Source: Tetrahymena elliotti 4EA
Lineage: Eukaryota; Ciliophora; Oligohymenophorea; Hymenostomatida; Tetrahymenidae
Direction of reading: 5' to 3'
Length of the DNA: 64,000 nt
Assembly (NCBI GenBank): GCA_000231825.2
Contig: JH720299.1
Coordinates: 1,138,134 to 1,202,133, forward strand
Part shown: positions 1 through 64,000 of the stretch, one piece after another
Layout: each line of letters begins with the position of its first letter
Position numbering within the stretch: position 1 is the stretch's first letter
Notes under the pieces: model-generated
The model's input: the letters and a program-made list of their open reading frames with translations, nothing else
Told to the model about the DNA's origin: nothing
Database searches by the model: none
Made by a program: the position numbers and the translations under genes

Positions 1-259
1 TTTTACTTCAAATAATTATAAATTCTTAATTTAAAATCTATTTTATTTTATAAGATCATTAATAATTAATCTTACTTTTTAAAACATGTTTTAATTTAAA
101 AGAATTAATCCTCTCAAATATAATATTAGAATCTTTCAAATAAATTAAATTTATTAGAGATAATTTGTATAATATGGAAGTATTAATTATATTTAAAGAA
201 GTTTTTTTAAGAAAATATTGAACTTTTTGGGGAACCTTTATTCACTTAAAATAAAAAAA
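1..259. other. AT-rich flank left of the 5S genes
   Basis: No coding frame or RNA was recognised. The last bases (A-run at 253-259) form the T-run terminator of the first 5S gene when read on the minus strand. Confidence 0.5.
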
Positions 260-378
260 GGTTGTCGACACTGGGACTTCCCAAGCGGTCCCCCACCTTA
301 GTACTAACCCAGCCTTAAGGCGCTTAACATCGGAGTTCGAATGGGATCCGGTGTTTTCACCTTAGTATGGCCGACAAC
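260..378 (-). rRNA. 5S ribosomal RNA, copy 1
   Basis: The minus strand reads a 119-nt 5S rRNA starting GTTGTCGGCCATACTAAGG and ending GTCGACAACC. The internal control region is conserved (AGTTCGAA-type A box with GGATCC..; GGTGGGGGACCGC C-box region). The two ends pair as a perfect helix I. A run of seven T on the RNA strand follows at once (253-259), the usual RNA polymerase III terminator. It is a GC-rich island (about 55%) in DNA of about 20% GC. The RNA is the 5S component of the cytosolic large ribosomal subunit. A second, nearly identical copy lies 122 bp further right on the same strand. Confidence 0.97.
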
Positions 379-500
379 AAAACCTATAATTTAAAATAAG
401 AATATAAATTATAAATATAGAAATTTTATATCATAAAATAATAAAAGAAATAAGAGATCATAAAAGATTTGTCAATTAATTATAAAATATTTAAAAAAAA

Positions 501-619
501 GGTTATCGACACTGGGACTTCCCAAGCGGTCCCCCACCTTAGTACTAACCCAGCCTTAAGGCGCTTAACATCGGAGTTCGAATGGGATCCGGTGTTTTCA
601 CCTTAGTATGGCCGAAAAC
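501..619 (-). rRNA. 5S ribosomal RNA, copy 2
   Basis: Same 119-nt sequence as copy 1 except for two changes. The fourth base at the 5' end is T instead of G, and its partner near the 3' end is T instead of C. A G-C pair of helix I therefore becomes a U-U mismatch. The internal promoter is unchanged, and a T-run (493-500) follows the 3' end, so it should still be transcribed by RNA polymerase III. The copies share no obvious flanking sequence, so this is a two-gene cluster and not part of a long tandem array within the window. Confidence 0.95.
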
Positions 620-1188
620 AAAATAAATCATCAATAATATTTATTTATATTTAGTTAATTAATTTCATCATTATTTCTGAAGCAAAAAATGTATTTTTAA
701 AAATCTCCATTTTTATTTTATGTAAAAATAACAAAAATTATAAATAATAAAAAGCTAAAAAAAATTAGTTTTTACCTATTTGATTCAGATACAGTCAGTA
801 TGCTTAGTAATTAATTACCATAAAGCAAATAATTTACACACATTACTAATAATATTTTTAATTTCTGTTTAAAATTGATGTATTATAATTAAATATTAGA
901 GTATTCTTCAATCTAATTAATGTCAGAAAATTTTTGAAAAATTGTTAAAAATTTAATTATCTACTTTCAAAAGCATTAGTTATGGGTTGAAGATTAATTA
1001 CAAAACTCATTTAAATATTTGTGGTAAATAAAATTATAAATGCGTAAATCCTATGAATCAAAAGAAAATAGAAATAACTATACTCCTATCTCTTTTATCC
1101 ACAAAAAGTAGATCAAAAATTTTCAAAAAAAGATAATTATAATAATAATTAATCTAATTAAAAAGAATTAAAGAATATAAGGTAAATT
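620..1188. other. AT-rich intergenic region between 5S copy 2 and the 1189 gene
   Basis: It should contain the 5S upstream region and the promoter of the small gene at 1189. I see no coding or structured element. Confidence 0.4.
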
Positions 1189-1560
1189 ATGGGTTGCTGC
1201 TCATCAAGTGATAATGTTCCTTAAGGATTTTCAGGAAATTAGTGCTAACAGATCCCTAATAATAAAACCCTTCTTTATGAAGATGGGTAAAATTGGAAGA
1301 ATGATCAGCATTAGCAATAAAAATATCATAAAAATATAAAAGATGAAGATTCAGAATCTAGTACTCATAATGAAAAATAGAGCAAAAGTGATTAGAAAAC
1401 AGATTCCTGTTTAAATTGTTAGATTGAACCAATTACAGGAAACATTCTTGAAAAAGAGTAATAAGGATAGACTAATTTATTAACCAAAGCATAAATTTTA
1501 TATCATATTAATAACAATAAAGGTAGCTCAAAAGAAATTCATTAGATATTGTTTTAATGA
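1189..1560 (+). CDS. Small hypothetical protein with N-terminal lipidation signal
   Basis: Single-exon frame of 123 aa ending in TGA, with many TAA/TAG glutamine codons. It starts MGCCSSSDN: glycine 2 followed by two cysteines and serines is the classical signal for N-myristoylation plus S-palmitoylation, so the protein is probably tethered to a membrane such as the plasma or ciliary membrane. The rest is hydrophilic, Q/N/K/S-rich and probably disordered, with a small Cys pair (CLNC) in the middle. There is no family I recognise. The TGA-bounded frame, the ATG at the MGCC motif and higher GC than its flanks support a real gene. The lipid anchor is inferred from the motif only. Confidence 0.7.
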
Positions 1561-2231
1561 TTAAAAAAAAGGATTGTTTTGAAGTAATCAAAGATACTCT
1601 CTTTATAAATAACTATTTTAAAAAATAATAAACTATAATCTTGTTTTATATTTTTTTAAATTAAATACTTCAATAGTTAGAAATTAAAATTTTTCATATC
1701 TCTTTTTAATTTAGTTAATAAAAATAGTTTTTGGCTAAGCAAAACCACCAAATGAAATCAGTTTTTTCTTCTTAAAAAAAATTTGATACTAAATATTTAT
1801 AAAAAATTTAAATAAATACTTAGAAAAAATATCTTTAAAGAATCCAAAAGCCACTAATATGAAAAAGTGATCTAATTTAAAACATAAAAAATCTAAAAGG
1901 TGACAAATTAAAAGATAGACAATTTAAGTAATCAATATAAAAAACTAAAATATAATTTAAAAATATTAATATAATCTATCTTTTATTAAAATAATTTTAA
2001 TAAGATTTTAAGTATGAATCCTCAACTATCATATTTGAATTAAAATAATTATTAATAATATTCATCCAATATGTGATCAATTTACAATAAATATGACCTA
2101 AATAATTTTTAAAAATACAAATATATAAAATTTTTCTTAATATATTTTATTTTTCAAGCTAAAATACTTTAAATATATATATCCTAAATTATCATCAAAT
2201 AAGTATATTATATTTTGGAGGGTGCTATTTT
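1561..2231. other. AT-rich intergenic region
   Basis: No supported gene or RNA; about 80% A+T with homopolymer runs. Confidence 0.4.
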
Positions 2232-2453
2232 ATGATTCATAATTTAATAATATAAAGGTCTCAAATTTTGCTATATAATTAGTGGCTGCAAATTAATAAG
2301 AAGCTAGAGTATATAATTTAATAAATATAAATTTTAAAGCAATATTTATTAAACAACTTAATGAAAAATTTGTTGATGGAAGTAATTCTAAAAGCTTTAG
2401 AGTAATAGAAAGAAAATAATATAGAGTAATAGATAAAACAGGAAATAAATTGA
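2232..2453 (+). CDS. Doubtful short ORF (73 aa)
   Basis: ATG-to-TGA frame of 73 codons under the ciliate code, rich in I, L, Q, N and K. No family is recognised. A second overlapping frame in the same stretch (about 2285-2480) is also free of TGA and looks no less protein-like, so neither is convincing. It lies just downstream of the convergent UMP-CMP kinase gene and could equally be 3' flanking DNA or a gene remnant. Confidence 0.2.
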
Positions 2454-2487
2454 TATTTTAATTCTTATTTAATATTTAACTAATAAT

Positions 2488-3394
2488 TCAGAAATCAGTG
2501 AAATGGGGTCTAATTCTTTCAAAGACTTCATCAACGCTTTATTCAGCATTAACAGTGATAACTTTATTTTATTTAGCATAGAAATCAATAATAGGCTTAG
2601 TGGATTCGATGTAGGTTCTGAATCTCTTTCTCAAGGATTCAATATTGTCATCACTTCTTCCAGAACCCTCAGCTCTCTTCATAACTCTTTGGGTCATAGT
2701 TTCTTCAGAGCAATCTAAAAACAAAACAAATTTGAAATTAACAATATTTCCCATCATTGAATTCCATCCATCCAAGTTATCTTGACTTCTAGGGAATCCA
2801 TCAATCAAGAACTTGCTTTTCTATTTTTTATTAGGACAAATTATTTTAGATCATAAAAAACACACAAAAAATCTAAATTTATTAAATCCTTACAGCCCAA
2901 CCATTCTTTTCCATAGCATTTTTAAGAAGCTTAACAGTGATTTCGCTCTATTTATTATTAATTAAAAAATATTTATTCCTTTCATGTTTCCTATTTCCTA
3001 ATTTATAAATCTAAAATGTATATTTTTCAAATAATTACAGGAACAATCTTTCCTTCTCTGATGATGCTTTCAATTAATTCAGCATCCTTGCTTCCACTTG
3101 CTCTCTATTATTAAATAAAATAAATTATTTTGACATTGCAAACAATCAAAGTGTTTCATCTAATTTTATCATTTTAGTACTTATTAATTCAATTATTTAC
3201 TTCTTCTCTCAATAAATCACCAGCAGATAAATGCACGAGACCATATTAATTGACTAATCTTTGGCATTGAGTTCCTTTTCCAGAACCGGGACCTATTAAT
3301 AAAGATGTCAAGTTTAGCTAAATAATCTATAATAAGCTTTTTATGATAATTTACCTCCCAAAATGAAAGCAACTGCGGGTTTTTCTTCAGCCAT
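2488..3394 (-). CDS. CMPK1: UMP-CMP kinase (nucleoside monophosphate kinase)
   Basis: Five exons on the minus strand (3394-3355, 3292-3201, 3104-3039, 2947-2894, 2820-2488) give a 194-aa protein, the normal length for cytosolic UMP-CMP kinases. It catalyses ATP-dependent phosphorylation of UMP, CMP and dCMP in pyrimidine nucleotide synthesis. Visible motifs are the P-loop GGPGSGKGTQC split by intron 1, the NMP-binding stretch HLSAGDLLREE, KIVPSEIT, the LID-side signature LIDGFPRSQDNLDGW, SGRSDDN, and a C-terminal EVFERIRPHF. The last exon is the longest. Exon 3-4 joining gives PSEIT where relatives have PVEIT; the neighbouring splice choices are out of frame. The start is the only ATG ahead of the family's N-terminus. 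The introns are 46-96 nt, AT-rich and GT..AG. Confidence 0.93.
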
Positions 3395-3619
3395 TTCTTA
3401 AAATTTAATATTGTATAAATTACTTTTTAGCTTTGAAGCTTTTAAATAATATCTTAAATAATTAGTTTTTTTAACTACAAATTTATTATTTATTTTCTCA
3501 AATAAGAGATGGTTTTTAACCAAAAAATAAACCTCACAAGATTTAGATAAAAAAAGATATTAATCAATCTTCTTTAATATATTTCATTTAAAATAAAACA
3601 AGTTTCTTAATCAAATACG

Positions 3620-4029
3620 TCATTTGCTTAACCTTTCCACAAAGTAGGCTTATTAACAAACTCTTTTATATACTAACCCTCAAAACATCTTTTTATAGTT
3701 TACTTGAGACCCTACTTAGCAAGCGCAATTTATATTTATTTTTTTCCCAGGGTTAAAGCTCTATCACCCAAAGTTAAGTCAAAGCCATTCATCTTCAAAT
3801 GTTCTACTGCAACATAAAATGTAAAACTCTCAAATCTCAATCTATATTAATATAATAATAATGTAATAAATATTATTCTTCACTATAATTGCATAATATT
3901 CCCAATCAGTAACACATCAAAAAATTTCTATTCAATTATTATAAACAAACTATCTATAAATAATATAGATAAAATAAAATGAAATAGAAAATCTTTACTT
4001 TTTGATATATCAGAATCATAAAAAATCAT
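3620..4029 (-). CDS. Tentative multi-exon hypothetical protein
   Basis: The stretch 3640-3850 is clearly richer in G+C than its flanks, and the minus strand carries a TGA-free frame with good codon use (VAVEHLKMNGFDLTLGDRAL, then TLGKK). Upstream pieces join in phase through two small candidate introns (to a start at 4029, MIFYDSDISK). The 3' end is not settled. A 29-nt intron at about 3672-3644 would give a TGA at 3620, other choices end near 3540, and without an intron the frame runs into the UMP-CMP kinase gene. No family is recognised. The gene is probably real because of composition, but its exon structure and both ends are uncertain. Confidence 0.35.
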
Positions 4030-5280
4030 AAGAAACGATCTAAAATAAATAAACAAAAATTATTTTAAAATATCTTTAATATTTTATTTTCAAAATAAAC
4101 AAATAAAAAATAAATTAAACAAATAGTATCACCAATTATTAATTGATATTTAGTTTTAATAGCAATATCAAAAATATGATTTTTTTAAATAATAAAGAAA
4201 TCCAACATCAAAAGAAGTTATTTTAAAATGATTTATTATTTTAACAAAGAATGATTTCCCCTGTATTTTTTAATAATATAAAAGGTGGCTAAAAAGAAAT
4301 TCAGGAATGTAAATTGAAAAAATATTTAGATTTAAAGAAATCAAATAACAGAAAATATTGAATTCAGATTTTTGTAAAATTTTTAAATTAATATTTATTA
4401 AGCAATTTTATTTTTAATTTTAAAAAAAATATATCTTTATCAATTATTTTTTTTGATTTTGATTATTTTCTACAGTTTACAAATCATAGCTAACTAAATA
4501 TATGTTTCAAAAAACTATTTATTACAATCATAACAATAATAGAGCAATTATTTTTACATGAAAAATATTGAATTATTTTTACATGAAAAATTTTTAATTA
4601 TTTATGTAAAGTGATACATCTAAATGTATCTATTTATTAAATATGAAGAAATTTATTTGTAATAATAAGAGGATGTAAATGTTTTTTTTAATTAATTTTT
4701 TGATAAATATATTTGATTAAATTAAAAAGAGAAGTATAAGTTCTTATTGAAAAACAAATCAATTAATAAAAAATAAATTAGATTGAGCTAATAATTAAAA
4801 ATAGAGCTTTTTGATGCTTGTTTTGAATAATATATATTTAACAAATAAATACTTTATACAATCTTTTAGACTGAATGTAGAGAAATAATTATAAATGATT
4901 TAGTACTCAGTTTTTATTTTCCTATAAAATTATTAAAACTGCTCAGTAAGTTTTGTTTCTTATATCTATCTCTTTATGCATATAGCTCCAATCTGGTTAG
5001 TTATTTAAGGTAAAAAGTATACAAGCAACAAAGCAAGCAAACAAAAAGCAGTAATTTCTACAATTAAGAAGGTTAATTTAAAGGGTTGTTTGAATAGCTG
5101 AATTAGAGAATTTGTAGATTTTAAAAATTTCTATAAAATGAATATATTTTAAGTTTAATATGTGTCTATAAGTTGAACACACAATATAAATATAATAAAT
5201 AGTCAATATGTTTTGTTCTTCAAAATTCATCATTAATTACTAATGTCTATTTTAAATTAGAAGTTAATTATATAAATAAA
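4030..5280. other. AT-rich intergenic region (1.25 kb)
   Basis: No gene, RNA or repeat family that I can support. It contains the 3' flank of CCDC39 and presumably the promoter of the tentative gene to its left. Confidence 0.4.
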
Positions 5281-8200
5281 TCATTAATTATATTTACTAG
5301 ATCTTTGTGATCTTTAAGAGCGACCTGACTGTGAAGAGCGTTTTGAATTTATATCTATAGAAGAAGGAGCTTTATTGTTTTGAATTCTTTATTCCTTCAA
5401 TATTTCATCAACAACACTGCTAAGCTCTGGGATGTCTTATTGTAAAGAGCTATTTAATATTAAAAATAAATTATTAAATTAAGATATTTAATCTTCTTTT
5501 CAAAAATAAGGTTTTTCTATTCATTTTTTGGGGTGAAAAATAAAGTGTAAATGTTACTAAAGCCCTTAGAGCAGTGTTTTGTAGAGATTATTTTAATTAT
5601 CTAGTTTGACTTATATCATGTGAGGATTCTTTGGGTTTACAAAGTTTTAGTTTTTATTTACTGCCAACTAAAAGTTTCTTTGTAAAGAATTTTAAGCTCT
5701 TTAGATTTTATCTTGCTATTGGTCAACATCCTTTTAGTATTTTGAGATTTCTTGATCTAAACTTTAATGCTATTCATATAATCTTTCCAACTATTTTATT
5801 AAAAAAATATTGAGAAAATTTTCCAAAAAATAAAAAAAAATATCTACTTTATTTTTTATTTCTGTGTATCTTCTTGTATCTTCTTCTTATTCCTTTTGAA
5901 GCTTCTAAAGCTCATCTCTCTTTTTAAACAAATTTTAAGATGCTGCTCTGCATTATTCTTCCAAACCTTCAGCTTCTTCTCTATGTTGAGTGGTAACACC
6001 CTAAATAATTAAAATTCAATTTAAATTTAGTCATTCACTTTTAATTCAAGAATATTGTTTAAATATATAGTTAATTGTTATAGAAATTATGTTTTTTTCA
6101 TCTAATATTGTTTAGATAATCTTTTTATATATAATAATATTAGATCGATTACAGATTAGAATTATTTTATTGTTGCAATTACTCAACAAATTATTTAAAT
6201 TTCTTAAATCTTCTTTAAAAATTTTTATGAAAACGATTTCAATTTTTGTTTCATTTTCGAAATATTATTTTTCACAAAAGTAAACTATTTTTCTTTTATT
6301 TATTTAAATTAAATATGAAATTTACCTTGTTGAGGAATTTATCTCTGTAGTTAGAGTTTCTATTTTTTAAGTGATTAAGAGTATTATCTAAGGCCTTAAG
6401 TTCTTTTTCATTCTTCAAAATTTTGGCTTATTTTTAAATGATTTTTTAACTATTAAGATATTTGTTATTTTTAAAGATTTACCATTAAGTTCATCACCCT
6501 TTCTTTGTAATTCTTCTCTTTCTTAGGCTGCTTTAATAACATAGTAAGCTTGAGAGTGTTCATGAACAGATTCAACTTCTCCGTTTGAGGCTTTATTTTT
6601 TTGAACTAGAGATTCATACTTGATCTTTAAGTTCTTCACTTTGTTCTTTCTTTCAGCTAATTCGACAGCAATTTTATGTCTTTCTTCTTCTGCTGCTTTG
6701 TGTTCCGTCATAAGAACATCCTTATGGACTTCAATTTCCTTTTCTCTTTCTTGCATACTATTTATAACATTCAAATATTTTATTATTTCTATTAGATAGT
6801 AATGAATTAAATCAACCTCATTTCTAATTGGTAAATTTAGTTTTCAAGATTGAAAACTTTTTCTGTAGCTCCATTCAAACTTTCTTGAATCTTTTTGATT
6901 TCTAACTTCATAGTATCATGTTGAACAAGAACTTCTTCTTTTTATTTAATGATCTTATTTAAATCTTAGTAAGTCATATCATTTTCAAGAATGAGCTCTT
7001 CAATTAAACTGGAATATTTAGTGTTTTCTTCTTCAACATAAGCAAGCTTAATTAAAATAAAACAAAAATTTTAATTCAAAATAAAAATTAATAATTAGAA
7101 TTTACTTTTTTCTTAACAGTTCTGATTTCATCATCCAAATTCTTGAGAGATTCAATGAGTTCTTTATTTTGTCCAGTAACTCCTCCAAGTTCTTTTTCTG
7201 CATTCATGATTTCATTTTCTAAATCTTTCTTTTCTTCAAGAGTTCTTTCACCTAATTTTCAAATTAATTTTTAATCATTTTTTAAATTAAATTTTAAATT
7301 TTTGTTACCTTTGGCACGAGCAACTCTTCTTTCCATGAGTTAAATTTGATATTCAGCATTATACAAAAGTTCTTATTGACGTTGGAATTCTTGATTCAAC
7401 TTAGTAATATGAGATTATAGATTTCTGCAAGCAGCCATATTTCCTTGGATTTCACCATATAAGTTAGCTTCTCTTTCTCTGTGTTTGAATAATTCTTAGG
7501 TATGTTTGAAGAGATTTTCTTTTTATGTTCTAATTTCTTTCTCAAGTTCTTTCTTTTCCTTTTCATTTTTTCTATATTTTTCTTCAGCATATGATCTATC
7601 ATTTTCATATTGCTTAGCCATAATTTCTTCATTTTTAAGCTTGACTTAATGAGCTTAATACTTCTTCTAGGCTGCATTTAATCTTTGTTTCTTAGCAAGA
7701 AGTTCCTAACTTAAAATAGCGATTCTGTTCTTTTTAGATGACAAATCACTGGCAAAAGCACTAACTTAATTTTTAAGAATCTCAACATCAGCTTTCTTTT
7801 CAGCTAATTATTCCTCAATATGCTTATTATCTGAAATTTATTAGATATTCTATCTTTCCATCAATTCATTAGCCATTTAAATACGCTTATTTTCTTCTTT
7901 TGCTTCCTTTAAAATACGCTTTCTCTCTTCAAGAGCATCCTTATTAGACTTAATTTCAATCTTAATACGAGCAAAGTTTTCACCTTCCTCACGAATAGCA
8001 AGATCTCTCTTTGAAATAATTTCAGTTACTTCTTACCATTACAAAAATAGTTTATGTCTCTCTTCATGTTATCTCTTGAATTCTTCAGCAGTCTTATCCA
8101 ACTCAATCTAAGCAGCTTGAGTTTCAGTGATTTCTCTTTCTAATTCATTCTATTTTCTTCCTACTTCAGCCTATTTTTTACATTTAAAAATAATTTTTAT

Positions 8201-9538
8201 TTCCAATTTAAAATGATTTTTAAGAAAATAATAAAAATTACTGTCAATTTTTCAATGGCAAGATTCAATTCCTTAATCTTAACCTCATCAGCACGTTTAT
8301 ACTTTTCAAGAGTTAAATTATCTTCTTCCTTTTAACGTGCAGCAAGAGCCCACTATTCCAATTCTTCTTGATTCCAGTTCATTTCTAATTTGTATTAATC
8401 CATTTTTTCATTTCCCCTGAAAATCTGATTTTGTACATCATTCAATTTTTCTTGCTACTCAATTGATCTGGTAACCGTAAATTTTATAAAAAAATTGATT
8501 AGTTAATCATTCAATGAATAAATAGGATTATTTTTAAAGGCAGGTTGATCAAAATTAAATTATAAATTTCAAATAGCTTTTTAAAAAGCAATCAAAATAA
8601 GACAAACAAACATCAAAAACCATTTATTTATTTGTGTTTTTTTAATCTATTTTTATCATTTTAATCAAGCCGCATTTAAAATAAGTTTAAATTTTAACTT
8701 TTTGAATGAATTTACCTTTTTTCAAGAATTTTCATTTCACTTTGGATACGACCAATTTAACGTTCAGCAATTTATTTCATGTGATCTTCAGTTTCAATTT
8801 CTTTGTTTTTGGCATCGATCTATCAATTATATAAACAAAAACTTATCAATTGCAATTCATCTAAAATAAAATTTCAAAATATTTTTCAATCAGCAATTAA
8901 AATCCATTAAATTTCATCCAAAAATAGTTTTTTTAGTTCTTTATTTTTTTTAATTCCCCATTGCATTTCTATTGCTGATTTTGATTTTAATTAATATATT
9001 TATTTACCAAAGCCTAGGTATGTAAAAGTTCTTGCTCAACATTTTTCAAGTGCTCTTACAATACTTTGGTACGGTCAGACTTCTCCTCTATTTTTGAAGA
9101 AATATCCTTAATGAGTTTTCTCTTCTTTTTGATCTATTTTCATTTTAAAAACAAACAAAAAATGTATGATATAACATATCAAAAAGTAATTTTATAATTT
9201 TGATAAACTAAAGAAAACATCTCATAAATCAATGTCAACTTTTGATAAAAAATGCAAAATGATTTATTTACAATTTCATTAAGTCTTTTATTTTGTTCAT
9301 TTGCATATTCAGGAAAATCGTCATCCTCATCTTCATCGTCCTCTGGAGGAACTGATGGTTACTAGAGGTTGTTTTAGCCACCGTCATCGTCTTGGCCTTA
9401 ATCATCTAAATTGTCTCCATTCTAGCCATAATTGTTATCCTATCCAGGATCATCCATATAATCATTGTTTTCATCATCTCCCTCCTATTGATCATAATCT
9501 TGATCGTTATCGTCCTGAATATATTCACCCTAATCCAT
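5281..9538 (-). CDS. CCDC39: CCDC39, axonemal 96-nm ruler coiled-coil protein
   Basis: Twelve exons can be joined without a phase conflict: 9538-9272, 9133-9008, 8819-8716, 8467-8242, 8170-7309, 7251-7106, 7046-6817, 6757-6483, 6426-6326, 6000-5848, 5790-5558 and 5449-5281. They sum to 963 aa (human CCDC39 is 941). CCDC39 (FAP59 of Chlamydomonas) pairs with CCDC40 to form the molecular ruler that sets the 96-nm repeat of ciliary doublets and places inner dynein arms and the dynein regulatory complex. Family landmarks in order are PEYANEQNKRLNEI after an acidic D/N-rich start, QMNW-like EMNWNQEELEQWAL, the diagnostic HSQAYYVIKAAQE, LDNTLNHLKNRNSNY, and a Ser/Arg-rich tail (RSSQSGRSQRSQRSS). 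Nearly the whole protein is coiled coil. The acidic 90-residue N-terminal extension is longer than in animals. The stop is TGA at 5281-5283. Confidence 0.95.
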
Positions 9539-11655
9539 TTCTTTATTATTTCAAAAATACTACTTTTCCAGGATTCTATTTTCCTTTATATATGAATCTC
9601 TGTATGTATATATATAAATTATTAATTAATTTATTTATTGTATGTATTTGGTTGATTTTTGTTTTACTTTTTCGTAATTGATTGATTGATATTCTTTGAT
9701 GATTATCATCATGCACTCATGATATTGATAGACTGAAGATAACTTCCTTATTTTAATAATCAATTCATTCATTATTATACAAATTATCATACAGTTATTC
9801 AATTCACTAAATAAATATATTTTGCAGTACAATCTTTATAACATTATGCATTTTGATTTTGTATTGAACTATTCATTTGATCTAATAGATAACTTCTCAT
9901 TATTTATAACTTGCAAATCAGTATGACAAAATCTAATCCATTTATTATATTTTTTCTATGGTTTTTGAATGTCCAATAATCATCTAAAACCTTTAAAAAA
10001 AACTAAAGCATTCATTCTGATTTTTAAATTCAATTTTTACAAAAATAACAAAAAAATTTTTTTTAAATTAATCATTTCTGATAAAGAATTTAAAATTAAA
10101 ATGATTTTTAAGTTTTTCTATTTTTATCATTTAAAAAAATAATCTAACTGTCAAATTAAAAAATTCAAATTTCTTTTTTCTATATTAATTTAAATTGAGT
10201 CAATGTATTTTATCAAAAATTCAAATAAGTGGTGATAATCCAAAAATAATGGAAAGAGATTAACAAAATATCATTGAATATTGACAAATTATCAGTTCAT
10301 AATCCTTAGCACCCATTATTTTTAGATAAAAATTGTGAAAAAAAAACCAAAGATTAAAAAATAGTTCAATTAAAAGAATTCATATTTAATGATTAGAATT
10401 TTTTTTAACAAAAATAATATTTTTAATTAAATGATTATTTCTGTTTCGTTTTCAAATTATTTTAGTTTTATCATTTTTTATTAAATCTTTTATTTAAAAA
10501 ATATTTTTTAAGTGGTTTTAAAGTTTTTTAAAATATAATTTAATTAAAAACACATCACTTTAGATTTTCTTTTAAATTTACAACAAAAGTTAGTAAAATA
10601 CTAATCAACAATCTATGAAACATTTGTAAAATATAGTTAAGATCAATAATAAATGATTCAAAGTTTCAAATATGTTTTTCAAACATTAATAAAATGAAAT
10701 AGAATTAATTATTTTTTATTGATAAAAAGTGAATAATTTATTGTAAGATTTAAATATTTAAAGATAACAAATTTGCTGAAATTTTAGATAAATCAAATTA
10801 TTAATAAATGATTCTGTCAATAATTCAATTTTAATTTAAATCACAATAAAATAAATACAATCTGTTATTTTTTATTTATCAAAATTAACTTTTCACAAAT
10901 CATGTTTGAATAATTAATTTAAAATTCTAAATACTTTATAGATTTGAGAAGAAAACAAAAATAAAAATTTATTTCATTTACTTTTCTTTTTTCACTAAAA
11001 AATATTTTTTGCTAATTAAATTGAAAAATTAATTTAAACAACTTTAAAACCAATTAGTGTTTATAATATTTAATCAACTTTTCAAAATAATTGTTGAAAA
11101 TTGATTTAATTATTTTTTTTTCTCATGCTAAAAAATAAAGGTACCATCATGATTTTAAAAATATTTAAAATATTTAATAATTACTGATGCTTTCAAAATA
11201 ATATTTTGGATAATTATTTTTTGGATATTTATTTTTAATTGTTTTAATTAAGTAATAATTTATTCTTGTTGTCTATTTTTACGTTTTTTAATATTTTTTG
11301 TGCATCTTTGAATAATTTAAATTAATTATTTAAAGTCAATATTTATTGAGTAAGATTTTAAGCTTATTGCTAACAAATAAAATAAGTGTTTTAAATAGGA
11401 TTTTTTTACATTAAAAATATCAAAAAATAACTCATTTTAAACATTTTTAAATAATATCAAATGTTTTATATATTTCTAAAATAATATATTACTTTGTTAC
11501 AATTTATTAAATTATGCTAGAATTTAGCTTGAATTATTTAAAGCATTCTTTGAATACAAATAAATTTAAAGTAATTTTAAGCAGTGTCTGTGAAGCTAAT
11601 TAATTTACAGAAAGACTTATATATACACAAGAGAAAAATATTTTATATTAAATAA
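9539..11655. other. Long AT-rich intergenic region (2.1 kb)
   Basis: About 83% A+T with no supported gene. It holds the CCDC39 promoter at its left end and the 3' flank of SEM1 at its right end. Short TATG/TA and GATT repeats occur near 9600-9700. Frames here are broken by TGA and have no protein-like composition. Confidence 0.4.
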
Positions 11656-12136
11656 TCAATTAACACCAAGTTATTTTCTCAATTCCTAGTTAAAGTCATC
11701 ATTTATATCTTCATCGTCCCAATCTTCACGCCTTTAAATAAAATAGAAATGATGAGTGAGATTTGTTTTGAATCGAAAAATGTATTAATTACCATTGCTT
11801 GACATCGATCTTTTCATCAACTTATATATCTTACCAATCTGTTTTAAAATAATAATTTCATTAATTAAATGCTATTTTTTTAATTTTTAAAATTGCTATT
11901 TCTTTTATTAATTCATTTTCCTTAAAATTGCAAAATTTCGAAAATGTTATTTAAATATTTGAGCAATTCATTTTTTGAATAATTCAGTAGAATTAGCTAC
12001 CTTCTTATTAGAATTCTTCGAATTCGTCATCATCTTCATCAAGAACTTTAGCTACTTCTTCACTTAACTTTTATTCAGGAGCTTAATCCTTCTTAACTTA
12101 AGCTTCGGGCTTGGTTTCTAGTTTTTTAGAGTCCAT
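11656..12136 (-). CDS. SEM1: SEM1/DSS1, 26S proteasome lid subunit
   Basis: Three exons (12136-12001, 11838-11793, 11731-11656) give 85 aa. DSS1/Sem1 is a small, acidic, disordered protein of the 19S proteasome lid; it also binds BRCA2-type proteins and the TREX-2 mRNA-export complex. The two conserved acidic-aromatic motifs are present: DEDDDEFEEFQQEDW at the exon 1-2 junction and REDWDDEDINDDFNQEL in the last exon, followed by a short C-terminal helix ending LGVN. Human DSS1 (70 aa) lacks most of the K/E/Q-rich N-terminal 35 residues seen here. Both introns are GT..AG and phase-consistent. The start codon is 940 bp from that of the divergent METTL2 gene. Confidence 0.95.
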
Positions 12137-13076
12137 TTATGAATAATTTAGTTATTTGCTTGGTTTTTATAAGCTAAGAGAGTATAATATATCTTTGTTT
12201 TTTTAATAATTTACAATTCTTTTAATAAACTAAAAATTTTATAAAATATGCAGTCTATTTATTTTTAAATATAATTTATTTATTTCTTTCTTTCTTTCTA
12301 TTTTTCATTCATTTTCTTATGCTCTTCACATCCAGTCCCAGATACCCTCGGATCTTTCCTAAATCTTTCTGAAGTCATTCACTCATTCACTTTTGCATTC
12401 ATTCATTCATTCATTGTTCTTACTTTGCTTTAACAATTATTTGATTGATTAATTAACTATTTATTTGATTGATACACAGACATTATTCATTCATATTTTA
12501 ATTATTTCTGTTGAACAAATTAAATTCAATTTCCTTACAAATTAATAATTTAATTAATTCATTTTGTTTGCATTTTTTATTAAGTTGAATGAGATTGGTA
12601 AAGACTCTTAAGAAAATTAAAATATTATTTAATTAAAAATTAATTTTTTTTGAAAGGTTTGAATTAAAAAGAATTAATATCTGAAAAGTTGTTAATTCAT
12701 CTGAAAGAATTAGTTTTACAGAATTAATTAGAATTTATTTTAAATATCCACTTTAAATTGTAGAAATTCTAATTTTTTTTCTTTGAGAATTAACATTTGA
12801 TGGATGTTATTCAAAATTTATTTTTAGAAATCTGCCCGCAATATCACAATATGTAAATTGAGGAATCCTACCGACAGTCAAATCTATCAAAAATTAAAAT
12901 TAATTTGACGCTGCTGTTTTAAAAAACTAGCAGATACTTTTGAAAGTGCTTGTATTGTCTAGGTTTATCAGTTCAAATATAAACAAAATTTGTTTAAAAT
13001 ATCTTAAAAATTTAATTGATTAAAGCTAAAAAATAAATAAATTTATTAAAAGCATATTTAGTTAATTTATTATTAA
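12137..13076. promoter_or_regulatory. Shared divergent promoter region, SEM1 / METTL2
   Basis: 940 bp between two divergent start codons must hold both promoters. It contains a CTTT/ATTC microsatellite-like stretch (12283-12420) and a short GC-rich patch at about 12318-12375. No defined factor-binding site is recognised. Confidence 0.4.
12381..12416. repeat. CATT tetranucleotide microsatellite
   Basis: Imperfect repeats of the tetramer CATT/TTCA (TCACTCATTCACTTTTGCATTCATTCATTCATTCATT region). A shorter CTTT repeat lies at 12283-12299. Confidence 0.6.
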
Positions 13077-14597
13077 ATGGATAGCAAGTAACAAGAATAA
13101 TTCAATGAAGATGACTTCATTGTTAGGGATTAAAAAGAGATGGAAGAATACATTGAAAAGGTTAACCATCTCTCAGAAGAAGAAATAGCTCATTTAAAAG
13201 AAGAAGATAAAATTGAACTTAGAGAACTTGAAAAAAAACTCACTACTGCTGAAAAGAATCTTTTAAAAAGCTAATTTAATCTCTCTAAGAAGCCTGAAAC
13301 TTGGGAACAAAAGTTGCCTGAGGAAATTGAAAAACTTAGAGATCAAATTCGTAAGAAGTTCGAATTAAATAAAAATGGTAAAGAAACCATGCCTGTTCTC
13401 TTTTACTAATGGTAAACTAAAATAATCAATTCTCATTATTAAAACTCTACTTTCATCACTTCAATCAGAAATATAAAATAATCTTGAGAAAGGCTTTTGA
13501 ATGATCTAGATAATTTATCATTTCAAATAAAACCTATCAAAGGGCATAAGAAATATTTTATTTATAGAGTTGAGTTCAAAGATGAGTGATCTATCGTTTT
13601 ATAAAATTTATTTTTAAATTGACGATAGAGAGAAAGAGTAGAAATAAGAGTTTAAATTGTTATATAAAATAATAGGAATTAAGAACTTGAGGAGAAGGCT
13701 AAGTAAATGATTTAAGAAGATAGCGAATTGTTAGATGAAGACACATATGAGAAATTTGAATCAACAGCTAACAAATAATGGGATAAGTTTTATAAGAACC
13801 ATAAGTTAGGATTTTTCCATAATAGACATTATTTGTATAAGGAATTCCCCGAATTAGTTGCTATGAATGATGAAGAAAATAAGAATAAATCTTTTATTAT
13901 GTGTGAATTAGGTTGTGGTGTTGGTGATACTATTTATCCTCTTATGCCATAATATCCTGCAATTAAGAAGTTTTATGTTTGTGATTTCTCTTCTAAGGCT
14001 ATTGAGTGGGTTAAGAAGGCTGAGCCTTATGACCCTGAAAGAGTTATTGCAGAAGTTGCTGATCTTGTAAATGATCCCATCCCTGCTACCTTTAACCCTC
14101 CAGCAGATATTGTTACATTAATTTTTGTTTTAAGTGCTATCTCTCCAGAAAATCATCAAAAAGCTATTGATAAGATATTTAATTGGATGAAGCCTGGCTC
14201 TGTTATTTATTTCAGAGATTATGGAAGATACGATTTTGCCTAATTAAATTTCTCCAGAAAGAAAGGTAGAAAGCTTAAAGATCACTTCTATGTAAAGCAT
14301 GATGGTACTAGAGTTTATTATTTTCCAAAAGAAGAAATCTCTGAACTCTTCTAAAATGCTGGTTTTGAAGAAATTGAAAACAATGTCCATTATAGATATT
14401 TAGAAAATAGAAAAACTGGATTATAAATGTATAGAGTTTGGTTATAAGCTAGATTCAGAAAACCTTTAACCAACACAGCAGAAGATGTTAAAATAAATAG
14501 TGAACCAACTAAAGTAGAAGAACCTAAAGAAGATAAATCTGAAATGCAATAAGAGTATTTTGAAGAATAAAAAAATTAAGACAATAATTAATAATGA
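13077..14597 (+). CDS. METTL2: METTL2-type tRNA 3-methylcytidine methyltransferase
   Basis: Two exons (13077-13411 and 13676-14597, codon split TG|G) give 418 aa. METTL2/6/8 (yeast Trm140/141) enzymes are SAM-dependent and make m3C at position 32 of the anticodon loop of Thr, Ser and Arg tRNAs. A charged helical N-terminal 110 residues is followed by the family stretch WDKFYKNH..FFHNRHYL, SAM motif I ELGCGVGDTIYP (about residue 189), VCDFSSKAIEWVK, then RDYGRYDFAQL, FYVKHDGTRVYYF and MYRVWLQARFRKPL. The RDYGRYD..QL and MYRVW spellings are closest to METTL2 rather than METTL6. The C-terminal 45 residues are acidic, Q-rich and species-specific. The first exon lacks the SAM fold. Its ATG is the first in frame after AT-rich leader. 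Confidence 0.92.
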
Positions 14598-15356
14598 ATT
14601 AAACAAATAAATAATTGATTTTTTTATTAAAATAAAATATTATATAGCTTTATTTATTCTTAAAAATGTTTTAAAATTAAAAATTATTTCTTTGCTAATA
14701 ACAAATCCTTTCAAACTTGTTTCTTAGATATCTTTTGTGAAAATTAATTGAACAAAAAAAAATATATTTTCAATTAAAGTAAATAAAAAAATAAATTAAT
14801 AGGTTTTTTAAAATGTAATAAGGTATTCATACAATAAAAATAAAAAATGAAGTTTAGATTAAACCAAAAATAATCAAAAAAATCTGGTAGAAAGAGTAAA
14901 AAATAAAATTTCTAAAAAGCATCATAAAAAAAATATTATGAATTTGAGTTTCTATCTAAATCAAACAATTAAAAATAATTCCTGGTTTTTTGCATTTTAA
15001 ACAAGGGTATAAATTTTTTTTCAAAATAGTATCAATATTTGAATAAACTAAATTAATGAAATTAAAAACTGTAAAATTAAGAAAATTTATTTGATTTAAT
15101 GTATTTGGCATTTAGCTTTTGGAGAAAATTAATTTTTAATGAAGAAAAAAATATTATGAGTTTAATTAATTTAACAAAAATTAAATTTGATAAAATTTAA
15201 AGTAAAAAAATGATTTGTAAAAAACCACAAAGATTTTAAATTATTTTTAATCATAATTCTTAAATCTTAAATAAATTCTAAACATATTTTTATTTTAATT
15301 ATTTGCTTTTATTTTGATAATTCAGATTTTTGAGATGAGATTAGAAGTAATAATAC
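14598..15356. other. Convergent 3' flanks of METTL2 and the channel gene
   Basis: AT-rich, no feature seen; it should hold both transcript ends. Confidence 0.4.
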
Positions 15357-18300
15357 TCATTAATTTTTTTACTGTTATCTTAAACGATTAAATGGAGAAA
15401 AATTCGAAGATTTAAACTCTGGCTATTTTGAGTTAATTAATTTTGTATTTTGTATATTTTTTGAATTTTTTTCAATGCTTGAAGGAACTTACATTTTTTT
15501 GAGAAGCTTAATTATTTTAGTGTAGTTTTGTTTAGGATAGTAATACTTAAAAATTTAACCTTTTTCAAAGTTTTAGAGCATGTAGAAACTATTTTCATTA
15601 TTAGGTTGTTTTTCATTATTTTACAATGGATTATTTTTTTATTATGTTTATCCAAATGTATTACAAATCTTATTTAATGAGGAAGGTTAATCTGACCTAG
15701 CATATTAATTAATTCTAGAAACGTTACTTGATCTTTATTTTTTAAAAATTTTAAATGCTTAATCATTTTATTCCTATTGAAAGATTTCAAACTTTTTGCT
15801 AGAGGTTGAAAATGACTTTTGTCTGTTTGATTCTTTTTATTCTAAAATATTATCTAATTTAGATATTGACTTTGTAGGTATTTTTAATATTGAAGGCTTT
15901 AAATGTTTATTATTCTAAGTAAAATCATTCATAGAATTTTGATTAAATTAGCTCAGCTGTTGATAAGAATTCTTCAACCCTTCTTAGTAAGGCTATAATT
16001 AGTTAATTTCTATTTATCTTTAAGATAATAGCTATTAATTTTACATATTTTGTTATTATGGAAATTATTATTTAAAAGGTAATTGCTATTAATGCTAGAG
16101 TAGACTTTAAATATTAATATTTTTCATTTAATAAAGACCTACAGTTAGAGATTTTCTCTTTTTTCTAGAATTTTATTGTTAAGCTAAATTAGATTAATGT
16201 TATTTATCAGGTATTTTGCATTGAGATGGTATATATTAACATGATTCTTTTATACTTGTTAGATTTTTATAACTTCCTTCTTCACCTTAAAGAATATTTT
16301 GAATATTAGATATTTCTCTTTAAATAGTTCTTATTTACTCTTAAAACACAATTGAATTGCTCATCTGTTTTTCATAAACTTAACTGCTGTTATTATTGTG
16401 ATTATTACTAATCTATTTATTTAATGTAGAGCAACTATCTTGATATGTATTATGACTAATATCAGATTATTAAATTGTATCATTTGCTTATGTTATTTTT
16501 ATTTTTCTTATACCATTTCTTCTTTGGTTTTGTTGTTAATCTTCTTGCTTATTTTACAATAAATTATCTTGATTATCATCTTCGAAATTACTTTCACTTG
16601 ACTCTAATGTATCCTCATTTTCTTAAATTAAACTTGTCTTTCGTCTTGCTTTCTATTCTATTTCGTTTAGCAACTCAAAAAAATCTTCATTAGCATTGAT
16701 TTAATAAACAGCTTAATATACTAATTTCTATTAAACCCATGTTTTCCATTTAAATTATTATCTTCTCTCACAATTTTACCTTTTTAAATGAGGAACAGAA
16801 AAAGATTGTCTATTTGCAATGTATTTTTTAGATATCACTAAATGTGTTTTGGGGCAGTTTATTGAAAAATGTTCTTCACTTGAGCAATGAAAGCATTTTT
16901 TATTAATAATTGAATAATTGTTCTTAAAAATTATATTATCTCTAATCATAACATATTCTTCATAATCCCTTTCACTTTCTTTAATTAAATTTAAGAATTT
17001 CTCTCTATTTATCTTGTAAACTCTACAAAAATCTGTAGCTTTTGCTGTTAAATTTCTCATTTAACCAGTGATAAAACTTATTTCTCCAAAATAAGATGAT
17101 TTTTATAATATCTAAATTATGCTATTTCTTGAGCTGCTCTAACAAACAATTTCAACTTCCCCCTTCACAATATAATATAAAGCACAATCATCAATGCAAT
17201 TTTCTTTAAAAATAATCTCTCCTGGGGAATAAAGACACTCTTCCATCAAAAAAATTATTTTTGATTTTGTTTCCATGGTTTAAATAAATGATATATTCTC
17301 TAAATATTATCCATGTATTTCAGATATCAATTACAATCTTAATTAATTTGACAATTTCTAAATTACTTTTTATTCTTATTACTTCTACACTTCATTTGAT
17401 TCCTATTTAATTTATTCATTATAAATCTAATTAAATGTTAAAATGATTTTACATTATAAATATATTTAAGGTAGTTTGAAATTTAATCTCTAAAATCAGA
17501 TCTGATATTCTCTTCTCTCATTAAAGTGTGAATAACATTCATGCTCTCTTTGTAATATTTCTCCTTTTTTTCTATATTATCAATAATATTACCTATTTTG
17601 CTAATACTAAACCCCCAAGTCATTCCAGTAACAAACATTGTCAAAATAGTAAAAATAATCTCAGTACTATTCTAAGGAGTAATATCGCCATAACCAACTG
17701 TTATCATAGTCACTGCTAAAAAGTAGAAAGAATAAACATACCTAGTAAAAACTGAAGCATCTTATAATTATTAATTATGCAGCCAAGTTTAATTTGATCC
17801 CTGTTAAATTTAATAAACAGCTAAGTAATGCCAAAAACTACAAAATACATGACAAATAATACAAAGCAAAAGGATTAGCTTACCAAAATCTACAAAATTT
17901 CTTAAATTCTTTTAATAGTTTAGATAAAATATCATCCTTTCAAAAGTTTATGACAACGCAAACCACTTCAAAGGAAATAACAAAAAACTATACTTAACAT
18001 TCCTTATTTCAGATAAGCAAAGGACTAAAGGAATAACCCCTAAAAAATCAAATATAAATTTTGACTTCAAGTAAATAATAATTATTTTCTTTCTCTCTTT
18101 AATTAAATTCCCTCTCTAAAAAATCTATGTATTTAAGTTCAACATAATATCCATTATAAATCCATTTATAGATAGCTTATATAAAAACCTATTTCAATTT
18201 TTATTAGTAAAAATAATAAAATTTTTTTTTAATTCTTTTTTTAATCTTAATTCAAAAATTATTTTTAAGGAAAAAAAAAAAATTTTTTTCTTCCTAAATT

Positions 18301-19340
18301 TAAAATATTTAATGTATAAAAAATTGAGAATGAAAATTGTTATAAAAACTAAATAAAATAATTACATGAATTCGGTTGTCTCAAGAGTAAAAAAAAGTTA
18401 TAAACTCATGATAAATGAGAGAGTAATAATGAGAAAAGCATTGAATATGTCCCAAAGAGTTTTATAAAGACCGTTTGGTGAAAATGTAGGAATATCAGCA
18501 ATATCAGAACTGAGAATTAAGCTTAAATATTTAATTACTTGCTAGATTTTTTTATATTTAATCGCACTATTTTTTTTGTAAACTGAGACAGCATCTCCTA
18601 AATTTGTGCGAATAATTTAAGAAATGATTAAAATAAAGACTAATTTAAGTGTTAATCTATGTTTTATTTACATAACTTTAATAATTTAACTATTTAAGTA
18701 TGTTAAATATATTATATCAAACAAGACTCCAATTTAAATGTTTAGCTAAATAATAAATACATTTTACCTATAACTTCATGCTGCTCTTCAGTTAATCTTT
18801 GAAATATTCTTGTATTCTTAGTTACTTATCTATAAAAATTCTTAACACTTATTAATAAGTTTAGTGCTAACATTATTCTGAGGGGTTCTTTTTTATTTAC
18901 TTTCTCCTTTCTAATAAATTAACTTAATAACTAACTGTTTTTGTTAGTGTTTTATTCTTTTTAAATATTTAGCTAATCCTATGACAACTATCTAGAAAAT
19001 CGAATTCTTTAAATTCTCAATTAAGCTAAAGTTTTCTTTTTCTCTTTATCAATTGGTTTAATAGATGCATCTAAATTATTATCACTAATTATGTTTTAAT
19101 TGCTAATAGATATTTATATGTCATTTTATTTCATTCTATCATGGAATTTTAACGATTAATCCATTATTTCTGTATCATGTTTCTTCCCATTAATTTCATT
19201 TAGCTCTGCATGATCCTAATTTACATATTAAGTGAGTTTAAATACTATTTAAGTATTAACTTATAAATAAAGCGTCAATCAATTTTTTATTTTAAAAATT
19301 AAAGGTATTTTACTTAAGAATTAAATCTTAATTAACACAT
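15357..19340 (-). CDS. Cyclic-nucleotide-gated-type K+ channel with CCHC knuckle
   Basis: Multi-exon minus-strand gene encoding a roughly 1000-aa six-transmembrane channel. The likely start (19340) lies in a 27-nt first exon joined in phase to DHAELNEING. A hydrophilic N-terminus is followed by the pre-S1/S1 exon (IPTFSPNGLYKTLWDIFNA, about 18480-18360), more membrane exons, and the pore sequence TMITVGYGDITP at about 17710-17675. GYG marks K+ selectivity. After S6 comes a C-linker and a cyclic-nucleotide-binding domain (PGEIIFKE, YYIVKGEVEIV, SYFGEISFITG, RNLTAKA; 17280-16980). Next is a zinc knuckle CFHCSSEEHFSINCP (C-x2-C-x4-H-x4-C; about 16900-16855). The last ~470 residues (15357-16690) are a Q/N-rich low-complexity tail with TGA at 15357-15359. 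Ciliates have large families of such channels in ciliary and plasma membrane. Some middle exon edges were not fixed. Confidence 0.88.
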
Positions 19341-20148
19341 GTGCACATCAAAAGAAGTACATGTACCATTTCCATTTTAATCTGATTTATTTTATGATTA
19401 TAGACTGGTTTTCATGCTAAATATTTAGTATGTATTTATTTATTAGACTCTTTGTAATAGAAGTAGAAGTAATATATAAATAAAATAAATCAAACAATTT
19501 TATTAACTTAATTTTAATTGGTTTTTAATAAACTAAACAAGATTACTATTAAGAAATCTAAATATTCTTTATTTTCTAAATTTATTAAAAAATATTTAAA
19601 CAGTTAATTTTATATTTAGTTTTGTAAAAAAAAGTGCATCAGGAAGAATTTTATTTTAAAACTTTTAACTAATTCAAAAAAATTAACACATATTTGTATT
19701 AATGATCCTACTGTTTAACATATTTAAAAGAGAGGGTTAAAGACTATTTATTCATAGGAGGAACCTGATTTTTTTAATATTAATAATTAATTAAATATAT
19801 TCATACATTTTATTTTTACTTCATTAACCCTCATTACATATAATAAGTTAGTTATCATCATAAATTTATCATAATGAAAAAAGAAATATTTTTTAATTTT
19901 TAATCAATAAAGATAGATTAAATTTGTGATTATAAATTTCAATATGTAATTAAAAATAAGATAAATAATATGTAAATGCACTTCTTATTGATAATAATAT
20001 AATATATAAACTTCATCATAAAAATATAGAAAAATTATTAATCTTATTAATTTATTTAATTATTTACTTATTGATGCTTAATTTATTTTTTAATTAATTT
20101 AAAAATTTTATTTTTAATTTAAAATGATGATTGATTGATTTCATTAAT
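19341..20148. other. AT-rich intergenic region (0.8 kb)
   Basis: Promoter side of the channel gene and 3' flank of the gene at 20149. No other element is seen. Confidence 0.4.
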
Positions 20149-23100
20149 TCATTTAAATTGAATAACTTTTGTTGAGCGAGTAGACTAATTAGAATTGTAT
20201 TATTTTTAATTAATTAGCATAGATGATGCATATTTACTTATTTTGCTCTTGTTATTTACATCAGATTGATCTAATGTAGCCTTTTCATTGAAATCTTAAT
20301 CTAAAAACATACTTGAATACTATTTTATTTTTTGTCCTTCTTCAAACAATCTTTTAGATTCCTTGTACCTTCATAAACAAAAGATAAAATTAAAAACGCA
20401 TTCCCAAAAATAACAAAAAAAATTTTCTAAAAAAGAAATAAGTAATTTACTTATTTAATTTATCACAAACATCTTCTCTAACTTCTTATATGCTTTTTTA
20501 TCTATTATGGTGTTAAATTTTTAAACCACTTTGAACAATACTTTATGCATTCAAATCTTGAAGAGTCAAAGGGAGATCATATTTCTTAGATGAAGACTAT
20601 TTTTGTTTTTTTAGTGAGCTATTACATCTTTGCAAGAATACATCCTTTTCTTCACCACTACCTTAAAGTTACAAGTACTAATTACAAGTTTAGCTAACTT
20701 TCTCAGTTGGTGTTTACTCACAATTTTAATGGAAACTTGCACTGTATTTCTTTTTTTTAGCACTGTTTTCTTCTTACAGTTTGAATTAATTTTCTATTTT
20801 TTTAAACAAATTTTTTTCATTAAAAAATTAAAAGGATTAAAACTGATAATATAATTTTTGAATTGAAAGATAAAAATTAAGAAATTAAATCGAAATTACC
20901 TTTATTTGCATATTTTTATGATTAATTGACTGATTAGTAATAATTGTTTTTACTTTAATAATTAATTTAGCTTTCTCCCATTTGTTTTGATTCTTATAAT
21001 TATTGCTATTATTGTGATCCATAAATTGAGCTTTCAACTTTTTCAAGTTTTGATTGGAGATTATTTAAATATGTTTTAAAGCCTCCATTTATATTAAAAG
21101 CTGTTTCTAATTGCAAAAGTCTATCTTCAACAATTTTCTTGAGTCCATCTTCAATATTTGTTTTCATTTCTTTAATATATTCTTCAAATTCATTGGCACT
21201 CTTAAATATTTATTCATCTTTTTTAACACTATTTCTCTTGAGTTCCTTAAACTTTTTATTTAATTCTTCAGTATATTTTTCAACCATTGAATTTGATTCA
21301 TGTTGACTTTTTTCAAGCTACTTTACTTTTTCACCCCAATCGCATAGCTTTTAATTGACTTCAGTATCTTTTTTGTCTGTTTTCTTTTCTAAGATCTTGA
21401 CTGATTTTTTTAAAGAATCAACCAAATCAACTAATTACTTTAAATCATTAATTTCTTTATCACTTGAATTCTGCTTTCTCATAATATCTTTTTAATCTTC
21501 TTAAAATTTATTTTATTCTCTCATAACTTTCTCTAAACTATTTTTTATATTTTCTATCAATTCTGGATTATATATTTAATTCATATGCAGATTCATTACA
21601 TTTATGCACTCATTTTACCAACTCTCTTTAACTTAATTAACCTTTTACTCTATTAGCTCTTTCATAGTCTATTTTTAATCCACTAACTTTTCCACATTTT
21701 CCACTATCTCCTGCAGTTTATAATTCATTTAATTATTTGTCTCTTCATAAAATAAACTAACCTAATTCATCTTTTCCTCTAAGTCATTTAATCTGCTCTA
21801 TTTACAATTAAAATTTGTTTTAATTCTTCATTCATTTTTAATCATTTTAACATTTTACCTAAACATCAGCAACCTCTTATTAATTTCTATTGCTAATTAT
21901 TGATTCTTCTTAAGTACCTGTTTCTCTATTATTCTCACAAATCTAATTCTATTTAAAATATTTTTTTTAAATCAATAAAATTTAAATAAACTAATTACTA
22001 ATCTTTCTTCACTTTTAATACTCTTTATACAATAATTAGAGTTGAAGTCATTTTAAGAGTTAGTGTTTGTGCTTTCTATTTAAAGATTTAAAGCTTTTTT
22101 ACTTTAAATATTATTTTCATATTAGCTATTCTAAACGTTATATGCATTCTACCCATTCATGTATTATTCCATAGTTTTAGCCATTTCTTACTTAATTATA
22201 TCCTTTATCCTTTCATAGATCTTTCCTTCTATTTCTTCTTTTTCTCCTGTAATTAATCTTTCACTTTTTTATTAGCTTTGATATTCTTAGTCCTAACCAA
22301 AATCTTCATCTCCATTATAATAATTTTCATTTTCTATTTTAAAATAATTTATTTATTTTTAGTTTTAATTTCATTCAAAAGTAAATAAATTTTGAGGAAA
22401 TTATTTTAATTAACCCACTATACAAAGAAGGATAAGAATTTAGTTTTTATCAATTTTTTTAGATAATACTGCATTTTCCTCTATTCTTAGCTTTTTTCAA
22501 AATTAATAGAACCAATATGATTAAAATTTTTTCTATTTATTAAGGCATTTTTGAATGATTTTTCTAAAATTTGTTCATAGAAAGTGAGGGGTAGTGGTAA
22601 TATTTTAATTTGAAAATTTAAGCAGCTTTGAATTTTCTCAAAAAATAAAGTAATATTATTTGAGATTAAAAAATGAATCTTCATATAAAATAAATAAATA
22701 ATAAAATTTACATTGAGGAAGATTTTGCAAAGGTATATTCCATTAATTTTTCTGGTTTGATTAAAATTAGAGTTATTAAGAAAGTTAGCTTTAGTCTTAT
22801 AATTAGTTATATAAGAAATGTTATTGCTGCAGATTGAGTGTGTTATAATTAGTAGGATTTTGCATAATAACTGACTAATATTATTACACATCAGACATCA
22901 ATGGTCCTTCAGTCTATTTGAAAATAATAATAATAATTGAATAATAAATTAAATTTTCTTAAAATTACAGTTGGTTCTAAAGATGAAGCATATCTGTTGT
23001 TATTGTTTAAGTTATGGGAAGCTAAATTATTGGTATTACTAAAACTTTTATTTAGAAATTACTAGCTATTAACTGAGTTCAAATTAAGATTTAAATTTTA

Positions 23101-23790
23101 AATTGTGCTGTTTTCTTATTCTTGAGTAGTGTTATTAAGAATTTAACTAGGTAGTTGTGTATTAATTAAATCTAATCTTTTATAGCTATTCTAGCTACTA
23201 ATTTAGAAAGGTAATTAACTATGTTGATAATATTAATTTTATTGTTTTTTAATATTTGCATTATTTACATATTCTCTTGAATACTCTAAATTACCTCCAG
23301 TGACGACAGTACTTCCATTTTAATTATTTGCCATAATAGAATTTATTTGTTAGGATTATTAGAGTTATTTCTATTTTGGTTATAAAACCTTCAACTACTT
23401 ATCTTTGACATTGTTATTGTTGTTTACACTACTAAAATTACCATTAGAAGTATTTAAATTATTAATATTGTGACTATTAAAGCTATTAAATAATTCTTGA
23501 TGAGATTGTTAAAATTAATCAACTATCATATGCTGTATTTAAATATCCTATTACTTCTATAATATCTCCTCTTTAGCATTTTGAATCAAACGTAATGCAT
23601 CAGCTTCTTCTTTTAGTTTTTGCGAAGTTTATAAATTAGTAATTTTTCTACAAACGATATCCCTTATATTTTCATTGCATTAAGGCATTTCATTCCTTAA
23701 AACACTCTTATAATTTTTGAATATCCATTCATTTGCCAGTAAGTAGTTGCAAATAACCTCAGTTAGAAGATTGTTAACAGCTATATTCAT
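20149..23790 (-). CDS. Q/N-rich coiled-coil protein, function unknown
   Basis: Starts MNIAVNNLLTEV at 23790 and ends at TGA 20149-20151. Exon 1 (23790-22969) is 274 codons: a helical N-terminus (LLTEVICNYLLANEW), an E/K/Q helix (KLKEEADALRLIQ), then a long Asn/Gln/Ser low-complexity region. Exon 2 (22913-22712) is Q-rich. An intron of about 227 nt joins it in phase to a small exon (NAVLSKKIDKN) and then to coiled-coil exons over 22330-20880 (EEIEGKIYERIKD; VEKYTEELNKKFKELKR), with a hydrophilic tail from 20780 to 20149. No family is recognised; the architecture resembles centrosomal or basal-body scaffolds, which is only an analogy. The start lies 24 bp from the preceding LRR gene's stop, and an alternative splice would fuse the two in frame. 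Confidence 0.6.
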
Positions 23791-23814
23791 CTTTTATTTA
23801 TTATTAAATTAAAA

Positions 23815-25456
23815 TCAAAATTAATTAATTTCATAATATTAAAAAAATTTATTTTTTTTGAGAATATCACTAGCAATACATAAATGTCTAAATGTCTGAA
23901 AAAAAAGTTAGCAACTAAGAATTTTTCAAAATTCGTAAAAAATTTAAAAAATTAATATCAAAATTAATTTAAATTTTTAATAAATCTCAAATTAATTAAT
24001 TCTTTTTGCCAATTATCAAAATTAAAAAAATTAAGAAAACAATTTTTGATTGGAAGTAAGAAATAAATCACTTTGGTTGGTGATAAGAAAAATATATTCA
24101 TAAAAATGTTTTTGAGAAATTAAGTAGATGAATAAATGAATTAATATTTTAATCTATTTTATTAAAACCTTTCTTAAACAAGAAAATTTATAAATTAATT
24201 TTGAATAAATTTGATGATTTGTTTGGATTTACCTTATTTGAAATCATAGATAATAGCGTGTTGTTATCAAAAAGAGAATCTTCTAACTTTGAAATCTATT
24301 AAATATATTAAATAATTTATTCATTTATCAGCAAATGTAAATTTTAGTAAGTTAGTTAGTTACAATTTCTTGATCATCTTGCTTTAAATTTAAATCCCAA
24401 TCTATTTCTTGTAATGAGTTGTTTGTTGTAAGAACTTCACAGAATTGATAAATATGAATATGCCCAACAATCATACCAAGAATCTTTAATTTTTATAATT
24501 TTTGGTTTTCAAGAAGCCCCTTTAATAAATTTTCTACAGATTCCATACTGTAATTATTATGGCTGATATCAAGCACTAATAAACATTCATTTCTTTATTT
24601 AATAAAAAATATTATAATATATAAATTAGATTAATTTCAAATACTTTTTAAGGGCTTCTCCAAAGTAGTCTTCTTCAATGTAGTTTCTTGATAGTGTTAA
24701 GTGTGTTATTACTTAGTTAGAGACTAGAGCATTTGCTATTTGTTAAGCTCCAAAGTTAGATATCCTATAATATAAAAGATAATTAGCAACTGCAAACAAA
24801 TAATAGTAAACAATAAAAATAGAATATTTTATAAAATTTAGCAATAAAATTCTTTTTAGTTTTAATAAATATTTGATTTTAAAAAATAACCAACCTATTA
24901 TAAGAAAGGTCTAATTGCTTTATATTTTAATTAAGTTGAATAAACATTGCAATGTGAGCAGCAGAATTATCATCAATCATATTATTTGTAAGAGATAGTT
25001 TTTATAGATAAACGTTATCTTTAATTGATTAAATAATTTGATGTATAATTTCTACGTTCATTTTAAATCCACATATTTCCAATTCAAATAAGTTATCAAT
25101 CCCATTTTCCAATAAAAGGCAAACTGATTAAATATCTAAGGCATCATCTTCCTTTTATAATAAATGATATTATTTTTTATCATTAATATCAAATCACTCA
25201 AAATTTGAAAATAATCTACTAATTCTTTTGCAAGAGAACGCGAAGTTGGAGGAGAAAATAAATCTTATTTAGATAATCTGAGACAGTTTTGACGTTAATC
25301 TAGAATATTTATTACATCAGGATTTACAGGCCTTTGATTCTTTTAAATGAACTCCTTTATTTATTTTATAAATAAGAAATATTATATAATAACTTTCTAT
25401 TTTTTATTTACGACATAAAGACGTTTCAGAGGATGGTCGTGATAGTTTGTAGACAT
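23815..25456 (-). CDS. Leucine-rich-repeat (RNI-like) protein
   Basis: Starts MSTNYHDHPLKRLYV (exon 25456-25412) and then reads an exon from 25354 with a proline/serine patch. Next come LRR units of the RNI/NOD type (FELEICGFKMN; YLQKLSLTNNMIDD; IKQLDLSYNR; ITHLTLSRNYIEED; LLVLDISHNNYS; LQKLKILGM), each about 28 residues and partly one per exon. Such solenoids bind proteins. The final exon, preceded by a T-rich TTTTTTCAG acceptor, reads TFRHLCIASD and ends at TGA 23815-23817. Only 24 bp separate that stop from the next gene's ATG. Skipping this exon (donor after MISNK at about 24230, acceptor just before 23790) would fuse the LRR domain in frame to the coiled-coil protein. If so, the two are a single LRR-coiled-coil gene, 20149-25456. 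Sure of the LRRs, unsure of the 3' end. Confidence 0.65.
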
Positions 25457-26979
25457 TTATATAAATCTCAAAATATTTTTATCTTAGAAATCTTATTATC
25501 CTTTCTTCAAAATTTAATGTTAATGTAAGTGAAATATTAGTATTTTTATTTCTTAACTATTCTAAAATTGAATTACAAATAATTGATTTATCAATCAATC
25601 AATTCACTGAATTTTTCTTATTAATTTTTTTTCTAATATTTGATTTTATTAACGTATAGTTTTTGTAAGCTTGTTTAATAACAATCAATGAATCAATTTA
25701 ATTTTCATAAAGATTTGAATGAAATCAATTGATGGTACTCTATTAAAATTTGAATTTATCATTATTTATACTTCTATTACACTAATCAATTTTAGAAATT
25801 TATAAAACAAATTGAATATTCAACAATATTTTAAACTTCTCATGAAAATTAGCCTTAAAATAAATTAGTCAAACCAAATAAATATTCTACTCTCTCATTT
25901 AATTTAAATATTTATGCAAGATTAATTCAAAAGTATAAAAAAGGAGTTTAAAAATATTCCTAAAAATAATAAATATCCAACCAAGAAGAGAACACTCATT
26001 TAACTTTCTATTAATAAAAGTAAACAAAAAAATTTGTAAATAATAAAATTAATTTATCAATATAAACATTTACTTTGCATTTAATCACAAAATATCTGAT
26101 TTTATAAATCTTATCATACAACGTTTCCATAAATATTCAAATAATTTTTTGATAAGATCATAAAAAAACTATTTTAAAATATTGATTGTAAGATCATCAG
26201 ACTCAATTCGATATTAAATTTAATAAAAATTTAATTAAATACATATAAATATTCTATAAAAAATTTAATTCTTTAATTTAGATATTTTAATTGATAAATA
26301 AGTAGCAACTAATTAATTTTATTTTTCAATTACTTACTACCAAATTCATTAAATTTGGCAAAATATTCAAATATTCTTTCAGAATATAAGCAAATCTCTA
26401 TACTAATAGAAATAAAACATTTTGTTATTTATTACTTACTGCTAATTAATACCACCTTTAAAATAATAATAATAAAATAGTCATAATAATTTGTTTAAAT
26501 GCCTTTAAGTATTTTTAATAGATTTTTTAATACATACCCAAAAATAATTAAGTTTTTTTAAGGATTTTAAAAACATTTACTTGATTTTAAAATTTAATAA
26601 ATTTATTTTAAAATGAATTTTAGAATTGATAATAATGGCATTTAAGGTTAAATTATTAGGTAAATACTTTAGAATGAGGTGTTAATAGATGGAGGAGAAG
26701 GAGATCTTTAAGCAATTATTATGCAAAAATGAATGAGGTTGCAGGTATTTAGAGGAATGAGAGAGGAAAGTAAAAGATATGATGGAAAATGAATGAATGC
26801 TAATCGAAAATTAATTAAGGTCAAATAAATGAGGGAATGAAAAGAGCAAATTTAATGGAAAAAATAACAAGAAGGACTTGATTAAATAGAATTGAAAGAG
26901 ATTGAAGTAAAGGAAATTAAAGAAATTAAATTAAAAAAGCATAAAAATAAAAAAACTTAATTAACACAAATTAATAGAA
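25457..26979. other. AT-rich intergenic region with eL22 promoter
   Basis: Divergent promoters of the LRR gene and RPL22. The left 1.1 kb is extremely AT-rich. The right 330 bp (about 26650-26970) is strikingly purine-rich on the + strand and nearly free of C. A 39-codon ATG..TGA frame sits at 26612-26731, but I do not trust it as a gene. Confidence 0.45.
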
Positions 26980-27336
26980 ATGTCATTCAGAAAGAAAACT
27001 AAGTAAGTCAAGAAGGTTAACTTGAGCTTCAAGATTGACTGCTCTCAACCCGTTGAAGATAAGGTTATCCTTATTGGTGAATTCGCTGAATTCTTGAAGT
27101 CCAAGATTAAAGTTGGTGGTAAGCTCGGTAACTTGGGTGAAAACATCACCGTCAGCAACGATGACAAGAAGATCAACTTCGAATCCAAGATCCCCTTCTC
27201 CAAGAGATATCTTAAGTACTTAACCAAGAAGTACCTTAAGAAGTAAGACTTGAGAAACTATCTCTACGTCACCTCTTCTGACAAGAACTCTTACCAACTT
27301 AGATATTTCAACATTCAATAAGACCAAGCTGAGTGA
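26980..27336 (+). CDS. RPL22: Ribosomal protein eL22
   Basis: Intronless 118-aa frame ending in TGA. eL22 is a small RNA-binding protein of the cytosolic 60S subunit. It starts MSFRKKTKQVKKVNLSFKID and shows the family core (DCSQPVEDKVI, FLKSKIKVGGKLGNLG, PFSKRYLKYLTKKYLKK), followed by LRNYLYVTSSDKNSYQLRYF and an acidic C-terminus. The length equals that of other eL22 proteins once their variable basic N-terminus is allowed for. Codon use is strongly biased to C- or G-ending codons (AAG, AAC, TTC, ATC), unlike its neighbours, as expected for a very highly expressed gene. The ATG lies in AAATTAATAGAAATG, an A-rich context usual for ciliate starts. Confidence 0.97.
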
Positions 27337-27383
27337 AGAACTAATCTTTGAGTGATTATAAATAAAAATTATAATAATTAATT

Positions 27384-27455
27384 AGTACAAAGAATGGATG
27401 CCTTGGAAGTATAGGCGACTGCATTTACTAGCGATAATAGGTCGAGATAATAACA
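27384..27455 (+). pseudogene. Fragment like the 5' end of mitochondrial/bacterial LSU rRNA
   Basis: About 70 bp beginning 48 bp after the RPL22 stop match the start of bacterial-type 23S rRNA: GGATGCCTTGG (bacterial GGATGCC.TGGCAGT), AGGCGA, then CTAGCGATAATAGGTCGAGATAAT (bacterial GCGATAAGC..GGT). Order and spacing of the conserved blocks agree. Cytosolic LSU/5.8S would read GGATGTCTTGG instead. No rRNA continues after 27455, so it is a short isolated piece. The likeliest source is a nuclear insertion of mitochondrial DNA (ciliate mtLSU is split and AT-rich). It probably lies in the 3' UTR of RPL22. Confidence 0.65.
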
Positions 27456-27684
27456 ATTTAAACAAACAATAAATCAATTATTTAACTTATTTAAATGTAG
27501 TCACCTTCTACATTTTTTGTATTAGTCATTAAGCTAATTTTGCAATATTTAAATCTTCAAATCAATCAAAAATTAATTAATACAACAACCCATTTTTTCC
27601 TCATATTTTTCTCAAAATCAACCCACCCCCTTATCTTATTCTCCCAAAAAATCTACTAAATAAATTCTATTTATCTATTTATTT

Positions 27685-27710
27685 ATATATATATTTATAT
27701 ATATATATAT
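27685..27710. repeat. TA dinucleotide microsatellite
   Basis: Alternating TA with one TTT interruption, directly preceding the palindrome at 27711. Confidence 0.75.
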
Positions 27711-27726
27711 AGTACCCTAGGGTACT
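27711..27726. repeat. Perfect 16-bp palindrome AGTACCCTAGGGTACT
   Basis: The sequence equals its own reverse complement. It is followed at once by a second short stem (GCCT-ATTTC-AGGC, 27728-27740). Together they form a GC-rich island in DNA of <20% GC. Role unknown. Confidence 0.85.
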
Positions 27727-29947
27727 GCCTATTTCAGGCTTGTGCCATACAATATTACAACTTTTTATAAATTTATGAATAATTTATTTCAATTTCAAAA
27801 AAACTAAGCTTTACTCACATAATCAAAATATATTTATAAAATCCCTTTTATTCATAATTTTACTATTGAAATTAATGAATATTTTATTTGAAAACACAAT
27901 AAAACTATTATTAAGACAAGTAATGTAAATAATTCATTTTGAGATAATCCCTAATATTAATTTTATCCAGACAAAACAGTCTTTTAATTAAAATTTTTTT
28001 TTTATCAATAATTTAATCAAATATTAAGCTCTTTTCATTTTATTAAAATTATTTTTCTAAAGATTGATAAGAAACAAAAAATAATATTATTTAAATTGTT
28101 ATTTATTTTCAGTAATATTTGATTATCTCTAAACATCTTTTTTTGATAAATTAAAGAAATATTTAGCCTAAAAATTATTTAAAAATTCAATTGTGATAAA
28201 AGAACAATATTACCAAAAAATAAAATGATAATTTTAAAAAAAAATAGCATTTTTAATAATATTTTAAATAATTAATTATTTTCTAAAATAACATTTATCT
28301 AAAACACTAAACAAGCAATCTAAATATTTTATCTAATTTCTAAGAATTTTAACAGTGTTTTTTAAACAATTTTTCTTAAATACATTCCTAATTTGTATTC
28401 AATCAAATAGTAGAAATTTTTTTTCAATTAAAGTAAATCTAATAAATAAAAATACTTACTCAGCAAATAATATTTATTTATAATTCTAGAATTGAAAATA
28501 ACTTCTCTTTAATGATTTTTTTTGTTTTACACATTTATTTGATAATTTAAGTTAATGGGGAAACATTTATAATAGAAGAATATTAGATAATATTTCAGTT
28601 TTTCAAAATAAAATGATTTTGTTTTGAAAATTTGTATGAATTTATTTGTATTAACACTATATAAATGTAAATTATAAAAAGTGTCTAAGAGGAAACAATT
28701 TACTGAAGGAATAATAATGAATAAATTATCTATTATCAGAGTACAGCTCATGGTTGGTGGCTTTCAAAAATTTTTTTGGAATTCTAATATTTAAAAAGTA
28801 TAAAATGAAGTAAAAGGTGGTTATGAAAAGATGTGTTGAAAATATGAAATATAAGTATTTAAGATTTCTAATAATGATTAAAAAGAAAGTGTGTAATTAA
28901 TTCTAACACTAGATTTTTCTTTGGATGTAAATAAAAAATTATTAATTTATTAGTTCATTCCAATTAATCAGACAAGTAGAAACAAAAAAACAATAATTAG
29001 CTTATAGGAAACATAATATTTAAATCAAAATCCTCTTTAAGAACAAATATTTAAATATTTATCAAAGGTCGAAAAGCTGTTTTTAGCAATCATTTTATTT
29101 ATTTTATCAATTTAGTCTAATTACCATTTTTATTTTTATAAAATTTAACAAGAAGATTATCTTTTTTATTTGTTTTAGTTATTTTATAATAGACTTGCTT
29201 ACCTTTATGCAACTTTGCACAAAATAAAAGCATTGAAAATTTTGTCTTTTTACTTCATATTTTTTGTGTTCTAGTCTTTTGTTTTTTATTCTTATAAATA
29301 GTGAAGAAAAAGCTTATCAAAAATTATACACCTTTGTTTTTAATAAAGGTAATTATCAAATAAATTATTAAACATTCACAAAATGAAACAATATTTACAA
29401 AAAAACACAACCAATTTATACTCAAAAAAAGAAATATTGAAATAAATCCCAAAATAATTTCTAAAATAAAATCAATTTAATGATTTCTAAAGAAATGAAA
29501 AAATTTAATAATCTCTATAGATGAAGATATCAAAACCTAATTTTAAATTTATTTCTAATTTAGATTACTGTAGAATGGAACTTATTTATTGCGGGAAAAT
29601 ATTGATTAAATAATACAAATTTTAAAACAAAAGTAGATATTTAATTATATAAAAATAAATGAGGATGTTTGACAAATCATTACAGACAAATTATTATTTT
29701 TGCAAATTTTAGGATAACACTCTAAAACACAAAAGAAAAAGAGATAGGAGAAACAAACACACCCAAAAGCAAGCAAAAAAAGAAAGAATCAAGCAAAAAT
29801 TAATTAATTAATTTAATAAATAAATTAATAATCAAATCTGTTTGGTGTATCACTCTCATCATCATAATAAATCATCACAAAAAATTAATAAATCTCATAA
29901 ACTGAACAACTCATAACAAAAAATCAAAAATATCTATTTATTAACTT

Positions 29948-31916
29948 ATGAATTAACCCTAACAAAGGAACTGGGTTCCTTAAAAATTAAATGACAGATA
30001 TGTTCTCAAAAATTCTTTAGCTGAAGGGGCTTATGGACGCGTTTATTAGGCTTATGATTTGAAAGAAGATAAGATTGTAGTTATCAAAAAGCTAAAGAGA
30101 ATTGTATATTTTTTGCATTTATATTCATTCATTAATTGATAGATGTCTTTGATTCTTCTATTTTGATGAACATTTTCAGTAAAAAATGATTATTGAATAT
30201 TTTATTTAATTAAAAGACAGTTCATGATGTGGGAGGATATGGAATGGGAACATAAACCATGAGAGAATTCTCAATTTTGAATTCATTAAACCATGAGAAT
30301 ATCATTAAGTGAGATATTGTTTACTTAATAATGAATGAATAAATTTGAATTTATTTTATATTACAGATTAAAGGATCAGTTTTTCATCAAGAATAATAGA
30401 TAACCAGAAAATCAAGAAGAACCAATAAACTTCTGCATGGTGTTTGATTACATAGATTAAAACTTAGATATCTTCATAAGGGAATTCATAAAGAAGCAAT
30501 CATACATACCTATCATCTTAATCAAGGTTAATATATTTGTGATTTCAACTAATTTTCAGCTTTTAGATGCTAATTTATTTGTAGAGTTATTTACATAAAC
30601 ATAAAAGAAAAAATACAAAAACACAACAAAACAGCTACTAATTAATTTATTATTTTTTAATATATAAATAGAGCATCCTTTATCAGATAATCCTTGGTGT
30701 TTATGAAATGCATGTAAATGGATACATGCACAGAGATATTAAACCAGCAAATATTCTAATTAGCAAATAAGGTTCTTTTTTATTTACTGTCTTAAGACTT
30801 TTTACCATTTATCGATTTCGGAAATCATCAAAACAAATCAACCTATTAAACATTATTTTAATTTACTAAGACTTTGATCTAATTTTCATTCAAAAGAGAT
30901 TTTAAAAATGAAAAATTACTTACTTTTGTTCAATAAAAACAATGATTTTCAAATCAATTTGAATATTATATTTGAAACTATTTAAATGAATGAAAAAATT
31001 CTTAATATATATATTATTATAGGATAGGTCAAAATCGCAGATTTTGGATTAGCTAGATAAGCAAATTCAAAAAGACAAACTCTTACTCCTGGCTGGATAA
31101 CACTTTGGTACAGACCTCTTGATATGTTGGCAAATTAAACTAACTATACTAACGCTGTAGATATTTGGTCTCTTGGATGTGTTTTCGGAGAAATGATTAG
31201 ACTTTAACCATTATTCAGAGGATCTACTGACACAGAATAAATTACCAAGATTATTTAGTAAACAAATTTCTCTATCTAAAAGAGTTGTTTATTTCTTTTT
31301 TTATAATATTAGATCCTTTGGCATTCCAACTGAATTATCAATTTATAGCGAATTCTAAAAATATTAAACTGAATACCCATTTAACTATAAATCAAATTTC
31401 CCTCGTTTATCAGATGATGGATTAGATCTGCTCAAAGTACAAAATTAAATTCCTAATTTCTCTCTCAATTTCATAATTCTAATATTATTTTTTATCAAAG
31501 GGAATGCTTGACATCAATCCTAGCAAAAGATTTACTGCTAAGTAATGCAAATAACATGTAAATAAAAATATCTATATACTAACTCTAACATTGATTTATA
31601 TTCATTTACTTAAAAATAGACATTCTTTGATGAGATTAGAACACTTTCTTTAGAGTAAATCAACTAAGCTGCTGAATTTTAAAAAGATTTATGCAAGTAA
31701 GAGTTTTTTGAAGCTTAACAAAGAGCTAAAATAAATGCTGAAGAGTAAAAAAGGCTTCGTTAAATATAATAAATGTAGTAGCAATAGTAGTAATAGTAAT
31801 CATAAGAATTGCTATTATAATAATAACAATAACAACAATAACAGCAATAATAGTAATAAAAAAATCAAAGATAAAAATGCGAATCTCTAGAAGCATCACC
31901 TGAGTACGATCTTTGA
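29948..31916 (+). CDS. CDK-type (CMGC) protein kinase with polyglutamine tail
   Basis: Eight exons (29948-30103, 30217-30308, 30367-30526, 30672-30771, 31023-31257, 31313-31436, 31501-31557, 31620-31916) join in phase to 406 aa. Kinase motifs are the Gly loop AEGAYGRVYQAYD (first Gly replaced by Ala), the Lys in VVIKKLKR, the C-helix Glu in TMREFSIL, the catalytic loop HRDIKPANIL, DFGLAR, then TLWYRPLDML and VDIWSLGCVFGEM. WSLGC and the SFGIPTE / MLDINPSKRFTAKQC parts are typical of CDKs. The APE motif is changed to PLD. The tail has Q runs of 8 and 14 written with mixed TAA, TAG, CAA and CAG. KSILYQIILGV..MHVN and the Q-rich tail recall CDK8, but the subfamily is not certain. It presumably phosphorylates Ser/Thr in a cyclin-dependent manner. 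Confidence 0.88.
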
Positions 31917-32777
31917 AATAAATTTAAATAACCAAATAAAAAAGATAATAATATTCTGCTGATGATATTCAAAAAAAAAATCTTTTTAAATTTATTCAAT
32001 TAATTAATTACCTTTATATACAGCAATGAAACACCAACTACAAATTAATAATCTCATTTGGCACTAATAAGTAAATAAATACACTATACTCATATAAATC
32101 AACAAATAAAACTTATTTATTGATATTAACTAAATAAAATAATTATAAAATAAAACAATAAATTAATTAATTTCCTTTGTTATAAATCAATCATTTATAT
32201 TTACTACCATTTTTATATTTTTTATTAACTCAATTTAAATACAAATCTTTTCTTATTTCAACAATTTACTAAAATGTAATTTAAATAAAATGTATCTAAG
32301 TCCTTTATAATAAAAATTTTGTATATTTTTATTTACTTTTAAAAAAATTTTCTAATTTTTATACAAATTTTTTTTTTTTTCATAACTAGAAAAAATAGTG
32401 ATCTCATCATTAATTTATTGTATAAAAAAGTAACAAACAATCTAATATTAAATTAACTAAGTAAAGTAAAATTATTTGAATAAATATATTTTTCTAATAA
32501 CCCAAAAATAAGGAAAGTTAAATACCTGAGGAACATATTTTTTTATTTCAAAAATTTGAATATATAATCAAAAAAAGAGAATAGTTAATAAATAAATTAA
32601 GAGATTTATCAATTTGCTTAATATTTAATGATAATAAATTAATTATGTATTAAATTTTTAAACCTAATTTTTTATTAGAATTTTTGAATTAGTTAAAAAA
32701 AATTGAATCTAAAGAAGAATACGCAAATTGTAATAAGTAGGAATCTTAAATTAATAATATTTGTAAGTAGTACTATT
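31917..32777. other. AT-rich intergenic region
   Basis: 3' flank of the kinase gene and promoter of the 32778 gene. No other feature is seen. Confidence 0.4.
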
Positions 32778-35700
32778 ATGTCTTCTTAGATCAATTAATG
32801 CAGCATATTAGCAGATCAAGGAGAATTTAGAACATTTTTTTAGCCAGAGGAGGTGCTTGATTAAATATAAAAAAAATCAATAGATTTAGATTGCATTAAA
32901 GATAAAGATGTTGTTATTGTTTTAGGGTCAACTGGAAGTGGAAAGTCAACAACGCTTAATTTTTTAATGGGGAAGAAAATGATTTTGAAAACATTTTCTT
33001 GTACTAATTATCTCTAAGGTTATGATGGCTTAATAGATGGAGGAGATTATGAAGAGATAGGTACTGAAGAAAATGAAGATGAGTTTGAAATTGGTTTTAA
33101 AAAACAATCTTAGACACTTCATTTAAAAGTAAAATAGCTCAGTAATAGTGATTTGTTTATCTGTGATACAACAGGATTCAATGATAACAGAGGTTTTGAT
33201 GTTGAATTATCAAATTAAATATGTCTTTCTATATTTATCAAATAATGTAGAAGTATTTGTCCTATTTTAATAATAAATTATAATGACATGTAAGCTACAA
33301 AGGGTTAACTTTTTAAAGAACTTCTAGTATCTTTTTCAAAATTTATAGAAACAGAATCTATGAAATAAGTTTTGTATTTCTTTACTCATGTTCCAATTGG
33401 GAAAAAAAAAACTCATGTTAAAACATAGATTGTTCAGAGTTATGAATCTCTCAAAGATAGCATGACTCCACAATTATAAACTTTGATTTTCTCTATTTTG
33501 GATAACTTTAATGAAAGGGCATTTATACTAAATCCTCTTGATGACGATCCTTAAAATTATATAGATAAAATAAAAACTTAAGAATTCATAAATAGCCCTG
33601 ACAAAATCTTTAAAATAAATTTATCAGAGGATACAGAGACTAAGTTAAAAATATATTCAGAGGATCTCTTTTAATATGTTATAAGATGTACATAAAAGGG
33701 ATTTTTAATTGAAAAAATAATTGATCCTTTAAATTAATTTTTAGAGATAAAAAAGAATCTTCAAAAAAATTTTATGGAGGATAAATTCAACAAATCCATT
33801 GATTATGTTGTTAAATATGCTCTTCAAACTAAAAATATTGCTTTTAAAAATTTAAATTTTTCTAAAAAATTATAATGTCAAATCAATGAAGAATACATAA
33901 TTAAAATTAAAGAATGTCTAGAATAAACAAAGAAGATAAATTTATATAGAAATAATTATTTTTAAGAATATCAATTTTCTTATTAAAATATTATTGATGA
34001 AATTAGTTTTATCACCAAAGATCTTTTTGAAGAAGTTAAAAAAGTATTTCAATAATACAAAATAGAATCTTTTGATCTTAAGCTATTAAGAATGAGTTCC
34101 ATAAAAATTCTTCAATTATTTAAACTATTACCTAATTATTAGAGGGATTTATAAAATTTTTAAGAATAGATAAATAATAAACTATAATTTTAAATAAATA
34201 CAAATACATTTTTAATACAGTTATCCTTTTTATAAAAAGATGATAAAAAAATTAAATATAATGTAGAAATGATAGCTAAGTCATTTTAGCTGTATAAAGA
34301 AATAGATACTTAATTAGATAGATAATTAATGAGTGATAAAAAAATAGAGCTTTTCTAAACATATATGTAAAGATTTAAAAGTCAGCTTGGGTTATAATTT
34401 AATTCATTAAAAATTAAGTTTATTGATATTCAAAGAAACTTAGATTAAAATTTACTACCTAGTTAAATCTAATTTAAACAAATTTTAACAGAAAAAGACT
34501 TCTTTGATATCAAAGTTTTATTTGAGCTTTACTCATAAAAATATTTGCAAGAAAATATAGAAATATGTTAGTAATATGTAGGAGAAATGAAATAAATAAT
34601 GGAAACATTATTACAAGGAATAATTAATTACATGATAAATAATTCATAAAAGAAAAAATATCTTAAAGAATTTAAGGATGGCTTTGATATCTTAAATTAT
34701 TTGACATAATTAAATTAAATAATAAAATTTGAAATAAATTTAGACTATATTACCCTCATTTAGAATATTAAAAAAAAGATTTCTAAAATAAAAACGTAAA
34801 TTAAATATGAAATCAAATTAATTAATTCAAATGAACTATTTGAAAAAGGCTCATCACAAATTCATACAATTTTGATGAAAAGTATGAAAAAATTAAAAAA
34901 ATATAGTTATTTTTTACATGAAGTCTCTTGGATTGATGATAAACTGAAGGCAAAATGTGTTCAATAAACAATAAAGAGCATGAAAAAAGCAGTAAATAAA
35001 TATTTTGTTTCTTGTTTAGAAAATTGTGAAGAATTGAATAGTGATTAGAATTTTGAGAGATTAAACTCATTTTTGAAATGTTTATATAAATTAGGAGAAA
35101 TTAAAGATTTGATAAATGATTTTGATGAGAAATTTAATAATTGTGTTGAAACAATTAGCACATAAATTGTTGAATACTTAAACTAAATTCAATTTACAAT
35201 TTAATCAATTGTGAATGAAAAAGAATCTTTTCCAACATAAAATCAACTTAGAGAGATAAATTCATATCTAGCATATAAAAGTAAGATAGAGAAAATGAAA
35301 AACCCTATTTTGAGTATAAAAAAAGCAGATTCACTTTAGTAATAATTAGAGATGAATAAATCTATAATCTATGAACAAGATAAAATATAAAAAATTGAAA
35401 TTGAAATTTATAATGATTTTGAGGAGTATTTTAAAAAGATATTTGAAGAATTTCAAAAGTTTTTTAAAGAAAAATCAGCTGATGAAATAAAAAAATTTAT
35501 GATGGAAGAAAATAAAAAAAGAGGACTAGCTTATTGGAAGAATTTTAGTATTATGCTTGACTTTTGCTCAAAGGAGTGCTAATGGATAATTTAAATAATA
35601 GGATCTAATTCATTTAAAGAAACTATGAACAATGCTATAAATGTATTCTAAGATTTATAGCATTTTTACAAAGAGACAAAAAGTGATTAAATGAGACAAG

Positions 35701-37868
35701 ATAGTTTATTTCTTGTTGATATTTAGAACTAATATGATTTATTAGAAAAATTTATTGATACTTTTTCTAATTTAGAATCTTTATCTTTCATGAAACTACT
35801 TGATATCCAAAATCCTAAATAAATTATCAAAGAAAGTGTTCAAAAACTTTAAAAAGCTATAAAGCTAAATTAATTTGATGAAATTAAGGCATAAATATTG
35901 TAGCTGGAGAAACTCTAAGATTAAAATTCGAAAGATTAATTAATAAATTGCATGAATTTGTTAGAAGAATATCAATAATAAATACTGACAAGTATGCGAT
36001 TTTAAGTTGATTAAAAAAATAATAATCTATGTGTTTAAGAATCCTTAATAGAAAAATTAAGATACCTCAAATAGATTTAGAATATCAATAATAAAAAAAA
36101 CTCTTAAAATTTAGAAAATATTTTCATTAGATATGTTAATTAAAAAATCAATTAAATTTTTGATCACATAACCAATTTGCAATTTAATGAAATTCATCCT
36201 TCATTTTCTTTGATTTTGCTTTTTATTAATTTCTTATAAAAGGATTATTCAGATTTATTCTCTGGCGATTTTTTTAAATAAGATGCTTTAGGAAAAGAAC
36301 AATTGAAATAAAAAATACAATTTAAAATTTAAAATCTGTATGAATTTTATGAAAAACAAAAGCTGTTTAATTTAAATAAAAAGCTAAAATAAATGATTGC
36401 TTTATAATTAGATGATGAGGATCCATTCATAGAAACATACAAAGAAGAATTATTAAAAAACTTTAATCGTCTAAGAAATTATGCAGATCAAGAATTAAAA
36501 GAAATAGAAAAAGATCTAGAGAAAATTAATTCTAAATATCAAACAGAAATAGCAAGCTTGAGGCTGAAAAAACTTGAATATTTTTTTAAAAAATTTCAAA
36601 AATAAATAAGCTTTGTGTAGAATTAATAAAAATAAAAGGAATATGAATTATATTTATAATAATTAGAGAAAAATATTGAACAAAATATTTCAGAACTGAT
36701 AAGAATATAAAACAACTTAAGTATTATTTATTCTCATGATAGTTTTTAAGAGAAGGAATCAAAGTTATAGTAGTTAAAAAATGAAAATGCATCTTTATAT
36801 AAAAAAGAAATAGAAACGATTGAAATAGCTGTTATCCACTCTTTGACATATTTATTAAATTCTCACTCAATCATAGAAAAGTAAATCAGAGACTAGTAAG
36901 TAAAGTATCTTCGAAAATGCTTAAAATATAAATCTCATTTTAGCAATGAAACAAAAGAAGAGCTTTTAAAAATCTTTTAAGAATTACAAAAAAGCATAGA
37001 ATAATTTTTTAATAGTTTAGAAACAAGCAATTAATAAAATAAAAAATTATTTAATCTTTTTGATTATTGTGATTTTGTTAAATTATTAGCATAATCAAGT
37101 GATTCTTGTAAAAATTTAGAAGAAATATATTAACAAAAAGTAAATTGTATAGCCAACTTACTTTAGCAAATAGAAAATAGATAGAAGGAACTAATTTAAA
37201 TATCTGATTAAATGAAAAGCACAGAAGAATTTTAAAGAATATACTTATTTACAAAAGAAACTGAAGATATGATAAATTTGTATTTTTAGAAAAAAAATTA
37301 AATATTATTATTAGATGGATAAAAATTAAACTTAAATTTATAGAACCTAGAATAAGTAGAAGAAGGAATACTCAAATATTTTTAAAATGTTAAATAAGAA
37401 ATAGAAATTAATTTTAAATAAAGTAATTTCAAGAAATTAAGACAAAACATTTAGATTTTGAACGAAAGTTAATAGCTGAACTCATTATTGAAGAAAAAAA
37501 TTGTTTTATTTCAAGAAGAGCTATAAAGTGTTTAATTAAAAGCTTAAAAAATTGTATCTTTAGTTATTCAAGATATTTCAACATAAAAATAGAACGAATA
37601 AACTTATTAATTTATTAATTAACTTTATGAATTCTAGGATGAGCTAAGCAATTTTGATGATTTAAACATTTCTGCCTAATTAGAAAGCATATTATCTCAT
37701 CTCGAAGTCTATATTGAAAACATATGTTTTAGCTAAGTATACGAATGCAAAATTTTTGATAGATTAATTATTTAATCCAAAGTTATTCAGTAATTCCCAA
37801 ATTTATAAGGAAAAATTAAAGATATAATCAACATATAAATTAACAAATCTATTAACTCTACATTTTGA
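32778..37868 (+). CDS. Giant GTPase-like / coiled-coil protein, module 1 (1696 aa)
   Basis: Single-exon frame of 1697 codons (ATG to TGA). After a short leader (MSSQINQCS) comes DKDVVIVLGSTGSGKSTT with the P-loop at residues 50-58. Next is an acidic insert, then FICDTTGFNDNRGFDVEL (switch/G3-like, D130) and LYFFTHVP in the place of a TKxD (G4) motif. This is the order of TRAFAC/AIG1-like GTPases, but G4 is not canonical. The remaining ~1300 residues are almost entirely charged helix and coiled coil (K, E, Q, N, I, L) with no enzyme motif. It lacks the SecA domain of the convergent neighbour at 38482. Close paralogue: 49415-54526, similar along its length (KINLSEDTETKL is shared). Function unknown; a nucleotide-regulated filament, tether or membrane-remodelling role is possible but unproven. 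Confidence 0.85.
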
Positions 37869-38481
37869 TGTATTCTTTTTCATGTATTTTTTTATAAATT
37901 AACATCCATTTTTTCATTTATTTTTATGATCTCAAGAATTAACTCAAACATCTTAAAGGTTTAGCTATTAATATATAACATCAAATTTAAAGTTAATGTA
38001 GATAAGTTAGTTGATTATAAAATGTTTAATTGATAAGTTATTGAATACAAAAACAGTCAATTAACTCTTGAGAAAATTGGATGTAATTAAACTTCATAAT
38101 TCCTACATTTCCTTTATTTTTTGACAGTTTGGTTTAAAAAAATCGTTATTACTTAAGTATTTATAATTTTATTTAATATTTATGAAAAAATTAATAAAAA
38201 AAAATAAGACAATAATGTAAATTGGTAGTTAAAAAAATTTTTATTTTAAAATCACAAGTTTTGAATTGAATCAAAAAAATGCTAATTTAAAGTTTTTCTA
38301 TTTAAAAAATAAAGAAAATATTAAATACTACAGACTCTCTTTAAATAACCAAATAAAAACAGACTTCTAAATTTTAATAAAATCATTTAATTTGAACAGT
38401 CTTCTTGCCTTTTGGTTGAATTTAGAAGATTCTTTTTTAAGAAATTATGGTTTTTAAATTAAAATTTTTTTATAATTTAGA
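37869..38481. other. Convergent 3' flanks within module 1
   Basis: 613 bp between two convergent stop codons, AT-rich, no feature seen. The same position in module 2 is 444 bp long. Confidence 0.45.
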
Positions 38482-41400
38482 TCAAGAGCTTTTATTTATA
38501 TAATCTATTGCACTTTATTTATTTTGGTTTATGATATCTTCATAAAACTAAATACTTTTTTAGTGGAGACTAAATGCAGATTATATTCTCTATTCAATAC
38601 TGCTATATGTCTCATCCTCCAATTAATTTCTAATTTAATCTAGGTTAGAATATAGGGATTTTTACTTTTAGTTATTTTTCCATTATGAAAGCTATTCTTC
38701 TTCTATTTTGAAATCGTTTTGAATGTCTTTTTCATTAAGAATGAGATAATATTTTCCTTATTAACCTTACCTGGCAGTTCTTCCTTTTATTTGAATTTCT
38801 TCTGTTTTATTATCAGATAAGAATGTTTAAATAACTACAACTCCACCTACATTATTTACTTTAGGATCTAAACATATGAAATCTGTTCCTCTTCCATATT
38901 CCCTAACAAAGAGCCCAATTTAACCAGATCTTGTGACTCTCTTGACCTCAAAGTCAACATCATCACTATTTTCATGTTCACTAACTACAATATAGTCTTC
39001 TTTAGGGAGAAAAATATAGCTACTTTCATGATATTCTGATAAAGATTTACTATCTTTGAAGAATATAAGAACAGATTATTATTATTTGATTGCTTAGGCA
39101 GATACCTCTTAAATTTACAAGTATTAATTTTCTTAATCTGTTTCGAGTTTAACCATATCTCCTTCTTTAAAGTCTAATTTTTTATCTCCAAACATAGAAG
39201 GAGTAAAAATTTGAGTAGTGAAATTATACTTTAATAGGGCTTTTTTCATCTGTGAATTTAAAGAGCTAAGAGTTCCTGTAACACCTAGTATAGCAGAATA
39301 TTAATCAGGTAATAAAGCATATGAAATTTTTCCACAATTTAAAGACAAACAAATTTGAGATTAAAGTGATTCATCATCTATATTACCTAATGAATTTTCA
39401 TAAAAATATGCAAATAAAGTTTAGTAGCCTTTATAAGTTGTAAAAGAAATAGTGGAATCATTTTATCTGTATCCTATTTTATTATTTTTGACCACATAAT
39501 TTGATTATTTCTTATGACTTTCAATTTTTTTAACATCTTAAGCTAAATTTGAAATATGATTTTTGAAGAGATCCGCAAACTAAGGATATTATTCAATTAA
39601 TTCATCATAATTCTATGATGATTAAATATTTTAAACTATTTCATCTGAGGTTTGATTTCTCAAATCCCAAATATTTCTTATTATTTTCTCTATTTCTGGT
39701 GTTTAAAGAGAAGTAACAGGATTATATGTCTATCCATAATAACTTTGATTGAAGAAAATATCAACTTCATCAATAAGCATAACTTTAAATCTTGAAGCCT
39801 CATTAATTTTTTTATTATTTTTATTTAATTTACTGTTTTTAATGACATCTAATGTAGCTTTTCTAACATTCAATTTATTACTTAGGAATTTCTCTGCTTG
39901 ATTTTTAAAGGTTCCATAAGTTATTTTATCAGAAACCCCAAAAATTTCAAACAATTTACGAAAATCTCTATTATCTCTTTCTGAAAGATAATTGCTATAA
40001 CAAATAACATCTACATCACATCCTAACAAAGCAAGTGTTAATGAGCAAAATCCTAAAACAAGAGATTTACCTTCTCCAGTAAGAATTTCTATCAATTTAT
40101 TTTTAAATTAATTTTAATTTCTAAAATATCTACCAACTCCCTACCAGAATCCATACTCTTTGTCAATGCCTAACAAAATTATTACGCTTAAAATTTAAGT
40201 GTGATTAGGTTTTTTAAATATATTTTTTTTTCCTTATTTTTATTCTCCACTTTCATCAAGTGTATAGTAAGCACATACTTAGGCAAGCATTTGCAATACC
40301 GTTCTCTTTTCTTATTGTATTCTTTCAAGGTTAATAGACTTAGATTTCAATTTGGCTGATTCTACTATTTCAGACCATTTTTCTTTTTTATATTTATATA
40401 ATCCAATTATCTCTTCATATTTACTCAAATAGATATTGTAGTACTATTTCAGATCTTCTTTTTCTTGAGTGCTTAGTTACTATTTTTTATTTCCTTATAA
40501 AATTTTAGATAAAACATAGTTTACATCATGCTTTCCTACTAACTCATTAAACTTTTCTGTTTTATACAATTTAAATTAAGGTATTTTATTAATTATTTGT
40601 GCCATAGAAGGATCTTCTTTATAAGTATTACCTATTTCAAAAACAAATTCTTCTCCGAGAATTTATTATATTTAATCAGCCGCCTCATAAAGTTTTTTAT
40701 CTACAATTTGAACAAATTTACTGACATGTTCTGCAATTTTTTAAATAGTAATTAATACTTAACCAACTTTAACAATTTTGATGCTATTTTCTTGGGAAAA
40801 ATTATGAATATTTTCTATTTCCTTATCTAATGAATCATTGAGTGTCTGAATGACTATCTGCATTTAGCTTTCATATGGAAATTACTCTATGCCTTTCAAA
40901 TGATCATCAGCCCTATAAATTTTGTTGATTAATTCATTTGTTTTTTGATCATAATTCAAAGTACTCTTTACTATATCAACTGCTTCTTTAGTCAGGGATG
41001 TTACCTTCTACTCTGTTTATTTCAGTAATTATGATATGTCAACAAATTCATAAGATAATTCTTTATTTAAATAGCTGCTTTTTCTTAGCACGAAAATCAT
41101 TTCTTTTACTTTTTAGAATTCACATTCCTCTAAAAATTATTAAAATTATTTTTCATTGTTTTCAAATTTATTTTTTATTTCTTTGAATATTGTGTCATAA
41201 GTCTTAATTTTCAGGCCTATTTCCTTTATTTTTTTTAATTGTTAAGAATTTTCAAAAATATTTGATTCACTTTAAATGAGTACTATTAAGCAATCAAACT
41301 TTTTCCAAGTCTAAATTTAAAAACTGTTTATCTACAATTTATCATCCAGTAATTATGATTTTTCTACATTTTCTAAACACAAAATAAGTTTTGTTAAAAT

Positions 41401-44400
41401 GTCTTAAAACAATTTTTCTGAATTCTTCAATTCCTTAGTTTCATCTAACTATTCTTTTAGTATCTAAAAGAATTATTGATGCTTAAAAAAACTTTGTAAA
41501 TTTTATGCTGTGAAAGATTCTTAATTTATATTAATAATTTTATCAAATTCATAAAATAGTTTATTCGAATTTGTAAACAAATGCTATGATAGGCCTTCAA
41601 TTATTTAGTCATTTATTTAACATACGTCATTTTCATTCTTAAATTTATCAATTATATCCATGCTACACAAAATTACTTTTAATTCATTTTACAAATTTTA
41701 CACTTCAATAACTGGGTAAGAAGTTTTAATAAATGAAACTGACTAATCTATTCTTTATTAAATTGTATTAAGTATTTTTTTGAAAGCAGGCTAATCTGTC
41801 TTTTTCATTTGTTTTAGTTTAGTGATAACTTCTTTTACTAATCCTTTTTAAAAATGAATTAAAATATCTAAGTATTTCTGATTATTTTGTTCAGTCATTT
41901 ATTCTTCTATTCTCATTACTATTGCTAAGCACTCATTATATAATGAACTATCTAAATTCTCTCCTTTTTAGTTAAACTCTTTCATTTACTTTATTTAACT
42001 CTAAAAAGTAAAATCTTAATTTTACATTTTATCATTGATAGATTATTCGAGACTCTTAAATAGCTATTAAATAGCCTATTTAGTGTTCTATAACTCATCT
42101 GAATATATTCTCTACCATTATTCAGAATTAGATGTATAGGCCTCACTTAGGCAATAATACAAAGAATTCAAGTGTTTTAATTCTCGCTAATCATGAAGAG
42201 AGAAAATAGCTTACTCTATTTCTTTAACAATTTTATCAATTTCATTTTTAATATTAATATCCCACTCTGCTTAGTTGAAAAGATTTTTAAATTCGCCTAA
42301 ATAAGAAATAAGTTACTTTAGATAATCATATTTTGATTCCATATCTTTAAATTTAAGATTCTTGACTTAATTTATAAGTAGTTTATTCTAATGTTTGATG
42401 AAATTTTCATTAAAATCTTTAAGGAACTAAGATAATTGTTGTTCAGATTAGTGAAATAATTACTATTAATATTTTTTAAAAATTTTAAGAATCTAAGAAA
42501 TTTTTGTTAAATCATTATGTAAACTGGTGAAATCAATTTAATCATTCCTTTTGAACTAGAAAATAATACTTATTTTCTAAATCTGAGAATATTAGGTGTC
42601 AAAGAGTTTTTCTAAGAACTTACTTAGAGTTAATTTATCTCTCTCACTTTGAAGCTTGCTCAAAAGATCTATCTCTTAGTCTAGACTTTAATACTCTTCA
42701 TTTCTTATCAAGCTATCAAGTTTCTTAAATGAATCTTGAATAACCTCTTTTGGGGTTTATAAATTTCTAAATTCTGTCTTAATAGAGTCAAATTCATTCA
42801 TAATATCTACAAACCTCTTAATTGCATCATAGTTTCCTTATATATCTTAAAGGTCATCAATTGACTGTTTCTTTTAGATATATTCAAATACCATTGATTA
42901 ATAGATTTTGTTAACTTAACTTGTAAGCTTATCAAATGAATATCCATTTGCAAGTTATTCAATTTCCTAATAGTCAGTTGAAATTATTTTTGCCTGCTTG
43001 ATAAATTCATGGTATTTAGAATAGCTTGTATCAGGTGCTTATTATCCTTTACTAAATAGTTCTATTTACTAGAAATTCTGCTCATAGTATTTTTCAATTA
43101 AATTTGATAAATTGGCTATGATCAAATTTGAATTCTATTTAACTTCATTTATCATATCTAATTTTTGAATCTTCTTTAAATATAAAATATATTCATTTAT
43201 TGTTTTCCAATGAAAATTATTATATTTGACTTCCTATTTCATGTCTCTTATAAAATCATTTATGATATCATTCTACTCTTTGACTTTTATTTTGATAGAG
43301 TTTTTGCATTCTTCATATTTTTCATTAAAGTTAGGTATTGAGAATATGCTCAAATGTTTCATTTTAATTAAGAAAAATCTTATCCATATGTAATTATCAT
43401 CTTGTAATAAGTCTTAAATCTTCTTGATGCATAGCTCGAAGTAATTAGTCAATTTCTTATTTATTTTGGTCTATTTGTGAAAAGTAAATTTAGTTTAGAA
43501 ATATTCGTCTGTCCATTGCATACTGATTAAAAAATCAATAGTATCTTTTAATTTTTTAAATTCTTTTTACTCCATTTTCTTATTATTTTTTTAGACTTCT
43601 TCATTCAAAATTTCTATTTCTTCTAATTCCTCAATTTAATCTGAGTATTTATCTAATATCTCTTTTGCTTCTCCTGATTTTTTAACTATCTTCTGTCTGA
43701 TTTCTTCCATTATTTATCTGTACTCCTCAATAGTTTTGCCTTGAATAAATGAATCTAAATTTCTTATGCTCTCTAATACTTTTAGAACAGTTTGCAATTT
43801 GTATAAATGAAAATCGTCCTTTGAGTTTTCCTTTATAAAATTAAATAATTGCTCATTAAACTACTTTAAATACTGCAAACCCTCATCATAATTTTTTTCG
43901 CAATTAGGAATATTCATAGAATACTTAATATTCTAATTAAGCAATCTCAGCAAATTAATTTCAAAATCAGGAAGCATTTTTACTTCAGGATTGAATAATA
44001 GTAAAGAATCTTCAAAAGATGGTTAATTCTTAAACTCTTACTTTAAATATTCAATTAAATTCTTTAAATTTTATAAAATATTTTAATTGTTATTTATTTG
44101 AGTTTGCTTCATGTTCTCATAGATGTTTTATTTTTCATTTTCTTAAATAAAATCTCTAATGAATACATCAATTTACTTAAAGAACTCAATCTATGATGCT
44201 ATTTAATCTATATCATTTTTTAGTTTGTCCAGATCTAATAAATTAGGTTTTTAGTACAATTATTCAGATAAATGAATAAAACTCTTAAATCCTTATTGGT
44301 ATTAGTGATTAATTAATTCTAAGCTTTACTTGTAAATTTAGGAACCAATTTATGTTTATTCTGAAATATCTTTAAGCTTTTGTAAATGATTCTTAACATT

Positions 44401-45666
44401 CTCAAGATTTTATGGAAATTCTAATATTCTTTGGCCAATCTCTGAACAAACATTCTACACTTCCTATTTAAATTCACTCTCACTTGTTTTAAAAATATCT
44501 TTCTCAAATACTCTCTCCTTGTATGTGTCAATAATTTGTAGTTGTTTAATTATTTACTCAATTTCTAACATATTTTGAGTACAAAAAATGTTACTTTTCT
44601 CAGATGCTTCTTAAAAGATTTTAAATACTAGATTTTTTTATTTTTCAAAGTTTTTAACTACCTCTCTTTACAGATCATTATAAGAAGAGATCAAATAATC
44701 ACTTTGTATATAATCTTTTATTTGCTTAAATTCAAGCATAGTCTCCATCAATTTTGCATAATGTCCTTTCTGTTAACTTTTTATGACAGTGTTGTTTGTT
44801 TCTTCTACATACAAGCATATCTTTTAAGTAGACTTCTCGGAAACACTAAAGCTAAACTCTTCAGAAGGATTAATAAAAGGTTGCGAATTAATTATTTTTT
44901 ATTGCATTTCTAAATAGTTGCCATCCAAAGGATTCACAATCATATTATTACTAGATTATTGTATCTGATCTAAAATTGCATTCAAGAAATCTTTCATTAT
45001 TTGTTATTAATAACTTTCCTATCCCATCTAACAATCATAAAAGCTTGCTATTTCTTTAGTAATAACTTTTATCTACTTCGCTTCTTCTACCTTTGTGAAT
45101 AAAAAAGTTATTTTTTCAAATTAATCTTTTTCTGGATGTTTTAGAATTCTAGTGACAAGCTCAAAAATTTCCATGAATAAAGCTCCTCTTTATGCTACTA
45201 ATTCATAATAGCTTATCAAAACTACCATTCTCATGCTTGCACAGCTTTAAATAAATTTATTTAATGAAGTAGCATTAATTATTTCAATCTCCGCTCCGCG
45301 ATTATCAAAAAACCCTGGACAATCACACAAATTATAATTATCTCTTAAATTTGCTATCTGGAGAGATATTGTTTGTGATTACTTAGTATGCCCAATTTAA
45401 AATGAGCCATCAGAATCAATTACCTCATATTCTATTTCACAAATTCTGCCATCTAAATCTTTGACTTATTTTATTTACTTTTGGTACATATTTTAACCTA
45501 ATACATAATTAGCTGTAGTACTCTTCCCACATCCTGTTGGTCCTACGAATAAGATGATGTCTTTATCTTTTAAATCAGCTTCTGCTTCTATACCTTGTTT
45601 GGACAAATCTATTAGTTTCTTGGTATCTAAACTTGCTTCTTTGTTAATTACTTGAGATTAATCCAT
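38482..45666 (-). CDS. GTPase-like / coiled-coil / SecA-like motor fusion, module 1 (2394 aa)
   Basis: One uninterrupted frame of 2395 codons (ATG at 45666, TGA at 38482-38484). The N-terminus has the P-loop GPTGCGKSTTANYVLG (from residue 42), LCDCPGFFDNRG (D115) and FLFTKV. Then come about 1600 residues of coiled coil. The C-terminal ~550 residues have the motor motifs of bacterial SecA in order: GIDKEYGFWQG then EILTGEGKS (Walker A, T1863-K1867), CYSNYLSERD, LIDEVDIFF (Walker B, D1966), YVVKNNKIGYRQ, ILGVTGTLSSLN (2128), EYGRGTDF (2258) and IKGRTARQG (2295). SecA drives protein export through SecYEG. Ciliates lack plastids, and the SecA preprotein and zinc-binding regions are not evident here, so the substrate is unknown. 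The protein lies convergent to the 32778 gene. Paralogue: 54971-62197. Confidence 0.88.
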
Positions 45667-45825
45667 TTATTTATTCTTATTAATATCTTAATTCTTTCTT
45701 TTTACCTCTTTTTTTAATTTAACTAATTGAAAAGTAGACTTTCTAAAATTTCTAAAATTCAAAGTTTCATTAATAAATAAGATAAGATACATTATGGGCT
45801 GTTAGAATATTGATAATAAGCATAT
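45667..45825. promoter_or_regulatory. Promoter side of the SecA-fusion gene, module 1
   Basis: Short AT-rich leader upstream of the minus-strand ATG, ending where the tandem duplication begins. Confidence 0.35.
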
Positions 45826-46878
45826 AAGATATGTAAAAGCTTTATCTGTTCTTCTCTATTAAAAAAATATAAAGAAGAATATTCTTTTAAAAGTTTTTGA
45901 CATATTTTTTATCAAGCACTTTTTTGAACTGGTTTTTATTTTAAAGTTAAAATTTTTAGCTATTTAATCTTAGAAACTTCAATCATACTAAAATAAATAA
46001 TTAGTAATTGATTTCTAAAATAAAAATATTTATAGCATTCACATTGTTATCCAATTAGTTCTTTATATTAATATCTTATTGTTTAGACTTCTTTCTTGAA
46101 AATCTATTCAAACTATTATCTCAAATTCAGTATCATATTTTTAAAAATTAAAAATTATTTTATTTCATATTTTTTCTACTCCCCCAAAAAAAACCAATAA
46201 ATATATAATTTTTTTCAAAATATTTTTCAAAAAGATGAATATAAAAAAGGAAGATTTTAATTAAAAGCAAAATACAACATAAATTAAAGGCTTAACTCGT
46301 CAGTTTAAAATTCTGTTAAGAGTATATAAAAATAAGAAATTCTAATTAAAATATATTTATTGATTTTATCAAAGTTTAAATAGGATTTTATAATTTAAAA
46401 TTGGATTTTATTTGGATTAATTGGTTTTGGATGAAAAGTGATTTTTAGGATGTTTTTTGCCTTTTTCAATTTTTTGAAATTTAATTGAAGAGTGTAGATT
46501 ATTCAGAATATTTTAATCTGAAGAAAAGTATAAAAGCATTAAAAAGATTTTGCTTTTTTCAATTACATTGATTGAAATTGAATTTAGTTCTTTCTTAAAT
46601 AATGGAGTAGAGAGTATTTAGAATATTAAAAAAAATTAAATCAATCAAAAAGAAAAACATAAGAAATTAATCATTTAATTGATAAAGATAGATATTCTAA
46701 ATAATATCAAAAAAACAAATAATAAAGGAAAGTTAATATAAATATATATTGATGAACACTTTTGAAAGAAGCTAGCTTCTTTTAATCTAACTTTGTATTT
46801 GTTTTTATATTTTTTAAATAATTTCAACAATAGTTATTTCTTTATCTTTCTTAAGCTTGCTTTTCTTTCTTCATTTAC
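45826..46878. repeat. Tandem duplication, unit 1 (~1.05 kb)
   Basis: The first ~360 bp (from AAGATATGTAAAAGCTTTATCTG) recur at 46888 with few differences. The last ~330 bp recur at about 47300-47686. The right end (about 46800-46878) matches the last codons and 3' flank of the coiled-coil gene at 47630, so this copy holds a 3'-end remnant of that gene. The central ~250 bp (about 46200-46460) has no counterpart in unit 2. Confidence 0.85.
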
Positions 46879-46887
46879 TTATCAAAT

Positions 46888-47686
46888 AAGATATATAAAA
46901 GCTTTATCTGATCTTCTCTATTAAAAAAATATAAAGAAGAATATTCTTTTAAAAGTTTTTGACATATCTTTTATCAAGCACTTTTTGAACTAGTTTTTAT
47001 TTTAAAGTTAAAATTTTTAGCTATTTAATCTTAGATGCTTCAATCATACTAAATTAAGTAATTAGTAATTAATTTCTAAAATAAAAATATTTATAGCATT
47101 CACATTCTTTTCCAATTAGTTCTTTATATTAATATCTTATTGTTTAGACTTCTTTCTTGAAAATCTATTCAAGCTATTATCTAACTTCAGTATCATATTT
47201 TTAAAAATTAAAAATTATTTAAAAAATTACTTTATTTCATATTTTTTCTACTCCCAAAAAATACTAATAAATGATTTTTTTTAAATAAGAAATTGTTGCT
47301 TTTTTCAATTTTTTGAAATTGAGTTTAGTTCTTTAATAAATGATAGATTGGAGAGTATATTTAGTAATCTGAAGAAAAAAATAAAAGCATTAAAAAGATA
47401 GAGAGTATTTAATATTAAAAAAAAAATTAAATCAATCTAAAAGAAAAACTTAAATAAATTAATCATTTAATGATAAAGATATATAGATAGATACTATAAA
47501 AAACAATATCAAAAAAACAAGCAATAAAGTAATAGTTAGTTAGTATCAATATATATTAATTAACAATTTCTAAGAAGCAACTTTTTTTCATCTAAACTTT
47601 CTATTTGTTTTTATTTTTTTCAAATAATTTCAACATTATTGATTTCTTTATCTTTCTTAAGTTTGCTTTTCTTTCTTCATTTAAAT
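46888..47686. repeat. Tandem duplication, unit 2 (~0.8 kb)
   Basis: Second copy of the preceding unit, shortened in the middle. Its right end is the functional 3' end of the minus-strand gene 47630-48700, so the duplication took in that gene's terminal ~19 codons. Confidence 0.85.
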
Positions 47687-48700
47687 ATTTTGTTCAAGAC
47701 CTTTGACAACTTGTTTCTGCTTCATTACTTTTTAGGCAATATCAGGTAAGTTAAGTGAAGCTGATTTTATTTTTAAATCTTCAAGCTTAGGTATCAATTC
47801 TTGATGCATAGATTTAATATTCTAAATAACATCAATACTACTGAGCTTCTATTGTAACAAAACATTTACTGATTTTTATTTATTTTCCACACTTTACTTC
47901 AAGTCATTTAGTTTATTTTCAACATCTTTCTTTGTATTTAAACCTTTCAGAATACTTGAGCTTTTACTTTGAGCAGATTTAAGAGCTTTCTAAAATTTTT
48001 CTTCTGAAATATTTTCTAGTTCTTTTTATCTTTTAAATAGATCTTCTTATTCTTTCTTCCTATTATCTTAATTTAGTTTTTCAGCAGCGACTTTCTTTAA
48101 GGCTGATTCATAATCTCCATTATTAACTAATGCTCCTACAAGTCCAACAATAGCAGCAGTAATAGGGCAGAATAATTAAACTATGGCAGTTAAAAATCCA
48201 AAGAATCCTTCCATCTTTTTTTTTCTCTCTTCTTATTCTCTCCTAGCTTTGTCAATAATCTATTCATTTTCAGTCATTTCTGCAATTTTTTTATTTGTAT
48301 CTTTAATTTATGAATTTAAATTCTAAATCTACTAGCTCGCATTAGATTTTTCTTACTTATGTTCTTAAGCATTTCGTTACTCCTACTTCTCATCCATCAT
48401 ATCTTATTAAACTTATTAATTAACCATATTTCTGTTTTAATCTGCTTGATTTGATTATAATTTTTCTTCATTGACTTCATGTTCAAGAGCATCAATTAAT
48501 TGTTTGTATTGGTTTATTTCATCTTAACATCTATTCTCTTCTTCTAAAACTTCTGAAAGCTCTCCTTCTATACCTTCCCTCATTTGTTAATTTAATTCCA
48601 AAAATCTTTCAGAATCCTAGTACTCTTCTTTAAGATCATTAAGCTTTTAAGTTTCTTCTTCCAACTTTTCTTCTTCTTCCTTCAAATCTACTTAATTCAT
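47630..48700 (-). CDS. Coiled-coil protein with central hydrophobic hairpin (356 aa)
   Basis: Single-exon frame of 357 codons, starting MNQVDLKEEEEKLEEE and ending at TGA 47630-47632. Two long charged coiled-coil arms (residues ~1-160 and ~200-350) flank the one hydrophobic stretch, GFFGFLTAIVQLFCPI and TAAIVGLVGALVNNG (about 163-195). That stretch is long enough for two short membrane helices with a Pro/Thr turn between them. The layout (helix bundle, hydrophobic hairpin, helix bundle) is one seen in membrane-inserting helical proteins, but no family signature is recognised, so this is structural analogy only. It lies between the two GTPase/SecA modules and on the same strand as the SecA-fusion genes. 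Its 3' end was copied into the neighbouring tandem repeat. Confidence 0.8.
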
Positions 48701-49361
48701 TATTATTTTTAATAGAATATATTAACCTCAAATTTAATTTTTTTAATTTAATAAATTATTATGCCTTAATAATATATTCTTGAGTAAAATTTCAATAAGG
48801 TATAAGATAGCTTAATATTTAGAATATATAAATTTGATTATCGAAGAAAATAAAATACTTTTATTTTTTGAAATAGCAAATTACAAATTATTTTTATTAT
48901 TCTAAAATCAAACAAAAAAAATACATTATTTATCTATTTTAATTTGTTAAGGTCCTATTTTTTTGAGTATATATTAGATGATGAGTTTTTAATTCAATTC
49001 TTAAATAAGAAGGCTAAACAAATTTTAGTTTTAAATATAATATTTAATTTATTCTAAATTTTTTACCCTTTATCAATCGGCATTCTGTTTTAATATCAAT
49101 TATATAATATTTTTAACAAAAAAATGCCTAAAAAAATTTAATCTTTTAAAATAATTTTAAACTATTTGTATTCATATTTAGAATAAAAAGTAATAATTAT
49201 GAATTAATTTATGAAGTGTAAAGAAAAAATTCCATATAAATCGCTTTGTTTAAATACTATTTGATTATTTTAATACGAAAGTAAATAAATACATATAAAT
49301 CAATTAAAACAATAGACACTCTAAACCTTTATTAATTCTAAATTAAAAGAGAAGATTATTC
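48701..49361. other. Divergent intergenic region between modules
   Basis: AT-rich DNA between the divergent starts at 48700 and 49415, presumably holding both promoters. No further feature. Confidence 0.4.
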
Positions 49362-49414
49362 ATCTACATTCTAACTTTAGTCGATCATCTATCTACATTC
49401 TAACTTTAGTCGAT
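49362..49414. repeat. 24-bp direct repeat (x2) ending at the ATG
   Basis: ATCTACATTCTAACTTTAGT followed by CGAT occurs exactly at 49362-49385 and 49391-49414. The second copy stops at the base before the start codon of the 49415 gene. It may be a leader duplication or regulatory site. Confidence 0.9.
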
Positions 49415-52400
49415 ATGTATACAGACTCATTATTTTTAAATGGATCTTTTATCTTGGACAATAATAGTCTATGGTTAAGTAGTGTTGTTGTTTCTTCTTA
49501 ATTGAATTAAAATGATCCAAATGACCATCTAAAAGAATTTAAAACCTGTTTTTAGCCTCTTGAAATGCTGAATTAGATATAGATAAAATCAAAAGATTTT
49601 GACCTCTCTAAAGACAAGGATGTAGTTTTGATCTTAGGATCAACTGGAAGTGGAAAATCTACTACAATTAACTATTTATTACAAAAAAAGATGACTCGTA
49701 AAATATTATCGTATACTCGTTTTATTGAAGATATTGGAGAAATAGAAATAGAAGAATCATAGATAACAATAGAAGATGAAGATGATGAATTTAAAATTGG
49801 CTTTAAAAAAGAATCATAAACTCTAACTTTAAAAACTAAATAAATTTAAGATAGTAATTTTTTAATTTGTGACACCCCTGGATTTTAAGATAATAGAGGT
49901 TTTGATGTAGAGTTATCCAATTCTATCTGTCTAACTAATTTTATTTAGTTATGTAGAAGTATATGTCCTATTTTAACAATAAATTATCACGATTTAGATT
50001 CAGGAAGAGGCCAACCTTTCAAAAATTTGCTTGCTTCATTTTCAAAATTCATATCAACAGACTGCATGAATAGAATTTTAATTTTCTACACACATGTTCC
50101 AGAATAAATAAGCATACCTTAAATAGTTAATGAAATTATTTAGATTAAATCTTCTCTAGGGTAAAATAGCTCACCTGAGGTTAAAATGTTAATAAGCGAG
50201 ATATTAAAAAGCTTTAACCATAAAAGGGCTTATATTTTGAATCCTCTTGATTAATAACCGGAAATTTATCTTAAATTAATTGAATAACAATATGAAAATT
50301 AATAATTCATAAATGATCCTATATCAAAATTTAAAATAAATTTATCTGAAGATACAGAAACGAAGTTGCAAATATACTCGGAAGATTTGCTTTCTTATGT
50401 AACAAAGTGTACTTAAAAAGGATTCCATATAGAGTTGGTTATTGATGATTTAAATCATTATTTAGAAATAAAAAATACTCTTAATATCTAAATTATGAAT
50501 GATAAGTATAATAAATGTATTAAACGCATAGAAGATTATATCTCCTTAACTAAAAAGATAGCTTTCAAAAACTTAAATTCATCTAAGAACTTACTATCAG
50601 AATTTAATGAAAGATATATTAAGTAAATTAAAATTTGTTTACAATAGATAGAAAAGATAGACCAGTTTAAAAATCCTCACTTCTCCACATACGAATTATC
50701 AGTAAATCACATCATAAATGAACTTAAAGGAGTGATAGAGGAGATTTCAAAAAAAATAGAAATTAATTTAACTAACTAAATCGAGTCTTTAGATATTAAA
50801 CAGCTAAAATATGATTTGATAAAAGTACAACAACTATCAAAATTATCTCCCGACCTTCAGGCATTCGATATCTAAATATAATAATTCATCAATCAAAAAC
50901 TATAATCACGTAAAAATGAATCGTGTTTATTTTTAGAGGATTGTTTGACTGTTAACAAAGAATATGCTATTTTCAAAGAAAAATCGTAATAAATAATTAC
51001 AGCTTTTAAATTTTTTCAAGAAATAGATTCTTAAATACAAATTTAATTGTAAAATATTGGAAGGGACTCATTCTATTCTTGCTTTAAATAAAAACTAATC
51101 GACATCCTTGAATAATAATAAGAAAAAGTATAATAAATGATCAATAATTTCAAAAAGGAATTAGAAGATGATAAAATTCCAAGCAAGATCAATTTAGATT
51201 TAATTGAAGAAGGATAAATATTTTTTGGAATATAAATTCTACAAGAGCTAAGCTCAAATTAATTTATTGCTTAAAATATTGTATAATGCAGGAACTATCA
51301 TGCTTCAATAAAAGATAAAATCAAAGAATAATTGATTTTGATGCTTGAATATTTGAAAGAAAATTCTGAGAAAAAAAAATATCTGAAAGAATCGGAATCT
51401 TTGATAGATAAACTAAAGTTAATTTTGAATATAGATTTAAATATAAAATAATAAATTGAAAATGATTATGTAAAATTCATTCAATGTGTCTAATGTAAGA
51501 TTAAATTTATAAAGACACAAATTAAGTATGAAATAAAATTAATAAAAAATAACGAAAACCTTGAAGCAGAATCTGCTCAATATAATAAAATCTTAAATAA
51601 AAGCATATAAAAAATAAAAAAATATTGTGAATTTTTAAAAGATGTATCTTGGATAGATAAGAAATTTAATACAAAATGTGTAAAGGAAACATAGGATAGC
51701 ATATAAAAATCTATGATAAAATATTTTGAATTTTGTGTTGAAATCTGTGAAGAGTCAATTAATAATCAAGATTTAAAAAAAGTAGACTCTTTTATGATTT
51801 ATTTCGCAAGTTTAAAAGAAATTAAAAATCTATTTGATAACTTTGAAGAGAAGACTAATAACTGTATTGAAAAATTTAGTAATTAGATAAAAGAAAAATT
51901 CTAATCAATAAGAGGTTTAATAAATAACATTTTTAATTCTAAACAATTACCAAATAAAAGCTAACTTAAACCAATAGATGAATTTTTAGAATTTAAAAGT
52001 AAAGTAGAAAAAATGTAAAATAAATTGATAGACTTTAAATTTGATTAAGAAATATTAATTCTTTTTGAAGAATATTATAAAAATATTTTTTCAGATTTTT
52101 ATTCTTAATTTAATCATTAGCTATCCTTTGATAAATTAGAAGAAATCATGAATAAATAAAATGGATAGAAAGATAAATCTTTTTGGAGAGATTTTATTTT
52201 ACTTATGGATTTTTGTTCAAAAGAATGTAAGTAAATAATGAACATACTCGGTTTAAATTCATTTAACCAAATTATTGAGTAAATGACAAACTGTTTTGAT
52301 TAATTATTACACTCATATCAATAAACAAAAAATGAATAATTCTACTAAAATTAAGATTATCTTTGCAAGATTTCTTATCAATATGGTCTTTTAGAAGCTT

Positions 52401-54526
52401 TTACATAATATTTTAGTAATTTAGAATCATTGTCATTTATGAAAAAGAAACTGATAAAAGTATAAAGTTCTATGTAAATAATATAGGGGAATGTGCAAGA
52501 TCTGCAAAAAGCTATTAAATAAAATAATTTTTCTGAGGTTAAGATAAACATAGATTAATTAAGTCTATTAACAGACTAGTACTCAAAGAATAGGTTATAA
52601 GGTTTTATTTAATAGTTACAGTAATCAAAGAAAGATTTAATTATAGATTCAAATTTAATAGTTGATCAGACTAAAAACAACTTTTTTATCAATTAATAAT
52701 TAATAGAAAATTTTTAAAATTTCAAAGAGATTTCAGAAATTCTCAATGAAAACTTTACTTCAGATTTACAAGATATCATAAATCACTTCGTAAAATAAAA
52801 ATCTGAAATAATTTTTGCAAGTCTTTAACAATATCAATTTTAAGAGATTTATCTTTAATTTTCATTAATTAAAAAATTTATTTACCATCTCAATAACTTG
52901 ATTCCTGAATTATCTTTCTTTTTCATAGAGGAGTTAGAAAATCAATTAAGATATGACATTAAATAATAAATTGAAAAGCTAAGTTCTAAATCTCCATAAA
53001 ATTTGCTAAAACTAAATAAAAAATTATATTAAGCAATCAAACACGCTGAAGAAGATAATCCTTTTACAGAAGTTTTTTAAGAATAGATTATCCTTAATTT
53101 TTATCTTGTTATACATTATGCCTAAGAATAATTAAATGAGATCTCTGAAACTTTATAATAAATAAATTAAAAATCTATCTTAACAGCAGATGTAAGACTA
53201 AACTAACTTGAACAACTTTGTTAGAAATTAAAACATCAAATATCTTTATCATAAGATATTCTAGAACTTGAAATGATAAATTAATTTGAAATAGATTAAT
53301 AAGAATTAGTCAATTTAGTAGAAGAAAATAAAGATTTGTACCAACAAATTAAAAAGAAAAATAGCAAATCATCATACTTAAGAAAGGATAATAATTAAGA
53401 TGGAGAAATATAATCATATGAAGAAAGGTTAATAAATTTAAAAAATTCAAATAAGAAGTAATACAAGAAAGAAGTAGAGATGATAGAAATTAGATTATTT
53501 CATCTATTAGGAGACTTAAAAGATTAGTTTTTAATTATGAATAAAGAAACTAGAGAACACTAAGTTAAATAAATAATCAAGTAAATTTAATATTTAAAGT
53601 ATTTAAAAAAAAAATAATATTAAAGAATTGATATTATTTTGCAAGATTTAAAAAATATGTTATTCGCATTCTTCTAAAAGCTAGAATAAGAATTAACCAT
53701 AGAATTATTTTAAGAGCTTATTGCTTACTAAGATATAAAGAAGATCTTAAATTAATTTCCAAATAACAAAAATTTATTTGATGAATAATACGAAGCATCA
53801 AGGAATAATTTTATTAGTTTCATATATGATTTAGAATAATAATAAAAACAATTAAAAGATGAATCTGATAACATGTAAAACATTTCAAAGCTAGTAGAAA
53901 TATATGAATTCATAGAAAAATATAAAGGTTTCATTAATTTAAAAGCTGAATATCTTGATTACCTATAAACAGATGAATTAAAATTTAATCTAACTTTTAT
54001 TAATAAAAAATAAATTGTAGAAGCAATACAAAAATATTTCTTAAATATAACAAATTAAATACAAATGAATATCTCTCAAAACAATTTTAGTTCCTTAAAG
54101 AAAAATCTTTAAATTTTGTAGTCAAATATTTAATTAAACTAACTTTTGGAAATTGATCTTTTTGATTTTTAATAAGAACTACAAAATATTTAACTTGAAG
54201 CATAAAATGTCATATCTCTAATTATCAGATAAATTTAAGAATAAAAGAGTGACTAAAATACATTTCTGTAAATTAATATCCTTCATGAATTTTAGGGTTA
54301 AATGCAATTTTTTGAAGAATTAGATATTTCAGAATAATTAGATATCATAGAAACATACCTTTAAATCCATATAGAACATCTATTTTTTGATTTTATTATT
54401 GATTCAAAAACACAAGACAAAGAAATTATTTTTAAAAATATTATTTTATAATTCCCTAAGTTGGAAGGAATAATTTAAAATAAAATTTATATCTTAACAC
54501 AAAGAACAATCTATCAAATGATTTGA
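49415..54526 (+). CDS. Giant GTPase-like / coiled-coil protein, module 2 (1703 aa)
   Basis: Single-exon frame of 1704 codons, ATG to TGA, starting MYTDSLFLNGSF. The P-loop is in DKDVVLILGSTGSGKSTTIN (G75 onward). The G3-like motif is LICDTPGFQDNRGFDVEL (D153), closer to the consensus DxxG form (DTPG) than DTTG of its paralogue at 32778. LIFYTHVP stands at the G4 position. The remainder is long helical/coiled-coil sequence that aligns by eye with the module 1 protein through to the C-terminus (KINLSEDTETKL; LESLSFMK; DFCSKEC). The N-terminal leader is about 25 residues longer than in the paralogue. No SecA domain. It is convergent with the SecA-fusion gene 54971-62197, as in module 1. Confidence 0.86.
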
Positions 54527-54970
54527 AGCTTAATAACTATTTAAATTTTATTTGATCAATAAAGTGTTTTAATTATAATTTATTTTTATTTCAATTCAAT
54601 TTGTATTCATTCGGTATGCAAAATGTTAGGAATTAAATTATTAATTTAGTGAATAAAAGTAGAAAATAAATTAAAAGTATTCTTTGTTGTTTCATGTTTG
54701 ATGACCAAATTGTCTGAAAATTTAATCCAATTATAGATTATTAAAAATTTTCAAAAATCCATGATGTATTTGAAATTTATTCTAGAAAAAATAAACTAAT
54801 AATTAATCCATGAAATTAATTAAAAAAATATTCTTTTACAAATAACATAGATAATGTCAAAAAAAAATTCATAGATAACTTAAATATTTTTGAGCGATTT
54901 TAAAAAATAGCTCAATATTATTGGCTTTTATAATTTATAAAAATAGGATGAAAAGATTAAGATAAAAATT
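54527..54970. other. Convergent 3' flanks within module 2
   Basis: 444 bp between convergent stop codons, AT-rich, no feature seen. Confidence 0.45.
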
Positions 54971-57900
54971 TCAAGAATTTTTGTTGACATATTAAATGGC
55001 CAAGTCAATGTTACTTTTAATATCATCAAAATATTTAATAGTTTCATCATGAGAAGTTTTTGCTGAAGCAATATTCTATTCAAGACCTTTATATTTTGTG
55101 TCCTCCTAGATGTTTCGTTTTTCATTTAAATTATTAAATAGAGATTTTGATACTTAATTATTTTTCCAACCTGCACACTATACTTGACTAATTTAGAAAT
55201 CTTATTAAATATCTTTTTGGTTTAGGATGAGATAGTATTTTCCTGGTTAACCTTATCTAGCTGTTCTTCCTTTAATTTATATTTCTTCAGTTTAATTCTA
55301 AGAAAGGAATGTTTGGATTACTACTATACCACCTACTTAATTGACTTTAGGGTCTAAACATACAAAATCTGTTCCTCTTCCATATTCTTTAGTAAAAAGC
55401 CCAATTTTACCAGACCTGGTCACTTTTTAAACTTAAAAATTAAAATCCTCTTAATTTTCATGATCTGTAACTACTATATAATTATCTCTTGCAAAACATA
55501 TGTAGTTGCTTTTATGATAGTTTTCTAATTCCTTAACATCTTTAAAGAAAATGAGAACAGATTACCTGTTTTCTACAGCTTAAGCAGAAATTTCTTGTAT
55601 TTTGATATATTAATTTTCTTAATCTGACTCTGCAAACACATAATCAACTTACTTAAAGTCTAATTTTGATTCTCCAAACATTGAAGGAATGTAAAACTCT
55701 CTTGTAATTTTATATTTTTATAAATTTTCCTTCAATTATTTATTTAAGGATTGTAGGGTACCAGTTACTCCTAAAATAGCTAAATACTATTTTGGCAATA
55801 GAGCATAAGAAATATGTCCACAATTCAAAATAAATCCAATTTAATTTTAAAGTGATTCATTATTTATATTACCAAGAGAATTTTCAAGGAAATAAGCAAA
55901 TAAGGTTAGATAACCCTAGTAAGTGGAGAATGTAATAGTAGAATCATTTTATCTATAACCAATTTTATTGTTTCTGACAACATATTATTTAGAATCTTTA
56001 TGCTTTTCTACTTTATTCACATCCTAAGCTAACAGCTAAATATGTCTTCTAAACATATCCTAAAATTTGGGGAATTTCTAAATAAGTTATTTATAGTTCT
56101 ATGATGAAAATATACTGAGAGTAATTGTTTATTAAGTCTATCCTTTCTTACTCCAAATATCTCTGATTATATCTTCAATTTCTTTGTTTGAAAATAAAAC
56201 AACAGGATTGTATGTTTTTCCATAGAAATCCGTATCAAAAAATACATCAACCTCATCAATTAGTAATATTTTATTCATCTTTTAAGCAATCTAAGAATTT
56301 GATATATAATTTTAGTTTTCTTATTGAATTAAATTCAAAGTTGCTTGTCTAGTATCTAAATAACTTTGTAGCAATCTCTCGGCTTATTCTTTGAAAGTAC
56401 CATATTTAATTTTTTCTGAAACTCCAAACGCAACAAAGAATTTACGAAAATCTTTATCATCTCTTTCAGAAAGGTGAGAGCTATAACAAACTACATCAAC
56501 CTCACAACCAAGTAATGCCAATAATAAAGAGCAGAATCCTAATGTTATAGATTTACCTTCTCCAGTTAATATTTCAATCAATTAATTTTAGAATTATATT
56601 TTTATATTTGGACTACTTTTAAAAAATTTAGTAAATCCTTACCAAAAACCAGATTCTTAATGAATACCTAAAAGCAAAATAATACTTAGTATCTATGTAT
56701 GGTTAGGTTTTTTAAAGATATTTTTTTTATCTTTCTTTTATTCACCACTGTCAACAAGAGTCCAATATGCACAAATCTAAGCAAGCATATTTAGTACTAA
56801 AGTCTTTTCTTCCCATGTTTTTTTCTGAGGGAGATTTATTTATTTAGATTGTAATTTAACTGACTCAACTATTTCATTCCATTTTTCCTTTTAATATTTA
56901 TAGTCTTTTAAAATTTGCTCATATTTCTTTAGATACACTTCATAATATTCTTTTAAAATTTTCTTTAATTCTTTATCTATAGGTTCCTTTTTATTAAATT
57001 TTTCTGATGAGCATATTTTGCCAAGAATATAATCTACATCATGCTTTCCTAATAATTGATTTAATTAATCAATTTTATAAGACTAAAATTAGTTATTTTT
57101 ATGAACTATTTAAGCACCTGAAGCATCTTGTTTAAGCATGCTTCCTAATTCGAAAATTATTTCGTCTCCTAATATTTGTTTAATATATTCAATAGCTTCA
57201 AATAATTTTTTATCAACTATTTGAGTAAATTTACTCACTTTCTCTGAAATTTGTTAGATTTATTTTAAAAATTGGCTAATTAATTGTAAATTTCCTTAGT
57301 AAATGATATTCTGACTTTATTAAATTTCATTATCTAATTTACTACTTAATTCATCAAGTACTTTTTACATTTAAGGTTAATAACTAAATTAATCTATACT
57401 TTTTAAATGCTCATCAGCCTTAGAAATATTATTCATCAGTTTATTCAAATTTTCATCATAATCTATGCTAGATTTCACTAAATTGATTGCTTAATTTGTA
57501 ATTTATTAAACCTTCTAATCAACTTGTTTAAAAATTTAACTCATATCTTTAAATTCCAAATCAAGTTCTTTAACTAAATGAGAATATTTTCCTATTTAAA
57601 AAATTGTTTCTTTGACTTTTAAGAAATCGTAGTTAGTTAAAGCTGTTTCTAATTCTTACAAATGATTTTTTAATTTATTGGATATGGTTTCTTTCAAATC
57701 CTCATTGTTTTCAATTTGCAATCCAATTTGTTTAATTTTTTTAAGTTCATCTGATTGATCAAAATTAAAGGAATTGTTTTTAAGGAGTCTAAGGAAAGCT
57801 TCAAATTTTTTCCATGTTTTCTTCAAAGTTTAATCAATTTGCATAGATACCTTCATAGTCTATTAAGATTTCTGTAATTTTGTTAATCCTTAGCTAAATT

Positions 57901-60900
57901 AGTCTAATGTTTGCTAAAGTCTTTCTTTGTATTTTTTTAATTCAGCTGTTTCTTCCAGCTCTTCTTTAATAATTTTATAAAATGAATGATGATTAAACAG
58001 AGTATTTAAGAGTGTTAAAGAAAAAGATTCATCATTGCTTAAAAGAATTTTATCACATTCATCAAAAACTTAAGTTGATTTTACATAAATTTAAATCAAT
58101 AGAGTATTCAGCTTTGAATCATATTCAATTTATTCTTCTTCGGTTCCAAATTTATCAATTAATGTCATGTGATTTATAAATGTCTTCAAATTATTTTCGA
58201 ACTATTGAACTTCAATATGAGGATATTATTCATTGATTAAATTAATAGATTATTAGGTTTTTTAAAATATGCTTTTCATTAATCTATCAAAAGATGTTTT
58301 ATCATCTGTTTTTATTTACTTTAATAATTTAATTGCTTCTTTATTTTCCTTTTTTTATAAATGATTAAAAATTTCTTTATATTTTCTATTAGATTCTTCT
58401 TGTATTTCTTCTTCGATTTCTTTAATCTAAGATAGGAAGATATTTTAATTCGATGATTCTTCAGATTTCTATGTAAATTTTTTGATTGTTTCTAACTCAA
58501 CCTTAAAAGTATTGTCTGAAGATGATAATTTTTTTCTAACAATATCTAATTTTTAATTGAATATCAAATAAATTTTTTTATCACAATATTCTGACTCTTC
58601 ATTAAAAGTATCTTCAAAATTAGTGTTTTATTTCTTTGCTTCATCAAGGGCTTATTTTAATTTTTAAAGTTGTAATAATTCATCAGTATTATGAAGAGTT
58701 ATTATGTTGTTTTATATTTCTTCTTTGATCTATTCTATTGAGTATTTTGGATTATTAAACTCCTCTTAATAGAAAATTTACTTGAATCCAGCTAAGCAAT
58801 TATGTAATTAGCTCAATTAAACAAAATTCTATTCCATTTCTTTAAATTTATGTAGCTTTATTTTACTCATTATATTTTTGCTTTAATATGTTTTGTAGTA
58901 GTTAAAATCTTACAAAAATTTATTTAAACAATCCTATGAAAGCTTGTAAAGATCAATCTTATACGTTTTGAGCAATTTCATAATTTATTAAGTTTTTTTC
59001 AGGTTTTTGCGTAATTCTTACAAATTAATTTAATTATGACTATGTTCAGTAAACATGTAGCCAAACGATTAAACTTCATTAGATATCAAATCTTTTAATT
59101 TATTTAATGCTTTATTTAATAACTATTAATCTTTTGGGCTTTTTAATTAACTTAATAGGTCTAATTCTTATTCTAAATTTTACAAATCTTCAGTTTTAAT
59201 ATCATTATCAAGCTTCTTGAATATTTCTTAAATTGTCTCATTTGGCGTGTCTAAACGATTGAACTCTGTCTTTAATAAATGTATTTCATACATATTATCA
59301 ACAAACTTTTTAATTGCTTCATAAGTCTCTTATATTTCTTAAAGATTATGAATCGATTTTTTCTTTAATTTATAGTCACATACCATGTGTTCATATATTT
59401 TTTTTATTAATTCCTAAATCTTTTCAAAAGAAAATCCCTTCAATAGCTTCTCAATATCTTGACACTCGATTTATATGAACTTAGCATTCTAAATAAATTC
59501 AGTATACTCTGTATAATCTGATATTGTCACAAACACTTATTCTTTTTCCAATTATTACATTTTTTGCATATTCTGCTGGTAATAATTCTGAATTTTAGCT
59601 GTAATTGTGTTAAGAATAGAAATGGAATTCTATTTAACATCAGAAATGATATCTAATTATTAAACCTTATTTAAGTATTAAATATTCTAATTTATAGTTT
59701 ACCAAGGAAAGTTTTTATATGTATTATCCTATATCTAAATGTTTATTAGATCTAAGATTGGTTTATTCTTTTCAATTACAGTTTTTCTTACTTAATCTAT
59801 GCAAGCCTAATTTTTTTCTTAATATTTTTCAAGAATTTCTTTGAAATCGCTCAAGCTTTTCATTTTCCATAAGAAAAAATTTACTAAATAGAATTTCTCA
59901 TTTTCTAATGAATTACTAATCTTTTAGCTGCATTGTTCTAAATAGTTCTCCATTTTTTATTTTATTTTTTTAATAGTATTTTATGTGAAGTTTGATTAAA
60001 AATATGAATCTGCCCAATTCATATTTTTGAGAAATAGGTAAATCTTTTTTAATTTGTTAAAATCCTTTTTTTAAATTTGACTGAAGGATTTTCTAAGATC
60101 TGTAATAGATTTAACGCTTAGAGTATCATCAAAATCATCGCTGTCTTCTTCATTTATATATTCTAATTCGTCTAGATGCTAACTTATTAATTTCTTTGCT
60201 TCCTGGGCTTTTTTTTATATTTTCTGCTTAATTTCATCTTTAATTTATTTAAATTCTTCAAATGTTTAGCCCAAAATCTCCATATCTAAATTTCTCATTT
60301 CCTCAAGTGTACTTAAAATATCTTTCAGCTTATATAAGTGAAAATCATCTCCTGTATTTTCTTTGATTAAATTAAAAGCGTCACGAAAGAATTGATTGAA
60401 ATATCCAACAGCCTTAACATAATTATTATCACATTCTGGAATGCACTCTGAATATGAACTATTTTAATTCAGAATTTTAAGGATATTAATCTAAAGTGCA
60501 GGTAAATTGCTTATTTTAGGATTAAATTAAACTTGAGAATCATCAATAGATGGCTATTTCTGAATTTCTTAATTTAAATAATCTATTTAGGTCTTTAAAT
60601 AAACCACAAGTTCTTCATTTTTTTTCTATTCATTTTTCACTATTGCTTCATAAAAGTTTTCTTCATTTTCAGATTAAACAAAATCCTTTACAAACAAACA
60701 AATTTGTTTTAATAGCTAAAGTTTCTAAGCAATTTAACTTACATTGCTTTTTATATTTTAAATATCTTATTAATTGGTATTTGAATAAAAATTCTAAGAC
60801 AATTCTAATAAGTTTTATTTTTCCTATTCAAAAACAACTTTTAGTTCTTATTAACTTTAAAGATAGCTTTAAGTACCTAGTTAAGTTTATCCTGTAAAAT

Positions 60901-62197
60901 CTCTGAGCTTTTGTAAATTAGTTTTCACGCTTTCCATATTTTGAGGAAAATCTCTTTTTATCCTTTTACTCATTTCAGAGCAAATATTTTCAATATCGTT
61001 TTTAAATTGATTCTCATTTGTTTTGAAAGCTCCCTCTTTAAAAACTTATCCTTTATTCTCATCAATAGTTCTTAATTATTTGAGGATTTATATTATATCT
61101 TAAATGATTTAAGAAGAAAAAATATTGCTTTTTTCAGATGCTTCACAAAAGTTATTAAAAACTTAATTTTTATTCTTCTCAAAGCTCCTTACAATCTCAT
61201 TTTAAAGATCGATAAATGAATCTATTAAAAATTAATCTTCTGTGTAATCCTTTACTTATTTAAATTGAATTAATATATCCATAATTCTACTAAATTAAAA
61301 TTATTAGAGTAGTTTTGTAATTTAGTTATTTGTTTCTTACACATACAAACTTAATTTCTGATTGGATGCCTCTGAAACACTAAAACAGAAGTCTGCAGAA
61401 GGTTTACTAAAAGATTTTTATTGCATAATATAGTTAAGTAAAATGTCATTATCACCACTTAAAGGATTCACAATTGCATTTCCATTTTGTTTAGTTTACT
61501 TTACAATAACTTTCAAAAATTCTACTAGTGTTTAATTCTAAATTTCATCATTATTTCCTACTATTTCCAAAATATCTATGAATTCCTTCTAAATTGAATT
61601 AATTGTTTGTTTTTCGGGAACTTTTGTAAACAAAAATGTCATTTTCTCAAATTAATCTTTTTCAGGATTTGTTAATATTCTCGCTACTAATCTAAACAGT
61701 TCTTAAAATAAAGCTCCTCTTTAGGCAATTAATTCATGATAGCCGATTAATACGACTAATCTAACGCTTTTACAATTTTACATAAATTTTTTTAAAGAAG
61801 ATGCATTAGTTATCTCTATTTCTGATCCTCGATTATCAAAAAATCCAGGCGAATCACATAGATAGGTACCATCTCTAGCATGAGCAAGTTATAAATTAAT
61901 AGTATGAGATTATTTAGAGTGCCCTATTTCAAATCCTCCACTGGATTCTATAACTGTATATTCTGATAAGTAATATTCACCATCTATCTCTAAGTTCTTC
62001 ATTTTTTTTTAGAGAAACATTTTATGTCCTAACAAATAATTAACTGTAGTAGTCTTGCCACTTCCTGTAGGCCCTACTAGTAAAATCATATCTTTATTTA
62101 GCACATCATTTTGAGTTTATTCACCTTATTCAAATAGCTTTAACAAATATTTAATATCCAAACTTTACTAATTATAAATTATTTCTGACTGATTCAT
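54971..62197 (-). CDS. GTPase-like / coiled-coil / SecA-like motor fusion, module 2 (2408 aa)
   Basis: One frame of 2409 codons (ATG at 62197, TGA at 54971-54973). The N-terminal P-loop GPTGSGKTTTVNYLLG is at residue 42, the same position as in the paralogue, followed by LCDSPGFFDNRGSEIEI and FLFTKVPEK. A coiled-coil body of about 1650 residues follows. The C-terminal SecA-like motor has EILTGEGKS (T1878), SSHLSERDDKDF, LIDEVDVFF (D1981), YVVRNNKIGYRQ, ILGVTGTLQSLN (2143), EYGRGTDFVCLD (2273) and IKGRTARQG (2310). The two SecA domains are more alike than the coils, which suggests selection on the motor. All ATPase motifs are intact, so it is not a decayed copy. Cellular site and substrate are unknown. 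It is convergent with 49415-54526. Confidence 0.88.
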
Positions 62198-62591
62198 TTG
62201 TTTTAATTCCTACTAACTATTATTTTTAATTTAAATATTATTATTAAATTAATCACTTAAGCTGTTAATTTCATATTCATAAATAGATGTAATAGTCAAT
62301 TTTAGTTAAAAATATCTGATATTGATGAATTATTTTTATTTTTTACTATCTTCTACTTTTTTATGTATTAAAGTAGTTACTAAGGTAATGCAATTACAAA
62401 ATAATTAAATAATGATTTTGTATCTATTATTTATATTTTAAAAGAAATCAAATATATTGTAAGGTAGGTATGTTTAATGCATTATTTGTTTGATAAAAAG
62501 CAAAAATACAATAAATATATTTAGTTTTGAATTAGAGAGGCAATTTAAATAAAAATTCTAAAAATGGAAAGAATATTAAAATTTATTTTGT
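62198..62591. promoter_or_regulatory. Promoter side of the SecA-fusion gene, module 2
   Basis: AT-rich leader upstream of the minus-strand ATG at 62197. No defined site recognised. Confidence 0.35.
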
Positions 62592-63032
62592 ATGATTAAA
62601 ATTCATAAAATACCTCATAAAAGTGAAAATAATGATAGATTTCGATTTAAATTGTGCGATGTTAAATATTCTAAATTATTTCTATTTCATTCAAGGAAGA
62701 AATTAAACAAAGAAGAAAAATTTACCACAAATAATTTAAAAAAGCTCTTTCACATAAACTCATATTTTATAAAATACTTTTATTTTTCGAATAGCTTTTA
62801 TCTTTTATTTCTCCTAAAAACAAGAAGATATGAAACATTCAAAATGTTTTATTAAGTTTTTAATGTAAACATATGTTAGAAAATTACTGATATATATTTT
62901 AGATTAAGAATCATCTAAAAAGACACTTTTTCGATGGAGAGGACATATCTCAGTTTTATGTATAGTAGAGGGGACTCATATTCTAATAAAAAAGACAAAT
63001 CTTTTTTATTTAATTAGGTGTTTTACATGTGA
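62592..63032 (+). CDS. Doubtful ORF (146 aa)
   Basis: ATG-to-TGA frame of 147 codons when TAA/TAG are read as Gln (MIKIHKIPHKSENNDRF start). Rich in K, F, Y, N and S, with no family signature. Its length is only slightly unusual for TGA-free DNA of this composition, so it may be chance. It sits between the module 2 SecA-fusion gene and the gene at 63139. Confidence 0.3.
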
Positions 63033-63138
63033 AAAATCTCTTAATTAAATAGCCAAAAATCTTTATCCAATTTTCACTTATTTACATCTCTAAAATTAAA
63101 AAGCAACATAAAAAAACATAGTAGAATCATATTTGAAA

Positions 63139-64000
63139 ATGCTGGAAGCTTTGAAAATATTTTTAACAAAGGTTGATTTTTCTTTAAAAGAGATACCTAA
63201 CCAAAATGATTAGATAAATAGCATTCATTAAGGTAATTTACTAAACAGTAAATTTTCTACTTAAGAAATAAAAGACTGCTTTCATGAGAGCTACTAGTTA
63301 GTTAAAAAGCATATTGATATTTCCTACTAAAGTATAGATTAGTTTGAAAAGGGTTTTAGTCAAAGTTTTGAAGATTATTATGCCAGAGTAGGAAGACTTT
63401 TACCCAACAAAGAATTAACCTACATATTCTTCACTTAATTATACTAATCAAATATTCAAAAGTTTGGTTTACACAAGGTAATGCTTATATTTTACCAACC
63501 TTATGTAATAATGATTATTTTTATTTTAGTTAATCAATAGATATGAAGGTATAGCTCTTGAGCATTATTGCTTGAAATAAGAATATCTCTCAAAACTGGC
63601 AACAGAATATGGTCAAAGTGAAAAACTTGCTGAAATTTTAAATAAGTAGATGGATCAGTTAATAAAATTTAAGGAAGAGGAGAGAAGATTTTTATAAAAG
63701 ATGAGAGAGATGTAATCTTATTTTGATTCAGAAGTAACTACAGTTAGCTTAGTTGATAATAAATGAATTAAAATATTATATTTAAAAAATTATAGGAATT
63801 TATTAGCTAGCAATTCTAGCTCTTTAAAGGCAACAACATTTCAAAAATAGATAGAAGTTCTAGCCCTGTTTTACCAAATTTTTTTATTAACTTATATGTA
63901 GCAGACTCATTAAATGAAATGAGTAAAGTTAATTTCCTTGATGAAGTAAAAGATCGCGCTTAATAATTTATTAAAACAATCAAAGAGATACCAGATGATG
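63139..64000 (+). CDS. Hypothetical helical protein, 3' end outside window
   Basis: Exons 63139-63477, 63530-63751 and 63796 onward join in phase and run off the right edge. The start reads MLEALKIFLTKVDFSLKEI. Exon 1 has a mixed helical sequence (EKGFSQSFEDYYARVGRLL, then LPNKELTYIFF), exon 2 a charged helix (LNKQMDQLIKFKEEERRFL), and exon 3 FISQQFQLFKGNN followed by a Ser-rich turn and more helix. Spacing and composition suggest a BAR-like or other helix-bundle fold, but no signature confirms this. The first intron is 52 nt and the second 44 nt; the donor of the second is the least certain. It is not related by sequence to the GTPase/SecA genes beside it. Confidence 0.6.

What the first reader, a model, noticed from the sequence alone, without database searches (positions are those of the whole stretch)
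32778..62197. Two copies of a convergent GTPase-coil / GTPase-coil-SecA gene pair
Four giant intronless genes make two equal modules (32778-45666 and 49415-62197). Each has a + strand GTPase-like/coil gene convergent with a - strand gene of the same plan plus a SecA-like motor. Partners meet tail to tail with 613 and 444 bp between stops. Pairing, order, orientation and protein sizes are kept, although the coils have diverged, which suggests that the two products work together. I know of no described eukaryotic system with this make-up. Role is open: membrane or protein remodelling, secretion or defence are guesses.
Basis: partly seen in the sequence, partly recalled or inferred. Interest (0 to 1): 0.92.

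Follow-up and report, generated by a model that had tools for sequence, protein, structure and literature searches.

The report
Paired giant GTPase and GTPase–SecA proteins
Two neighbouring pairs of giant genes in a Tetrahymena-like ciliate each join a motor-less GTPase protein to a sister protein with a bacterial-type SecA motor; the motor-bearing type is shared with other protists, some animals and some bacteria, and the pairing is old.

Summary
In detail: four intronless frames (ciliate code) at the stated coordinates form two convergent pairs, stops 613 and 444 bp apart. The plus-strand protein (A) is a SecA-less paralogue of the minus-strand protein (B). The 'coil' is predicted as many short helices. 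The head's nearest solved folds are GIMAP and Toc34 GTPases; B's tail folds like SecA but is too short for SecA's wing and two-helix finger.

B is no oddity of this locus: 83 of 120 listed relatives of its motor carry the same head, among them ciliates, slime moulds and rotifers, and a Legionellales bacterium has head and motor in one frame. A eukaryotic secA clade was published in 2013; I found no report of the GTPase head.

In this genome 3 of 3 A genes are convergent with a B, but 13 other head+SecA genes have no A; a fourth, decayed-looking B in the array has none. Another SecA-less relative (C76) lies in tandem, not convergent. In other Tetrahymena A and B are linked where this could be judged, and their trees show the same three splits. 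The pairing is old, but B does not need A. Best mechanism (inferred): GTP-switched SecA-type protein-clamping motor with a motor-less partner, probably in intracellular conflict.

The parts
32778..37868 (+). A1: SecA-less GTPase + helical-arm protein, 1696 aa
32835..33815 (+). A1 GTPase head (P-loop GSTGSGKS at 32925-32948; G4 reads TH)
37869..38481 (.). 613 bp between the stops of A1 and B1; no SecA match reported there by tblastn of the B proteins
38482..45666 (-). B1: GTPase + helical arm + SecA motor, 2394 aa
38485..40677 (-). B1 SecA-like region
44653..45633 (-). B1 GTPase head (GPTGCGKS; G4 reads TK)
49415..54526 (+). A2: SecA-less GTPase + helical-arm protein, 1703 aa
49547..50536 (+). 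A2 GTPase head; AF2 model nearest to GIMAP2/4/7, with Era and Toc34 close behind
54527..54970 (.). 444 bp between the stops of A2 and B2; no SecA match reported there by tblastn of the B proteins
54971..62197 (-). B2: GTPase + helical arm + SecA motor, 2408 aa
54974..57166 (-). B2 SecA-like region (731 aa), AF2 pLDDT 83.7; the best 28 VIA rows are all SecA/SecA2
56549..56566 (-). B2 SecA Walker A TGEGKS
56246..56257 (-). B2 SecA DEAD-box DEVD
55364..55381 (-). B2 SecA GRGTDF motif
61187..62164 (-). B2 GTPase head (GPTGSGKT; G4 reads TK); the end is set by analogy with B1, as the profile's envelope ran further

Best explanation
B is a member of a cross-domain family of giant proteins: a septin/GIMAP/Toc34-like GTPase head, a long arm of helical repeats and a SecA-type ATPase core near the end. 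A is a paralogue of the same head and arm without the motor, found so far only in Tetrahymena, and linked to B since before the Tetrahymena species compared here split. Proposed mechanism: GTP binding makes heads dimerise or polymerise (as Toc34 and GIMAP G domains do, from recalled knowledge); A and B heads, which differ steadily at the G4 motif (TH versus mostly TK), form mixed assemblies; the arm transmits that state to the SecA core, which clamps and pulls on a polypeptide with ATP but, having no room for the wing and two-helix finger, is more likely an unfoldase or remodeller than a membrane translocase. The likeliest setting is conflict with bacteria inside the cell. Shown: sequence anatomy, paralogy, intact motifs, linkage, matching tree splits. 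Inferred: dimerisation, mixed A-B assembly, force on a polypeptide, role in conflict.
Against: No expression, localisation or binding data. 14 of the 17 head+SecA loci counted in this genome have no A (13 elsewhere and the decayed-looking B3), so the motor protein can exist without A. A second SecA-less relative, C76f, lies in tandem with SecA-bearing genes, so losing the motor is not tied to the convergent layout. The retained pairing can come from segmental duplication: A2-B2-C-D recur together 43 kb away as A4-B4-C-D. Convergent genes are not co-transcribed. dN/dS of 0.35-0.60 for A2/A4 and 0.36-0.55 for B2/B4 is high, equally fit for relaxed constraint. TH at G4 also occurs in 8 of 87 other heads. 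No defence model matched beyond the P-loop (PADLOC). One metagenome protein with a head but no SecA motif (P0131, 1127 aa) turned up and was not studied.
Confidence: 0.4

Rival explanations
1. The pairing is a relic of how the genes multiplied: an inverted tandem duplication of B, loss of the SecA tail in one copy, then segmental duplication of the unit. A and B do separate jobs and stay together only because they sit side by side.
For: A and B are paralogues in inverted tandem; the A2-B2-C-D block recurs as A4-B4-C-D about 43 kb on; 13 B-type genes elsewhere and the decayed-looking B3 lack A; loss of the motor happened again in the C76 array without a convergent layout.
Against: The A type was not found apart from B in this genome (3 of 3), and linkage and matching splits persist down to 38-48% identity between the pairs of this genome and across species. 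Linkage alone also gives matching trees, so this is weak evidence.
Confidence: 0.38
2. B is a domesticated or still-circulating weapon: a gene exchanged between intracellular bacteria and their hosts, used by bacteria against hosts and by hosts as a cell-autonomous defence; the A-B pair is Tetrahymena's local elaboration. This overlaps with the best explanation and differs in putting the family's origin in host-symbiont conflict first.
For: Patchy spread over ciliates, dictyostelids, a foram, Hexamita, rotifers and Hydra; bacterial MAG sequences fall among eukaryotic ones in the SecA tree; published transfers between eukaryotes and Wolbachia or Amoebophilus (PMC3639933, passages; PMC5062602, passages).
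Against: Several bacterial rows have long branches and the tree is unrooted, so direction is open.
Confidence: 0.4
3. B is a true protein translocase that moves proteins across a membrane, as SecA does with SecY.
For: SecA fold and motifs; a Toc34-like GTPase fold at the head, and Toc34 is a translocon receptor.
Against: Only 79 residues of B2 follow the point where the B. subtilis chain 3dl8 still has 236, too few for wing and two-helix finger; in 85 of 110 proteins with the last SecA motif a stretch of 285-408 residues stands there instead, placed as vWA by Pfam in P0013.
Confidence: 0.08
4. The SecA-like core acts on RNA or DNA like other superfamily 2 enzymes.
Confidence: 0.05

Closest known systems
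Eukaryotic secA clade with Wolbachia wBol1_1091/1092 and Amoebophilus Aasi_1610/1144 (Woolfit et al. 2013, PMC3639933; passages read)
   Same: Giant, mostly intronless eukaryotic genes with a SecA domain, distinct from bacterial SecA, Tetrahymena named among the matches, prone to horizontal transfer.
   Different: The word GTPase does not occur in its main text; the passages seen describe no SecA-less partner gene.
Amoebophilus effectors with GIMAP-type GTPase or SecA-like domains (Zhang et al. 2012, PMC3482391; passages read)
   Same: The same two domain kinds in one intracellular bacterium.
   Different: Listed as separate modules in the passage seen; no giant fused protein or gene pair described there.
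Bacterial SecA and SecA2
   Same: Motor fold and motifs.
   Different: No room for wing and two-helix finger; fused to a GTPase head and helical arm.
GIMAP (AIG1) and Toc34/Toc33 GTPases
   Same: Closest solved folds of the head, with Era within about 1 Z.
   Different: Pfam AIG1 below cut-off; head is part of a protein of 1700-2400 aa.
Secondary SecA_DEAD proteins of Planctomycetes and others (PMC4452313; passages read)
   Same: SecA motor without, or with only a fragment of, the SecA wing/scaffold domain.
   Different: Linked to type I secretion genes in bacteria; the word GTPase does not occur in that text.
Legionella fallonii lfa2470 'SecA DEAD-like' (PMC4256840; passages read)
   Same: SecA DEAD-like protein in a Legionella, in a table of eukaryotic-like proteins.
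   Different: Architecture not given in the passage seen and not examined here.

Membership tests
SecA preprotein translocase | SecA motor motifs and fold | tested here: met
SecA preprotein translocase | Helical wing and two-helix finger after the second motor half | tested here: not met
   79 residues left in B2 where the 3dl8 chain has 236; the model shows a short, a long and a short helix there.
SecA preprotein translocase | Works with a SecY channel | not testable with these tools
   Needs biochemistry.
GIMAP/AIG1 GTPases | G-domain fold of the septin/Toc/GIMAP type | tested here: inconclusive
GIMAP/AIG1 GTPases | Pfam AIG1 at its gathering score | tested here: not met
   22.7 bits (B2 head) and 14.4 bits (A2 head) against 27.
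Eukaryotic giant secA clade (Woolfit 2013) | Long intronless gene whose SecA part is closest to eukaryotic ones | tested here: met
   Single open frames; the seven best relatives are Tetrahymena. The published tree itself was not rebuilt.
Dynamin/GBP large GTPases | Dynamin-type G domain | tested here: inconclusive
Known anti-phage defence systems | Match to a PADLOC model beyond the P-loop | tested here: not met
   A2, B2 and the Legionellales protein scanned: only mad3/mad8 matches around the P-loop, E 1e-4 to 6e-3.

The most novel reading that the evidence does not exclude
Tetrahymena keeps a two-component GTPase-gated protein-threading machine: a motor-less GTPase (A) and its SecA-motor sister (B) assemble through their heads into filaments or coats on invaders or vacuoles and pull proteins apart with ATP. 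It would be the paired, eukaryotic branch of an undescribed GIMAP/Toc34-GTPase - helical arm - SecA (vWA) family that moves between protists, animals and their intracellular bacteria.
Probability: 0.2. Interest if true: 0.88.

Novelty: new variant of a known kind. Interest (0 to 1): 0.56.

Why it matters
SecA is thought of as a bacterial and plastid translocation motor. Here its core is fused to an immune/translocon-type GTPase in giant proteins found in protists, some animals and some bacteria of host-associated groups, and in Tetrahymena, a genetic model, it has a linked motor-less partner. The family's function is open, and the T. thermophila relatives (P0007 for B, P0129 for A) make it directly testable by knockout and tagging.

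Tried and rejected
Chance open frames: rejected. One long coiled coil: not supported by the AF2 model; the model's pTM is 0.54, so the arrangement of the arm is uncertain. Dynamin/GBP and PADLOC defence models: weak or borderline. C frames as degenerate heads: C2b has a P-loop-like remnant by eye, but HHalign gave probability below 2% for both C frames, and the C2b protein search found nothing. A types outside Tetrahymena: one search scored only the 7983 candidates sharing most words and returned 8 proteins: 5 A, all Tetrahymena, one Tetrahymena B, and two metagenome proteins, so absence elsewhere is not proved. Direction of transfer: the tree is unrooted and flagged for long branches (L038, L037, L035 and others); left open. 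Literature: searches in the open-licence PMC library; in their listings and the passages read I found no paper that describes the GTPase-SecA plan, but most subscription papers are not held.

Left out of the count of 17 head+SecA loci: the strong SecA_DEAD hits on C30, C10, C32 and C8, hardly matched by the B2 SecA query (C10, C8 and C30 at E 8e-7 to 9e-6) and not worked out; the C5 SecA hits without a head hit; C76f, a head and arm without SecA; the two short GTPase genes on C32. The counts are of what searches scored; the tool calls them lower bounds.

Full report
WHAT IS THERE. The window lies at C7:1138134-1202133 of an unnamed 90-Mb genome that reads with the ciliate code: no frame of 200 aa is listed under table 11, and four very long ones under table 6. 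They are A1 32778-37868 +, B1 38482-45666 -, A2 49415-54526 + and B2 54971-62197 -, without internal stops. The stops of partners are 613 and 444 bp apart. The best relatives are Tetrahymena proteins, so I take the organism for a Tetrahymena; its species is not known.

THE GENE FAMILY IN THIS GENOME. Searches with B2's motor, A2's head and B2's head and stretches fetched around some of the hits give in the C7 array: A1>, <B1, A2>, <B2, then C and D genes, a decayed-looking <B3, A4>, <B4, C, D. A4/B4 is a third intact convergent pair, 1013 bp between stops. Thirteen more loci have head and motor hits on one strand and no A hit beside them: C14 three, C87 two, C76 five, C15, C4 and C36 one each. 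So 3 of 3 A genes are paired, and 3 of 17 B-type loci have an A (13 + B1, B2, B4 + B3). A separate SecA-less relative, C76f (frame of 3576 aa, head 56% identical to that of C76a), stands at the head of the C76 tandem array with no SecA match downstream. C76a-c, C87a and C14a proteins end in what looks by eye like a vWA domain; own-genome genes fall in separate clades of the SecA tree. A2-A4 are 55%, B2-B4 62%, the C frames 59-70% and D 68-81% identical, so a whole block was duplicated. tblastn of the B proteins reports no SecA match between A and B stops.

PAIR HISTORY. Relatives of the A type were found only in Tetrahymena (5 of the 8 proteins returned, which scored only the 7983 best candidates). 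Locus tags: T. utriculariae 017505 (A)/017506 (B) and 017510 (A)/017511 (B), with a further B at 017504; T. malaccensis 007765 (A)/007766 (B); T. thermophila A and B both on a contig of 877,599 bp; the fifth A (ABPG73_006204) could not be judged. Orientation there was not seen. A and B trees show the same three splits: A1 with utr505 and mal7765 against B1 with utr506 and mal7766; A2+A4 against B2+B4; and Tthe, mal and utr510 against Tthe, mal7770 and utr511, support 97/96 to 100/100. The third T. malaccensis A and B come from different assemblies of that species, and three B rows (utr504, mal010362, C14b) have no A row to match. In a head-plus-arm tree A is sister to the vWA-less B clade (99/98); the head-only tree leaves A, B and the C87 clade unresolved. 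So A most simply is a B that lost its motor within the Tetrahymena line. NG86 dN/dS is 0.35 (head) and 0.60 (arm) for A2/A4, 0.55/0.47/0.36 (head/arm/SecA) for B2/B4 and 0.22-0.33 for B1/B2, where dS is near saturation.

THE FAMILY ELSEWHERE. The B2 motor search gave 393 relatives, 120 listed; named sources include ciliates, dictyostelids, Arcella, Reticulomyxa, Hexamita, bdelloid and other rotifers, Hydra and a Gammaproteobacteria MAG, and many are unnamed metagenome proteins. A head profile built from this genome's own proteins finds a head in 83 of these 120, and in 77 of the 85 that are 2300 aa or longer. Of 110 proteins with the last SecA motif (the two window proteins included), 20 have a tail of 113 residues or less and 85 a tail of 285-408. 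Pfam places a vWA domain in that tail in P0013 and lists vWA families, without positions, for several others. A scan of bacterial genomes found 8 loci. L031, a Legionellales MAG, has one 3272-aa frame with head and SecA (the vWA at its end is my reading) on a contig stretch with DNA polymerase III alpha and RecJ genes and, two frames on, an ankyrin-PARP gene, so it looks like genuine bacterial DNA. The head profile finds a head in 6 of the 8 bacterial frames. Bacterial rows lie among eukaryotic rows, several with long branches; the tree is unrooted.

WHAT WAS KNOWN. Woolfit et al. 2013 (PMC3639933, passages) reported a eukaryotic secA clade with Tetrahymena matches, little evidence of true introns, and transfers into Wolbachia and Amoebophilus. 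PMC5062602 (passages) places SecA among eukaryotic-like phage WO domains; PMC3482391 (passages) names GIMAP-type GTPase and SecA-like domains among Amoebophilus effectors; PMC4256840 (passages) lists a SecA DEAD-like protein in Legionella fallonii; PMC4452313 (passages) describes secondary SecA_DEAD proteins. I found no paper on the GTPase-arm-SecA plan or the A-B pair in the searches.

HOW IT MAY WORK. Inferred: heads assemble on GTP, A and B mix, the arm couples head state to the SecA core, and the core pulls on polypeptides. Presence in Legionellales and Chlamydiae MAGs and in protists of the kind that host such bacteria points to conflict inside cells. The rival that the pairing is only linkage is about as likely.

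Noticed in passing
C7:1216k-1225k of the same genome (L010, L011): B3, a fourth B gene in the array, matches only in pieces in several frames, lacks the last part of the SecA region and has no A beside it: it looks like a decayed copy.
   Followed up: partly
L022 and L023 (C76:393669-404399 -): C76f: a head-plus-arm frame of 3576 aa without SecA, running to the contig end, in tandem with five SecA-bearing genes; a second case of a motor-less family member.
   Followed up: partly
L009:1-3871 and L013:2990-6867: Two adjacent frames (463+770 aa, recurring as 468+739 aa) lie beyond the B gene in both block copies; no Pfam hit in the three scanned, and no relative of the 770-aa one; one has a P-loop-like remnant that HHalign does not support.
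   Followed up: partly
L009:5251-8721: AAA ATPase frame (1156 aa) that is part of the duplicated block, with fragments near B3.
   Followed up: no
L030 (C32:93001-99000): Two divergent short GTPase genes (frames of 567 and 464 aa) matched by the head searches, without SecA hits beside them.
   Followed up: no
C76:325k-404k (L015-L023): Tandem array of five head+SecA genes with frames up to 3854 aa, three of them ending in a vWA-like domain, two with assembly gaps (N) inside; their motors group with C14a and then with a Hydra protein in the tree.
   Followed up: partly
P0016, P0090, P0096 (relatives of B): Weak RickCE-like catalytic domain at the N-terminus of P0016; P0090 and P0096 carry a U-box Pfam entry: extra domains vary among family members.
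   Followed up: no
window 7259-8206 - and 15357-17390 -: A CCDC39-like frame and a cyclic-nucleotide-binding frame upstream of the pairs.
   Followed up: no
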